DNA of 64,000 nucleotides, from the NCBI GenBank assembly GCA_034231615.1, contig CM067306.1, forward strand, positions 43,076,761 through 43,140,760, in the 5' to 3' direction. Position numbers and translations under genes: made by a program. The stretch comes from Meghimatium bilineatum. Its lineage: Eukaryota > Mollusca > Gastropoda > Stylommatophora > Philomycidae. Shown in pieces: positions 1 through 64,000 of this stretch. The notes beneath the pieces were generated by a model. It saw only the letters and a list, made by a program, of their open reading frames with translations, ran no database searches and was not told where the DNA came from. Each line of letters begins with the position of its first letter. Position 1 is the stretch's first letter.

Positions 1-99
1 GGAGTGTGAAGATGGTATCACTGATGTAACATGTGCCTATCAAGGAACAAATGGTCATATGCTTAGTGTCTTGTGCACACATGGATGGTGTGATAATGA

Positions 100-285
100 A
101 TCAGTCTAAATTGAACCAATGAGCAGTTATTCAGTTTCTTACAGCCGAATCATGTTGACCAACCACGATTCATCAAAGAATGCAGACTGTGCATTTTGGA
201 AAAAGGTTCTTTGAAGACAATGGTGATGGATTAGGCAAGAATGTTTGAGGAAGGGTGACAGGTCTGCCGTGAGAGGGTATTCCCC
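100..285 (+). pseudogene. Decayed mariner transposase, N-terminal remnant
   Basis: One frame reads LNQ-stop-AVIQFLTAESC, then PTTIHQRMQT and GRVTGLP. This lines up with the N-terminal helix-turn-helix region of the fuller mariner copy at 14506 (VNQRAVIQFLSFEGC, DIHRRMKAAYGDK). At least three in-frame stops and likely indels interrupt it, and no catalytic region follows, so it is an old fragment. No terminal inverted repeats were seen. The call rests on resemblance to the copy in this window and to the mariner family in general. Confidence 0.6.
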
Positions 286-299
286 AATATGTAATAATA

Positions 300-828
300 A
301 AATGCATCATTAGTATGACTGACTGACTCTTCAGTATAGCCATAGTTCAGGTAGCAAGATAGTTAGTTTGTTATCAAATCATGATACTCTGGACATGTTC
401 ATGGATGCTCTATCTTATATTCAGTATGTACTTCAGCATGTAGTTACTGACTGTTTCAGTTCTGTATTGGTTGATAACTCTTCTCCTGATTCCTATATGC
501 CACTCATTTTTTGCAAAAACTACGCTTCACTCCCAGTTCCTTTAATCTAGCTATGGCTATAGATGACGAAAAACAATTGAAATCTTTTGACTGGTCAAAC
601 TCATTGATTGCAATTAAAATATCGGCATAGTTCATTGAACAAACACTAGTCACTGTGGCCACACTAGCAAGTCTGTCTACTTCTTTAAGGTGGTAAGATG
701 GTTCACTGAAATTTGACTAAGTAGGGGTTAATGAGAGGGAGACTAATACAGTGGCAAAAGTACAGGGTTAAATGTTGATGACTTCTCCTGCACCAATGTC
801 AAACATGGCTCTTGACAGAGACTCTAGT
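300..828. other. Intergenic or intronic sequence, nothing recognised
   Basis: AT-rich unique-looking sequence with one short open frame at 368-550 that shows no domain. I see no exon, repeat array or transposon end here. Confidence 0.5.
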
Positions 829-1160
829 GAAAAAGATCACAATATGTGAAATGAGATTTTTGAGGAAAGCTATAAATGTCAGAAGAAGATACCAACAGAG
901 AAATGAAGACTATCTCGTCAAGACTACATCATAAGACAGAAAACCAGGTGGTTTGGTCACGTCATGAGAATGCAACCAGATCTTCGTGCATACAACAGAA
1001 GATCTGGCTGCAAGGTACAAGAGAGACGAAGAACTAGATGTAGAGACAATCAAAGAAACCTTAAAGAGACATGGCTGACCATGGTCAATGCAACCAAAAT
1101 GACCAAAGACAGACAACTCCAGCTTTCTCCCAGGACGCTTATCAGCACAAATGGAAATAA
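829..1160 (+). pseudogene. LINE reverse transcriptase C-terminal fragment
   Basis: Broken frames read CEMRFLRKAINV, RRYQQRNEDYL, then RWFGHVMRMQPD and LTMVNATKMTKDRQL. This order (thumb-like EMR.LR, RNED, then a GHVMRM element and a basic C-terminal tail) is typical of the C-terminal end of LINE ORF2 proteins. Upstream polymerase motifs are absent, so the copy is 5' truncated as LINE insertions usually are. It runs directly into the GATA-rich array that follows. Confidence 0.7.
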
Positions 1161-1162
1161 CA

Positions 1163-1640
1163 TTAGATATATAGTTTTCTGTGAAACAGTGACAACAGAT
1201 AGATAGATAGTCTTCTGTGAAACAATAATAGATAGATAGTCTTCTGTGAAACAATGACAATAGATAGATAGACAGTCTTTTCTGAAACAATGACAATAGA
1301 TAGATAGTCTTCTGTGAAACAATGACAATAGATAGTCTTCTGTGAAACCATGACAATAGATAGTCTTCTGTGAAACAATGACAATAGATAGATAGTCTTC
1401 TGTGAAACAATGACAATAGATAGATAGACAGTCTTCTCTGAAACAATGACAATAGATAGTCTTCTGTGAAACAATGACCGATAGATAGTCTTCTGTGAAA
1501 CAATGACGATAGATAGTCTTCTGTGAAACAATGACGATAGATAGATAGACAGTATTCTGTGAAACAATGACAAGAGATAGATGGATAGTCTTCTGTGAAA
1601 CAATGACAAGAGATAGTCTTCTGCGAAACAATGACTATGC
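1163..1640. repeat. Minisatellite with a variable GATA run
   Basis: About 17 copies of a unit built on GTCTTCTGTGAAACAATGAC followed by AATAGATA with a variable number of extra GATA (or GACA) steps, so unit length changes in steps of four bases. Long open frames on the minus strand here are only a translation of the array. It abuts the 3' end of the LINE fragment, so it may have grown from the element's simple 3' tail. Confidence 0.9.
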
Positions 1641-2217
1641 ATCTAGTTGATAAATCAGGGAATAACACTTACCTAAGACTTGACAATGCGTGTTAATTAC
1701 ATTTTTTTTTTACAAAAGCTACTAAGTATTCCAACATGCATTGTTAAATCTATTTACATTTTCCTAAATCTTGCAGTGTACTAGTATACTGTCTATGACT
1801 TGACAATGAATGTGTATTGACCTTCTAATCCATAAAGGGCCATATATGGAGGGGAGGGAGTTAGGGTTCAACCCCTCAACCACCTCAGTTATAGCAAATT
1901 GGAAAGCTATAGCAAATTGGAACATCACTTTTAGTACTAGGAACGGCATAGGAACTTGGCTAAAAGGCAGGCCAAAGCCCAAATCACCCACTAATGTTTT
2001 TTTCAAAAAAAAGGTCATAAAATCTTTTATCAAATAGGATATAACATGCAAAAATGTATAAATACCTTTTTTCTAGGTAACTGGCCTCCCCCACCCTGAG
2101 AAAAATGTATCTGCTGCCCTGAATCTGTAAAATGACAATATATGGTTCACAAATAAAGCAACTTTCTAACCTGATAGAAAAGTTTACGTTCCTTTTTTGG
2201 AGATTGACTGTGTTTAC
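1641..2217. other. Sequence without recognised features
   Basis: Between the GATA array and the exon at 2218. Contains oligo-T/oligo-A runs and two short overlapping open frames with no recognisable domain. The next exon of the minus-strand nucleotidyltransferase gene would lie here or beyond the window edge, but I could not identify it. Confidence 0.4.
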
Positions 2218-2311
2218 CTCTTCCGATAGATTTCAAGTTGTTCTTGATCAAGCCTAAGTACTGAGAAATAGCTTTTTCTGTCACAAACTTTCTTTTATGA
2301 CTGACAAGCTC
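2218..2311 (-). CDS. Exon, nucleotidyltransferase helical region
   Basis: On the minus strand an acceptor (TTGACAG) precedes 94 bases that read ELVSHKRKFVTEKAISQYLG followed by LIKNNLKSIGRG, ending in donor GTAAAC with one base left over (phase 1). RlaP-type nucleotidyltransferases have an equivalent stretch, EL..HR..FL followed by a Y.G......LK.I.RG helix, just after the catalytic core. The open frame, good splice borders and family match together support a real exon. The substrate of eukaryotic members is not known to me, so I assign only the fold and likely nucleotidyl transfer. Confidence 0.75.
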
Positions 2312-2349
2312 CTGTCAAGTGTAAAAATCATAACATATATATAGCAATA

Positions 2350-3016
2350 ATTATGATGCAGAAATCCAGGCAATTAGTGTGGCAGCTAAAAAACTGCTGA
2401 ACTCCCAACTCTGACCTACAGCCTGTGGTATTCCTGACAGATGCAAGGTCAGTGCTTCAAGCTCTCCAGTCTGGAAAACTAACAGACTTGAAAAAACTAC
2501 TTAGCGAATTGTCTTACCAGTATAGGGTAACCATGCAGTGGATACCCTCTCACTATGGAATATCAGGAAATGAAAAAGCAGACCAACTGGCTAAGGAAGG
2601 TGCTGCCGAAGACCAACCAGATATACCAATCACCTACCATAAGAAAAAACAGATGATCAAGTCAATAAGAAAGCCACAAACACCAACACAAGATGACTAT
2701 CATATTATGAACAGACCAGAACAAGTTATAATTCTACGTCTCAGAACAGGACACAACCGACTCCGCAGTCACATGTATACAAAGTTCAAGATTGGCAACA
2801 TGGCCATATGTACATGTGGACAGGCAGCACAGAGTGCCAAACATATACTTCAAGAGTGTTCTGAGCATGAAACGCTGAGGCAGACATATTGGCCAGAGGA
2901 AACAACAATGGAATCAAAACTCTATGGGACACTGTATGAACTACAAAAGACAGTGAGTTTTATTACAGAATTACAGATATAGACATGTTTCAAGTGAACG
3001 AAAGAAGAAGAAGAAT
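2350..3016 (+). pseudogene. I-clade-like LINE, RNase H and C-terminal end of ORF2
   Basis: From 2425 the frame is open to a stop at 2982. It reads VVFLTDARSVLQAL, then MQWIPSHYGISGNEKADQLA, the latter half of a type I RNase H domain with the acidic and H...N.KAD motifs. It then has a cysteine/histidine knuckle (CTCGQAAQSAKHILQEC) typical of the C-terminal end of I/Jockey-group LINE proteins. Upstream, AISVAAKKLLNSQ continues in another frame, so the copy is 5' truncated and frameshifted. The element ends at about 3016 with AGTGAACGAAAGAAGAAGAA, a tail that matches two SINE-like families elsewhere in the window. RNase H would remove RNA from the cDNA hybrid during target-primed reverse transcription. 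Confidence 0.85.
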
Positions 3017-3039
3017 AACATATATACACGTTATAATAC

Positions 3040-3192
3040 CAACATAGATGTGACAGGTCGTTTGGCCCAAATAAAACTGTGACAATGCTTTTCTGTTCTC
3101 TGGACTACATTCTACTGGAAATTTAGTAGGATCATTATCCTGCTACATGAGAGATGTAGCGAGAGTTTGAGAAGGAGTGCTAACAAATAAAT
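3040..3192 (+). repeat. SINE-like family B copy
   Basis: Matches the copies at 3214, 7857 and 28255. Shared blocks are GTGACAGGTCGTTTGG, CAAATAAAACTGTGAC, TTCTCTGGACTACATTCT and GTTTGAGAAGG. The copy ends close to the next copy of the same family, in the same orientation. Confidence 0.7.
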
Positions 3193-3213
3193 AACACATA
3201 TATATATATATAT

Positions 3214-3375
3214 AACATCCGCCAAAGATGGACGTGTCGGGCCATTGGCGCAAATAAAACGGCGACACAACACATTTCTATTCTCTGGACTATATCCTGC
3301 TGGAAATCTAGTAGGACCATGGTCCTGCTACAAGGGAGATCGAGCGGGAGTTTGAGAATGAAGAAGATAACATAA
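3214..3375 (+). repeat. SINE-like family B copy
   Basis: Best-preserved copy: CCAAAGATGGACGTGTCGGG, then GGCGCAAATAAAACGGCGAC, TTCTCTGGACTATATCCTGC, a short inverted pair around AGTAGGACCATGGTCCTGCT, and GAGTTTGAGAATGAAGAAG. Its central part and tail are also found in family A repeats. Confidence 0.75.
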
Positions 3376-3494
3376 TGCATTATATGTGAACACACTGCCA
3401 ACAGGATATATATATATATGGACTTACACTCAGGTGGTAAGGATACACAAGATATACTGTTCATAAAAATAAAAGCAACATGATTTTAAACATG

Positions 3495-3735
3495 CATCAA
3501 AATTTTATTTTAAGGAATTAATGTTTCAACCTCGACATGAAGAAAGTGTCAGACATAATAAACTAAATCAAACCTGTCTCATTCCCAACAGTCCACTGAC
3601 TATGCTGGTTCATCCTCTGCATTTGGTTCTGGCGATGCCGGTCCATAAGAACAGGATCTCTGTATGGTCTTCTAACCCAAATACCAGTGTCTTGCAGTCA
3701 GAATGTTACCATCTGACCTAGTCACGTTTGCTACA
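3495..3735 (-). pseudogene. Tc1-like transposase fragment
   Basis: Minus-strand frame reads QDTGIWVRRPYRDPVLMDRH, then RQNQMQRMNQHSQWTVGN. This matches the stretch of Tc1-family transposases just before the second catalytic aspartate (RRPYRGPVLT.RHR..RL.WA..H..WT...W). The expected catalytic D of the following LFTDESRF block is not clear, frames break and no terminal repeats were recognised. It is a dead fragment inside the intron between exons 2311 and 5895. Confidence 0.75.
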
Positions 3736-3804
3736 AGAAAAACCCATAGGCTTGAAAAAAATCCACTGTGCCATCTTACTCTGTGTGCTGTCTTGCCGCC
3801 CCCC

Positions 3805-3990
3805 CCATGCTAACCTATAGTCAAAGTGACCCAGAAGTCATGCTCAAGTCAAATATACCAAGTCAAAAGGCATAGTTATCACAGCAAAGCTGTAAAACCA
3901 TAACACAACACATTTCACTCTTCTACTACACCCTGCTAATTTGCAAGAGTTTGAGAAAGATGGCAGAAGAAGAATACTCCACTCATTGTC
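3805..3990 (+). repeat. SINE-like family A copy
   Basis: Shows GTCAAAAGGCATAGTTATC, CAGCAAAGCTGTAAAACC, ACACAACACATTTCACTCTT, CACCCTGCTAATTTGCA and GAGTTTGAGAAAG followed by GCAGAAGAAGAATA. Corresponding blocks occur at 27370, 32150, 35140 and 50150. Confidence 0.7.
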
Positions 3991-4185
3991 AGCAGATGTA
4001 GCCTTCACTCATTGTCAGCAGATGAAGAAACCACTCATTTTTGGCAGATGAAGAAACCACCCATTGTCAGCAGATAAAGACTCCACTCATTGTCAGCAGA
4101 TGAAGAAGCCACTCTTTTTTGGCAGATGAAGAAACCACTCATTGTCAGCAGATGAAGAAACCACTCATTATCGACAGATGACTCC
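3978..4185. repeat. 26-bp minisatellite
   Basis: About eight copies of a unit near CACTCATTGTCAGCAGATGA plus AGAAAC. It starts exactly at the tail of the SINE-like repeat that precedes it. Confidence 0.9.
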
Positions 4186-4489
4186 TGCTTTAAACTAGTA
4201 ATAATACTCAGACTTCTACTGAAGCTCACAATTAGAGATTTATAAATGAGAGAACTTTGATGACTAACCTTCCAAAGTGGACTCATATATGCATGTTCCT
4301 CTACAAAAAGCAGCTGAAAAAAATATTGAAATATGAGATGTTAAGGAAACAGTAGATGTATTTGTATGTAAGGAAATAATATATGTATGAACAGTAAACA
4401 TTTTATGAAATAATGAGCAATCATGTTTTAGCACAATGTTTACATTTTGCAGAAAGTAACAAATATTACATGGATATGTCAGGATTGTT

Positions 4490-4690
4490 CATTTGATCTC
4501 TGTGGCTTAGTACGTGTACACCATTTGATCTCTGTGGCTATGTACATATAAACCATTTGATCTCTGTGGCTTAGTACATATAAACCATTTGATCTCTTTG
4601 GCTTAGTACGTATAAACCATTTGATCTCCTTGGCTTAGTACATCTAAACCATTTGATCTCCATGGCTTAGTATGTATACACCATTTGATT
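4490..4690. repeat. 32-bp minisatellite
   Basis: Six copies of CATTTGATCTCTGTGGCTTA plus a 12-base remainder (GTACGTGTACAC or GTACATATAAAC). Regular spacing without unique spacers, so not a CRISPR array. Confidence 0.9.
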
Positions 4691-4754
4691 TGTGTTCAAG
4701 AGTTCTTGGGTTTGATGCCTGGTCATGATGTCTTGTTTACCTGTGTATTTTTTC

Positions 4755-4990
4755 TAAAGTTCCTGAGAATTACATATTAAAAGATATGATACCTCATTGA
4801 AGAATTTACTTGAAAGTAGCTGACGGGGGAGGGAGGTGTGCAAGATGTAGGTAGAAATACAAGGGAGAGAAACAAAAAATAGACAGGTTAGTCTAGCATA
4901 GTGCACCACCAAGGCAAGAGACATGAGAGTCAGAGGATGTTGGAGGTCCATTACAGCCAACCTTCACTGTGGAGATTGCACCTGATAATG
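4755..4990 (+). mobile_element. RTE-like LINE 3' end (family F), plus strand
   Basis: Matches the 3' part of the family F reverse transcriptase best seen at 49500-49950 on the minus strand: AAAGATATGATACCTCATTG, CACCACCAAGGCAAGAGAC, GCAGCC-like ACAGCCAACCTTC and a final TGATAATGATGATG. Trinucleotide ATG/ATC repeats at the 3' end are typical of RTE-clade LINEs. Strongly decayed. Confidence 0.75.
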
Positions 4991-5019
4991 ATGATGTATA
5001 TATTAATATATACAATAAA

Positions 5020-5240
5020 TCATCGTCATCATTATTAAGTGCCGTCTCTGCAAATGAAGGTTGGCCGCTTGATGTACACTTTTCTAGGCTAAACTGCAAC
5101 CTGTCCATCTCATTATAGTACTTTCCCCCTTTTATCTCTGCCTACCTCTTGCTCGCCTCCCCTTGACTTTACCCTCAAGTACGGTCTTCAATAAGGTGTC
5201 ATTTCTTTTAATATGTCCAAAATATTTTATTTGCTTGGTG
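5020..5240 (-). mobile_element. RTE-like LINE 3' end (family F), minus strand
   Basis: Reverse-oriented copy of the same 3' end: CATCATTATTAAGTGCCGTC, TCTGCAAATGAAGGTTGG, GCCTACCTCTTGCTCGCC, TTTACCCTCAAGTACGGTC. It faces the copy at 4755-4990 tail to tail with about 30 bases between. Confidence 0.8.
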
Positions 5241-5264
5241 TTTATTTAAAAAATTCAATGAATA

Positions 5265-5345
5265 TTAAATACTATGCAATATTGGTTAAATTAATTATGA
5301 AAGAAATACCAGATCATCATTTACTTCTAGAATGACACTACATCC
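5265..5345 (-). repeat. Partial duplicate of exon end and donor
   Basis: This stretch resembles 5850-5930: TGCAATATT, AGATCAT, TTCTAGAATGACACTACA against CTCTAGAATAACAACACTAC. On the minus strand it reads CSVILE followed by GTAAAT, a copy of the end of exon 5895-6029 (CSVVILE then GTAAAG). It is a pseudo-exon tail lying 3' of the real exon. Confidence 0.65.
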
Positions 5346-5469
5346 TAACCGTAACCTCATATTAATATATGCAACAATTCCATGAATGAGACTGTGCAAT
5401 ATTCTCTATCTATTGTTTTTTCTCTGCTTTTCTGGTAAGGCTTTGTAGGATTGAATGAGATGGTTTTTG

Positions 5470-5850
5470 GGCTATGGCACATTTGCTCGTTTGATATGCA
5501 GTAATATTTGGACGTCTGAGAATGTTGGTACCACCTTCTTCTTGGTATTCCTCTGTATCTTGCTATTTCCATTTTCATATTGTATGCTCTTGCCACTGGC
5601 CAATAGGGAGTTCATTCTCAATAAGTGACAGAACCATTTCAGTCTATGTTTTTCACTATATTTGCCCACGGACATTGTTCAAACAGTTCCTGTAATGTCT
5701 TCATTTCTCACATAATCGCTTCTTGTTCTGTTTGCTGCTTTTCTTAGACATCTCATTTCACATGTAGTAAGATATTTCTCTCTTGTTATTTAGTTAGTGT
5801 CCATGCAATGATAACACAATGTTGGTATGAACAATGAATTTAAGTGCAAT
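5470..5850 (-). pseudogene. LINE reverse transcriptase C-terminal fragment
   Basis: Minus-strand frames read EKYLTTCEMRCLRKAANRTR, then YVRNEDI and HRLKWFCHLLRMNSLLAS with a basic RNTKKKV tail. This is the usual C-terminal order of a LINE ORF2. It lies between the two copies of the exon end (5265-5345 and 5850-5930). Confidence 0.75.
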
Positions 5851-5894
5851 ATTAATTAAGTTAATCACCAAAGAAACACAAGATCATTCTTTAC

Positions 5895-6029
5895 CTCTAG
5901 AATAACAACACTACATTTTAAAAGCATCTCACAGAATGTACGAGCTTCGTAGGCTCCATACTCTACAGATTTATCCAAGCCTCGGCTTTCAAATGTTTCA
6001 GGAAGTTTCTTTGTTGCAGACATCAAAGT
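5895..6029 (-). CDS. Exon, nucleotidyltransferase middle region
   Basis: Minus-strand acceptor TTCCACAG, 45 codons in phase 0, donor GTAAAG. It reads TLMSATKKLPETFESRGLDK, then SVEYGAYEARTFCEMLLK and CSVVILE. RlaP-type nucleotidyltransferases have D..Y.EL+KFC.L.L...P.ILELL after the catalytic strand pair, and this exon matches that layout. A third metal-binding acid of the fold may be the E of SVEYGAYE, but I cannot confirm this. The exon joins 8474-8649 in frame (0/0). Confidence 0.8.
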
Positions 6030-6119
6030 CTGTGGAAAATGTTAAACATTGATCAATTTAAAACATATCAATGAAGGTAACACACATCACCATCTATGTA
6101 CCATGTCCTTTACAGTTTA

Positions 6120-7320
6120 CAGAACATTGTCATCACTGCCGCTCTATAAGTCTCTCGGTTCTGTGAAAGCTGCCTAGCCCCTTACAGTCATATTCAGAAG
6201 GTCTTCGATGTGCTATGTTCATCATAGTCTTGGTCTGCCTCTTATTTTATTTCCTGGAACTTTTCCCTCCATGATTAATCTTTCTAAACCATTGTGACTT
6301 TTTATATGCCCAGAGTATGTTACTTTGCATTTTTTGATAATTTTGAGGAGTCTTCTTTTGAAGATTCCAGAGTGTTGGTTACTAAACACAATAGCAAAAA
6401 GAAAACTACACTTGTTTGGTCATATAAAGAGACACAACTGTTTAGAAAGACAAACAATGGAGGGCAGAGCACCTGGGGAGGAGGAAAGGCAGACCAAGAA
6501 GACAATGGACTGACAACATTAAAGATAACATGAATATGTCATCGGAAAATGCAAGCAGCATCGCCAAAGACACAGAAAGGTGCAGGGAGTTCATTGGGAA
6601 GACAATATTCTTGAGAGAATACATCACTTGACACAGTCTTTTTCTATGTCCTGGTCTTTGCGAACATCTTCATTAATTCGTCTTTTTGTCCATGATATTC
6701 TTAGCACCTTTCTATAACATTTCACTTCGAATGCTGATATTTTCTTTTCCATTGTAGATGTCATTGCCCACATGTCACAACCATATGTTGTCAATGGAAA
6801 AATATTGTTTCTTAATAGTCGTAACTTTGTTTTTCTGTTTGCCCCATTGCCACAGATTTTTCATCTGTGATGTTTATTTTAGGGCCATTGCTAATCTCTT
6901 TCTGATCTTTGTTGAGAAATTCCCCATGGTGTTATAATTAGTTAACCTGAGATATTCAAAGCTGCTCACATTTTCTAGTTGTTCTTTGTCAATGACTACT
7001 GTAGGTGTGAGTTAATTTCTGTTGATATGCTGATATACATTATGTTTGCCTTTTTTGCATTGAGAAGGTTTTGTGTCAAAATATGACGTTTAACTGATAT
7101 AGTGTTCTAAACCTATGGAACTTCTTGACATTATGGCGGTGTCATCTGCATATACAATTTCTTGAATCTCATGTCCTCAGGCATTAAGTGGTTTCAACTG
7201 TTCATAATGTGGACCTTCTCATACATTTCGTGTGATGTTATATGAGTATATATTGAACAGATGTGGTGAGAGGATACATCTCTGTTTGACTCCTTTGTGG
7301 AACTCAAACAAGATGAGAAC
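6120..7320 (-). pseudogene. RTE-like LINE reverse transcriptase, interrupted
   Basis: Minus-strand fragments in order: HKGVKQRCILSPHLFNIYS (palm motif before the active site), EIVYADDTAIMS with the catalytic YADD box, TTYGCDMWAMTSTMEKKISA, FEVKCYRKVLRISWTKRR, then after an interruption KCKVTYSGHIKSHNGLERL and EGKVPGNKIRGRPRL. Many stops and frame changes, so inactive. It is split by a plus-strand fragment of a related element at about 6348-6627. Confidence 0.85.
6348..6627 (+). pseudogene. Nested RTE-like LINE 3' fragment
   Basis: Plus-strand reading IPECWLLNTIAKRKLHLFGH, IKRHNCLERQTMEGRAPGEE matches the element at 38811-39098 (IPECWLLNTITKK, GHIKRHNCLKRQIIEGRVP). It ends TCTTGAGAGAATACATCACT, the same end as the copy near 39120. 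It lies inside the minus-strand LINE and divides it, so it inserted later. Confidence 0.75.
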
Positions 7321-7856
7321 AAATGCAGAACTTCTTTGGTGAGTCAACCATTATTGTATGTTTTTAATTCAAGGTATTTAAAAGCATTCACTTCCTTTAA
7401 TTTTGAATTATCTATTGTAAGATTGTAATAATGTAGTAATATATATTGTAAGAATTTCAGAATAGCACTTTGCAAATATTTATACAGTGTAATTCAGCTA
7501 TAACAACTTGATCCAGACCAACAAAATATGTATGTAATAAATGAGGATTCTATATATACAGTACATAAACATATATAGATTTTGAAAAGCATTGTTATAT
7601 AGGAAAATTTGTTATAAAATAATGCGCTATAGAGGGATTCTACTGTATAGTGCTTCAATATTGTCTTATTATGTTGGTGTCCAAATTTAAATGTTTCAAT
7701 ATATGTCATAGGCAATCATGAAAGACATGATCAAAAGACTTTGTGAAGTCTGTGCTTGAGGGATATATGACATTTATAAATGTCACTTGCTCATGTTGTG
7801 ACATTGCAGTGTAGCCTACAGTTTGACTTTTACACATGAAATTACAGCAACAAAAA

Positions 7857-8037
7857 ATATTTAGTACATAACTGCCAAAGTGGTTGTGTCGGACCATTTG
7901 TGCAAATAAAATGGTGATACAACACATCTTCATTCTCTGGACAACATTCTGGTGGAAACCTATTAAAACCATTGTCCATCTACAAGAGAGAACCTGTGGG
8001 AGTTGAAAATAAATGCTAATAAATAAAACATATTTAA
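7857..8037 (+). repeat. SINE-like family B copy
   Basis: GCCAAAGTGGTTGTGTCGG, CAAATAAAATGGTGATAC, ATTCTCTGGACAACATTCTG and ATTAAAACCATTGTCC match the copy at 3214. The tail reads GTTGAAAATAAATGC. Confidence 0.7.
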
Positions 8038-8473
8038 AATTAGTGCACAAAGATATATCCTGTGCCCTCTGACATCTCAATGCTCTTTACAAATAAAACT
8101 TAAATTTCATTAAAAAAACAGAGCATAGTGCATAAGTTTCAACTAATATGGATATTCCGTATTAATATAGATTTTAGGCCCCAAAAAACTCACTCAAAAA
8201 ACATAATTTTCTTTTTAAATTTTTTTTAAAAAAAGGTCACTTGGTATTACATTTCCTAGTAATTATTACTAATGCGGACGATTTTATCTCACGCTCATAT
8301 TGAGGGGTGAAATGGAATGGGGGAAAAATATGGGTTTTTATTAGTTTTCTGTGTGTGCTAAATATAGAAAGTTTTTTAAAATATGGAAACAAATTTAGAA
8401 AATGCGGATTTATAAAAAATAAATTGACAGCTATGATAGCATGATTAAAATTTGGTATCTATTCAGGACTCAC

Positions 8474-8649
8474 CTCTGATGGAATGGAGTAGATAACAAG
8501 ATAGTCTTCATCAGATGAATCAGTGCTTAAGTTGTACATAGCACTACCAGCTATGGCCACCAACAATATTTGCTCAGGTTTTAGACTGGACACATGACCA
8601 CCAATTGTTCTCATCAATTCCTGAAGTCTAGTTATGCTGTCTGTAACAG
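8474..8649 (-). CDS. Exon, nucleotidyltransferase catalytic core
   Basis: Minus-strand exon with donor GTGAGT after CCATCAGAG and acceptor either TACTTCAG (start 8649) or GTTACAG (start 8640); both leave two bases before the first full codon. It reads VTDSITRLQELMRTIGGH, PEQILLVAIAGSAMYNL, STDSSDEDYLVIYSIPSE. The G-S motif on a strand-turn-helix followed about ten residues on by D-E-D is the hallmark of the nucleotidyltransferase superfamily (hG[GS] then DxD), and both carboxylates that bind metal and nucleotide are present. The chain likely transfers nucleotides to RNA, DNA or protein; the substrate cannot be told. It joins exon 5895-6029 in phase 0. Confidence 0.85.
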
Positions 8650-8730
8650 CTGAAGTACACAGTTATATGGTTACATGAAGTTTAGTTATGCTATTTGTAA
8701 CAGCTTGAAGTACACAGAAATATGGTTATA
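8622..8730. repeat. Tandem duplication across an exon boundary
   Basis: About 54 bases occur twice: AGTCTAGTTATGCTGTCTGT, AACAGCTGAAGTACACAG, ATATGGTTA, and then AGTTTAGTTATGCTATTTGT, AACAGCTTGAAGTACACAG, ATATGGTTA. The copy covers the first codons and the acceptor of exon 8474-8649, giving a second acceptor-like site upstream. Confidence 0.85.
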
Positions 8731-8827
8731 ATTTATGCAGCATAAGTCAAGTGCATGTGTTGGATTTTGCTAAGGATATGCGTTGAATATTTCTAAATAT
8801 ATGTGTTTGATATTGTTAAGGATATAA

Positions 8828-8914
8828 GTTGGATACTGATATGTTGGATAGTGATATGTTGGATAGTGATATGTTGGATATTGATATGTTGGATATTGAT
8901 ATGTTGGATGGATA
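8828..8914. repeat. 15-bp tandem repeat
   Basis: Five copies of GTTGGATAGTGATAT with single-base variants, then a partial copy merging into a short TA run. Confidence 0.95.
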
Positions 8915-9169
8915 TATATATGTGTGCTAAAAGTGACTTGCATCTAAAAGGTTTAGGATAGAGGTGAGAAACTACTTCTTGAATGCCTGCTTGATGTGGA
9001 CACCGATATCAATGACACATCTAGGATGAGATTTGGAGAGTTATAAACAAACATCATTGTACTCTTGGCAGACACATAGTTGCTCAGTCTCCCCAAACAA
9101 ATGATGTCACAGAGTATGTGGTATGTATGCTGATTGTATGGCTTACTGGTTGAATATGATCCTAATTTT

Positions 9170-10560
9170 ACTCAGAGGGGGTGCAACGGGTCTTGCATTG
9201 CTCTCATGTGGACCCAGGTTTAGCAGATAACCAAGATCCTAAAAGTACATCCTTGTGGTGCTACCTGGAAACAGAAATACTGCTGCTCTTGCTGTCTTCC
9301 TGACTAACACTTTAGGCTTGTGTCCGTGGATACTGCATATAAAATGAGAATTGCCTGCAAAAGGTATGTCCTATGGCATCAACCTGCCATTGGGGGCGAA
9401 GAGAACTCTTCATGTACTAAGCCGCAGAAACTATTAGGTGAGGTGGCCAGTTCCCATCCCTGCCTGTCTTCAATTCCCCCAACTCATTTGCAGCTGAGTT
9501 GACTGGAGGAGTGGTTATGTCAAGTGAGAAATAACAACCTGGATTTTCTATTTGTCCCTAGTTTCGAACCTGGCATGCTGTAAACTGGTGATAGCAAACA
9601 AGCTCACTATCAACAAGGATACTGCGCTGCAAATATCCCCGAGACCTCTATGCCAACACACCTAGCAGCACACAGTGACATAAGACATCTATGCATCACA
9701 TCTTAGTAAGCTAAAAAAGGCAAAAATATTGGATGGGTGGCCAATGTCAATGTTCTGATATGGGTAGATCTTGCCAGGATATGGTGATCCTGAGTACACA
9801 TTGATTCTGGAAAAGGCACCACACGTTAGAGGGCAACTTTGTGTATGTGAAACAATATAGCTGCAAGAAGCTACAATTGTCCAGCACAAGACCAACTGGT
9901 GGAATTGCTGTTCATGCTTGAGAACAGACAGAAGTCCACATGTCAAACAAGTCTGGGCCCAACTCTACTGTCAAGTTTTTCCTAAAGCGGAATATTGCTT
10001 GCAGAGAGAAAAAGTTCAGCACCCGACGGGCATAGGAAACATCTAAGAAAACACATTCTGTTCAGCTCAAGAACGAACTTCTAGTCTCCAGGACTCCTAA
10101 ATGTGTATATACTTAGTCTTGGACGAGGGGTTCATGACAGTGATGAATGGCACCTCAGCTAAAAAGGCGAATAAGTCCAGGCCCAACTCTTCTGTCAAGT
10201 TCTTTCTTAACTGGAACCAGGCATGTGGATGAGAAAAGGTCCAGTACTCGATGGAAAAATACACAATATGTCTAATTACATGAGACAAGTTCATTTGCTG
10301 CGGAATACCTCTTGCAAGATAGACATGAATGACAAACTGCCTCGGTGTAGAGTCAATATACATCCGCCGCCTGGCGGCAGATAGAAAGGCTGTCACAAGC
10401 TAGGGTAGCTCACCCAAAATTTCATGTCATGCCGAAATTGACTGTGCTGGGCCTACATGGCGTATAACGGTAGCACAATGTGCCTATGCTCCCGACAGAA
10501 ATTGCATGAATCTTCATGTTGACTATTAAGGAGCAAATGCAAGAAACAAAATTCTACTTG
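9170..10560 (+). repeat. Long composite repeat family C, with family D insert
   Basis: Two parts (about 9170-9340 and 9690-10560) match 46530-47780. Shared blocks: GGGTGCAACGGGTCTTGCAT, CAGATAACCAAGATCC, ACAGAAATACTGCTGCTC, then GGCCCAACTCTACTGTCAAG, GGCGAATAAGTCCAGGCCCA, GAGACAAGTTCATTTGC, GAGGCTGTCACAAGCTAGGG-like text and AACGGTAGCACAATGTGCC. A family D SINE-like copy (about 9355-9520) and about 170 further bases separate the parts. No protein frame is conserved, so a non-autonomous element is likely. Confidence 0.75.
9355..9520 (+). repeat. SINE-like family D copy
   Basis: AAAGGTATGTCCTATGGCAT, GAAGAGAACTCTTCATGTAC, TAAGCCGCAGAAACTATTAG, GTGAGGTGGCCAGTTCCC and GACTGGAGGAGTGG match the copy at 44035-44215. 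Confidence 0.8.
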
Positions 10561-10830
10561 ATAATTCCCTAATCTAGCATACATTCACTTTGATAGTTGC
10601 CTAATCTAGCATACATTCACTTTGATAGTTGCCCAATCTAGCATACATTCACTTTGATAGTTGCCCAATCTAGCATACATTCACTTTGATAGTTTCCTAA
10701 TCTAGCATACATTCACTTTGATAGTTTCCTAATCTAGTATACATTCACTTTGATAGTTTCCTAATCTAGCATACATTCACTTTGATAGTTTCCTAATCTA
10801 GTATACATTCAATTTGATAGTTGCCTACAC
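10555..10830. repeat. 33-bp minisatellite
   Basis: About eight copies of CTAATCTAGCATACATTCAC plus TTTGATAGTTTCC, with C/T and G/C variants near the unit end. Confidence 0.95.
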
Positions 10831-11219
10831 TAGCTCTTGGCTACCTTATCATTTGTGTACTTTACTGCGACTTCATTAACATTAGTCTAATGTAGCACAT
10901 TTTCCAAGAATCATACCCGAACAAGGTCTCAGTATCCTGCCTGTTAACCGTGTCTTCATCATCCATTCACCTATAACATGTTCAGCTTTTGCTTGATTTT
11001 CCTTGAAAGATGCTGGACTTGAAGCTGAATATGCTAACTGTGAGTATGGGTATGGGAAAGAGGAAGGAGAAGAACACAGTTTTTACTACAAGAATGATTC
11101 AAACTGTTACACGTATGCTAAAAATGGAAATACAACAAAAGAGATTTCTGCGCTGGCATCAATTGCTTTTAACCAAATAAAAAAACATCTGGAAATCAAA
11201 AACAATAAATAAAATTTTT

Positions 11220-11560
11220 AACGAAACTATGACTAGTTAGTTAGCTGTCGGATTATTATCACTGCAAAATGGACACTTCCAGAGTTGCTCCAATCTCTCC
11301 CTGGGTATATCCGCAATTACACTTCTGCTGACAGTACTGATCCTCTGCTGGTTGTCCATCATTCTTCTGCGCTTTCCAAAATGTTCACTTTTAGCAAAAC
11401 CGCATTTAAAACCCTTATTTTAATCCTGGACATTGAAAAGGAATCATCATCCACACTAGTCTCCCTCTCGCATGCTATATCTCTTATGGAGTTAAAAACG
11501 TCAGCTCGATCCATTGCCCAGTCGCCACAATCATGCATGACGCCAGTTGATCTGCTCTTT
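11220..11560 (-). mobile_element. 3' end of an unnamed transposable element
   Basis: Minus-strand frames read SVDDDSFSMSRIKIRVLNAV, RMMDNQQRIST, then RERLEQLWKCPFCSDNNPTA followed by a stop and TAACTAACTAG. The same pattern occurs at 19738-19990 on the plus strand. Conserved codons with shared frames between two dispersed decayed copies point to the C-terminal end of a transposon protein. I do not recognise the family. Confidence 0.6.
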
Positions 11561-11744
11561 CAATTCCCTTAAACACCCACATGTTCCGACACGAAAAAAA
11601 TAAATGTTGCTACTTTCAAACTCGCCTTTCTCAAGGTCTCAATCCACTGTTCATAAATGAGACCCACTTGTACCTTTCTAATTATACTCATAGAGTAACT
11701 CAAGATGCAGACTCGTGTTACTTTCTGTGTACTGTTCAACTCCA

Positions 11745-12090
11745 ATGTGGTATCCATGTTGACATACAGTTGTGAAAGTTGGAAAATGACAAATGCACTA
11801 GAGAAGAAATTGAATTAATTTGAAAATAAATGTCTTAGAAAACTCTTAAATATTGGTTGGGAAGAAATCAAGTCAAAGATGCTAGTAAGAGAAGACACCA
11901 AACAACAATATGCTTCTACAACAATAAGAAGAAAACAATGGACTTATATTAGACATGTACTTAGAATGAATAGCCACTACAAGTATTAATTGTACCAGAT
12001 GGCAAAAGAAAAAGAGGAAGACCAAGAAAGACTCTTTGCAGAACAACCATAAAAGAGGGTATAACTATGGGTCTCAACAACATACAAGAA
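11745..12090 (+). pseudogene. LINE reverse transcriptase C-terminal fragment
   Basis: Frames read LTYSCESWKMTNALEKKLN, then FENKCLRKLLNIGWEE, RRKQWTYIRHVLRMN and KEKEEDQERLFAE. This is the usual end of an RTE-like ORF2 (YGCE.W, FE.KC.R..L.I.W, W..GH.LRM, RGRP...). In-frame stops show it is inactive. Confidence 0.75.
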
Positions 12091-12289
12091 ATACACACAA
12101 CAGCATCACATCGTTCGAACTGAAGAACTCTGGTTTCTGCCCTATGCACTGTGTTCGGGGTTGAAGGAGCACTGATAGATATATATTAAAGCTACAGTTA
12201 AGTTGAGTTATGAGACAGCATCATAAAACATAGTGTTACTTATAAATGCTCCGATGTCCGGCCAATGATTAGAAATTGCCTACCTAGTA

Positions 12290-12390
12290 TTAACCCCACC
12301 TAATGGATTCTGCGGCTTGTAGAGTTATCTTCATTCCTGATGGCAGGATACTGCCATGAGACTACCTTTATCTTAACTAGTATCACCTTC
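12290..12390 (-). repeat. SINE-like family D fragment
   Basis: The reverse complement gives GATAAAGGTAGTCTCATGGC, GAATGAAGATAACTCTAC, AAGCCGCAG and ATTAGGTGGGGTT, matching the start of the copy at 44035. Confidence 0.8.
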
Positions 12391-12395
12391 AGCAT

Positions 12396-12620
12396 TTGAT
12401 CAGACAATGGTCAGCTAAGAAAACTAATGTAGAGGTCATCAGGGATACCTGCTGGAGTGAAGAGACTAGCAATAATTTGAGTCAAGACAACCATGGCTTA
12501 GATGCGTTTGTTTTCGGTCAGGAGAGAGGTGAAAGTTTCAGTCAGGATGGAGTGTTCAGTAAGGAGGGAATTTTCTGTAATGAGGCAGTCTTCAGTAAGG
12601 AGAAAGCTTTTACCTTATAA
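12396..12620 (+). other. Short open frame beginning in a LINE scrap
   Basis: 75-codon frame. Its first residues (WSAKKTNVEVI) match the LINE stretch WTARKTNIEVL at 42800. The rest repeats a motif (FSQDG.FSKEG.FCNEA.FSKE) from a short degenerate tandem duplication. I do not regard it as a gene. Confidence 0.4.
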
Positions 12621-12923
12621 AAAAGGTATTCTCATATTTTCTTTAGTTTCGATGAGAAATTTTATGATCCTTTTGTAACAAATTGTAAAGGGAAAGGCAA
12701 AATTTCTAGAACTAAAAGTCATTTTCTGATTTACTACGGAGAGGAGCTTGAGCTATCCAACTCTTTAGTACATGAAAAAAAGCAGAACATGAACGTTTAA
12801 CACCAGAATGATCAAGTGTAGAAGAGACAGTAGTACAAAGAGAGATCTTGCTGGATATGTAGTTAACATGGCATGGGAGAACTTATTAACACAAAGGTTG
12901 TGAAGAAACATGATTGTCCATGC

Positions 12924-13150
12924 CAGTGATTCTCAATGTGGGTCATATATCTTCCCCACCCCCTCCTTGGGGACAATGGAGACTTGCATGGGGTCACAAA
13001 GAAAATTTTGAAATTGAGGGGACACAGACCCATTCAGAAGGGCCACTGGATGGTAACTACTTGAGTTTTCATTCTAGGCACCATGAAGGGTCATGGAAGA
13101 AAACTTGTTTAAAAACAGAAATATGAGTTAAAAATTATTGATAACCACTG
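12924..13150. mobile_element. hAT-like MITE
   Basis: Starts CAGTGATTCTCAATGTGGG and ends with the inverted form ATTGATAACCACTG. CAGTGGTTCTCAA is the terminal repeat seen in many hAT (Charlie-type) elements. Flanking octamers GTCCATGC and ACTTATGC share their last four bases and differ only by transitions, as a decayed 8-bp target duplication would. 227 bases, no coding capacity. Confidence 0.7.
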
Positions 13151-13379
13151 ACTTATGCCATTTGTCATGGTACATGATTGATTGGGCTATGCTTGATCTG
13201 AACAAATATTGAGGTTAGAAATGTGTAATCCTAAAACTCAAATGTCTTCTTGATTGATCTAGCCTCAAGTTATGGGCATCAAAGCAGATCTGGGCAAATG
13301 AAAGTAGTCAATATAATTTGACCACATCACTTCCAGCTAGTCGCCAATTGAAGACAAATATGGGCATAACCCGGTCTTC

Positions 13380-13465
13380 CTATAAGCTTCAATGGTGTTA
13401 ATACCAATGGTATTTTACCAATGATGTTACCAACATTGTTATTAATGTTACCAACATTGTTATGG
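13380..13465. repeat. Degenerate GTTACCAA tandem repeat
   Basis: Copies of a unit near GATGTTACCAACATTGTTAT. Related runs lie at 14080-14110 and 14275-14335, so the same array appears broken up by the family E and G repeats. Confidence 0.75.
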
Positions 13466-14078
13466 TTGGTTGGTTGCTGATCCAGCGGTCCATGGGCTCA
13501 TGCCCTTTGACCTAATGCCATTATATTGCTGGGAAGTCTGTGGATTTTTGACCCACCCCGGGACAGAACCAGAGAATAACTATCACACCTCCAGGAAGGT
13601 AGGTTTCAACCTATGCAGTGCTCCTAGCCACTGTAGCCAAGATAGGGTTCACTGTGCTCATTCCCCGCCACCAATTGACTACTGGTTATGCCGAACTTCT
13701 CTATTGCTCCAGGCATGCAACCAAATGTTCAAATGCAAGTCAAAAGGATTGTCACGTCCTGAGTCACTGTGCCTCTATGATGGGTTTCAGCCATAGGAAA
13801 AAACAGTGCTGTCAGTTTCCTCCTCCCCAGTGCTGCACATTACATCTCTGGCTTCCTCCCAACGGCAGAGGGTGCATACATATATATTCAGGTAAACATG
13901 AAACACATTACAATAGCAAAATAAAAGTATAATTGTATAGATGACGTGCTATGAAGCTTCTATAACAAGATAACTTCAATATAACGGCATGTCATCCACT
14001 GAGGTTTTCTGTTGCATGGGTGGTATGTCTAGTGGGCCATTGGTGAGACCCACAGACGCAACCACATGATGCGTACCA
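13465..14078 (+). repeat. Dispersed repeat family E
   Basis: GTTGGTTGCTGATCCAGCGG at the start also occurs at 54798. The end (about 13935-14078: TTGTATAGATGACGTGCTAT, CACTGAGGTTTTCTGTTGCA, GGGCCATTGGTGAGACCCAC) occurs inverted at 22360-22530. Overlapping open frames of about 105 codons lie inside, but their translations look like no domain. Confidence 0.65.
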
Positions 14079-14108
14079 ACACTGTTATCAATGATGTTAA
14101 AATTGATG

Positions 14109-14275
14109 GGAAATAATCAAATTAATAATCACATGGGGGGGGGGGGGGGGGGTACACATTCTAAAGCAGAATGCATCTGTATGCCTAGCCTGGGTAATTG
14201 TTAAGAGCATTTTGTTTTAGGTCGTTGTAGGTTCAGACAACTGGGCCTGCAGAGATGCTTTTGCTGGGTCAGATT
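14109..14275 (+). repeat. Dispersed repeat G, copy 1
   Basis: Shares GGGAAATAATCAAATTAATA, ATCACA, a G run, GTACACATTCTAAA, TGCATCTGTATGCCTA, CTGGGTAATTGTTAAGAGCA with 16592-16715. This copy has a longer G run (about 19) and an extra 40 bases. Confidence 0.85.
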
Positions 14276-14344
14276 GTTACCAACGTTGTTACCAATGATA
14301 TTACCAATCTTGTTATCAATAGTGTTACTAATAAACTTTATCTA

Positions 14345-15627
14345 CGAGGCGTGTTCAAATGAAAACGGGACTTGTTACACCACGCGTGATAGAGCGCACT
14401 GATATTGATGACATTTTGCACTAGTAATGAGTATCCAATAATTTACATACGGTCACGTGTTCATCTTCCCAGCATGCATATGTGCTGCAGAAGACTGTTA
14501 ACAATATGGCGGGTGTGATTCCGAACCCGTCCAAAGTGAATCAGCGTGCTGTGATCCAGTTTCTTTCATTTGAAGGATGTCAAGCAGTAGACATTCATCG
14601 GAGAATGAAGGCAGCATATGGTGACAAATGTTTGTCGAGGACCAGAGTGATGGAGTGGGTGCGTATGTTTAAAGACGGACGTGAGTTAACGGCAGATCTT
14701 GCACGGCCAGGTCAGGCGCATATTGTTGCAACAGAAGAAGCCATAGTCGTGCTTGATAAAGCAGTACTGACTGACCGTCGTCGGAGCATTCGTTCGCTTG
14801 CAGAAGAATTCCATATGTCAATTGGGACAGCCCACATGGTTGTTCGGAAGAAATTGAACTATCGGAAGGTGTGTTCACAGTGGGTCCCACGGATGTTGAC
14901 TGACCACCATAAGGAAGAACGGATGGGGTGGAGTTTGAACCACCTGATGCGTTACAGGGCAGAGGGTGATGCATTTCTGTTGAGCATTGTGGCATTTGGG
15001 TTCACCAAAACCCAAAAAATTCAAGACACAGGTTTCTGCTGGGAAGGTTATGGTGACTGCATTTTTTGACCATGAAGGGCTTTTGTTGACTGATTTTAAG
15101 GAACCTGGTGTCAACATCAATGCCGCCCATTATAAAGACACTTTAGACAAGCTGCATAAGGCCATCAAGGCTAAGCGACCAGGCAGACTTTCTCAAGGTG
15201 TGATTCTTCTCCACGACAACGCTCGTCCGCACGTCGCAAAAATTGTGCAGGAAACATTGGCAAAGAAGAATTGGGAAGTTCTTCATCACCCAGCCTATAG
15301 TCCCGATTTATCCCCGTGTGATTTCCATTTGTTTGGACCGTTGAAGAAAGCACTAAAGGGACAGCGATTCAACAGCGCCGCAGACGTGAAGACAGCGGTG
15401 ACCACATGGTTCAGAGAACAGCCACGCAACTTTTTCTCGGACGGCATTCGACGTCTACCTAAACAGTGGGATGCTTGCCTAAATGCATACGGAGATTTTT
15501 TCTGATGAACCCAGGTGCATTCTTATTCACAAGTGGTTGCTTTGTTCAATTCCGTTGAAAATATTAAATTGCGTATGATACTTTTTAAATAAATCCACAA
15601 GTCCCGTTTTCATTTGAACACGCCTCG
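14345..15627 (+). mobile_element. Mariner transposon, near intact
   Basis: Perfect 31-bp terminal inverted repeats (14345-14375 and 15597-15627) beginning CGAGGCGTGTTCAAATGAAA, flanked by TA on each side (14343-14344 and 15628-15629), the target duplication of Tc1/mariner elements. Length 1283 bp, the usual mariner size. Identical ends suggest a recent insertion, but the transposase has an internal deletion, so this copy could only move with enzyme supplied from elsewhere. It sits in the minus-strand gene region just downstream of exon 15961-16141. Confidence 0.95.
14506..15505 (+). pseudogene. Mariner transposase with internal deletion
   Basis: Start chosen at the first ATG (14506, MAGVIPNPSKVNQ); the frame upstream has no ATG. 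Frame 1 runs through the helix-turn-helix DNA-binding part (QRAVIQFLSFEGC, RRSIRSLAEEFHMSIGTAH) to LLSIV near 14988. The reading then has to shift to continue as WHLGSPKPKKFKTQ in frame 2 and reaches the stop at 15503-15505. Between them the block around TGDE, which carries the first catalytic Asp, is missing (about 60 bases by comparison with the family). The second Asp (LLHDNARPH) and third (YSPDLSPCDFHLFGP) remain with 34 residues between, the DD34D spacing of mariner. The protein should be inactive. Confidence 0.93.
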
Positions 15628-15960
15628 TACTTGATGTAATAGAAACCAACCAAAAAAAAATCAGTATTCTGAGAAACGTACATGGGAAGTTTTCTTCCCA
15701 AAGTCGTAACCTTCGATAACAGTTACCATGTTGATCCGACAGACTGACATTGTGCTTGAACTAGTTACGGGCATGTTATGGGTGGGCGGAACAACAAAGA
15801 AACCTGTCGCAAGGGTCAGAGTTGTGCCCTAATGTCGACGTCTGTTTCAGTGGCAACACAATCGAGTCAGATGTCTGCTGGAACAGAGGGCGGAACACTT
15901 ATGGGAATGCCCCTGTGCTGTGAGGCCAGTTTCTAATCAAGAATCTACAGGGGAACTTAC
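15628..15960. other. Sequence between mariner and exon
   Basis: About 330 bases of intron or spacer with nothing recognised apart from the TA duplicate at its left edge. Confidence 0.5.
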
Positions 15961-16141
15961 CCGTAAGTCTTTCACCCATGTAATAAGTAGGTCAAATAGT
16001 TCCTGCTTGCAGACTAATGTCTCTGGATGATGGTAATATGACTTAAGTTTTATCATAATTGTGGATGCTGCTGAAGGCAGATTTTCTTCCTTTATTTCCA
16101 GGTGACTTGATTTGAATGTGTTCTCTACATGTTGTAGCAAC
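15961..16141 (-). CDS. Exon, nucleotidyltransferase C-terminal region
   Basis: Minus-strand acceptor TACCACAG, 181 bases, donor GTAAGT after CTTACGG. It reads LLQHVENTFKSSHLEIKEEN, LPSAASTIMIKLKSYYHH, PETLVCKQELFDLLITWVKD, LR. RlaP-type proteins end with a similar P....REAVD.LL...R helix. The first base completes an AGG codon with the two bases left by exon 21976-22099. It ends in phase 0, while exon 8474-8649 needs phase 1, so another exon or a gene boundary lies between. Confidence 0.78.
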
Positions 16142-16204
16142 CTGTGGTATGAAGTCAGTGTATGTGTTGATTTTTACCTGCTTGCATGTTTCTTCTTTCT
16201 CTTT

Positions 16205-16390
16205 TGTGTTTACTCTAGGAGATGGTCATTTGTGTTTACTCTGGGAGATGACCTTTTTACTCTATGAGATAGCCTTTTTACTCTATGAGATAGCCTTTTT
16301 ACTCTATGAGATAGCCTTTTAACTCTAGGAGATAGCCTTTTTACTCTAGGAGATGACCTTTTTTTTTTACTCTAGGAGATGGCCGTTTTT
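16205..16390. repeat. 21-bp minisatellite
   Basis: Eight or nine copies of TTTTTACTCTATGAGATAGCC, with the outer copies diverged (CTAGGAGATGGCC). It lies just upstream (minus-strand sense) of exon 15961-16141. Confidence 0.92.
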
Positions 16391-16591
16391 GTTTAGTCTA
16401 GTGTGTATGGTCTCCCGCCCCCAAGTGACTTTCCCTTGGCAATGTTTCTCAGTTTATATTTATTCTTTATTAATTTTAATATAAATTTATTAAGGGCTAG
16501 CTATGTAAAACAAAACCTCTCCTAACCCAACTCTAAAAAAATTAACAGTTTAATTAATAATTAATAAATATCAATTGGCAAACATTGTCAA

Positions 16592-16715
16592 GGGAAATAA
16601 TCAAATTAATAATCACACAAGGGGGTGTGGTACACGTTCTAAACACAATGCATTTGTATGCCTAAACTGGGTAATTGTTAAGAGCATTTTGTTAAGATAT
16701 TTGCTGGGCCAAACT
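16592..16715 (+). repeat. Dispersed repeat G, copy 2
   Basis: Second copy of the segment at 14109-14275, with a short G run (GGGGGTGTGG). The two copies lie on either side of the mariner insertion in the same orientation. Confidence 0.85.
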
Positions 16716-16759
16716 GTTGTTCTATGAACAGTGAATTTGGGGCAATCATGTAGTTTGTA

Positions 16760-16845
16760 ATCTTGTGTCTGTGTTGTTGATCCACAGATGAAGTCTGCAG
16801 ATCTGGTGTCTGTGTTTTTGATCCACAGATGAAGTCTGCTGAATC
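16760..16845. repeat. Two-copy direct repeat, about 43 bp
   Basis: GTGTCTGTGTTGTTGATCCA with CAGATGAAGTCTGCAG and then GTGTCTGTGTTTTTGATCCA with CAGATGAAGTCTGCTG. Confidence 0.9.
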
Positions 16846-17046
16846 GCTGTTGCAGATTCAGTTTAAGTGTCCCTTGTACAGCAGTAGTCTGGTCTCAGTC
16901 AAAAATATTTTGACTTGTTCATTTGTATTCAATTTGTTAATGTTATTGTGTTCAGTTTTGTAGTTTCTGTTCTTTTCATTAAAGTTGCACATACAGGTAA
17001 GTATGTCAATCATAAAGTTTTATCTTGAGCAGGTTAATAGAACTGA

Positions 17047-19379
17047 TATCATCTTACTTCATACAACCTTATAGTTTCATATATATTTCATCTTACTTCA
17101 TACAACCGTATAGTTTCATATATATTTCATCTTACTTCATACAACCGTATAGTTTCATATATATTTCATCTTACTTCATACAACCTTATAGTTTCATATA
17201 TATTTCATCTTACTTCATACAACCGTATAGTTTCATATATATTTCATCTTACTTCATACAACCTTATAGTTTCATATATATTTCATCTTACTTCATACAA
17301 CCGTATAGTTTCATATATATTTCATCTTACTTCATACAACCGTATAGTTTCATATATATTTCATCTTACTTCATACAACCTTATAGTTTCATATATATTT
17401 CATTTTACTTCATACAACCGTATAGTTTCATATATATTTCATCTTACTTCATACAACCGTATAGTTTCATATATATTTCATCTTACTTCATACAGCCTTA
17501 TAGTTTCATATATATTTCATCTTACTTCATACAACCGTATAGTTTCATATATATTTCATCTTACTTCATACAGCCTTATAGTTTCATATATATTTCATCT
17601 TACTTCATACAACCGTATAGTTTCATATATATTTCATCTTACTTCATACAACCGTATAGTTTCATATATATTTCATCTTACTTCATACAACCGTATAGTT
17701 TCATATATATTTCATCTTACTTCATACAACCTTATAGTTTCATATATATTTCATCTTACTTCATACAACCGTATAGTTTCATATATATTTCATCTTACTT
17801 CATACAACCGTATAGTTTCATATATATTTCATCTTACTTCATACAACCGTATAGTTTCATATATATTTCATCTTACTTCATACAACCTTATAGTTTCATA
17901 TATATTTCATCTTACTTCATACAACCGTATAGTTTCATATATATTTCATCTTACTTCATACAACCGTATAGTTTCATATATATTTCATCTTACTTCATAC
18001 AACCGTATAGTTTCATATATATTTCATCTTACTTCATACAACCGTATAGTTTCATATATATTTCATCTTACTTCATACAACCGTATAGTTTCATATATAT
18101 TTCATCTTACTTCATACAACCTTATAGTTTCATATATATTTCATCTTACTTCATACAACCGTATAGTTTCATATATATTTCATCTTACTTCATACAACCG
18201 TATAGTTTCATATATATTTCATCTTACTTCATACAACCTTATAGTTTCATATATATTTCATCTTACTTCATACAACCTTATAGTTTCATATATATTTCAT
18301 CTTACTTCATACAACCGTATAGTTTCATATATATTTCATCTTACTTCATACAACCTTATAGTTTCATATATATTTCATCTTACTTCATACAACCGTATAG
18401 TTTCATATATATTTCATCTTACTTCATACAACCGTATAGTTTCATATATATTTCATCTTACTTCATACAACCTTATAGTTTCATATATATTTCATCTTAC
18501 TTCATACAACCGTATAGTTTCATATATATTTCATCTTACTTCATACAACCGTATAGTTTCATATATATTTCATCTTACTTCATACAACCTTATAGTTTCA
18601 TATATATTTCATCTTACTTCATACAACCTTATAGTTTCATATATATTTCATCTTACTTCATACAACCGTATAGTTTCATATATATTTCATCTTACTTCAT
18701 ACAACCTTATAGTTTCATATATATTTCATCTTACTTCATACAACCGTATAGTTTCATATATATTTCATCTTACTTCATACAACCGTATAGTTTCATATAT
18801 ATTTCATCTTACTTCATACAACCTTATAGTTTCATATATATTTCATCTTACTTCATACAACCGTATAGTTTCATATATATTTCATCTTACTTCATACAAC
18901 CGTATAGTTTCATATATATTTCATCTTACTTCATACAACCGTATAGTTTCATATATATTTCATCTTACTTCATACAACCTTATAGTTTCATATATATTTC
19001 ATCTTACTTCATACAACCTTATAGTTTCATATATATTTCATCTTACTTCATACAACCGTATAGTTTCATATATATTTCATCTTACTTCATACAACCGTAT
19101 AGTTTCATATATATTTCATCTTACTTCATACAACCGTATAGTTTCATATATATTTCATCTTACTTCATACAACCGTATAGTTTCATATATATTTCATCTT
19201 ACTTCATACAACCGTATAGTTTCATATATATTTCATCTTACTTCATACAACCGTATAGTTTCATATATATTTCATCTTACTTCATACAACCGTATAGTTT
19301 CATATATATTTCATCTTACTTCATACAACCGTATAGTTTCATATATATTTCATCTTACTTCATACAACCGTATAGTTTC
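17047..19379. repeat. 39-bp satellite-like array, about 60 copies
   Basis: Unit reads TTTCATCTTACTTCATACAA then CCGTATAGTTTCATATATA. Copies are almost identical; the main variation is CCGTATAG against CCTTATAG. Rarer variants are one CATTTTAC copy near 17401 and two ACAGCC copies near 17500 and 17570. Because 39 is a multiple of three and one frame has no stop, the array reads as a 13-residue repeat of ISSYFIQPYSFIY. That frame opens at a TTG rather than an ATG, so I do not call a gene. The array lies in the intron between exons 21976-22099 and 15961-16141. Confidence 0.97.
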
Positions 19380-19589
19380 TCAGTCTTTTTTCAATAGGCC
19401 TACACAGTGAAGTTTCTATATATTATGTTAACACTTTTTGCCAATCAAAAACTGTTGCAAATTCAGGGACCCACTCCTACTTAATCTTGTAATACAAATA
19501 CATCAACACCCACTTTTTTTTTTTACTGAAATAGTATGAATAAAAATATATAATCTTTAGAAAAAATTTATCAAAATTCAAACAATTTC

Positions 19590-19720
19590 ATTGGCATATA
19601 AGAGCAGTATTGTTAACACTAACTGTTATCAAATCCCCCCCCCCCACCTCTCAACAAATGTCAAACTTGTTCAGACCCCATTCCCCCTTAATTATTGTAT
19701 TTTATGGACAGCCCTGAGCT
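19590..19720. repeat. Dispersed repeat K fragment
   Basis: C-rich text (AAATCCCCCCCCCCCACC, GTCAAACTTGTTCAGACCCC, TTTATGGACAGCCC) is paralleled at about 43640-43695 (C run, TCATAATTTATGGACAGCCC) and 48460-48530. Family not recognised. Confidence 0.5.
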
Positions 19721-19737
19721 GATGGTTCTTGTAGCTC

Positions 19738-19990
19738 ATGGGAAAACGTACAACAAATGACTGTATAAGTGATGATGATTCTTGTTCCATGACTAGAATA
19801 AAGGAATTTGGTTTGAAATGTGGTGTCGCTAGAAAGGAGTGGATCCATGGGCAAGAAAGAATGACGATCAATCAGCTACATACTGGGACCGTCCGTCAAC
19901 GTGTAATGGCGACAACACTCAAGGAGAGATCTGAGCACCTATGGACTTCTCCGGAGTGCAGTGATGATGATTCAACGACTAACTAACTAA
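19738..19990 (+). mobile_element. 3' end of an unnamed transposable element
   Basis: Open from 19738 to the stop at 19984. It reads SDDDSCSMTRIKEFGLKCG, RMTINQLHTGTVRQRVMATT and ERSEHLWTSPECSDDDSTTN, then CTAACTAACTAACTAATA. It pairs with the inverted copy at 11220-11560. The ACTA repeats after the stop look like a retrotransposon 3' tail. Family not recognised. Confidence 0.6.
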
Positions 19991-20234
19991 CTAATATACT
20001 GCAGGGGCAACTATTAGTGAAGTGGCATTCAGTTCAGGTGATCCATGGTTCAATTTCCAGTTCAAATGAAAATATTTCTATATCACCAATGACTCCTAAG
20101 TCAACCCAGCCAGCTTGACACTAACTACTTCATCCCCTGGTATGCAATTGGTCAATGTAAAATATAGGCATAAGACCATATTTCTCAATATACCTCACTG
20201 ATGTAGACAAGAGAAAATTTTACTTTACTTTACT

Positions 20235-21565
20235 TGCATACACTGCAAGCAACATTATGGCTACACTACATATACTACAAGCAACATTATAACTACACTA
20301 CATATACTACAAGCAACATTACAACTACACTACATATACTACAAGCAACATTATAACTACACTACATATACTACAAGTAACATTTATGACTACACTACAA
20401 GCAACATTATGACTAGACTACTAGCAACATTATGACTACACTACATATAATACAAGAAACATTATAACTACACTACATATACTACAAGTAACATTGTGAC
20501 TACACTACAAGCAACATTATGAATAGACTATAAGCAACATTGTGACTACACTACATATACTACAAGCAACATTGTGACTACACTACAAGCAACATTATAA
20601 CTACACCGCATAGGAATACACTACAAGTAACATTGTGACTACACTACATATACTACAAGCAACATTATAACTACACTAAATATACTACAAGCAACATTAT
20701 AACTACACTACATATACTACAAGCAACATTATAACTACACTAAATATACTACAAGCAACATTATAACTACACTACATATACTACAAACAACATTGTAACT
20801 ACACTACATATACTACAAGTAACATTGTGACTACACTACATATACTACAAACAACATTATGACTACACTACATATACTACAAGTAACATTTATGACTACA
20901 CTACAAGTAACATTATGACTACACTACAAGCAACATTATGACTAGACTACTAGCAACATTATGACTACACTACATATAATACAAGAAACATTATAACTAC
21001 ACTACATATACTACAAGTAACATTGTGACTACACTACAAGCAACATTATGAATAGACTATAAGCAATATTATGACTACACTACATATACTACAAGCAACA
21101 TTGTGACTACACTACAAGCAACATTATAACTACACCGCATAGGAATACACTACAAGTAACATTGTGACTACACTACATATACTACAAGCAACATTATAAC
21201 TACACTAAATATACTACAAGCAACATTATAACTACACTACATATACTACAAGCAACATTATAACTACACTACATATACAAGCAACATTGTGACTACACTA
21301 CATATACTACAAACAACATTGTGACTACACTACATATACTACAAACAACATTATGACTACACTACATATACTACAAGTAACATTTATGACTACACTACAA
21401 GTAACATTATGACTACACTACAAGCAACATTATGACTACACTACAATTTCTACAAGCAACATTATAACTACACTGCATAGGTCTACACTGCAAGCAACAT
21501 TATAACTTCACTACATACACTACAAGCAACATTATGACTACACTATTTATAGGCTACTACAAGCA
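20235..21565. repeat. 31-bp minisatellite with higher-order duplication
   Basis: Units such as ACTACACTACATATACTACA plus AGCAACATTAT mixed with shorter units lacking CATATACTA. A block of units including the markers GACTAGACTACTAGCAAC and CTACACCGCATAGGAATACA occurs twice exactly 529 bp apart (20411 and 20940; 20601 and 21130). Lies in the same intron as the 39-bp array. Confidence 0.95.
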
Positions 21566-21975
21566 ACATTAACCGCAACAATCATTAAATTTGCATGCAA
21601 CTTAATTACCAACATTTGTAAATGTGATGTAAAGTGAAAGGGCATATTTCCTTAATTGAGATTAAATGTGATAATCTTCACAAGTGATAGGTTATCAGCC
21701 TATCCCCCAACTTTCCTTAGTAGACTCATATGACATGACACATGACTGGAGAGAAGACAGTGGTGCTATTCTTTGTCCTCTAAGCTAGAAGTCCAGGTCC
21801 TAGTTTCCATGTGGGTAATTCTATAATTTCTATTCAACTGAACTGATGAAAGCTACAATTGCTACATACACATATGAAAGCTAAATACCATTCATTCACA
21901 CTATAATCTATACAATTGGATTGCAGACACATTATCATTTCTCCTTCACGACTCATGACAGCTACCACTACATAC

Positions 21976-22099
21976 CTAAATGATTCGCATATTGCAGTGA
22001 TTGTTGTGTGTCCTCGAAGCTTCATAGCACTATCTTTGGATTTCTTCCCAACTGCACCAACAGCTTGACCCAAACATGCTTCTAAGAATCCCCGAGTGC
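21976..22099 (-). CDS. Exon, nucleotidyltransferase helical region
   Basis: Minus-strand exon of 124 bases, acceptor ATATGCAAAG (weak pyrimidine tract), donor GTATGT. It reads TRGFLEACLGQAVGAVGKKS, KDSAMKLRGHTTITAICESF with two bases over. The K.A..L...I....E pattern matches the helix after the core of RlaP-type proteins, where K.AMHL.R....... is usual. Phases fit exons 27804-27947 and 15961-16141. The larger open frame around it on the minus strand is intron read-through. Confidence 0.72.
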
Positions 22100-22354
22100 C
22101 TTTGCATATGCAATTCCAGAACAGTATATCAATAAGGGATATATGTGTGCTAAATATGATATCACATACAAACTTAATACAAATATAACATACACTGTTC
22201 AGTATTTGCAAAATACTTTATTCTGGCTTGTGATGCCCAAGCACCCATAAACATAGCAAATATTTTCTGCTACCCAATTTACCAACCACAGATTTATTCT
22301 ACAATTAACTCTTTCATGATGGAATTTTCCCCAGGGTTTGGACATAATTCATTT

Positions 22355-22630
22355 TAGGCTAACACATGTGGTTGCATCTGTGGATCTCACCAATGGCTCA
22401 CTAGACAAACAACCCATGCAACAGAAAACCTTAGTAGATGACATTCCATTATATTGAAACTCTCTTGTGCACGCTATGTAGCATGTCATCTATACAATTA
22501 TATACCACCTATGAGTAGAAGGCTCCTTCAATAGGCATTGCAGTAAGCCAAAAGCTGAAGTCTCCTGGGTATGAAAGAAAGCTCGGAAAAACCACCTCAC
22601 TGCACACAGGAAGTAAGAAATAATTGCTCA
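22355..22630 (-). repeat. Dispersed repeat family E, inverted copy
   Basis: The reverse complement gives TTGTATAGATGACATGCTAC, CTAAGGTTTTCTGTTGCATG, GAGCCATTGGTGAGATCCAC, matching 13935-14078. The right part (CTCCTGGGTATGAAAGAAAG, CTCGGAAAAACCACCTCACT) recurs at 48845-48945 and inverted at 44570-44690. Confidence 0.8.
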
Positions 22631-22904
22631 CAATTCCTGGGGTTCTCAAACAATTTTAGGCTAAATGTTTGGACCATAACATGATTTAGGCAAAAGCTTC
22701 CTAAAGACACAGTATTAGCTACAGCAGGTCATATAAGGTATCAAAAGAAAGATAATTGAATGTGGAATCCATATATAATATAAAAATATAAGAATTGTAA
22801 CAACAAAATACAAAAATTACACCACAAACAAAAATGTTAGATGAACATACATTATTTTACACATATTTTGTTCTACTCATCCTCAATAATTTCCCTTGTA
22901 TTGA

Positions 22905-23180
22905 AATGTTGATATCCAATCTGACTAAAGTAGATGCCTTGACTATTCATTTCCTAATCATGTTGATATCCATTCTGACTAAACTAGATGCCTTGACTAT
23001 TCATTTCCTAATCATGTTGATATCCATTCTGACTAAACTAGATGCCTTGACTATTCATTTCCTAATCATGTTGCTATCCATTCTGACTAAACTAGATGCC
23101 TTGACTATTCATTTCCTAATCATGTTGATATCCATTCTGACTAAAGTAGATGCCTTGACTATTCATTTCCTAATCATAAT
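22905..23180 (+). repeat. 54-bp minisatellite, five copies
   Basis: Unit GTTGATATCCATTCTGACTA, AACTAGATGCCTTGACTATT, CATTTCCTAATCAT. It sits inside an ATG-started open frame (22834-23214, 126 codons) that reads as an 18-residue hydrophobic repeat (MLISILTKLDALTIHFLI). There is no other coding evidence, and the frame is opposite in strand to the surrounding gene. Confidence 0.93.
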
Positions 23181-24059
23181 TAGTTTATTTGAAGTAAATC
23201 TATCTACTGCCTAGTGTTTTATGTCATTTTTGTGTGATTCATGTCAAATTTCAGAACTGAACTGAATAGGCCCTATTGCAAAACTTCATGAAATATTCCC
23301 AAGTATTGGATTTCTAAAGTTGAACTTTATTCCACTCAATATTATCATTAGGTCTAACTCTAATTTCTGTATAATGTAGTGTAAGATTATCATTGCTGTC
23401 ACTAGGCCTATCTGATTCTTCAGAAACAATAGCAGTGGGAAAACAGTTTTATAATTTTTAGTTATTTTTTCCCTTACCAGATTAGGTCTAGACCTATTTC
23501 TTTTCCGATTTTTAAGAAGTCATAATCTCCCTTGTCAAAATCGAAAACACTGTTGTTTTCTGACACATCACTTGAAATAATATATCCAATTATAAAACTC
23601 AAAGAATAATCAAGCCCAATGTTTGCTAAATCTTTGATATCTCTTAATTAGTGGAAGATGAAGTCATTTTGCTAATTTCAGAAAAGCTGAACCTATCTTG
23701 TTCAAATTTTAATTTAAAATAAATGTTACATGCGTCTAATCACACAGTAACATGAAAGTTTTGTTAACCAGATTTCTAAAGTTTAAACAGCTAAATAAGT
23801 TAATAATAATTCATTTACAATCCTAATTAAGCAAATTTAGATGGCATATCTGTAAGAACGAATAATTGTGGATACTGTAATCTGCAATGATTGTAGTCTG
23901 CAAAGTCTTTCTATTTGCAATGATATATCGTTTTTACGGGCTGAAAGAGTTTAATGAAATTATTTAAAATACATATTGAAAAAAAGGTAGTATATCCTAT
24001 TCAGTGCATAGTCATCAACTCAGTACTTTTTTGCTGTACTATTTGATAAAATTTAGCTA
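23181..24059. other. AT-rich sequence, nothing recognised
   Basis: No exon, repeat array or element end seen; probably intron. Confidence 0.5.
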
Positions 24060-25025
24060 TATGAAAAATCCAGAAGCCGCCATAAAAGTGGAAAGTGTAA
24101 CATCAAAGTGGTTTAAAGTAAAAAAGGAGTAAGACAAGGGTGTACATTGTCAACATATCTGTTTAACATATATACAGAGAACATAATGAGGAATATGAAA
24201 CACAAAACAATGCAATAATAATTCAGATCCATAACATCAGAGGTGTACGGATTCCAGAAATCTATTAGATAGCCAGACACAGTTCTATTAACATCAAATG
24301 AGAAAGACTTATTAAACATAATAAAATCAACAAAATGCTTTAGCAAACAACAAAACCTGTTCCTAAATATGAAAAAAAACCTAAAGTAATGACAACAGAC
24401 AAAGTGAAAATAAGACCTAGAATTAAAATTGATAGCAGTGTTTTAGAAGTGACAAATTTTGAATATCTAGGAGCTAACATAAACAGTTTAGTAGACTTTG
24501 CAGTAAAGATCAGGAGGAGAACAGCAATAGCAATGTAAAATTAAACCACTAAAAATACTGTTGCACAGTCCAAACATGGGAACTAAGGTATGTTTGTTAC
24601 ATACATGTGTGTTTCCAGTGGTGACCTACGGCTGAGAAACATGGACAATAAACAAAATTACAGTCAAGAGAATGGAGGTTTTCAAAATGAAGTTCTATAA
24701 AAGTCCTGAAAATACCATGGAGAGCAAAGAAGACTAACCAAGATGCTAAGAAAAATCAACGTCCAAGACGGTGTACCTTTAAAACACCATATTAAGAATG
24801 AAGTTGGATTTTTTTGGCTATGTGAAGTGACACAATGGAATGGAAAGAGTGTTGTTGGAGGGGTCCGACAGAAGAGGCAAATGTTCAAAAGACGTCGCTG
24901 GACAAGAGATATTCTGGAATGCATGCACATGTCACTGAAGGAGGCGGGGCAACTTGCCAGAGACAGTCGGATTTCAGGAGATTCATAAGGAAGACTATAT
25001 TCCAGAAAGAATAAGCACAAACATC
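24060..25025 (+). pseudogene. RTE-like LINE reverse transcriptase fragment
   Basis: Frames read NPEAAIKVESVTSKWFKVK, KGVRQGCTLSTYLFNIYTEN, then ISRS/FEYLGANINSLVDFAVKI and WRAKKTN, ending RWTRDILECMHMSLKEAGQ and IPERIS. Same family as 38025-39140. Starts just before the QGC..SP-type palm motif and lacks the YADD box; stops and shifts throughout. Confidence 0.82.
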
Positions 25026-25835
25026 AGCACTTGACCACAATCATATATGAATTGCATGAGAAAGATTCTATCAACAATTGAATAAGTGAAGATAGAATAC
25101 CTTGTGAAAGAAAGAACAATTAGATGAATCATTGGATATACTATAACCAGTAATGAATATTAAATGAAACTTGTTGGAAATATTTTAGCAAATGATATAT
25201 AACAATGTATAAATATATGACTATTAGTGATATTTTAAGGAGTTGGAAATTTGAGGTGAATTTTTGAAATTACTATGACTAGCAGTATATAATTATTTGA
25301 ATATGTGATATTGAATGACATGTATAGAAAGAGTTAAAACCACAAAGTATAAGAAAAAATAGAAGAACCATTGAGACATCCATATAAAAGATTTGAATAT
25401 GGCAAAGAACAAATAGAAATACATATGAGAGAGTATGTGAGTATAAATGAAAAGTTGAAAAGGGACACATAAAAAAGTGCAAGGTCGAGACTGCATGATG
25501 CAACCATAGGGACTGAAAATGTAATAGAACAGACAAGAATAATAAGAATGTGTGGGTGAGCACGGTATGTAAGAAGGGGAGAATGCAGGAGAAAGAATAA
25601 ATAATAGGAATCTAAACACAAGTGACAGAAGCTTGTACTATATGTAACAGGAAGACTTTAAAGTATTGTACCATATACCATATATTGTCATGTCTAGACT
25701 AGTATAATCACAACATGTATCCAATGAAGAATAGAGATGTAGATAATACCATTGTATGTATATATTTTGTCTTGTAATTTTAATTTAAAATTTATATTTA
25801 AAAAAATTTAAAAAAAGAGAAAAAGTACGATAATG
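25026..25835. other. AT-rich sequence, nothing recognised
   Basis: Contains overlapping minus-strand frames of 94-108 codons with low-complexity Phe/Leu/Ser content. No domain or splice structure seen. Confidence 0.45.
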
Positions 25836-25839
25836 TGTT

Positions 25840-25877
25840 CTTAGATATATATATACGTGAGTGTGTGTATATATATA

Positions 25878-25922
<45 letters not shown>

Positions 25923-26070
25923 GTGTGTATACATACATAGGTGTATGTATGTATGGGTACAGGGGTAAGACTATGTATGTATATGGGAGGTGTGTGCATA
26001 TATATGATTATGTAGACCCAATTGTGTGTGTACATGTATATGGTATGCATATAGGCATAGAACTATAAGA
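25840..26070. repeat. TA/TG microsatellite
   Basis: Alternating TATATA and GTGTGTAT runs, purest at 25880-25920, decaying rightward into GTATGTAT-rich text. Confidence 0.95.
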
Positions 26071-26179
26071 AAATTCAAAACCTTATATATGTATGAAAAT
26101 ATGATTTTTTGGGGGATTTAAAAAAAATTAAATTAAATTAAATTTTAAAAAAAATCGACAGGTAACACCAGCAGGCAAG

Positions 26180-26650
26180 CAACATAGCATATAATCAACA
26201 GCCAAGCCAGACAGGAACAACACAGAGATGACACAACACAACAAAGAGCACCGACCAGACAGAATAAAGTCCTTATAAGGGCTATAAACTTCATTTAATA
26301 TTTAAAAAAAAATCTTTCTCCACACGTACAATCAGCAGCCGATACTGCACAACCATTGTCAGCATAGACAACTACAGACAACATGTGTTCCAGACCCACT
26401 AAGCGAATGAACAGCACAGGAAAGAAGCAGAAGAAAGCGCTCCAACCAATCCTACACAAAGTCCTTTTAAGGACTACCACCTTATAATCCAGACCGACAC
26501 AGCGAAGGAACAACACAGCAAATAGCTCCGAATAGAAGAAAGAGCTCCAACCAATCCACCACAAAGTCCTTTTAAGGACTACCACCTTATAGTCTCATCA
26601 ATACCGGAGACAGGCAGAGCCACAACATAGTCCATACAAGGACTGCAGCT
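26180..26650. repeat. Diverged tandem repeat, about 119-bp unit
   Basis: Three to four copies marked by CTCCAACCAATCC, CACAAAGTCCTTTTAAGGAC and TACCACCTTATA near 26435-26480 and 26550-26595, with weaker copies at 26270 (AAAGTCCTTATAAGGGCTAT) and 26625. Confidence 0.8.
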
Positions 26651-26654
26651 AGAA

Positions 26655-26850
26655 GGCCCAACAGCGAACCCGGCTAACAGAGCCACATCCTAGCAACAAC
26701 CAGGCAGACAAGCCACAAAAACCACAGGTCCCCAACCGCCTTGATATAACCAATATGGACACCAGTCCTAGGTTGAAAGAGACGGGCCTCGACCATATGA
26801 GGCATAAACCCCTACTTAAACAAACAAACAAACAAACAAACAAGAAAGAA
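26655..26850 (+). repeat. SINE-like repeat with AAAC tail
   Basis: GC-richer 180 bases (GTCCTAGGTTGAAAGAGACG, GGCCTCGACCATATGAGGCA) ending in CTACTTAAACAAACAAACAA. The AAAC tail also ends the family C copy at 47780. Confidence 0.5.
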
Positions 26851-27189
26851 TACATCACATGACAATTGATTTTCTAGGCAATATACATATGTTCAGTAGT
26901 TTTTCCATTACTTTCTGAACTGTCAAGAATTGCCTTAGTCAAAAGTCACAAATTAAACCCTCTTTTAAGCATCCTCCAGGACAATGGTCAGTCCAAATGT
27001 TTCCTTCATGGATTAAAATCCCTTATACACATCATAAGCAAAGGTTGATGGGTTTTGAAAAGCAGCCATTATCAGTCTGTAGCTACCCACTGTATCAGGA
27101 AAAATGTATTCATCTTTTCCAGATGATTTGCTATAATTTATTTCTTTTCAGTTATGTGTTGTTAACAGATTTCTGTGGTAATTTGATTG

Positions 27190-27305
27190 TCAAAACTGTC
27201 AAATATATGTTTCCCATGAGGGAGTTGCTGGGAGGTGGTATTTGTAGCTCTGTGATAAAGGCCACATGCTCTTGCTGTCGCCACATCATGTACAGGGTGA
27301 GTAAC
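27190..27305 (-). repeat. SINE-like family H fragment
   Basis: TGTTTCCCATGAGGGAGTTG, GTATTTGTAGCTCTGTGATA, AAGGCCACATGCTCTTGCTG and CATGTACAGG correspond to 51080-51180, which continues into a tRNA-like head. The head is missing here. Confidence 0.7.
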
Positions 27306-27369
27306 CTCTAACCTCTTTGCCATACATGATAATTTGACAATTACTGAAAAATATTGGATTCATACCATC

Positions 27370-27590
27370 TTCTCGATATGTTCTAAAACTCCTGCAGAAC
27401 AAAATGATGTAGTCCAGAAAATGAAGTGAGTTGTGTCATGGTCTACAGCTTAGCTGCAATATCTGCACCTTTCTGCCTGACACATCAGACTTCAGCATGG
27501 TTTCTGGTTTGATCCTATATGGGATAGGACAGCCAACATATCCCAAAACCATCTTAGTCACATCTTACGGAATGCTTGGAAGGAAACAGT
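27370..27590 (-). repeat. SINE-like family A copy
   Basis: The reverse complement carries GGATAGGACAGCCAACATAT-like text, ACCATGACACAACTCACTT, GACTACATCATTTTG and CTGCAGGAGTTTTAGAAC, matching 50200-50400. Confidence 0.78.
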
Positions 27591-27803
27591 GTCGCTATTC
27601 ATTGATCCCCTTCACTGGATCCATAAGCAGGATCTATACCTAACTTTTGGTAATGATATGAGAAAATTAAGTATCAAATCATCAGGAACAACTGACAAGA
27701 ATGTCAGAAATGTTACAATTAGACTACACATATGTGTAAGAGTGAGAGAAAAGGTAAAGTGCACATGTTTATTTCGATAAATAGAAGAGAAACCTTGACA
27801 TAC

Positions 27804-27947
27804 CTGTCAGAGTCTGATAACTGAGTGACAGTCTGAGATCCTGCCAGTGTTGACTAGCATATATCTCAGCACCTTCACGACAATATAATGCTTCCAGGTA
27901 CCGAGATCTTCCTCTGCACAATGCTTGACCAAAATGTGATACCTCTA
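27804..27947 (-). CDS. Exon, nucleotidyltransferase middle region
   Basis: Minus-strand acceptor CTGTGCAG, 144 bases, donor GTATGT. It reads EVSHFGQALCRGRSRYLEAL, YCREGAEIYASQHWQDLR, LSLSYQTLT. RlaP-type proteins show EL+KFC.L.L...P.ILELL.......Y.S..G..LR..R..FL at this point, and the exon parallels 5895-6029 plus the stretch missing there. The exon needs one base from its upstream partner, but the nearest upstream exon (29340-29521) ends in phase 0. Confidence 0.78.
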
Positions 27948-27984
27948 CTGCACAGAACCAGCCCTTTCAAAATCAAAGGTATGA

Positions 27985-28170
27985 TTGAAAACGTATAAAG
28001 TTTGTATCTCCATAAATTAATAAAGAATAGATAATTATGGAAAGCTTAGAGTCTATATAGTCTGTATCTCCATAAACTATCGGGTAATAAAGAAATAATA
28101 ATGAAAAAGCTACCGGTAGTAAAGATATAATAATGAATAAGCTACAATAATGAATAAGCTATTGAAATTT
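27985..28170. repeat. Intronic direct repeat, copy 1
   Basis: AAAGTTTGTATCTCCATAAA, TAATAAAGAATAGATAAT and TAATGAATAAGCTA resemble 29080-29335. The pair flanks the family F LINE and the family B SINE-like copy. Confidence 0.75.
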
Positions 28171-28254
28171 ACATATTATTTTTATTTGGAATTTTCTCTA
28201 TCATACACTCAACAAAGATACCAGCATAACAAAAATAATAAAGATATTTGTGGG

Positions 28255-28425
28255 TGTTGAGGGAAATATCTTCTTCAATGTTCATTCTCAAACTCCCGCT
28301 GGATCTATCTTGTAGAAGGACAATGGTCCTACCAAATTTCCAACAGGATACAGTAGAGAAAATGGAAATGCTTTGTTGCCGTTTTATTTGTGCCAAAGGC
28401 CTGATACATCAGTCTTTGGCAGTTC
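28255..28425 (-). repeat. SINE-like family B copy
   Basis: The reverse complement gives GCCAAAGACTGATGTATCAG, CAAATAAAACGGCAACAAAG, TTGGTAGGACCATTGTCCTT, GGGAGTTTGAGAATGAACAT and then TGAAGAAGA, matching 3214-3375. Confidence 0.8.
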
Positions 28426-28604
28426 AGGGAAATGAATAAAAAGACAAGTTGGTTGGTTCTGACTCCATAACAAAAGATAAAATTATGTACAAGGTAAGCA
28501 TAATCAATTCTCTATGCAATTCTTTGGAATCAAAGGAGTGCAAGGTAGTCTCCATAAACTAGTATCAAAAATAATAATACTTGAAAACTATGTCTTTTTC
28601 GTAT

Positions 28605-29075
28605 CATCATCAAGTGCTGTCTCCTCAGCAAAAGGTTGGGTGCAATGAACCTCTAAACACCCTATCTCTCGCTTTGGTGGTGCAATCTGATAGACTGTAA
28701 TCTGTCATCTCATGGTGTTTCCCTCCTTCTTGTATCTCTGCCAACTACTTGCTCGTCTCCCCTCGACTCTACCCTCAAGTAAGGTCTTCAACTAGGCCTT
28801 TTAATATGAACAAAATAATTTATTTGTTTGATGTTTATTTCCTTTAATAATTTTTTTTTCAGACTATTGTTAGAACTTCTGTGTTCATTTTCTTTTCTCA
28901 TTCCATGAAGTACTTCCTATTCTTCTATATTTCCACAGCTCAAATTCATCAATTGTGCCAAAAATAGTTTGTTCATTGCCCATATTTCTGAGCCATATAT
29001 TAAATATAGAAAAGATGCAGCATTTTACAGTTCTCACTTTAGTTTGTCATTTGTTTAGATGTCAATATTTTGTCA
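28605..29075 (-). pseudogene. RTE-like LINE family F, C-terminal end
   Basis: Starts ATCATCATCAAGTGCTGTCT and contains CCAACTACTTGCTCGTCTCC, ACCCTCAAGTAAGGTCTTCA, TCATTCCATGAAGTACTTCC and TTCTGAGCCATATATTAAAT, each matching 49500-49950. Several small deletions disrupt the frame. Confidence 0.82.
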
Positions 29076-29079
29076 ATGA

Positions 29080-29335
29080 TCGAAAACTTATAAAGTTTGT
29101 ATCTCCACAAACTAACAAAGAAATATTAATGATTGAAAACTTATAAATTTATATCTCCATAAGCTAATAAAGAATAGATAATGATGGAAAACGTAGGGTC
29201 TACATAGTCTGCATCTCCATAAAATATCAGGTAATTTTCAGGACATTATTTTCATTTTTCAGGACAAAAGGAAGTTATCAGGTATTATTACATAATAATG
29301 AATAAGCTAGTAAAGAATTAATAATTATTGTAAAC
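29080..29335. repeat. Intronic direct repeat, copy 2
   Basis: Parallel to 27985-28170 (AAAGTTTGTATCTCCACAAA, ATGAATAAGCTAGTAAAGAA). It ends at the donor of exon 29340-29521. Confidence 0.75.
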
Positions 29336-29339
29336 TTAC

Positions 29340-29521
29340 AAAGTCTATAATGCTGGCCTTCTCTATGATATGGAAGTTGACTGGGGCAAAAAACTGGTTG
29401 TCATGTGATAAGAAAATGACTAACAGAATGTTGTGCTTTGCTTGTTCTCCTCTCTCCTTTTGTGACAACTCAAACCACGGACATGTTAGTAAGGTAATAG
29501 AGATGATAGATGTACATTGAT
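29340..29521 (-). CDS. Exon of unrecognised protein
   Basis: Minus-strand acceptor TTTCTCCTCAG, 182 bases, donor GTAAGT after GACTTT, with only one frame open. It reads QCTSIISITLLTCPWFELSQ, KERGEQAKHNILLVIFLSH, DNQFFAPVNFHIIEKASIID, F. Strong splice borders and an open frame in AT-rich surroundings support a real exon. I cannot assign a family. Two leading bases complete a codon with exon 31559-31762. Confidence 0.75.
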
Positions 29522-30580
29522 CTGAGGAGAAAGTAACATATTAGTTTAAAGTTAAGATGATTTTAGTTGAAAAAAACAAGAGGAAAAATGTGGTGTCACT
29601 GTCTAACAATATTAGTTATCATGTAGTGTTATCATATCAGATATATATATATTTTAAACAGAAATAGACAGAGAATATAGTTATCAAAAGATTATTTTGA
29701 AGAAACTTACTTTTAATATTAAAAAATAATTTTGAAAATCAAATATAATGAATAAATAGAATACTTTCTGACATGAAATGTGAACTTACCAAAATTTCCA
29801 AGTTAATAACTTCCACAAAAACTGTAAAAGTTGTGTAGATAATGTAATTATGACCACAAAAATGTATAGTATCTAGGCATAGTGTTGCAATTATGTTTGT
29901 TATTTAAAAATATCCAAACCTGTTCCGTGAGTTTTCAAATAATTCTATGATGGAGAACTTTGATCATATTATCCATAAATGGTGTTCTAACCATGCAAGA
30001 AGGCTAGTTTAAATTTGTAAATCTTCATGGGGCTAAAGTATGTTGCCAGTAACTGCCAGGTTGGATTTTAATAATTAATGTGATCAAACTAAATTAAAAT
30101 AGTTATACTTGCACAAAACATAGGTACTCTCCAAGATATATTTTTTAAAAAAATGAAAAAAATGACATCACATACTGCACGTCCAAAAATTATCTATAAT
30201 CTATATCTTACAACATTGATATTGCAACACACAAAAATCATGCCAGAAGTAATGCTGACATATTACACTTTTAATTGGAACCCTCCTTATATTGATATAA
30301 TTAACAAAAATGATGAAACAAAAGGTTCTATTACATACCACATGCCTGCTTTTTTCTGAAATGTGGATGAAGTTTGTTATTATGCACAGATTCATTCCAA
30401 GTGTGCTATGGTGCACGCAGTTTTCGTGTCATCAATGAAATTTATGTTACTAGCAGACAGTGCTGCAAGAAAAACAAAATGGCTAATTTTAGCAGAGATT
30501 AAATTGTGCCATGAATACGCATCAGAGGAGAAGGGATGATCATGGCCATTAGGGACTGCTGCTAGATTCTTCAATCTGAG
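29522..30580. other. AT-rich intron, nothing recognised
   Basis: Contains TA runs near 29640 and short frames without domains. Confidence 0.5.
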
Positions 30581-30581
30581 C

Positions 30582-30690
30582 GCTAGGCACTGACAGCCCC
30601 CTCCACCCCTGGGTCATACAAGAGATTCAGGGGGGGGGGGCTGTCAGTGTGTAGCATGCAGTTCGATGCATCCATTATGGCAACCATTTC
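30582..30690. repeat. Inverted repeat with G-rich arm
   Basis: CACTGACAGCCCCC at 30588-30601 pairs with GGGGGCTGTCAGTG at about 30637-30650, with some 35 bases between. The right arm continues TGTAGCATGCAGTTCGATGC, which recurs at 44355-44380 (CGTAGCGTGCAGATTGATGC), so it is part of a dispersed element, perhaps a short DNA transposon end. Confidence 0.6.
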
Positions 30691-31109
30691 ACTAATAGAA
30701 ATGAACCGGCAGAATGACACCACAAATGACTAAATAATTGAACTGCATTCAGCGATGACATCACAATTTTATGAAAATTACAATCGAGCGATTACTTAAA
30801 AACTGTGAGCTGGTAGGCATGTGATATTTGATAGGACCAAACAAAACACACAATTTTATCATCACTTTATTGATTTTCCATCTAAAATTATTGGAAAACG
30901 ATAAAACAAAAAATGTGATTGTCACTTTATAAATTTTCCATCTAAAATGATGGTACCTTTTGATGGAATATTCATTCACCCGTAACAAGACAGTTAAAAT
31001 AAATGAAAACATGAACAAATGTAGTCAATTCAGTCTATGTAGAAAAGTGAATTAAGTACATAAAACATAAAGAAAAATAGTCAAATAAGTATATAAAATG
31101 TTTAAAAAG

Positions 31110-31300
31110 TAGTGAATTTAGAAACTGAAAACATGAACAAAGGTAGTGAATTAATTACATGAACAAAGGTAGTGAATTAATTACATGAACAAAGGTAGTG
31201 AATTAATTACATGAACAAAGGTAGTGAATTAACTACATGAACAAAAGTAATGAATTAAGTACAAGAACAAAAGTAGTGAATTATGTACATGACACAAAAA
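31110..31300. repeat. 26-bp minisatellite
   Basis: Seven or so copies of AACAAAGGTAGTGAATTAAT plus TACATG; flanking text carries decayed copies. Confidence 0.92.
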
Positions 31301-31558
31301 GAAAGGTAGTGAAATTGGTATCCGAAAAGATTAACAAAAGTAGTGAATTCAGTACATAATGGAAAAATGAATAAATGTAATGAATTAATTAAGCTAAAGA
31401 AAACGTGAAAAAAAATAATGACTAAGTAAAATCAAATATGCAGAAGAATCATGAATTACGAAACATGACAAAAGGTAAGAAAAAGATCAGATCACAAATA
31501 GCTATTCTTTGAAGTGTGGAGCTGAGGGCCTTAGCATACAAAGCAACAGATGTATTAC

Positions 31559-31762
31559 CTATTAGCAATTGCTGAACCATTCCATAGAATTTCTTCTGAA
31601 CATCTGGAGTTATAGATGAAGGAACATGCATCAAAGTCAGCAACTTAAGGTCTGTCATACTTTCCTCATTTATATAAGGGTTTTTGAATTCACTGTTGCT
31701 GCCTTCCAGGTAAGCTTTTTGAGAGGATAATGCTTCCAAGCATGCATAAGTTTGAGTCTTGG
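31559..31762 (-). CDS. Exon of unrecognised protein
   Basis: Minus-strand acceptor TTTGTTTCAG, 204 bases, donor GTAATA. It reads KTQTYACLEALSSQKAYLEG, SNSEFKNPYINEESMTDLK, LLTLMHVPSSITPDVQKKFY, GMVQQLLI. The minus-strand open frame continues into both introns (170 codons), but the splice borders and matched phases argue for the exon limits given here. Confidence 0.75.
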
Positions 31763-32149
31763 CTGAAACAAAAGTGAAATTTGAGGTAAAATTTGAAGTT
31801 TTATATGCTTTAATCCTGAAGAGAATACTAGCAATAAAGCAAGTGTATCCCTTTGTGTAATGTGGAGGTCTCCCAAGAGCTATATTCATACACAGAAGGT
31901 CAACTCTATCAGTTTTCATGAGAAACCTTCTACTCAGATGACTCAAACTCTCAATTTTCATAAGATCTTCTACACAGAGGCTTCCTACTCAGATACTCAG
32001 GGTATAACAAAGATTGTCTGGTCCTGCGGTGCATCTGTGACAGTCTAGGTAACAGGTACAATTTCTGCCAGACAATTATGCAAATACCATGCAATTTATG
32101 CTGCAAACAATTGAGCAAATACCATTCAGTTTTTAGGAGGTATAGTTTT

Positions 32150-32350
32150 CTTCTTTGTTCGTTTTCAAAGCAGTTTAGCAGGATGTAGTCTGGAGAACAG
32201 AATGCAATGTGTCATGATTTATAGCTTAGCTGCAATATCTGTGCCTTTTGACTTGACACATTCAACTTCAGCATGGATTCTGGGTCAGTTTGACCCTATA
32301 TGGGATGGTAGAGCCAACTCTATGATATGCATAGAAAGTAAATAATGTTG
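32150..32350 (-). repeat. SINE-like family A copy
   Basis: On the plus strand it reads TTTAGCAGGATGTAGTCTGG, AGAACAGAATGCAATGTGTC, AGCTGCAATATCTGTGCCTT, TTGACCCTATATGGGATGG. This is the reverse complement of the pattern at 50200-50400. Confidence 0.8.
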
Positions 32351-33474
32351 CTATTATTTTGCTCCCTTTTCCTGCCTTGACAACACATGGACAAATTTGG
32401 GGATAAATACTCAGAGTTATTCTATAACAGAGGTTGTCTGGCTTTACGGTAGAGGGGTACAGCCCATAAGTAATGGTAATGGTACCTGGTTAAATTTTTG
32501 CAGTAGACAGTTGTAAATCAAGAAAGTTCACAACGACTATTACATGCCCAACCAAATCAAACATCACTTTTATTGCAGCTAAAATTGATTCTTGATAAAG
32601 TGCAAGTTTTATCCAATGTGAGTATAGTATATTTCTCAAGTTCTATATAAGTGATTCATCCATGTAACAACAGGGGCCTGGACTTCTAATTTAGAATACA
32701 AAGAATAGGACCACTGTCTTCTTTCCAGGCATGTCATACGATGGTATTAAGAAAAGTTGCGGGAAAGTCTGACCTGTCATCTGTGAAAAAATTAGTATTG
32801 TTACGGCATGTTTGTCTCAATTTCTCACTTTTGTCTTCATCAAATTACTCCCATGAATGACAAAAATATTTAGGACATTGAATCCTTGTCCTTTTTTGGC
32901 AAACTTGGAATGCTAGATGTGCCATAACTGCAGATGGGTCAAAAGAACTGACAAGAATTATTTAACTAGTTGGCCCAGAATTACATGCTGCACTCTTTGT
33001 AGGATGTGATCCTGGGATACTACTACATTGGAATACTTTCCTTTGGTGACAAAACATGCATCAATAAATCCCATATACACAACAATGCCTTTGAGGCAAC
33101 TGACCTTACATGATTTCAGGTTTCACCTCTGTTACTGAACAGGAGTAACAGCTATTATCAGAAAGGATATGGTATGTCAAGAGCAACCTTCTCCTAGTTA
33201 AAGGGATTACTTCACTATCATCACCATGATTATCATCATATAACTGATTTATAAGAGATGTTTGTAGCACATATTAAAATGCCTAAATCCTCATTTTTAT
33301 TCCGGCATTTAGTGTCTAGTACTCACAACCATGTAAAAATGTGTTATTTTTGCATGCCACTAAGGGAAGTTTTAGGGAAGAGGTGTACAATCACTGGGAA
33401 AAATTCTGCTCACTGAAACTCTTCCAGGTGAATATCTATAGATTACATTATTAAATTATGCAGTAATATCACTC
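32351..33474. other. Intron sequence, nothing recognised
   Basis: No exon, array or transposon end was seen in this 1.1 kb between the family A copy and the LINE scrap at 33475. Confidence 0.45.
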
Positions 33475-33640
33475 TCTATATGACATGTCCTTAACAGAAT
33501 GTTGTCCTCACTGCCACTAAGTAAGCCTCTCGGTTCTGCGCAAGATACCCAATCTCTTCTAGTTATGTTCAGTCTACGATATGTGTCCATCATAGTTTTG
33601 GTTTGCCTCTTGTTCTGTTTCCTGAAACAAAATCAAGTAA
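33475..33640 (-). pseudogene. LINE C-terminal scrap
   Basis: Minus-strand reading KQNKRQTKTMMDTYRRLNIT, RRDWVSCAEPRGLLSGSEDN matches the end of the minus-strand LINE at 6120-6290 (CCTCTCGGTTCTG, CATCATAGT.TTGG.TTGCCTCTT on the plus strand). Confidence 0.7.
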
Positions 33641-33715
33641 TACCTACATGCAAAAAATACAAATAGTTATTGTTTTTTTCTCCATACTATAAACACATTT
33701 ATTCTTTTCACTGAC

Positions 33716-33829
33716 CTTCAGCACAGAGACTAGGATTAGACTCTAGACTCCACAACAACCTCTCCTGTGCTTGTAATGCATCTGTTGCATGATGAACTGG
33801 ATCTTGGTTGGACATTTTTAGAAACTGAT
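33716..33829 (-). CDS. Exon of unrecognised protein
   Basis: Minus-strand acceptor CAACTGTAG, 114 bases, donor GTCAGT. It reads QFLKMSNQDPVHHATDALQA, QERLLWSLESNPSLCAE, with a charged helical look. One trailing G joins CC of exon 31559-31762 to give Ala. No upstream exon was identified. Confidence 0.68.
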
Positions 33830-34669
33830 CTACAGTTGAATTAGAACAAGTTAATATAAATCATACAAAAAGGTTATGACAGCACTGCATATAAAAGAAA
33901 AAAAAACTATTAAAAGAAATACAAATAAAACAAATAGAACATAGACATATTAAAAGACTTTATTGAAGACAAGATTAAGTGATATTGAGTGAGATCAGCA
34001 TTGGGACTATTTCAGAAAAGGACATGGTATCACAGGGACACAGTCATCTATATATATATATACTTTAGAATATATATACTTAAGAATAGATACTCTTTTA
34101 ATATATATATAATTTTTTGAAGCTACTTCGCATATATATTTGCTTTCAATAGTAAACAAAGAAAACTAACATGATTTGGATATATATGCAGACATCATTC
34201 CTTGCTAAAAACAATACTGCAGGGAAATATCGAAGGGGGAAGAAGCAGCAAAAGGTAAATAAAATCATGAACAGAAAACATCAAGGAATGCACAGGACAA
34301 GATTTTTTCTCACTCATCCGCATTATTTAAATCGCAGGAGGACTTTGTGAGCTGAAGCATCCAATATCGTACTCCTACGACCCTGACAGGTCTATAGTTA
34401 GATATATGAAGTAGTTTCCAAAAATTCTTGAAATTAGTGGATTATAAAAAAAAAGTAACAATAGAATTATCTACACTACATTTCCTTCAAAGTACCCGTA
34501 CTTATATATTTGGCAACCATACACTTTTGCCAACATGTATATAGGTGTTGGAAGCATTCATGAAACCCATTCTTTGACACTTCTCTCAGTTGTCTTGTCG
34601 CATTGGTATTAACATCATCGGCATCCTTGAATCGATCACTGTGCATACACACACATATATATATATATA
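33830..34669. other. AT-rich sequence, nothing recognised
   Basis: Contains TA-rich runs near 34050-34130. A decayed TE exists just to the right (about 34780-34920, minus-strand reading FILEKGVVSMNYIFQLDMGK), but I cannot name it. Confidence 0.4.
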
Positions 34670-34674
34670 ATGTA

Positions 34675-34765
34675 ATTGCTAAAGCTTTATATGAAGAGTT
34701 ATCTTCGTCCCCAATGGCAGGTTGCTGACATGTGACACACCTAGGTCTTTACAGAAAAGAGTCAG
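34675..34765 (-). repeat. SINE-like family D fragment
   Basis: AAGAGTTATCTTCGTCCCCA and ATGGCAGGTTGCTGACATGT are the reverse complement of the family D start at 44060. Confidence 0.65.
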
Positions 34766-35139
34766 TTGTCAAGAAGCATGGGCACAATGTCCCATCTTGG
34801 AACCATTTTTCCCATGTCTAACTGGAAAATGTAGTTCATGCTTACAACACCTTTCTCCAGAATAAACTTGAATGTTGATTTCATGCAGTGTCATTTATTC
34901 AACTTTTCCATGCTTTTCATTGGCTGGTGACACAAAGTACATACATAACAATAAATAATTAGTTGCATCAGTCAAGATTAGTGATGCTACATAAATAAGA
35001 TCATCCCAAATGACTATTCTGGAGAAGGACTTGGTAAATATTGTACAGTATGTGAAATTCTGGCTACTTTTGTAACAACAGCCTCTTTCTGTGATGTTTT
35101 ACAAACCTGTGTCATGTTTTTTTAATATATCCAAATGTC

Positions 35140-35340
35140 TGTGACAGGACTCAGTTCTCAAACTCCTACAAGTTAGCAAGGTGTAGTCCGGAGAACGAAT
35201 TACGTTGAATCATGATATATTATACAGTTTTGTTGCGACATCTGTGCTTGCCTGACACATTCAATTTTATTTAGTATGGCTTCTGAGTCACTTTGATCCT
35301 ATAGTATTATGGGACAGCTGACTCCACCCCATAACTTGGC
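35140..35340 (-). repeat. SINE-like family A copy
   Basis: TTCTCAAACTCCTACAAGTT, AGCAAGGTGTAGTCCGGAGA, TGTTGCGACATCTGTGC, GGGACAGCTGACTCCA: reverse complement of 50200-50400. Confidence 0.8.
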
Positions 35341-35574
35341 AATACATGGGCTTAAGGTAGGTACTTGGACATCCGAGATTCGCATGTACAGATAATTTTG
35401 CTTAGGTTATAAATTTCTTGTGACTAAAGTTTACATTTAGTGATGTCGCCGTTTTTCATGTCTGCAACTAGATTTATTATGTTCTTTAACCATTTTTCTT
35501 TTTATATAGGTAACTTGTAAGGATGCCGCACGATGCTGAAACAGCAACAATTTTTTAAAAACATCAGCATTTGT

Positions 35575-36265
35575 TTTATTTATGCAAATTGGCCATCATA
35601 TTGAATATTAATTAGTTGTACATGACTCTGAGAATCACAGCAGTGTGATCTATAGATGAGTCTTGTCTTTGTGAATACAAAAATATATAGTTTCTGTGGT
35701 ATTTTATTATGTTTAATAAATATTTAATTTATTTTCATTATAATTATGCAAATTAGCAGCCATTTTGAATATCAATTAGTTCTGTTTTCCATCTGAAAAT
35801 TGCAGAAATTTGATCAACATAATCATCTTTGTCTTCACGAACATAAAAATGTAGTTTGTGTGTTGTATTATTTAAAATAACTAAGATAATTGATGCGCGC
35901 AGCACACTGAGTGGGAGGTGGATGACCAGTTCATTGCGCGCAAATCGCTAGATTTTCATTTTGAGTTACGACTTTTTAAGTTTTCGAGATAGTGCAATAG
36001 CATATGCAATTTTAAAGTTGGTATGTTGTCACGTGCTTTGGCCACGGATTCTTGTATTGAACCCAAATATATATATTTACTCTGGTATTTAATTATATTC
36101 AAGAGTTTGATAGTTTATTTTCATCATGCTAATTTTCTGCCATTATTAAGATTAATTAGTTCTGAGTGCACCTAAAAATTATAGAAATAGTATCAACCGA
36201 TGTGTCTTGTCTTCACGAACAAAAAAATGTATAGTTTGTGGCTTGTATTATTAAAAATATAAAGA
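35575..36265 (+). repeat. Long diverged repeat, about 165-bp unit, three copies
   Basis: Copies begin near 35575, 35742 and 36115. Shared words: TTATGCAAATTGGCCATCAT, ATTAATTAGTT, TTTGTCTTCACGAACATAAA, AATGTAGTTTGTG. About 220 bases lie between the second and third copies. Confidence 0.75.
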
Positions 36266-36334
36266 AAAGTTAGAAACTATCAGCTTGGCTACATTTTGTG
36301 GTCACAAGTTTTATTTATATTTTCCTATGTTTCA

Positions 36335-36495
36335 TGTTACAGGCAAAAGAGCAAGGGGTAGACCAAAAGAAACACTTAGAGAAAGTAAAACAACCAATAT
36401 TCATACTATTCAAGAACTGCACAGAATAGCGTTGAATAGACAGAATTGGAGAGATCTGACCTCTGACCTCATTCAAAAGGAAAATGAATGAATTA
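36335..36495 (+). pseudogene. LINE C-terminal scrap
   Basis: Reads TGKRARGRPKETLRESKTTN, IHTIQELHRIALNRQNWRD, LTSDLIQKENE then stop. The RARGRPK... tail followed by A..R..W is the usual end of LINE ORF2 proteins. AATGAATGAATTAATG follows the stop. Confidence 0.7.
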
Positions 36496-37239
36496 ATGTT
36501 TCAGTTTCATTCATGTTGTAAATTATTTTCATTTTGATGTCAAATTCATTATTTAAAAAATCATAACTTTTTTCAAGATCGACCCACAGATTTGGTTGAG
36601 GTATCGTTGAATTGCATTTTTAAGGACTATCTAAATATATTATTTGTAATTATGTAATACAATTTGAATTTTCTCAAAGTAACTACTACAAAAAACTGTC
36701 AACATAGATTTTTAGATTTCATTTTCATGTCTCTCGTTTCATTGCAATTTGAATTTGCTTTAGATCTTCAGTGTCGAATTAAATATGGTCGAACGAATCA
36801 TGATTTAAATATGGAAACCATTGAATCTGTTTCAGTAACACAGATATTTAATTTCTACGATATTAATGTATAAAAAGAACTGATCAACTAGTTCTTGATT
36901 CAATAAAATAATAAAAACAAACCTCCATTATTTAAACCGGAAGCGGAAGTGGAAATATACATTTATTCACCAAGCTCGCAAATCAGGGGATGTAATAAGT
37001 GTGAGGTGGATTAACATGCACACATATATTAATAATTCATCAAAACAAAAATGTTGTGATATAAACATGTAGTAATATCATTTAAATGAACAACTGTAAT
37101 TTAATTTTATGTAACTGTTTCCTGTCCTACTATTTATAAAAACGTTTTTTTTGAAAGAAATGTGCGCGACATTCTTCCCTCACTGTATATACGAATGACA
37201 AATATTTATTAATGTCTATATGAGAACGAGTTCCCCGCG
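36496..37239. other. AT-rich sequence, nothing recognised
   Basis: Includes one short frame (36664-36873) without any recognisable domain. Confidence 0.45.
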
Positions 37240-37565
37240 GAACTTTTACAAATTGAATTTGAGCTTATATGGAAATTAGTCTAACCGTTTCGTGTCTTAG
37301 ACCCAACGGGGGCAAGGTCCAGCCAGTGTCGAGCCGGCTCGCTCGTCACAGTACAGATTGGGATCAAGGCTGTTTCCTCTCCAAATGAGGGGGCGAAGTC
37401 ACCGGGATGAAGTTTTCGGTCGTACGGAATGTGAACAGAATAAATGTGCTTAACTGGGAGATGGCAATCCCAGTGTCCGAGTGCTTTCCGATCTGCGGCG
37501 CCTGTAATGTCGTACCGCCTGGCAAGAAGGACTACGGGGGCATTTGAGAGCTGCGTAGCTTCACT
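37240..37565. other. GC-rich island of unknown nature
   Basis: Markedly richer in G+C and CpG than its surroundings (GTCGAGCCGGCTCGCTCGTC, GCGGCGCCTGTAATGTCGTA). The minus strand reads GDFAPSFGEETALIPICTVT, SEPARHWLDLAPVGSKTRNG and a stop. It may be the end of a decayed element or a promoter island for a minus-strand gene; neither is shown. Confidence 0.35.
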
Positions 37566-38024
37566 CGACTTTTTTGTTATTTTTTTAAACTACTAAAATG
37601 TTAGTATCATTTGCACGGTTACACTTAAACGTATTTTAATGTTAAATTATGTATTTGGTTTATTGGAAAGAATATATTTTTTTTAAAGAGAAAAAAAAGT
37701 ATTTTGATATTTAGTGATAATGTACAGTTTTTAATGACTTAAGTTCTTAATTATCATCACATTAAAATCTCATTATTGCAAGAAAACGAATTTTTATTTC
37801 TGAGGAGAAAATCAGAATTGCGGTTTATGAAATGGTTGAGAGAACATTTACTTTCAACAACAATAACGCAAAATAACAATTTAAAAACATATATTGTGTT
37901 GGTTCAGTTTTTTTAAAGTAATCTCAAATCCATTTGAATTTTATAGGCACAATATTCCCGTAGGTTGCCATTACTTTCGGGAAGGAACACCCGTTAATCG
38001 AGCACCGTAATGACAACACATTCG

Positions 38025-39140
38025 TTCTAGTTGGCCATTTTTACGGAAGCTAAATGTGACTGCGTCCAAAACCAGAAACTATGGGAGATAATGAACAGCA
38101 TTGGTTTCCCTAGACATCTAATTCATCTAATAGAGGAACTATACCATGAGCAAAACGCTGCAGTGAAGTTAGAGGGTGATCTCTCAGAGTGGTTTGATGT
38201 ACAGAGTGGAGTAATGCAGGGGTGCACACTCTCCCCATACCTGTTCAAAATCTACACAGAAAGTATAATGAGAAATGAGAGGACATACATAACGCTGACT
38301 ACCAAGCTTTAAACAGCGGTGGTTTTGAAATCCCTGAAGTACGCTATACAGAAGACACAATGATTCTTTCAAATGATATATAGGGAATGGAACAACTAAT
38401 CAAGAACACAAAGAATTACACCGAATCACAAAACTTGTATTTAAACACGCAAAAAAAAACAACAACAACAACAAAAACTATGTCATCAGATATAACAACA
38501 CTACAACCAAAACTCAGAATAGACAATACCGAGATAGAATGTGTGAATAAATTTGAATACTTAGGAGCAAACATCAACAATGCAGGAGATTGCATGGCAG
38601 AAATAAGGAAGATATTGGCAATGGCATATTGTAAAATAACACTGTTGAAAACATGGAAAAACAACAAAATAGAAGCGAAACTGCTAATGATACGAACTTT
38701 TATTTTTCCGATTGCAATATACAGCTGTGAAACATGGTCTCAAATAAAACAGCGACAAAGAATATCAACGCCTTTGAGAAGAAATGCTACAGAATGATAC
38801 TTAGAATATCATGGAAGGAAAAAATCAGAAACTCAGATGTTATAAACACATTGAAGATTCCAGAGTGTTGGTTACTAAACACAATAACAAAAAAACAAAA
38901 AAAATACGCCTGTTTGGTCATATAAAGAGACATAACTGCTTAAAAAGACAAATAATAGAGGGAAGAGTGCCATGGAAGAGGAGAAAGGGCAGACCAAGAA
39001 GACCTTGGACTGACGACATTAAAGATAATATGAATACATCACTAGAAAATGCAAGCCGCATCGCCCAAGAGAGAGAGATGGGTTCAGAGAGTTATTAGGA
39101 AGACAATCGTTCTGGAAGGAACACGTCACATGGCAATAAA
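38025..39140 (+). pseudogene. RTE-like LINE reverse transcriptase, 5' truncated
   Basis: Frames in order: NQKLWEIMNSIGFPRHLIHL, SGVMQGCTLSPYLFKIYTES (palm motif), FEYLGANINNAGDCMAEIRK, FPIAIYSCETWSQIKQRQR, NAFEKKCYRMILRISWKEK, IPECWLLNTITKK, GHIKRHNCLKRQIIEGRVPW, GRPRRPWTDDIKDNMNTSLE. The YADD region is damaged (YTEDTMILS) and at least five shifts occur. Element ends near AAGGAACACGTCACATGGC. Best reference copy in the window for this subfamily. Confidence 0.9.
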
Positions 39141-41104
39141 CTCAAATTATTTTGACTTGATAATTTTGATAAACATATTTCTCACTAAAATATCAAGGTT
39201 TTAGAAGGAATCGTATAGAAGGTTTTTTTTGGGTTTAATTCATTCTCATATAGTCTTAGGACGTACCCATGTAGTTTCTTCTATGTGTTTTTGTTTTATA
39301 CACTTTTGATGTTATTTGATGCACTCTTGGTGTGGTTTATCTCTTAGCTCACTATTTGAGATAAAATCGCTCCATTTTATGTTCCAGTCTGTTATAACCA
39401 TAGCGGTATATTATACAAATAGCTGTAGTCAAACAAACATAGATTTTTCTTACATAAGGAATTTGAATATTTCATATAAAATTGACGGTTAGTATAAAAC
39501 AATCACAATGGTGCTGTTGCCGATATTGACTCGTAGTCGAATCCTAAACTTAATTGTTACACATTTATTGATATAAGGTCTACCAGCTGTCAACACGCGA
39601 AAGTTTGCAATCTGAATAATGCATAGTGTAGCTGTAGTGATAAATAACTAATCTGAAGTACATCCTATAGGCCTTTGCATAATCCAATGATTGTTTTTAT
39701 TTGCTCTTCTGGGGGTTAACACATCCAATCGTGTATGCCTTAATTAAAACAGCGCTGCATTTATCTGGATGTATCTAAGATTATCGTATTTCGTGTGCTT
39801 GTCACAAATGTATAATACACATTACTTCGGTATCATCGGAAGCTCATAGTGTTAACAGAAATCTAGACTATGGATTCTCAAATGAAATCTAGCGGGGCCG
39901 CTTGGTAAGGGGACACGATTATAGACACAGGTTGTTAGACATCCAGCCGTACATAGTGCTTTTGCCTGGACATCTCAATCTGTAGGTCAGACCATCAAAG
40001 GGAAATGAGGCGTATTTGTGGAGAACATGACAGTGACCAATGTCTTGTACTGGTGAAACTCGGAACAGGGTAATGAAGTTTTACTAATCAACTGTAACAT
40101 ACATAACACATAAATCGACGTTTCGACCAAAAGATTTCAGATGAGCTATTTCAGTTATTAAATATTATCCATAAACTGGATTACACAGAACGCAATTCTT
40201 GTTCACATCATTAGTAATTCGATGAGTATGATAAGAAAAATACACATGAGAACATTGCATTCGAGAACAGTGGTTTGAGACACTCTAGAGGTCGAAGTGT
40301 GAATATGTCACACTCCTTTTCATGCCCGGTCATGTGGGCTTCAAAGCAACGAGAGAGCGGATAGGCTGACTTGGATTGCTATAAAAGCAATAAACTATCG
40401 TACCTCATACGCGTAAATTCTCCGAATATCAGACTTTATGTGTAGTGGTTAAGCAAGACCGGTGTACTTTTTTGAGACAGTCTCAGCATGATATCACCTA
40501 CTTTATGACTGCCTAACGGACTGTCATCGAGCGTGGAACTAGAACACGCATGAGGCAATCCACTGGTGCTGTGTTCACACGACACGTTAGGCCTACTGTA
40601 GCTACATAGCGAGCCATTCAATGTGTTGTTGATACTGAAGTAAATTAGCTCGTCACATAAACTTCAAAATTATTATATGAAATCCCTATTTTATAATATA
40701 TGTGTGTAGGTCTATATTGGTGATGGCCAATACTTTAGCAATGACCGGTCTCCGGTGTCTAAGACCTGTGTACAGAAAATGTAAACATGATCTAAAAGGT
40801 CTACATTTCGATTATTTCTGCGAATTTCGTTGGTCGATCTTAGCTATTATTGGCACACGGCTCCAAGTATATAAATAGTGGCCAACAAACCCATGACAAT
40901 AATAAAAAACGTAACCAATGAAGTTTTAATTAATTATGGACAGGGGTCTTCTTTTAACCAACTGCCTCGCTTGAGACTAACTTCACTTAGCGCAAACTCT
41001 TAAAATTCAGTCTCGCCGAGATGTTGTCGAAAGGTAGCCTATATTCGCGGATGTTTATCGTCGCTCACTGAAACAGAGACATTGATTATAACATTTAATC
41101 AACC
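39141..41104. other. Two kilobases without recognised features
   Basis: AT-rich, unique-looking, with isolated CpG-containing stretches around 40260-40620. A frame at 40436-40621 (minus) shows no domain. No array or element end seen. Confidence 0.45.
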
Positions 41105-41475
41105 AATCAAGTGCCATGCCGAGTTGCGTAGGCGATCTTGCTTCTCCACAGCTCACCGTCTCTTGTGTTGTTTAATAAGTTCAGTTGGTGACTTCTTTTT
41201 GTGACACAGTGACAGCACATCCAGAAATTTCTCTCTTTGTCTTCCTCTGTCCCTTCTCCCGTCACATTTCCGGTGGTTACTAAATGTTCAAGTTTTGCTT
41301 TTCTCATTACATGCCCTTGATCTTGATTGCCTGTTTATAATTTTCGCTATAATTTGTAGTTTTACTTCAGCATTTTTGAGAACTTCTACATTAGTTTTCT
41401 TGGATGTCCATAGAATTTTCATCATGTTCCTAAGAAACCACATCTCAGTTGCCTCCATCTTATCTTGGGCCACTT
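41105..41475 (-). pseudogene. RTE-like LINE C-terminal end (RHGT subfamily)
   Basis: Minus-strand frames MEATEMWFLRNMMKILWTSK, KTNVEVLKNAEVK, then KAKLEHLVTTGNVTGEGTEE, RDGELWRSKIAYATRHGT and stop. Same subfamily as 42690-43125 and 53000-53370. Confidence 0.85.
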
Positions 41476-41670
41476 TTGTTTATGATTATGGCATTAGTCT
41501 GCTTATACAGCCGCAAACAAGAGGATATATTAGAAAGATCTCAAAATGAGGCTATGAGGGTAGTGATGCACTAAAGATATCCCCATGACAGTGACAAGAT
41601 TTTTGTTAGATTTTCGAACACTAAGGTACGACATCGAGTGGCGCAGGTAATAGTTACTTCAACCTATCTG
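41475..41670 (+). pseudogene. I-clade LINE fragment
   Basis: Reads FVYDYGISLLIQPQT, then LERSQNEAMRVVMH and NTKVRHRVAQVIVTS. The minus-strand element at 59100-59360 has VIDYGFGLLTLSQTQ, LEKVQNEAMRVVLGCT, SIRVRHQVAQIMS in the same order. Confidence 0.8.
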
Positions 41671-42317
41671 ACAATGACCATAACCCATTATATCTGAATT
41701 CTTGACAACCACTGACAAAAAACTGGGGGAAGGGGGGGTGGGTGGTGGTAAAAATTGGCAAAAACATGATGACGCTGTTATTGGCTATCAACATTCAAAT
41801 AAAATTAGACCTCGGTCGGAACAATTTAAAAAACAAAAACAAAAAAAAAACATGAAGAATTGACTTCATTGTACCGAGGTTCCCCTATAATACTCCGTCC
41901 TTCTTAACAAAACGGCACGCTGCATGTCGAGAGTACCACTCATATCTGATGACTGCGAAGTTCCAAGAGATACTCCCAAATGTAAAAAAAAAATCAATTT
42001 GGAAAAAATACGTCAGTCGCCGGATTCAAACACTCGATCATTTGAGCACAAACAGAACGATTTAAAGTGCTAATAGAGTGTAAACACATCTTTACCAATA
42101 CAAAAGTAAATATTAAATAGTATGTAGAAGGAATAACAAACAGTTAACTTATAACTAACATACAAGATATAGGAAAATATACAGGAAAAAACAAAGGCAG
42201 AGAAAGATGTAAGCATAAGAAATGAGGGAGAGATCCTTAACATTGCAACGAAACTTACAGAAAAAAGGTAACAGTTATTAGTGACACAAAATTTTCGTTG
42301 CAATGTAGATCACTCAC

Positions 42318-42345
42318 ATCAATCAATCAATCAATCAATCAATAA
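42318..42345. repeat. AATC microsatellite
   Basis: Seven tandem ATCA/AATC units. Confidence 0.95.
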
Positions 42346-42429
42346 ACCCGTAACCCTTCAGGGTCGTAGGGGTACCACATTGGATGTCTCAGCACACAGA
42401 GTCCTCCAGCGAATTCTATCCTTTATTCT

Positions 42430-42685
42430 CTGTGTGTGATTATCCATCACTGACATAAAATATTTTGGACACATTAAAAGACATGACACCTTATTGAAGA
42501 CCTTACTTGAGGATAAAGTCTAGGGCAAGCGAGCAAGTGGTAGGCAGATATACAAGTGAGAGATAAACATCATAATATGGACAAGTTAGTCTAGCAGAGT
42601 GCACCACCAAGGCAAGAGATAGGATATTGAAAGTCCGTTGCAGCCAACCTTCGTTGCGCAGACAGTACTTAATAATGATAATTGT
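42430..42685 (+). mobile_element. RTE-like LINE family F 3' end
   Basis: KYFGHIKRHDTLLKTLLE-type reading (TATTTTGGACACATTAAAAG, ACCTTACTTGAGGATAAAGT), CACCACCAAGGCAAGAG, TGCAGCCAACCTTCGTTGCG and AATAATGATAAT at the end. Confidence 0.82.
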
Positions 42686-42689
42686 TCTA

Positions 42690-43125
42690 TATCCCACGGT
42701 GCAGTGCTATAGTAACATATGGGTGCGAGTCTTGGACAATAAACAAACTGGAAAGTGGGAAATTAGAGGCAACAGAGATGTGGTTCTACAGAAGAATACT
42801 GAGAATACCATGGACTGCCAGAAAAACTAATATAGAGGTGTTGAAAGAGTCAAATGCGAAAGGACGATCTTAATCAACAATATAAGAAAAAGGCAATCTT
42901 CTTTTTTTGGCCACTTCATGAGACAGGCAGGTTTAGAGAACATAGTCACAACAGACAAAATTGAATGCAACAGAGACAGATGGCGACAACGTGAGAGAAT
43001 ATTAGATAGTTTAACAACCTGGCACGGCAAGGAAACAACGACGTATATACATAATACTGTGGACAGAGAGCTGTGGAGAGCCATGACCGCCTACGCCAGC
43101 CGGCATGGCACCTGATGATGATGAT
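42690..43125 (+). pseudogene. RTE-like LINE C-terminal end (RHGT subfamily)
   Basis: Frames read VTYGCESWTINKLESGKLEA, TEMWFYRRILRIPWTARKTN, IEVLKES, then FFGHFMRQAGLENIVTTDKI, RDRWRQRERILDSLTTWHGK, VDRELWRAMTAYASRHGT and stop, with CCTGATGATGATGATCC after it. One frameshift near 42870 separates the two halves. Best copy of this subfamily. Confidence 0.88.
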
Positions 43126-43904
43126 CCTACAGTGCAAGACAATCAAGTGTTTTGCAAATTTTTTAAGTTGAAATATTTTATTTCACTGAAATACTAATTA
43201 TTGTTTCAAAGCACACCAATGACGCTCTTGTGATTTGTTTACATTTGCTATTTCTGGTTCTTCCATTTTAAAAAAGTCATTTTCCACACATTGCGACACA
43301 TTTCCAAGAATTCCTCGTAAATTTCAAGATTTTATCAGATCAACGTTTGTCAGTTTTCTAATAAAAATAAAACCAGTGTGTTATTAACATATTAAGTTTA
43401 AACTGTTTAAAACATCACCGACAGCTAGATAAACTAATGGTGGGTTGTCCATACCACCCCCTCTTGCCTCGGTCAAGAATTCCGCCTCCATTGCAACTTA
43501 GCTGTCAAAAATCCCCCACAAAATATTTGCTTGATAAAGTATGACAAAACTATATTATATTTCCAGATATGTGGTATTTTTTTCCTTCAAAATCTAAAAT
43601 TTTTAATTGGTAGGGGCCTATATATTGTGGCTGTTAATTTTCAGACCTACCCCCCCCCCCCCAATTGTTGTCATAATTTATGGACAGCCCGATGGGTGTC
43701 GTTGAAAGTTTCAAATGCGAGATGGTAGTTACTTAATAATATCAGGGACACTTTATTTTCCTCACTAAAAAAGAAGATAATTTAGTTAATTTTATTTAGC
43801 TTGGATCCCATCTGCAGTTCACTATTGTTTAGCCATTTCTTGTAGAAAACTTGCTGGTACCATGACTTCACATCCTTCCACAAATAGACTCATAAGAATC
43901 ATCA
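43126..43904. other. AT-rich sequence with a repeat K scrap
   Basis: The only recognised item is a C run with TCATAATTTATGGACAGCCC near 43640-43695, shared with 19610-19700. Confidence 0.5.
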
Positions 43905-43909
43905 TTCAG

Positions 43910-43978
43910 TGAACTTGACAATGAGTGAACTTGACAATGAGTGAACTTGACAATGAGTGAATTTGACAATCAAACTAA
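43910..43978. repeat. 16-bp tandem repeat, four copies
   Basis: Unit GTGAACTTGACAATGA with one C-to-T change in the last copy. Confidence 0.95.
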
Positions 43979-44034
43979 CCAGCACAGCCCCCACTCTATC
44001 AAAGTAAGTTATTGGTGTCTATAAAAATACTCTG

Positions 44035-44215
44035 GTTAAAGGTAAAGGTAGGTCCCATGGTATCTGCCGTCGGGGATGAAGATAACTCTACATGTACTAA
44101 GCCGTAGCAGCTATTAGGTGGGGTTGCCAGTTCCCTTCCTTGCTGCCCTTACTTCCCCTAACTCATGCGTCAGGTACTCATTTAAAGCTGTGTCGACTGG
44201 AGGAGTATACAACTT
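44035..44215 (+). repeat. SINE-like family D, best copy
   Basis: AAAGGTAAAGGTAGGTCCCA, TGGTATCTGCCGTCGGGGAT, GAAGATAACTCTACATGTAC, TAAGCCGTAGCAGCTATTAG, GTGGGGTTGCCAGTTCCC, GTGTCGACTGGAGGAGTATA. Other copies at 9355, 12290 and 34675. No clear tRNA boxes or A-rich tail seen, so SINE status is tentative. Confidence 0.75.
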
Positions 44216-44569
44216 ATAAAAATTATATTAGTGAAACTAAATATCGATAAAGGCGCATTTCACAGAAGCTAAGACTACTGGCGAATCAAAGAGATTTGCA
44301 AGCTACACATTAAGAGTCCTCCCGACCCATTGAATGACCTTGGGACGGGAGCTCTCAGTGCGTAGCGTGCAGATTGATGCAGACCTATTGACATTTTAAT
44401 CTGAGTCCATCGAGTCGCGAAAGCTGAATGAAACTATAATATTAAAAAGTTGAAATCTGGCCACTGCGCCCCCCACCCCGGTTATTAACCATCAGTTTGA
44501 TATCAGTTTTGTTAACTCGTAGTTTGTTGCTTAGTTGGTTACTATTCTCAGGAATTGCGAGCGATTTTC

Positions 44570-44690
44570 TACTATTCCATATGTGCGGTAGGGTGGTTTC
44601 TCAAAGATTTCTTTCATACCCAGGAGACTTCAGCTATCGCACCAGAAACCTATTAGATAGTGGAGGTTGATGATAGCTCTATCGTACGCC
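44570..44690 (-). repeat. Family E fragment, inverted
   Basis: TTTCTTTCATACCCAGGAGA and CTTCAGCT are the reverse complement of AGCTGAAGTCTCCTGGGTAT at 22548. Confidence 0.65.
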
Positions 44691-44739
44691 AACTAACATC
44701 TCTTTAAACACACTTGAAAAAGTTGTTTTCGACAGCATA

Positions 44740-45060
44740 AACAAAGTGAATTGTATGGAAAGAGAAGTAAACAAAGAGGTTCTAATAACACTTCGTGTGA
44801 AGAAAGAACTATTAAAGGAAATAAAGATCAAGCACATAAAATATTTTGGACGATATAAAAGACATTACACCTTGTTGAAGACCTTACTTGAGGGTAAAGT
44901 CGAGGAGAGGCGAGTAAGAGGTAGGCAGAGATACAAGTAAGAGAGTAACATCACGAGATGTACATTTTACAGTCTAACAGATTGCACTACCAAGACAATA
45001 TTGGTGGTCTGTTGCTGCCAACCCTCGTTTGAATACGGCACCTAAGAATGATGATACAAA
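44740..45060 (+). pseudogene. RTE-like LINE family F, C-terminal end
   Basis: Reads KEVLITLRVKKELLKEIKIK, HIKYFGRYKRHYTLLKTLLE, GKVEERRVRGRQRYK, then a stop in place of Trp and CACTACCAAGACAA, TGCTGCCAACCCTCG and AAGAATGATGATAC at the end. Matches the minus-strand copy at 49526-49927. Confidence 0.87.
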
Positions 45061-46359
45061 TGGTTCAATAACTAACACGCAACAGTTGTTTTTAAGTTCA
45101 AATGCCATAGATTTACAGACCTTTAGACGGAAACTCCTAGAAATAATTATTGCGCCATAACATTTCGCCATATTCCTGAAAGACATACATTTTCGTGAAA
45201 TTTACAAATATTTTGCATCGTGAACTACGCCAGGTATTTGTAACATCACCCACTTTGAGAATCTCAGAAATGTCGTAATTTTAAGTAACTATTTAGTCAT
45301 AACATTTAACAAGATCAATGTAACCAGTATGTCTGGCCTTGTGTCTATGTAATCGTTACTAATAGTACTAATAGTACTCGTATCACTGTATTGAAATAAG
45401 GCTTTAATGACGATGTTCACATTAGCTTCTAACACCAGCTGTCTTCGATGTATGTTCCTTGGTAACACCACAGTAGGTAAACCTCCATAGTAGGTAAATC
45501 CCCACAGTAGGTAAACCTCCACAGTAGGTAAACCTCTGTAGAAATCTTCTGTTCATCTACCAGGTATCATACTAGCAGACGTGTTTCAGCATCTGGAGGC
45601 TGGCTTCACACCTGTTTTGCTAGAATCTGAACAAATAATACTTGAAAAATATCCCTGCGTTGTTTTGCCACTACAAGTGAAAGTAATTGTCAGACCAAGA
45701 GTGGCTATCTAAATTTTGGTGGCTATATACGTAATCGTGATTCTAGCGATTATTCCTGATTACACAACATCATACATCGGGTAGAAATTGAACTTTCCAA
45801 GAAACCACACAATGCGTGGGTTGATTTTTCCAGCCAACGGAATTATACAGATTATTTCCCTGATTAAACATAACAGCATGCACTCAAATAGATTCGTTTG
45901 TCGGAATAACCATCTGTAATTATATTCTTGTGTTGTTTAAGATTAAACAAAGTTCCACATGGAAAATGTTTTTGACTTCACTGACCAAATTTCGATGAAA
46001 GATTCCACAAAGACCAGATGGCAGAACAACAACATTTGTAACTGATGACCATAATTTACCCCGGTTGTTTGCTGTATTTGTTATATTACAGTATCAATGC
46101 CTGACATTTATAACACAATGTTAGTATGAAAATTGAATTTATGATTCGCTCTTTCGCTTCCATTGTAATAGATGTTTGTTTAGATTGGTTAATTCATAAT
46201 TTGCGCAGTTGACTTTGTGAATTCTTGTCTTGCTCTCTTTGTCCATTCCTACGTCGTCTGTAAAAATATTGAAATACATGCACTTGTTTTAGCAGTTATC
46301 ATTTATTTTATGTTGATTGGATTCTCTAACTATAGACAATAATCATTAATTCTGTTTTC
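45061..46359. other. Sequence with one small tandem repeat
   Basis: A 17-bp unit (ACAGTAGGTAAACCTCC) occurs four times at 45468-45540. Otherwise nothing recognised. Confidence 0.55.
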
Positions 46360-46470
46360 TGTATTGATCTTTATGTTGTGATCTTGTAGCTCTTCACTGT
46401 GGCTACGGAGTAGGCCACAGCGAACTATAGAACAATACAACTAAAGAAGATATCTGCTAGTCGGAGGCCT
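46360..46470 (+). repeat. Dispersed repeat shared with 49025
   Basis: TGTAGCTCTTCACTGTGGCT, ACGGAGTAGGCCACAGC, GATACAACTAAA-like words recur at 49030-49105. Confidence 0.75.
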
Positions 46471-46524
46471 TTTGGACTTATTTTTCATCTATCAACAAAA
46501 ACACTACATCACTACCATATTGCA

Positions 46525-47785
46525 CTCCTTCACTTCGAGAGGCGGGGTGCAAAGGGAACGCATTGCTCTCGGCGGATCCAGGGTTCGCAGATAACCAAAA
46601 TCCCAAATGTACCTCCCGCGGTGCACCCTGAAAACAGAAATACAGCAGCTCGAGCTGATTCTGGCCTAATCATTTGGGATCGTGTCCGAGAATGTGGAGG
46701 TAGCAGATGGAAAGAGATGTGACTGCATAAAAGACAGACAATATCTCCGACACCACCAGCAATACCACATACAGCGACACTGTCGACATACAGTGAAGTT
46801 AGTTAGTCCAATCCGAAAATTGGAGGGGCGGCCAATGAAAAAAAGCATGAAAGGGTGGAGGCATGGTGAAAGACAGAAACATTTCATACTGAGTACAATG
46901 AAAAAAAATGAAAGGGCAGAACAGCGCTAGAGGGCAGCGCTAATTGCAAATAGAAAGTGAAAACGATTAAAGAAATGGGAACTACAAGCTCTGTTAGCTC
47001 GAGACGAGCTTCCAGTTACCTGTTTTCCTTATAGGCAGAGACCCATACCCAAATAATGGGCGTCTAGCAAAGCAAGAAGACCTGACCTAACTCTAATGTC
47101 GAGTCTTCCTATACCAGAAACATGCTCGCGAAGAGAAAGGGTGCCGTACCAGATAGACTCAGGCAAAAAGGGACAATGATTTTAGCCCTGGCCCAACTCT
47201 ATTGTCAGGTGTCCCTATACCGGAAACACACTTGCAGAGAGAAAGGGTTCAGTACCTGATGGGCTCAGGCGCTATTGGGACAAGGTCTCTCAGCTCGAGA
47301 ACGCCTTGCTCTCAAACGCGTGGTTTGAGACTCGAACTTGGGCGAGGGGTTCACAATGTCGGTGAACTACACCTCGGCTAAGAGGGCGAAAGAGCCAGGG
47401 CCCAACTCTTCTAGTGAGTTCTTCCTCCTAAGGAACCAGTCTCACGGATGAGAAACGGTTTAGTACCCGATGGGCACAGGCACAGTACGTCCAATTACAC
47501 GAGACAAGTTCACAGACAGTGGAACACCTCGTGCGAGACAGACGTGAGCAAATATCGTCTAGGCGAAGAGTCACCACACACACGCGTGCCTGGCGACAGA
47601 TAGGGAGGCTGTCACAAGCTAGGGTAGCCCACCCGAATTGTCAAGGCATGCCGAAATCGGATGTGTAAGGCCTACACGATGCATAACGGTAGCACAACGT
47701 AAACACGCTCCTGGCAGAAATCGCATGGATATCCATGATGGTTACAATGGAGCGAACGTAAAACAAACAAACAAACTTCGAGAGG
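46525..47785 (+). repeat. Composite repeat family C, longest copy
   Basis: Begins near GCGGGGTGCAAAGGGAACGC and ends AAAACAAACAAACAAAC. Contains an internal near-repeat of GGCCCAACTCT.(T/A)TGTC.AG with a following GAGAAAGGGT.C.GTACC block (about 47085 and 47190), then the part shared with 62980: CGAGAACGCCTTGCTCTCAA, ACGCGTGGTTTGAGACTCGA, GGGCACAGGCACAGTACGTC. No long frame; a non-autonomous retroelement is most likely. Confidence 0.8.
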
Positions 47786-48184
47786 CCACGTGTTGACAAT
47801 CAATGGAAAGAACGATGTAGCCTGTGGTAGTCACACGCAGTAGGGCTGTGGTGATAGTTGTTGCTGTCGATAGGCCACTGATTAGCTGATGTTTACAAGA
47901 TAGTTATATCGCTGTTTCTTTAGTTCGCTGTGAAAAGGCACGGACCGTCAGCAAAGAGTAGTTTCTGTGAAGTCATTTGGTTTCGTCAGCATCTGGTTGT
48001 GTTTCAATTAAGTAATATTATTCATATAAATAATAAACAATAATGGTGATAAGACACACCAATGTCTAACTCCTGATGTTACTGAAAACCACTTTGGGAG
48101 TCATGCACTTGTTCTAACTGCATTTTCACTATCTTTGTATATGGTTCTTACACATTAGGACAATGGTAATTTTAATCCTGAATT

Positions 48185-48370
48185 TTCAAGGATTTTACAG
48201 AATAGTTTCCACAGTATATAAATGGTATATTTTATTTTACAGAATAGTTTCCACAGTATGTAAGTGATATTTTTAATTTTACAGAATAGTTTCCATAATA
48301 TATAAGTGGTAGGGTCTATATTAAATTTTACAGAATAGTTTCTATAGTATATAAATGGTATATTTAAATT
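48185..48370. repeat. Minisatellite, about 46-bp unit, four copies
   Basis: Unit built on TTTTACAGAATAGTTTCCAC then AGTATATAAATGGTATATTT; the third copy carries an added TAGGGTCTATA. Confidence 0.9.
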
Positions 48371-48808
48371 TATAACATTTATTTTAACAAGGTTAATTTG
48401 GTTGTTGCATACGTTAAAGAATTGTTTAGGTCAGGCTTTCATAAATTTCTCTCCCTCTCCCCCTGTTAATAACTGTCACACTTTGTCAGGCCCCCCTCTC
48501 ATTCTTCTAATTTGTTAACATAATATTTCTTTTTGGGTATTTACCTCGATCGATCCTCAATATCAGACTTAATTATCCTTAAGCTTTATCGATATTTTCC
48601 TGAACTGGCGTAGGCAACAACGCTTCAACACACCTTCCGTCCGATTCTGTGTTCCTAAGCTTTGAAGTCTATTTAAATCTAAAGAAACATCTTAAACATA
48701 GCTAATGACATATTTCAATGTTTGAATGTCACAAGACAGGAGTAGTTGTAAATATGTCTACATAACAGTCTGTACACAATACAGAATTCCTCCTCCGCTA
48801 AAGGCCAT

Positions 48809-48945
48809 CCCAGTGTTTCTCAAACTCTTTTTTTCTATTTTTCGGCAGAAGGTTCCTAGGTATGAAAGAATGCTCGGAGTAACCTCCTATATCATATAGG
48901 AAGCAAGAGTTAATCGCTCGTAATCCTAGGGTTCGAAAACAAAAC
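48809..48945 (+). repeat. hAT-like end next to family E fragment
   Basis: CAGTGTTTCTCAAACTC at 48809 resembles a hAT terminal repeat. From 48845, GTTCCTAGGTATGAAAGAAT, GCTCGGAGTAACCTCCTAT and TAATCCTAGGGTTCG match the family E part at 22548-22620. Confidence 0.55.
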
Positions 48946-49024
48946 AAATCCCTTTTTGTATAGATTTTATAGACCTACTGGAAGCCAACTCGAGTTGGAG
49001 CAGTAGACACATCTTCGGTAAAGA

Positions 49025-49204
49025 ATTGTGGTTTGTAGCTCTTCACTGTAGCTATGGAGTATGCCACAGCTAAATATGGAGAAGGTGATACAACTAAACG
49101 CCTAATGGTAAATGGTCGCAATCACAGAGGCTAGGCCAAGTTAATGACACATCAAACAGCTCTTGTTATTTGGAAACACCAGCAATTACCATACATTTTA
49201 TTAA
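49025..49204 (+). repeat. Two dispersed repeats side by side
   Basis: 49025-49110 matches 46360-46470. 49122-49204 (AGGCTAGGCCAAGTTAATGA, CACATCAAACAGCTCTTGTT, AGCAATTACCATA) matches 50739-50824 (AGACTAGGACAAGTTAGTGA, AGCGCTTGTTCTTTGGCATC). Confidence 0.75.
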
Positions 49205-49499
49205 GGGTTTACTAATGTTTATAAGCTGTAATTTCTTGGTTTTTGTAGGATTTTTGGTGTGTTTTTCTCTCCACAAATACATTGAATCGATATTGAAAGT
49301 ATTCAAGAATAAACTGATGACACTTCTGCTTTGAGAGTTTCTTCTGTCATGGTTGAGGATTGAAATTATATTAAAAACATAATTATTTACGAAAACTCGG
49401 GTGCAGATGGTCAGACTCGTTATCAAAGAATAAGCAAATATTATTTTGTTTCCAATATAAACAATTGACAAACCACCGTCGAAAGCTAAAACATTGTCG

Positions 49500-49955
49500 T
49501 TGAATTTCTATCTTCATCATCATCATCAAGTGCCGTCTCCGCAACGAAGGTTGGCTGCAACGTATCTCCAACATCTCCTGTCTCTTGTCTTGGTGGTGCA
49601 CTCTGCTAGACTGTAACCTGTCCATCGTGTAATGTTACTCTCCCACGTGTATCTCTGCCTACCTCTTGCTCGCTTCCCTTTGACTTTACCCTCAAGTAAG
49701 GTCTTCAACAAGGTGTCATGTCTTTTAATGTGTCCAAAGTATTTTATTTGCCTGATCTTTATTTCTCTTAGTAGTTCTTTCTTCATATTGAGTGTCTTTA
49801 GCACCTCTTTATTTGTTTTCTTCTCTTTCCATGATGTTCTCCCTATTCTTCTATATACCCACATCTCAAAGGCATCAATTTTGTCTTCTAATTGTTTATT
49901 TAGTGTCCATGTTTCTGAGCCATACATTAATATGGAATAGATGTAGCATTCTATG
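49500..49955 (-). pseudogene. RTE-like LINE family F, best C-terminal copy
   Basis: Minus-strand frame open from 49927 to the stop near 49526. It reads MYGSETWTLNKQLEDKIDAF, EMWVYRRIGRTSWKEKKTNK, EVLKTLNMKKELLREIKIRQ, IKYFGHIKRHDTLLKTLLEG, KVKGKRARGRQRYTWESNIT, then WRYVAANLRCGDGT. The element ends in a run of ATG/ATC trinucleotides (49513-49527). The polymerase core is missing (5' truncation), but this end is little decayed, so the subfamily was active comparatively recently. Confidence 0.9.
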
Positions 49956-50149
49956 TCTTACTGAGCCCGTAAAGCCAATGTTTGCTGTTATTGAAATGTG
50001 TTCGATTTTTTTTTCCGTTTCTACATAGTAGTAAAGCTCCATGTTGTCACCAAAAGATTGTCACTGGTTTCAGTAATCATTTTTGGGTGAATTTTCAGAT
50101 ATAATTCAATTAATATCAAATAGACACATCGCCCGTGTGATGGCGGGGC

Positions 50150-50415
50150 TCGAGAGAGGAGCAAAGAATAACAACATTGTTTACCTCCCATGTATGTCGT
50201 CAGAGGCGACTAAGGAGGATATGTGATGGAGTTGGCTGTCCTATTCCATATAGGGTCAGTGATCCAAAGCCTTGTTGAAGTAGGATGTGTCAGGCCAAAA
50301 GGCGCAGATATCGCAGCAATTCTGTAAACCGTGACACAACGCATTCCGTTTTCCGGGCTACATCATGCTAATCTGCAGGAGTTTGAGAATGAACGCAGAA
50401 GAAGAAGAAATAGGT
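50150..50415 (+). repeat. SINE-like family A, best copy
   Basis: CGTCAGAGGCGACTAAGGAG, GATATGTGATGGAGTTGGCT, GTCCTATTCCATATAGGGTC, AGGCCAAAAGGCGCAGATAT, CGTGACACAACGCATTCCGT, CTACATCATGCTAATCTGCA, GGAGTTTGAGAATGAACGCA, GAAGAAGAAGAAATA. Tail matches the LINE at 2982-3016. Confidence 0.82.
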
Positions 50416-50738
50416 ACATACTTCTTTTCTTATTGTATATAACAGTAATTATTACTTTCAATATTTTTGTGCATTTTTGATTTGTTCAGTGTTCTGTAAA
50501 GCTCTTTAGCCTCCCCCTCCAGACCCTACATTTCCCCCTTTACCCTGAATCATGTCATGACTTATCTCACCGTTCTTAGGGGCTGTTTTCTCCAATTTTG
50601 AGAAACCTTGGTCTACCGGATCTGTCACAACAAAAGGACAGAAGACTGGCACTCTACAAATATAAGCTTTCCTAGGATTGGCTGGTTTGTCCTTAGAAGG
50701 CATCGACCGGCACCTGATGTCTGGCATTGCGCAATAAC

Positions 50739-50824
50739 AGTCAGAGACTAGGACAAGTTAGTGACACATCAAGCAAACAGCGCTTGTTCTTTGGCATCGC
50801 AAGTAATTACCGTATAAATTAATA
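50739..50824 (+). repeat. Dispersed repeat shared with 49122
   Basis: See 49122-49204; about 80% similar by eye over 80 bases. Confidence 0.7.
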
Positions 50825-51069
50825 AGTCATTTTTAATAGTCAAATGCTTCCTCTCATGATTGTTGTACCGTCTTGGCCACAACGCATCAATCTATGCATC
50901 CATCTGTCTCTTCGTCTTTTGTCTGTCTCCCAACCTTCCTTCCAGTCTGTCTATCAGTCTAGTTATCCGTCTACTTTCCCTTCCGTCCTTCGGTATTTTT
51001 GTCTGACTGTACGATTGACTTTCTGTCTATCAGTGCATCAATTTCTCTTTCTATATTTATATCTAAAAA

Positions 51070-51290
51070 ACTTTGGTTACTGCATGTTTTCCCGTGAAGG
51101 AGTGCAGGGAGGATTTCTATGTGCTGTGGAAATAAAGGCCGCTTTGCCATAGCAGACGCCGCGACATGTACAGGAAACATTTTGATTGTACCTCCGAAAG
51201 AAATAAATTGTGTCCCAACCGCGGATTGATTCCGGGACCTCAAGGGTCTGAGAACGACGTTCTAATCACACGGCCATGCGCTCCACAGTA
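51070..51290 (-). repeat. tRNA-headed SINE, family H
   Basis: On the minus strand it begins GTGGAGCGCATGGCCGTGTG, then ATTAGAACGTCGTTCTCAGA, CCTTGAGGTCCCGGAATCAA and TCCGCGG. This has the look of a tRNA with an A-box-like segment and a decayed B box (GGAATCAATCC against GGTTCRANTCC). The body continues through CAAAATGTTTCCTGTACATG to AAAAC near 51085. A headless copy lies at 27190-27305. Confidence 0.7.
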
Positions 51291-51378
51291 TATCTATCTG
51301 TATTTATCTCCACAGTATATCTATCTGTATTTATCTCCACAGTATATCTATCTGTATTTGTCTCCACAGTATTTATAT
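51284..51378. repeat. 27-bp tandem repeat
   Basis: Three and a half copies of CTCCACAGTATATCTATCTG plus TATTTAT; begins where the SINE head ends. Confidence 0.93.
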
Positions 51379-51436
51379 CTCTCTGTCATATATTGTTTAC
51401 ATTTTAGCATACCGATGCCTATCGAAAAATCAGGAT

Positions 51437-51667
51437 CAGTGGATTTTAAAGTAGGTCATATTGCTCCCTTAGTGATCATAGCGATTTCCATAGAACCAAG
51501 GAACAAAAATCATGAGATTAGCATTTGGAGGGAGGGGGCACAGGATAGTGCCGTTTCGAAGGAAATTTCTTTAATTACAGTCCTGAGGGAAGTCCACACA
51601 TTTCTTTTAAGGCTCGGAAAAATTAAAAAAAATGGAGTGACTGACAGATAAAGGTTGAGAACCGCTG
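51437..51667. mobile_element. hAT-like MITE
   Basis: Starts CAGTGGATTTTAAAGTAGGT and ends AAAGGTTGAGAACCGCTG, the inverted form of CAGCGGTTCTCAACCTTT. 231 bases. No convincing 8-bp target duplication (ATCAGGAT against ATATACGT). Confidence 0.6.
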
Positions 51668-52019
51668 ATATACGTGTCTTCTGATAAGTTTTCTCAGCTT
51701 TCGAAAGTAATTTTCTGTCCGTGTCTGCTTATCGACTGGGCTATGCCTCATGCGGATATTTAGATTGCTTGGACAAATGGTCAAATGAGAATAATATGTT
51801 TTAATATCACCCGTCATACAAGTCAATCAAATGTAAGGAATAAACAGGAAAACTAAAAGTCTAAGTACAAATCAAGTGGATATGATGTGTCTGGGGTTCG
51901 AGGGTGAGGAAATAATACTAAATGGTTGATTTGATAGAACCTGTCTTAGACTTCAGCGGATGTCGGATGTATTCATTCATCTGATATTATCAGTGTTCGA
52001 TTATCATAAACCAATGTGA

Positions 52020-52325
52020 ATTTGCAAATGAAATACATATGTGAATTTAGACATAGGGTATGATTCCAATGTCATAAATATTTTATGAGAACTTGGACAT
52101 AGGCATGGTCCCAATGGGATCAATATTTTATGTGAACTTGGACATAGGGTATGATCCCAATGGGATCAATATTTTATTTGAATTTGGACATATGGTATGA
52201 TTCCAATGGCATCACTATTTTATGTGAACTTGGACATAGTGCATGATTCCAATGGCATCAATTTTTTATGTGAACTTGGACATAGGGTATGATCCCAATG
52301 GGATCAATAGTTTTGTGGAATTTGA
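52020..52325. repeat. Minisatellite, about 46-bp unit, six copies
   Basis: Unit TGTGAACTTGGACATAGGGT, ATGATCCCAATGGGATCAAT, ATTTTA. The core CCCAATGGGATC is nearly palindromic. Confidence 0.93.
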
Positions 52326-52479
52326 TTTATTCAGTGTTCTCTAAAGCTCTTTAGCCCCTCCTGACCATACATCACCCTCTGTCTATCTATCGACTGGACT
52401 ATGACTCATAAGTATATTTTGATTGCCTGGACAAATGCGAATACTATGTATGTAACATAACCTGTCATAACAACTGGTG

Positions 52480-52775
52480 GATCAGCAATCACATATGTGA
52501 ACTGTGTCGAAGGGACAGAACCCATGAATCGCTGGATCAGTAACCAGATATGTGAACTGTGTCGAAGGGACAGAACCCATGGATCGCTGGCTCACCAGAT
52601 ATATGAACTGTGTCGAAGGGACAGAACCCATGGATCGCTGGATCAGTAATCAGATATATGAACTGTGTCGAAGGGACAGAACCCATGGATCGCTGGCTCA
52701 CCAGATATATGAACTGTGTCGAAGTGACAGAACTCATGGATCGCTGGATCAGTAATCAGATATATGAACGTTGTC
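52480..52775. repeat. Minisatellite related to family E
   Basis: Alternating units of about 57 and 51 bases: GATATATGAACTGTGTCGAA, GGGACAGAACCCATGGATCG, CTGGATCAGTAATCA, or with CTGGCTCACCA at the end. The inverted unit (CTGATCCAGCGATCCATGGG then TTCTGTCCCTTCGAC) matches the start of repeat E at 13475 (CTGATCCAGCGGTCCATGGG, CTCATGCCCTTTGAC). Confidence 0.88.
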
Positions 52776-52999
52776 AAATGACATGATCTCATGAAATGAA
52801 AGTTATATTGTCTCAGTGCGCAGAAACAAATTATGCAGAAGCTCAAACATGGACTATGTGTTCGCGATGAAAGCTCGGTTGAGAGGGCGAACCAGCCATA
52901 GTAAAATTGTTGAGAGCTGTCTATGCCGTAAACAGATTCTAAGATGAGGAAAAAAAGTATCCAAGGCAGCAGGTGGTAAATCACCATCAAATTATGCCA

Positions 53000-53370
53000 G
53001 ATAAGCACTGTTATAGGCAACAGAGATGTGGTTCTACAGAAGAATGCTGAGAATACCATCGACTAAATACTAATGTAGAGGTGTTGAAAGAGTCAAATGC
53101 AAAACTGACCTTAACAATATAACAAAAAGGCAATCTTCATTTTTTGGCCACTTCATGAGACAGGCAGATTTAGAGAACATAGTCACAACAGGAAAAATTG
53201 AAGGCAACAGAGACAGAGGGCGACAACGTGAGAAAATATTAGACAGTTTGACAATCTGGCACGGCAAGGAAACAACAACGACCTTGATACATAATACTGT
53301 GGACAGAGAGCTGTGGAGAGCCATGACCGCTAACGCCAGCCGGCATGGCACCTGATGATGATGATGATGA
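53000..53370 (+). pseudogene. RTE-like LINE C-terminal end (RHGT subfamily)
   Basis: ATEMWFYRRMLRIPST, then FFGHFMRQADLENIVTTGKI, EGNRDRGRQREKILDSLTIW, VDRELWRAMTANASRHGT and stop, ending CCTGATGATGATGATGA. Very close to 42760-43125, with one internal deletion near 53060. Confidence 0.88.
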
Positions 53371-53387
53371 ACTCTGTTATAGTGGAA

Positions 53388-53692
53388 AACCGCGTGCGAG
53401 GTTTACTTAGTTGACCCAAGTTCAATTGTATGCCTTCTGTTTCAAACTGCCACATAGGGGCATGCGGTGATCTCCAAAGTCTAAAGGTACAGTGGATGAT
53501 ACACATTCACACTGAAAGCTGTTAAGGGGATAAGATTGGAAGACTGTTACAGAATAGGCAATTCAAGAAGAATCAAATGTACACCGAAAACGAATATGCT
53601 AGATCTATATGGCGCAACATAAACCGAAGAACAATGCACTTGCGCTTATTGGCAGAAACTATACGAAAATGTGAGAGCGAACACAAAACAAA
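53388..53692 (+). repeat. Possible family C relative
   Basis: ACCGCGTGCGAGG and the end ATACGAAAATGTGAGAGCGA, ACACAAAACAAACAAA recall the family C end (GGAGCGAACGTAAAACAAAC). The middle does not match clearly. Confidence 0.35.
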
Positions 53693-53872
53693 CAAATAAG
53701 TTCCTACTATTACACAACAAACAAATACGTTCCTACTGTTACACAACAAACAAATACGTTCCTACTGTTACACAACAAACAAATACGTTCCTACTGTTAC
53801 ACAACAAACAAATACGTTACATTACAAAACAAACAAATACGTTCCTACTATTACAAAACAAACAGGATTTAA
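53690..53872. repeat. 29-bp minisatellite
   Basis: Six copies of ACAACAAACAAATACGTTCC plus TACTGTTAC; one copy is shortened. Confidence 0.93.
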
Positions 53873-53874
53873 TA

Positions 53875-54035
53875 TGGTTGGTTGCATTATTTCATGTGAT
53901 TAGTTGCAGACTTTCACGTGATTAGTTGCAGGTTGTCACGTGATTGGTTGCATGCTTTCACGTGGTTAGTTGCAGGATTTCATGTGATTAGTTGCAGGAT
54001 TTCATGTGATTGGTTGCAGAATTTCATGTAATTCA
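53875..54035. repeat. Minisatellite, 21-22-bp unit
   Basis: Seven copies of TTTCATGTGATTAGTTGCAG with variants CACGTG/CATGTG. Adjoins the 29-bp array. Confidence 0.9.
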
Positions 54036-54319
54036 ATATCTGCATGAATATCGATGACGGATGCATTCTAAGTAAACATGTAAGTCCCAGGAAGTAAAAG
54101 GTATAACTTCAAAGCATGTCATCACTTTGAGATTTGAAGACTTCTCATATGGTTTCTCAATGGTAGCTCCGAAGAACACGCCCCCCTTTTCCCCATTTAT
54201 CACATTTCTTCCCAACAACAAATAAATAAGAAGAGCTTTATTGCTCTTAAGTTATAGAAACAAACAGTTTTATATCCACTCTAGTCAGCATGTGTCGGAA
54301 CGACCGTCAATCCACCAAA

Positions 54320-54482
54320 ATGTATGATAGGGATGCTTGGTTGTCTTCTGTCATCAGCAATCTAACAACATGTACGATAGCATTGTATGATAGTCTTCTT
54401 TCAGTAATCTAACAATATGTACGATAGCATTGTATGATAGTCTTCTTTCAGTAATCTAACAATATGTATGACAGTGATTTTT
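54320..54482. repeat. Short direct repeats, about 48-bp unit
   Basis: CTTTCAGTAATCTAACAATA with TGTACGATAGCATTGTATGA repeated two to three times. Confidence 0.88.
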
Positions 54483-55682
54483 GGTTGTCCTCTGTCACAA
54501 CACTCCGTCATCAGTTCTTCTTCTGGCTCTCTTCGAGAACATCTCAAAATAACCTGAAATGCAAGAAGAGAAAATATCGAGGGTAGACAGGGGGAAGAAT
54601 AAACCAATAATCAGAATTTTGTCTTTACTAAGAGTTACGCCCCCTCTCCTCAGAAACACAATTTATGTTTACATTATACTGCGATGGACTAGCTAACAAC
54701 AGGAATACATTAAGTATTAGGGAGTTGACATAATTCAGTGGTATTTAGTGGATATGGTCTCCGAAGATATATGTTAATCTCCATGTTATCCGTGTTAGTT
54801 GGTTGCTGATCCAGTGGTCTATGGGCTTATGATAAAAGCTGAATGAACATACTGAGTAGGTAACATTTATCTATTTATGAATCAATGATAGTTGTATAAG
54901 ATATACACACAAATTTGCTATCTAGTTTCGTAGGTGAGGGTGGTTGAATTACCAGAACCGCGACCTCCATTAGTTTTTTAAGGTTGTAAAGTTCTAATAT
55001 AACAAAATTCGATTAACGTCCACGCTTGAAAAGTCGCATATCTCACCACAAGAGGTACATTTCATTTTACCAACAGTGGGTAAGCTGATTGTATAATCAA
55101 TATGTGGGCTCGGTCATAGATTAGATATCTCCTCACACAACAACTCACTCGAAGTTGCTCGTGGTTTGAAATTTGATCATGCACATTTCACTGGTAATGC
55201 AATTGTATGCATTAGTTGCGTCGAAAAATTAAACAATAGCTACACAATTGTTCTATACCAGATATACTTCCATTATTCACTGGGCAACATATATCTGATT
55301 GCTTCCACTGTAAGATTTGTTCCCGGGGAACATATATCTCGCTGTTTCAAATCTGTGTTTGGATCTATATATATATAACATCACATATAATATCTGATAA
55401 ATGGTGTTTTAAAAGCAATCTTCATAATTACATTTTTATTGAATTGGCAGCTTGAAGGGATCTCTTTGTGTATGCTCAAATAATTGTTTGTTGTTTATGT
55501 AATCTTCATATTATCTCCCTGGCGGAGTGACTTGTCCCTTCGCTTTCTGTTCAAGACGTTGTGGAGTCGAAATTTGTTCGCGACGTTTTATTTATACAGT
55601 GAATGTATTTAGAGAACATTTGGGGTTATTGCTTGAAGCTACCATTTTCTTTGGTATGAGCTGTACTCTTGCCTGCCGCTTC

Positions 55683-55722
<40 letters not shown>

Positions 55723-56880
55723 GGAAAGAGAGAAAGATGTAGAGAGACGGATTAAATATGGGGTAACCTGAGTACAATGCTATTAATCCTTTTGCACTTG
55801 TGAGCCATTTTTAAGCCTTTTCCTTTTGAGAACCTTGATAATGGCCAATTATCCGCAACGTAGAAATCTTCCTTATTTACATCAATTCTATTTATTGCCA
55901 TGCAAAATTATTTATTATAATTTTTTTAACAGCAAAGAACACTATACGCAATTAGTAATGGAAGGCAGAGTGCTGGTTTCCTTGCACATATCACATTGTA
56001 TTTATGCTATTGTGGACCTTGCCTGTTAGTCGGATATTCTCAGTCATCTTGGTTACTAGAATCTCGGAAATAGCAGAGATATGGTTACACGAATTTCTGT
56101 GGGAGCGTACGAGAGACTATTGACGAAGGACCAGGCGCTGCCACAACTACGTCTTTGACAGCCATCGATACGCGCATGCATCTTTTTCTCACGAGCTCAT
56201 CATCGTCATGCTCGGTAATCCCAAGCTATGGCGGCATCAATTGAAAGCACAACTTATGACTGAGAAAGCGTTACCCTCTTTCCCAACCACCGCCAGATTC
56301 CTCTGTATGTGACATGCGATCACACCTCCCTCCATTTGATCTTTCAGTCCTTCTTACTGTGTACTCAACCAGTGCTGTCTTTGCTCGCGAGGTCTAGAAC
56401 TTGCTGTCAGTCAATACCGTTGTTGTGTCTCTATTTCTGCCACCAACTCTGCTATCTACTCGTCCTGTGACAAGCTGAGAGATTTATACCCGTTTCCGCG
56501 ACGTTCTGATTTCTTCTGCCTTCTTACAACAAAAATATCGCATCGAGATTTTTACGAATTAACTTACATTTTATTTCGAAATCTATAAATACAATTAAAA
56601 TAATTCGTGCCTGATAGATTATTGACAGTTCTCGCCTACCACGGCATACAACTTACCAATAAGATGATATCAATGTTTTCAAGTTCGTGATATATTGTGT
56701 TCCAACAGGAAACAACAAACTATTTATTAGTGCACACATAACGTGAAAAATGTTTTTAAATTAAAATCTGGGCTCAATCGCTCAATTATATTGTTCCCAA
56801 CAGCGTTGTCAATATTTTTCAACACATTCTCAGAAATACGATCGCACGGAATTACTTTTTAGCTAGTGCAAACACTGTGT
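54483..56880. other. Region with few recognised features
   Basis: Contains a family E start scrap at 54798-54835 (TTGGTTGCTGATCCAGTGGT), a GA microsatellite at 55687-55720, and otherwise nothing I recognise. A GC-richer stretch at 56050-56520 shows no open frame of note. Confidence 0.5.
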
Positions 56881-56899
56881 CGTTTGTTGGTATTCGAAA

Positions 56900-57760
56900 G
56901 ACTCGAATTGTTAAACTGTGAAAGAACAAGCAAAGGAGCACCTTGTGTTGTGACAGAACTAGCTGATCAACATTTTTGTTTGTGAAAGAACAGGTCGAGG
57001 TGCACGTTGTGTTGTGACAGAAATAGTTGATGAGCATTTTTATTTGTTAAAGAACTAGTTAAGGAGCATTTTTCTTTGTTAAAGAACTAGTCGAAGAGCA
57101 CTTTCCTTTGTGACAGAGCAAATCAAGGAGCACTTAACGTTGTGGAAGAACCTAGTTAAGGAGCACTTTCCTTTGTGACAGAACAAGTCGCGGAATATTT
57201 TGTGCTGTGACAGAATTATTTGAACTTGTTTATTTGTGAATGAACTAGTTAATGAGCAAATATTTTTGATAAAGAAATAGTTGAGTAGCACTTTACTTAG
57301 TTAAAAAACTATTTGTGACGCACTTTTCCTTGTAAAATAACTAGTGGAGGAGAATTTTTCACTGGGAAAAAACTACTTAAGTAGAGTTTTTCTTTTTGTA
57401 AAGAACTAGTTGACAACCATTTTCATTTGTGAAATAACTAGCTGAGGAGAACTTTGTGAAATAACTAGTTGAGGATAACTTTGTGAAAGAACTAGTTGAG
57501 GAGAACTTTGTGAAAGAACTAGTTGAGGAGAACTTTGTGAAATAACTATTTTAGGAGAACTTTTCTTTGTGAAATAACTAACTGAGGAGAACTTTTCTTT
57601 GTGAAATAACTAACCGAGGAGCACTTTATTTGTGAAATAACTAATTGATGAACACTTATCTTTGTGAAAAAACTAATTGAGGAGCACTTTTCTTTGTGAA
57701 GGAACTAATTGAGGAGCACTTTTCCTTGTGAAGGAATTAGTTGAGAAGCATTTGTATTTA
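56900..57760. repeat. Degenerate minisatellite, 24-33-bp unit, about 26 copies
   Basis: Unit TTGTGAAAGAACTAGTTGAG then GAGCACTTTTCTT, with shortened versions (GAACTTTGTGAAATAACTAG) near 57440-57540. Divergence between copies is high at the left end and lower in the middle. Confidence 0.92.
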
Positions 57761-58784
57761 CTGTTTGTGATGAATGGTGATAATACACACTGGGCAGTTG
57801 GATTAAACGTTTATTAAGAAATCGTGGGAAAAATTTCGTCCTGCAAGATTTGCAACCACACCCGTGAAGGTGAGTAATTAGTGGATGCATGTGCGCGAGG
57901 AATACATTAGCCATATGTCGATAAAATATAATTCACTATGTATAACAATATATATATATATATTGATATCCTCGTAACTCTATGTCTTTCATAACTTTTA
58001 CTATGTCTTTACGTAATTTTGCATTGTTATAGCTTAGCTCAAATAGAGAGCACTGGCGTTTGCCAAAAATCTTAACAGTTCTCATGTGGTCCGACAAAGA
58101 TGACCATTGATATGATTGGTTAACCCTTTACCTCTGACCGCCGCACAAAGGTCAAACAAATGTAAACAAATAATAGTGGCTCTAAATTGTAGGAATCAAT
58201 ATTGTTGCATTTCATGTGACGTTTACTCTATTTTTACAGGTTCACTATTCTTCCTCCTTGCCTTTGCTAATATCGGGCATATATCTGTCTATGAGCGAAT
58301 CGCAGAATATTGTTTACATTTGTCTTTCTATTATGTTCATAAATTGAAATTCAACACTCGTTGAATTCTCGCAAGAATCGATTGTTGTAATGAGAATACT
58401 GCAACGTTTATATATAAATGTTTAATTTTTCGTTCAATTTCGACTGTTTATAATTTAGCTAAGTTGATAGCAACGTGAGTCATTTATGTGTTATCTTTTG
58501 TTTTCTGAGTTCAATCAAAATAACTGTGCATTTTTTTCCTATTTAATTTGTAGAAAACAGATGAGAATCGTTGGCGCATTAAAAAATAATTCTCGTCAAT
58601 TTTTGTTTGCTTTTGTGTAGTTTGTTATTTTAAACATATTCTTTCAAATGATACAGATATACACAAAGGTGTATACTCTAATCATATAATACTATTCTAT
58701 GCTGTATTGTATAATATTCTTTTACCTAGGCGACTTCTGTGAATTCTGAAAAGTCGGAATATCAAATTATTTACAAATTATTAC
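57761..58784. other. AT-rich sequence, nothing recognised
   Basis: Includes a TA run at 57948-57964. No exon or element end seen. Confidence 0.5.
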
Positions 58785-60050
58785 TCTTTATTTTTTTTGG
58801 AGCCGTCTGTGTATATAACTATGTCTTCTGGTTTCGAGTGTATTTGGGCGATTTCGTGCACTGTATCATGAGCCCTGACTTCCGTCCATTTTCGACACGC
58901 TTTATCTAGTTGTATTATTACTTTAGTGAGTGATTTCTTCTCAGTGTCTACCTCCACCCATTCACTGCCCTTTCATATTTCTTCCAATTCACATACTCTT
59001 CGCAGTGTGTCTACAGCCTCTGCCATCCATGATCTGCCACGCTTGATTCGTTTTCCTGTTGACTCATCTAGACGATGTGTAATGGTTGGTGGTTGTATTA
59101 TGTCACTTTAAGGTACGACATAATTTGTGCTACTTGATGTCGCACTCTAATGCTGGGGAGAACAAGCAGAAATCTCATAGCAGAGATGGGTGTATCTATA
59201 GTACACCCCAGTACCACTCTCATTGCCTCATTTTGGACTTTTTCCAATCTATCGACTTGTGTCTGTGACAAAGTTAGTAGGCCGAAGCCATAATCTATGA
59301 CAGATAGCACCATCACTTGCAGAAGCAGAAAAAGTACCCACTGCTGCATGTCGAAGGCCGCCATAACCTTGATAACACTGATCCCTCTTTTAACCTTCTA
59401 AATCCTATTTGTGACGTACTTGTTGAATGAGAGACTTCTATCATAGATTATCCCAAGATATTTAAGGTCCTGTTCTCTTTCAATGAATGAGTCCATGCAA
59501 CTAACAGCTGGCAGTGTGTAATTGACCAGATTATTATTTAAGGAGTACCAGACGACCTTTGCTTTCGAGGGATTGATTATAGCGTTGTATTGTATGTTCT
59601 GATTCATATCGATAATTGATCTAGTCCACTCTGTACACTGTCAGCGATATCTGTTCTGTTCCTGCCCATGTTGTATAGTAGGATATCATCAGCGTATGTT
59701 AGAACTCTACAATTGCTGGAAGTTTGCAATTGAGCAATTCTCAATGTATACACATTAAACAGTACTGGGGACAGAGGAGATCCTTGTGGCAGGCCAGGTG
59801 CTATTGTTCTGATCTTAGACGCCCAGGATCCAAACCCCAGTGTTTTCTACAGATTAGCACATTTGCTATCCAGCGTATGATCCAGGGGTGGATATCTTGT
59901 TCCCTTAGCATGTAGATAAGATGGGTGTAACTAGCTCTATGCATCTTCCAGGTCTATCGCTGCAACTGCAGATTCTTCTTTGTTCTGAAAACCTTCATAA
60001 ACTTCATATGCAAGAACTGCTGCATGTGTGACTGTAATGTGATCGTGTAC
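58785..60050 (-). pseudogene. I-clade LINE, reverse transcriptase to RNase H start
   Basis: Minus-strand frames in order: HITVTHAAVLAYEVYEGFQN, KEESAVAAIDLEDA (first catalytic Asp), GLPQGSPLSPVLFNVYTLRI, CRVLTYADDILLYNMGRN (YADD active site), NPSKAKVVWYSLNNN, DLKYLGIIYDRSLSFNKYV, VIDYGFGLLTLSQTQVDRLE, KVQNEAMRVVLGCT, and finally DIVIYTDGSKK, the first RNase H motif. The rest of RNase H is missing (compare 2350-3016). A stop after DLEDA and several shifts make it inactive. A polymerase followed by RNase H is characteristic of the I group of LINEs. Confidence 0.9.
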
Positions 60051-61370
60051 AGTGTATACATGTTCATTCGTCGTGCTTTACGCAGTTCGTGATAAATGCA
60101 TTTTGTTTGAAACATCGATTTCTGTGTATATTATCTTTATTTTCAGAGATTGGACAGATGTCATTACCTTGTTTCCAATTCGTATTACATTTATTTTCTA
60201 TGGTTGTTATCTATTATCGATAAACACGTCGTAAGCAATTTCTAGCCTGTTCTCTATATGGAATAACTAAAACGCCTGCAGTTGAAATAAATAATAAATA
60301 TCCATTGTCCAAGATAATTGAAACTATTCAATCCATATTGAATTATTCCGAAAATAGTGATGTGTGTTTGCTGTTTTATATATTTATAGTTTGTTCTCTG
60401 TATTTCTTTTTTATGAAAGACACTATGATTGAAACGTGGATTTAGTCTTTTTTTATACCGTTATCTATATGTTTCGTGCCGGTTAGTCTGCTGGTCTGCT
60501 GTGGACGATAAGGCTTGTTACCTTGTGTTCTGCTTAAGTACCTCACTGGTTATATAGTTTTACTGCAGTCTCATGTATTATCATTCGACAATGGAAAAAA
60601 AAATAGAACAACGGCAACCAGTCGATTCTTTGCTGTTAACTGTCAGTAATTATCTTTGTCTTCCTTAGCTCCTTTAATCGTCGACTATTTCCTGTATAAT
60701 AGATTTTGGTAGGAATCATTTCAACTTGCATGACCAAACCATGCTATTTTTCGTTGTTTTACTAGTGAAAGTAGCGATTTTTCTGAACTTGTAGGGATCA
60801 CTTTTTATTTCTTACATACACATTAAGAACCGCTGTTGAAAACTTCTTGTTAACACGTATATGATCTGGTGATTTCCATCTGGCTTTGTGCAATCGCCTA
60901 TGTTGAAATACACATGAAATCATCAGCTAATTTAGTGCGCAATAATTGGTAATGTCTACATTCCTATTCTGAATAGTATTCATCTGTGCCTAGCCCATAT
61001 TTTCTCGTGAGCTCTTAAAAGTCACTATTACCGTCCCACATGTTCACACTGAGATAAAGCCACTATTATCTTCCCATATGAACACACAGAGTTATCCACG
61101 TAAAATTGATATATTTTTTCATATTTTATTATATTTTGTACTTTTATTTAATATATGTTGTTTTTGGAATCCATCATCATTACTTAGTGCTGGCGTTTGA
61201 TGTCGGTTATTCATAATCGGGTAATAAGTTGCGTTTTATATCATTCTTAGCCACATGATAATTACTCCAGTGGTTCCGTGGAGATGAGCTTTTGCGCGAT
61301 GATATGCATTTTTCATGTTTGTAAAGTTTCGTTTCATCTGTGATTTGAAGCGTATATGTATGATTTAATC
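60051..61370. other. AT-rich sequence, nothing recognised
   Basis: No exon, array or element end was seen in this 1.3 kb. Confidence 0.45.
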
Positions 61371-61880
61371 ATCATCCAAAAGTACCGTCTCCGCAACGAA
61401 GGTTGGCTCCAACATCCCCTGTCTCTTGTTTTGGTGGTGCACTCTGCTAGACTGTGACCTGTTCATCGTGTGACGTTACCCCCCCCCCCCCCCCCCCACT
61501 TGTATCTCTGTCTACCTCTTGCTCGTTTCATTTTGACTTTACCCTCAAGTAAGGTCTTCAATAAGGTTATATAGTCTTTTAATGTGTCCAAAATATTTTT
61601 TTTGCCTGATCTTTATTTTTCTTAGTAATTCTTTCTTCATATTAAATGTTTTTAGCACCTCTTAAGTGTTTTCTTCTCTTTCCATGATGTTCTCCTTATT
61701 CTCATATACACATCTCAAAGGCATCAATTATGTCTCCTAATTGTTTATTTAGTATCCATGTTTCCGAGTCATAAATTAATATGGAATAGATATAGCATTT
61801 TATAATTCGAATTTTTACCTTGTTTGTAATTTGTTTAGATGTTACTATTTTCCTGAAGTCATTGAAGGTAATTTTGGCCA
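61371..61880 (-). pseudogene. RTE-like LINE family F, C-terminal end
   Basis: AGTACCGTCTCCGCAACGAA, GGTTGGCTCCAACATCC, ACTCTGCTAGACTGTGACCT, CTACCTCTTGCTCG, ACCCTCAAGTAAGGTCTTCA, CATGATGTTCTCCTTATTCT all match 49505-49950. A run of about 18 C interrupts the frame at 61480-61497. Confidence 0.85.
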
Positions 61881-62814
61881 TTCCTATTCTCCTTTTAACT
61901 GTATAAATTACATGATATATTTATAACTTGAACCTTATCTTTGTGATATGAACCATATTTTGTAATTATAATCACATCCACGTGATTTGAGTCGATCGTA
62001 TATTTGTAATTTGAAGTGTTTCTAAAATAAGCTGCTAATTCCAAACACAGCTACGATATTATTCCTTCATCCTCAGCACATGCTATTTCGGAAGTATGTC
62101 GCTTTGATATTTCTCCAGGAGAAATAACCAACCCACTCCAACAACCAACGCAGCTGCCTATCGCCTTAATAGTTTCCGTTTATTGTCCTAACCATTTCCT
62201 AAATATGTGATGTAATATATAATGGTATTTAGTGTGAAACTTCCTTGTTGTATTGCTTATATCAGGGATTTTTAGAGCGGGTGATATGACACTAACATTT
62301 AAATGATCGAATGGCGAAATCCAACAAAACTAGAAAACACACAATCAATAAGGAGAGATACACACACACTTATACAGATTGAAACCAGTTGCTTATTCGT
62401 AAGTAAGGAAATAGATCATGTAAGCAATTATAGTGGAACAAATTGTGGATGTAACTGAAGCCTGGACCACTTCTATGTATTACAACTTGTCATAAAATCA
62501 GGAAGTACGTCATGTGACATTCGGTAACTGTTGTAAAATTATATGTTGTAGAACTATTTCAGATTTTTCTTTGGTTTTATTTAAATTTGTGTTTTAGATT
62601 TGTTCTAGATTTTATGGTGTTTACCGTATGCAATTATATTAAAGAAGAAATATGAAACATATATATAGGGCGGGGGGCGGAGTGTTCATGATAGTGGTTG
62701 CAATATGGGTGTGTGTTAGAACTGGGTGTTGTTATATTATGTAATCTATTTGAAATGGAAACTCTGATATATATATATATATCTATATATGAAAATGTTG
62801 CTAGACAAGTGCGG
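61881..62814. other. AT-rich sequence, nothing recognised
   Basis: Short TA run near 62768. No gene seen. Confidence 0.45.
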
Positions 62815-62893
62815 ATAAACTCGTTTACTTGTGTTGCAAGGCGATTCTGTGCCACCAGAACGACCTGGTTCAATTCCCGCCTGCCTCACAAAT
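62815..62893 (+). other. tRNA-like segment, possible SINE head
   Basis: CCTGGTTCAATTCCCGCC contains an intact B-box word (GGTTCAATTCC). Upstream text (GTGTTGCAAGGCGATTCTGT, GCCACCAGAACGA) could form part of a tRNA shape, but I could not fit a full cloverleaf, so a decayed tRNA or SINE head is likelier than a working tRNA. Confidence 0.4.
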
Positions 62894-62977
62894 TGTATAT
62901 ATACGAAAGAGAGTGATGTAAATAAAAAGTTGAAATAACAGCGATTATATCAACACGTTTATTATAACTATGTGTAG

Positions 62978-63505
62978 GTCGCTCAGTTTCGAGAACGCCT
63001 TGCTCTCAAACGCGTGGTGTGAGACTCGAACTTCACGATGTCTCTGAACGACGCCTCGGGTAGGAGGGCGAACGAGCCAGGGTCCACCTCTACTGGCGAG
63101 TTCTTCCTCATACGGAACCAGGCTCGCGGATGGGAAACGGTTCAGTACCCGATGGACACAGGCAGAGTACGTCCAATTGCACGAGATGGGTTCATGGACG
63201 GGGGAACACCTCGTGCCAGATAGACGCACTCGACAAGCGTCTTGGCGAAGAGGCACTACACACCAGCGTGCCCGGCGACAGATACACAGGCTGTCACGGA
63301 CTAGGGACTAAACCCGAAATAAAGGAATGACGAAAACAGATGTGCTGGACCTCGGACGTCCTGACCACAAGTGCCAACCGGAAATAATCACAGTTTTACT
63401 GTGGAACTTGCAGCACAACGTACTTCACGCTCCCTGGCGGAAATCACACGAAATATTCGTTGTGGTTATATGAAAGTGAACGCTGAAGAAGAAGAATAAC
63501 TATGA
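62978..63505 (+). repeat. Repeat family C, right-hand part
   Basis: CGAGAACGCCTTGCTCTCAA, ACGCGTGGTGTGAGACTCGA, TGGACACAGGCAGAGTACGT, GCGACAGATACACAGGCTGT match 47290-47770. It ends AAAGTGAACGCTGAAGAAGA AGAATAAC rather than in AAAC repeats. Confidence 0.85.
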
Positions 63506-63732
63506 GTGAATAGATAGTCAATGTGAAACAGGTATTTGTTTGTTTATAAATATGAACGTTGTAGCAATGTTACAAAACAATAATAGTGCATACATGCGGA
63601 ATAAACGTACTCAATTAAATTTCCTCACCAATCTTCACACTAAAATATATCGTTTATATCGCCGTTTGACTCTTTAGCACAATCCCAACATGAAGTGTCT
63701 TGCCGCCAAATTTTAGAAATCCAGATTGAAAC

Positions 63733-64000
63733 GAGTGGTTCTCAAAAGGGGCCATATGGCGCCCTAGTGGGACCACAGCTATTTTCAGGGGGAAAAATAA
63801 AATTCTGGGAGTACAGGTTCGTCTAGCGAGCAAAGGAAGGTGACACGTTTTATGTCATTTAGTGATATTTAAGAAATCATATACCATTTAATGATATTTA
63901 TAGTAAGAAATCATATACAATTTTTGTTTACTGAGAAGTGGAGGGGCTCTGATAAAAAGTTGTTCCAAAAGGGGTCATGGATAAAAAGAATTTGAGAGAC
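63733..64000. mobile_element. hAT-like element, cut by the window edge
   Basis: Begins near GAGTGGTTCTCAAAAGGGGC. The last bases before the edge (AAAGAATTTGAGAGAC) resemble the inverted terminal repeat TTTGAGAACCACTG of such elements. Confidence 0.5.

Follow-up and report, generated by a model that had tools for sequence, protein, structure and literature searches.

An intron-split RlaP-family nucleotidyltransferase module, possibly accompanied by a second, worn-out copy of its fold, on a chromosome of Meghimatium bilineatum

The window considered herein, a stretch of 64,000 nt (contig CM067306.1, positions 43,076,761 to 43,140,760, assembly GCA_034231615.1), carries two adjoining sets of minus-strand exons, hereafter modules A and B, and appears to harbour a genuine animal gene of the RlaP (PF10127) family, split by introns, on a Meghimatium bilineatum chromosome. 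The first-pass annotation had described six minus-strand stretches with AG/GT borders and one open frame each; this observation is mostly real, although some borders and exons were missed. Its interpretation as two RlaP-type modules proves about half right, in that the part concerning module B is borne out, whilst module A as a second RlaP module is not established. Within each module, the joined frames read without a stop when the minus strand is translated in three frames and the exons are then joined in order. The genome itself looks molluscan, with 50 exon matches, spread over two chromosomes, to PF14830 (Haemocyan_bet_s), a domain typical of molluscs.

The corrected model of module B, as far as found, comprises 251 aa encoded by six exons, two of which lie to the left of the window. 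Exon 1, the catalytic exon (8474..8649, minus strand, ...ILLVAIAGSAMYNLSTDSSDEDYLVIYSIPSE), contains the GSAMYNL and SDED motifs previously located there and belongs to the PF10127 match; its 5′ border is either 8649 or 8620, with acceptor scores of 0.2 and −1.2, respectively, in a simple splice model. Exon 2 (5895..6029, minus strand, TLMSATKKLPETF...EYGAYEARTFCEMLLKCSVVILE), which contains E81, also falls within the PF10127 match and enters the duplicate comparison given below. Together with 2218-2311, it had been proposed as a region following the catalytic exon, and both indeed lie within the RlaP module. For the latter the exon is real but 2218 is not its best border: the frame is open to 2171, the phase of the next exon is kept, and the residues gained fit the RlaP family. 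Exon 4 is hence placed at 2171..2311 (minus strand, ELVSHKRKF...GRGKHSQSPKKERKLFYQ) by phases and alignment. In alignments with relatives, the space left between exons 2 and 4 is filled by exon 3 (4269..4313, minus strand, LLFVEEHAYMSPLWK), which is 45 bases long, has AG/GT borders and phase 0/0, and had been overlooked inside the window, whilst the three other exons of the module there had been found. Left of the window follow, in phase, exon 5 (C9:43075656-43075769) and exon 6 (C9:43074476-43074622), which ends in TGA and whose coding signal is at null level (z −0.25) in a codon-position model. As exons absent from the first-pass annotation also align with relatives, the corrected model is supported.

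With regard to family, the earlier claim that an animal genome encodes a nucleotidyltransferase of PF10127 type is upheld by the profile matches of module B to PF10127 and PHROG 388. PF10127 covers residues 25–192 with 39.3 bits (E 7.9e-10; the Pfam gathering cut-off is 23 bits) and is the sole Pfam match above its cut-off, whilst the PHROG 388 nucleotidyltransferase profile, at 111.8 bits (E 7e-32), is the strongest library match. The PF10127 match involves the exons at 8474, 5895 and 2171 and, judged from these profiles, exceeds chance; those at 27804, 21976 and 15961, for which the same similarity had been suggested, return no match. By tblastn at E ≤ 10, module B finds 132 of 50,697 phage records, Myrna gp3 and a Lumos-type gene 33 among them, with 47 of the 132 covering at least 80 % of the query and a lowest E-value of 4e-8 among the 30 matches listed. 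Plasmid records yield 14 matches out of 72,556 (best E 7e-11), none of the 14 over 80 % coverage. Our own RlaP HMM was built from 78 sequences, of which eight derive from annotated phage or plasmid records and 70 from picked loci (74 hand-picked from 208 fetched, less four with in-frame stops). It scores 104 bits over residues 26–249 of module B, and PF10127 exceeds its cut-off in all five relatives tested. It is conceivable that module B instead makes a nucleotide signal or oligonucleotide in innate immunity, a partner protein being controlled by a short oligomer, in the manner of HalB in the Hailong system; this is unlikely, however, as a fold in common proves no function, PF10127 stands alone among Pfam families, and no PADLOC model matches module B.

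Apart from the present locus, genome searches with module B return one partial copy, 14 Mb distant on that chromosome, and no second intact copy was found. The duplication was segmental and took in the introns: outside the exons, identity amounts to 78.9 % over all columns and to 89.8 % where the alignment is good. Within the 50 kb fetched there, neither the catalytic exon nor exon 5 was found, and exon 6 of the duplicate carries three stops. Comparison of exons 2, 3, 4 and 6 (151 codons; 93.3 synonymous and 359.7 non-synonymous sites) reveals 16 synonymous and 17 non-synonymous changes, three of the 17 being stops, corresponding to a pN of 0.047 versus a pS of 0.171 (Fisher p 1.8e-4). As pN is lower than pS, these four exons coded for a protein under constraint in at least one line. 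Recent phage or bacterial contamination, or very recent horizontal transfer, would agree with matches from phage and plasmid records, these being the collections searched, but is disfavoured to the point of being negligible by the spread of module B over six exons of a 68 Mb contig, the decayed duplicate 14 Mb away and an identity of only 18 to 25 % to eight phage and bacterial relatives.

The order of parts within module B is as in RlaP, namely GS, DxD, a third acid and a helical C-terminal part. G34, S35, D46 and D48 align to columns that are 100 % conserved in the 78 relatives, and E81, on the strand that follows, occupies the column where 94 % of these carry D52, a conservative change; from its place, E81 is likely to be the counterpart of the third carboxylate and metal ligand. 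Further along, in the long helix, F167 and Q174 replace a Lys and an Arg (K137 and R144 of L030) that are invariant in the 78 relatives, this invariance being a feature of a phage and mostly actinobacterial sample rather than a stated criterion of PF10127. Due to these replacements, nucleotide binding may differ or the enzyme may be inactive, and module B is not filed in the narrower phage/actinobacterial RlaP group. The loss of K and R thus leaves real room for an enzyme that may be altered or inactive, and an extreme form of this would be a pseudoenzyme that retains the metal ligands, has lost catalysis and acts by binding RNA or a partner. Whilst the 100 % conservation of both positions in the sampled relatives speaks for such a protein, the phage and mostly actinobacterial make-up of that sample tempers the point, and retention of G34, S35, D46, D48 and E81, along with purifying selection on four exons, makes it rather improbable. 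From sequence, then, module B can be taken as a spliced, intact RlaP-family module (PF10127, DNA polymerase beta superfamily), and this extends to its family, its exon structure by frame and homology, the selection on four of its exons and the keeping of its metal ligands.

Module A, with three added upstream exons in phase, amounts to 310 aa. Exon 1 (33716..33815, minus strand, MSNQDPVHHATDALQ...LCAE; z 0.33 in the codon-position model) begins at a candidate ATG start and ends in phase 1 at a GT donor. A possible acceptor is apparent by eye in its 5′ UTR, and its frame agrees with that of the next exon. Exon 2 (31559..31762, minus strand, AKTQTYACLEAL...MVQQLLI; z 1.45), with AG/GT borders and phase 1 to 1, sits within a 179-aa open frame, and exon 3 (29340..29521, minus strand, DQCTSIISITLLTCPWFELSQ...ASIIDF; z 0.11) is placed by AG/GT borders and phases. 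For exon 4 the first-pass annotation had given 27804-27947, which is open in frame 2, whereas in frame 0 its first codon is a stop; the phase of the upstream exon puts the acceptor at 27942, so that the exon becomes 27804..27942 (minus strand, VSHFGQALCRGRSRYLEALYCREGAEIYASQHWQDLR; z 1.02). Exon 5 (21976..22099, minus strand, TRGFLEACLGQAVGAVGKKSKDSAMKLRGHTTITAICESF) is frame-consistent and has the best coding score of the module (z 1.79), and exon 6 (15961..16141, minus strand, RLLQHVENTFKSSHLEIK...LLITWVKDLR; z 1.20) ends in phase 0. In the simple splice model the acceptors at 27942 (−4.4) and 22099 (−6.2) are weak, whilst the donor of exon 6 is strong (7.2). With 33 kinase and RLIG1 segments (5,843 codons) as its training set, the codon-position model gives a summed z of 2.41 for module A versus 2.88 for module B, with exons 1 and 3 of module A at null level; an earlier, worse-trained version had placed module A below background and module B above it. 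In all 12 exons the chosen frame outscores the other two, as is partly to be expected of the open one.

The relationship of module A to RlaP is less direct. No Pfam profile, PF10127 included, matches it above cut-off, and it has no match in PHROG, NCBIfam, PADLOC or PDB, nor a second copy in the genome. BLASTP of module A against module B returns an E-value of 3.6, profile comparison of module A with RlaP yields nothing, PSSM scores reach only z 0.7 to 1.9, and by eye the two modules have no intron positions in common. Our own HMM gives 1.3 to 3.9 bits, a score equalled by 19 of 1000 shuffles when module B is left out of the profile and by nine of 1000 when it is included. The alignment nonetheless runs in order along HMM positions 63–168 (61–163 with module B in the profile), setting LEALY on lElLf and, in exon 6, RLL..HLEIK on RLl..eltv, and leaves the catalytic half uncovered. 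Exon 4 likewise falls into register, at a score short of significance. Given no library match and shuffles as good in nine or 19 of 1000 cases, the proposal that 27804-27947, 21976-22099 and 15961-16141 form a second RlaP module is not established. The accompanying idea, namely that its catalytic half is missing here, is probably wrong in detail, as exons 31559-31762 and 29340-29521 occupy that place, without a GS...DxD-like motif. A scan for such motifs in six frames across 94 kb (the window plus 20 kb to the left and 10 kb to the right) finds only 8474-8649. One alignment sets a TC of exon 3 against GS, a second places this stretch otherwise, and GS and DxD are absent from module A in both. 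With the register of the similarity right but the score only suggestive, module A is somewhat more probably related to RlaP than not, and the exons beside module B may derive from another copy of that fold, now worn out; module A is, at this level of similarity, not filed as a member of RlaP (PF10127).

Whether the modules make up one protein or two depends in part on the junction between them. Exon 6 of module A (phase 0) does not join to exon 1 of module B from acceptor 8649, which needs phase 1, whilst the alternative acceptor 8620 allows a direct in-phase splice into one open frame. Splice scans found neither a linker exon nor a start exon for module B, a silence that decides nothing, as none of the ten accepted exons in the window passes the same cut-off. 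Between the modules lie 7,311 bases with a single AATAAA/ATTAAA hexamer, versus an average of 8.4 when the interval is shuffled (one of 500 shuffles has so few); 13 of 1276 overlapping windows of the same size, the interval itself among them, are equally poor. This interval also contains a broken mariner-like transposon. Two neighbouring genes are somewhat less likely than not: module A, either unrelated or long diverged, would then be an animal gene that ends soon after 15961, and module B would have its start exon between 15960 and 8650. This arrangement would suit the lack of significant RlaP similarity in module A, the intron positions, which by eye differ, and the unjoined phases left by the better-scoring acceptor; it sits less well with modules that adjoin on the same strand, the ordered HMM alignment of module A, the single poly(A) hexamer and the in-phase join through 8620.

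The explanation that we prefer as a whole, held with a little less than even confidence, combines an RNA-end-adding module B, sealing by RLIG1 and an inactive module A on the same transcript. Module B would bind two metal ions at D46, D48 and E81 and would add one or a few nucleotides, template-free, to the 3′ end of a damaged RNA, leaving the break to be closed by an RNA ligase, which in this genome would be RLIG1. Less certainly, the exons of module A may share a transcript with module B and encode a degenerate, non-catalytic copy of the fold that serves in RNA binding or as a scaffold, akin to the inactive units of OAS3. In the HMM alignment, module A keeps the long-helix arginine (SFRLLQ) without the catalytic acids, whilst module B has the acids without that Arg and the Lys. 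The two could thus be imagined as halves of one protein that have decayed in complementary fashion, forming a composite active site across a pseudo-dimer; this is very improbable, but would, if true, give this animal RNA-end nucleotidyltransferase a construction different from that of its bacterial relatives. To our knowledge, which enzymes restore damaged RNA ends before sealing is an open question. An RlaP-type enzyme and RLIG1 in one genome provide a concrete, testable candidate for the end-restoring step in an animal, and the exon map of module B makes cloning and assay possible.

RlaP has mainly been described in bacteria and phages, where it presumably helps in the repair of broken RNA. 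As far as the literature examined shows, it is little studied in animals, and the locus does not, in our view, amount to a new kind of system. Module B agrees with RlaP (PF10127, RNA ligase-associated pol-beta nucleotidyltransferase) in profile and in the order of its parts, and differs in being carried by an animal, in being divided into at least six exons, in having E for D as the third carboxylate, and in having F and Q where all 78 sampled relatives have K and R. The PHROG 388 phage genes are unsplit, whilst module B is split, and it is 21 to 24 % identical to four phage relatives. RlaP of jumbo phages is reported to act together with RNA ligases and predicted to replace lost nucleotides ahead of ligation (PMC7824862). 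The would-be sealing partner here, RLIG1 (C12orf29), is a different enzyme, an animal 5′-3′ RNA ligase; without the human protein, RNA is degraded and oxidative stress is less well withstood (PMC9931718). In the present genome RLIG1 lies on another chromosome (C21; six exon matches of 30 to 81 bits, one with an internal stop), and RtcB gives five matches on C20. In an animal genome, a ligase neighbourhood says little about RlaP association. HalB of the Hailong anti-phage system shares 13 to 16 % identity, its likeness being one of fold only, and that of a relative rather than of module B itself; it makes a DNA oligomer with an effector, unlike the RNA-end role proposed for module B. Finally, OAS3 combines an active nucleotidyltransferase unit with inactive ones, and would follow a similar logic if module A is an inactive unit, although OAS3 comes from another family of the superfamily and the tandem of modules A and B is putative.

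Searches of the genome with module B, the intact spliced RlaP-type nucleotidyltransferase, revealed no second full copy of an RlaP module. A segmental duplicate of module B lies on the same chromosome (C9:57108953-57115037); its exon 6 carries stops, and neither a catalytic exon nor an exon 5 was found there. In module B itself, the acceptor region of the catalytic exon, B1, is tandemly duplicated (window 8600-8720, minus strand), with the repeat encoding AVTNSITKLH lying upstream of AVTDSITRLQ. A similar small repeat also precedes exon B5.

Beyond this, residues 9-65 of module B display weak matches to DUF6616 (17.5, 15 and 16.3 bits, under the cut-off of 27). For module A, the upstream exon set, matches were to T4_neck-protein (residues 36-85 of 310; 12.6 bits) and to UfSP_MPN_N (residues 25-50 of the 209-aa core; 11.9 bits), both of which fall under the cut-off and are regarded as chance.

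Between the two modules lies a mariner-like transposase in two overlapping frames (14431-15505, plus strand). The window also harbours a large minisatellite (17016-19410), with open frames of approximately 790 codons in two frames, as well as fragments at 49526-49957 (minus), 38384-38797 (plus) and 2401-2982 (plus) that are reminiscent of RNase H and of the ends of LINE reverse transcriptases.

With regard to the wider genome, high-scoring kinase exons are, as judged by eye, often paired across the same chromosome pairs, namely C11/C13, C16/C25, C20/C6, C22/C14, C18/C19 and C23/C24. Whole-genome duplication has been reported in land snails, and this chromosome-wise pairing resembles the aftermath of such an event.
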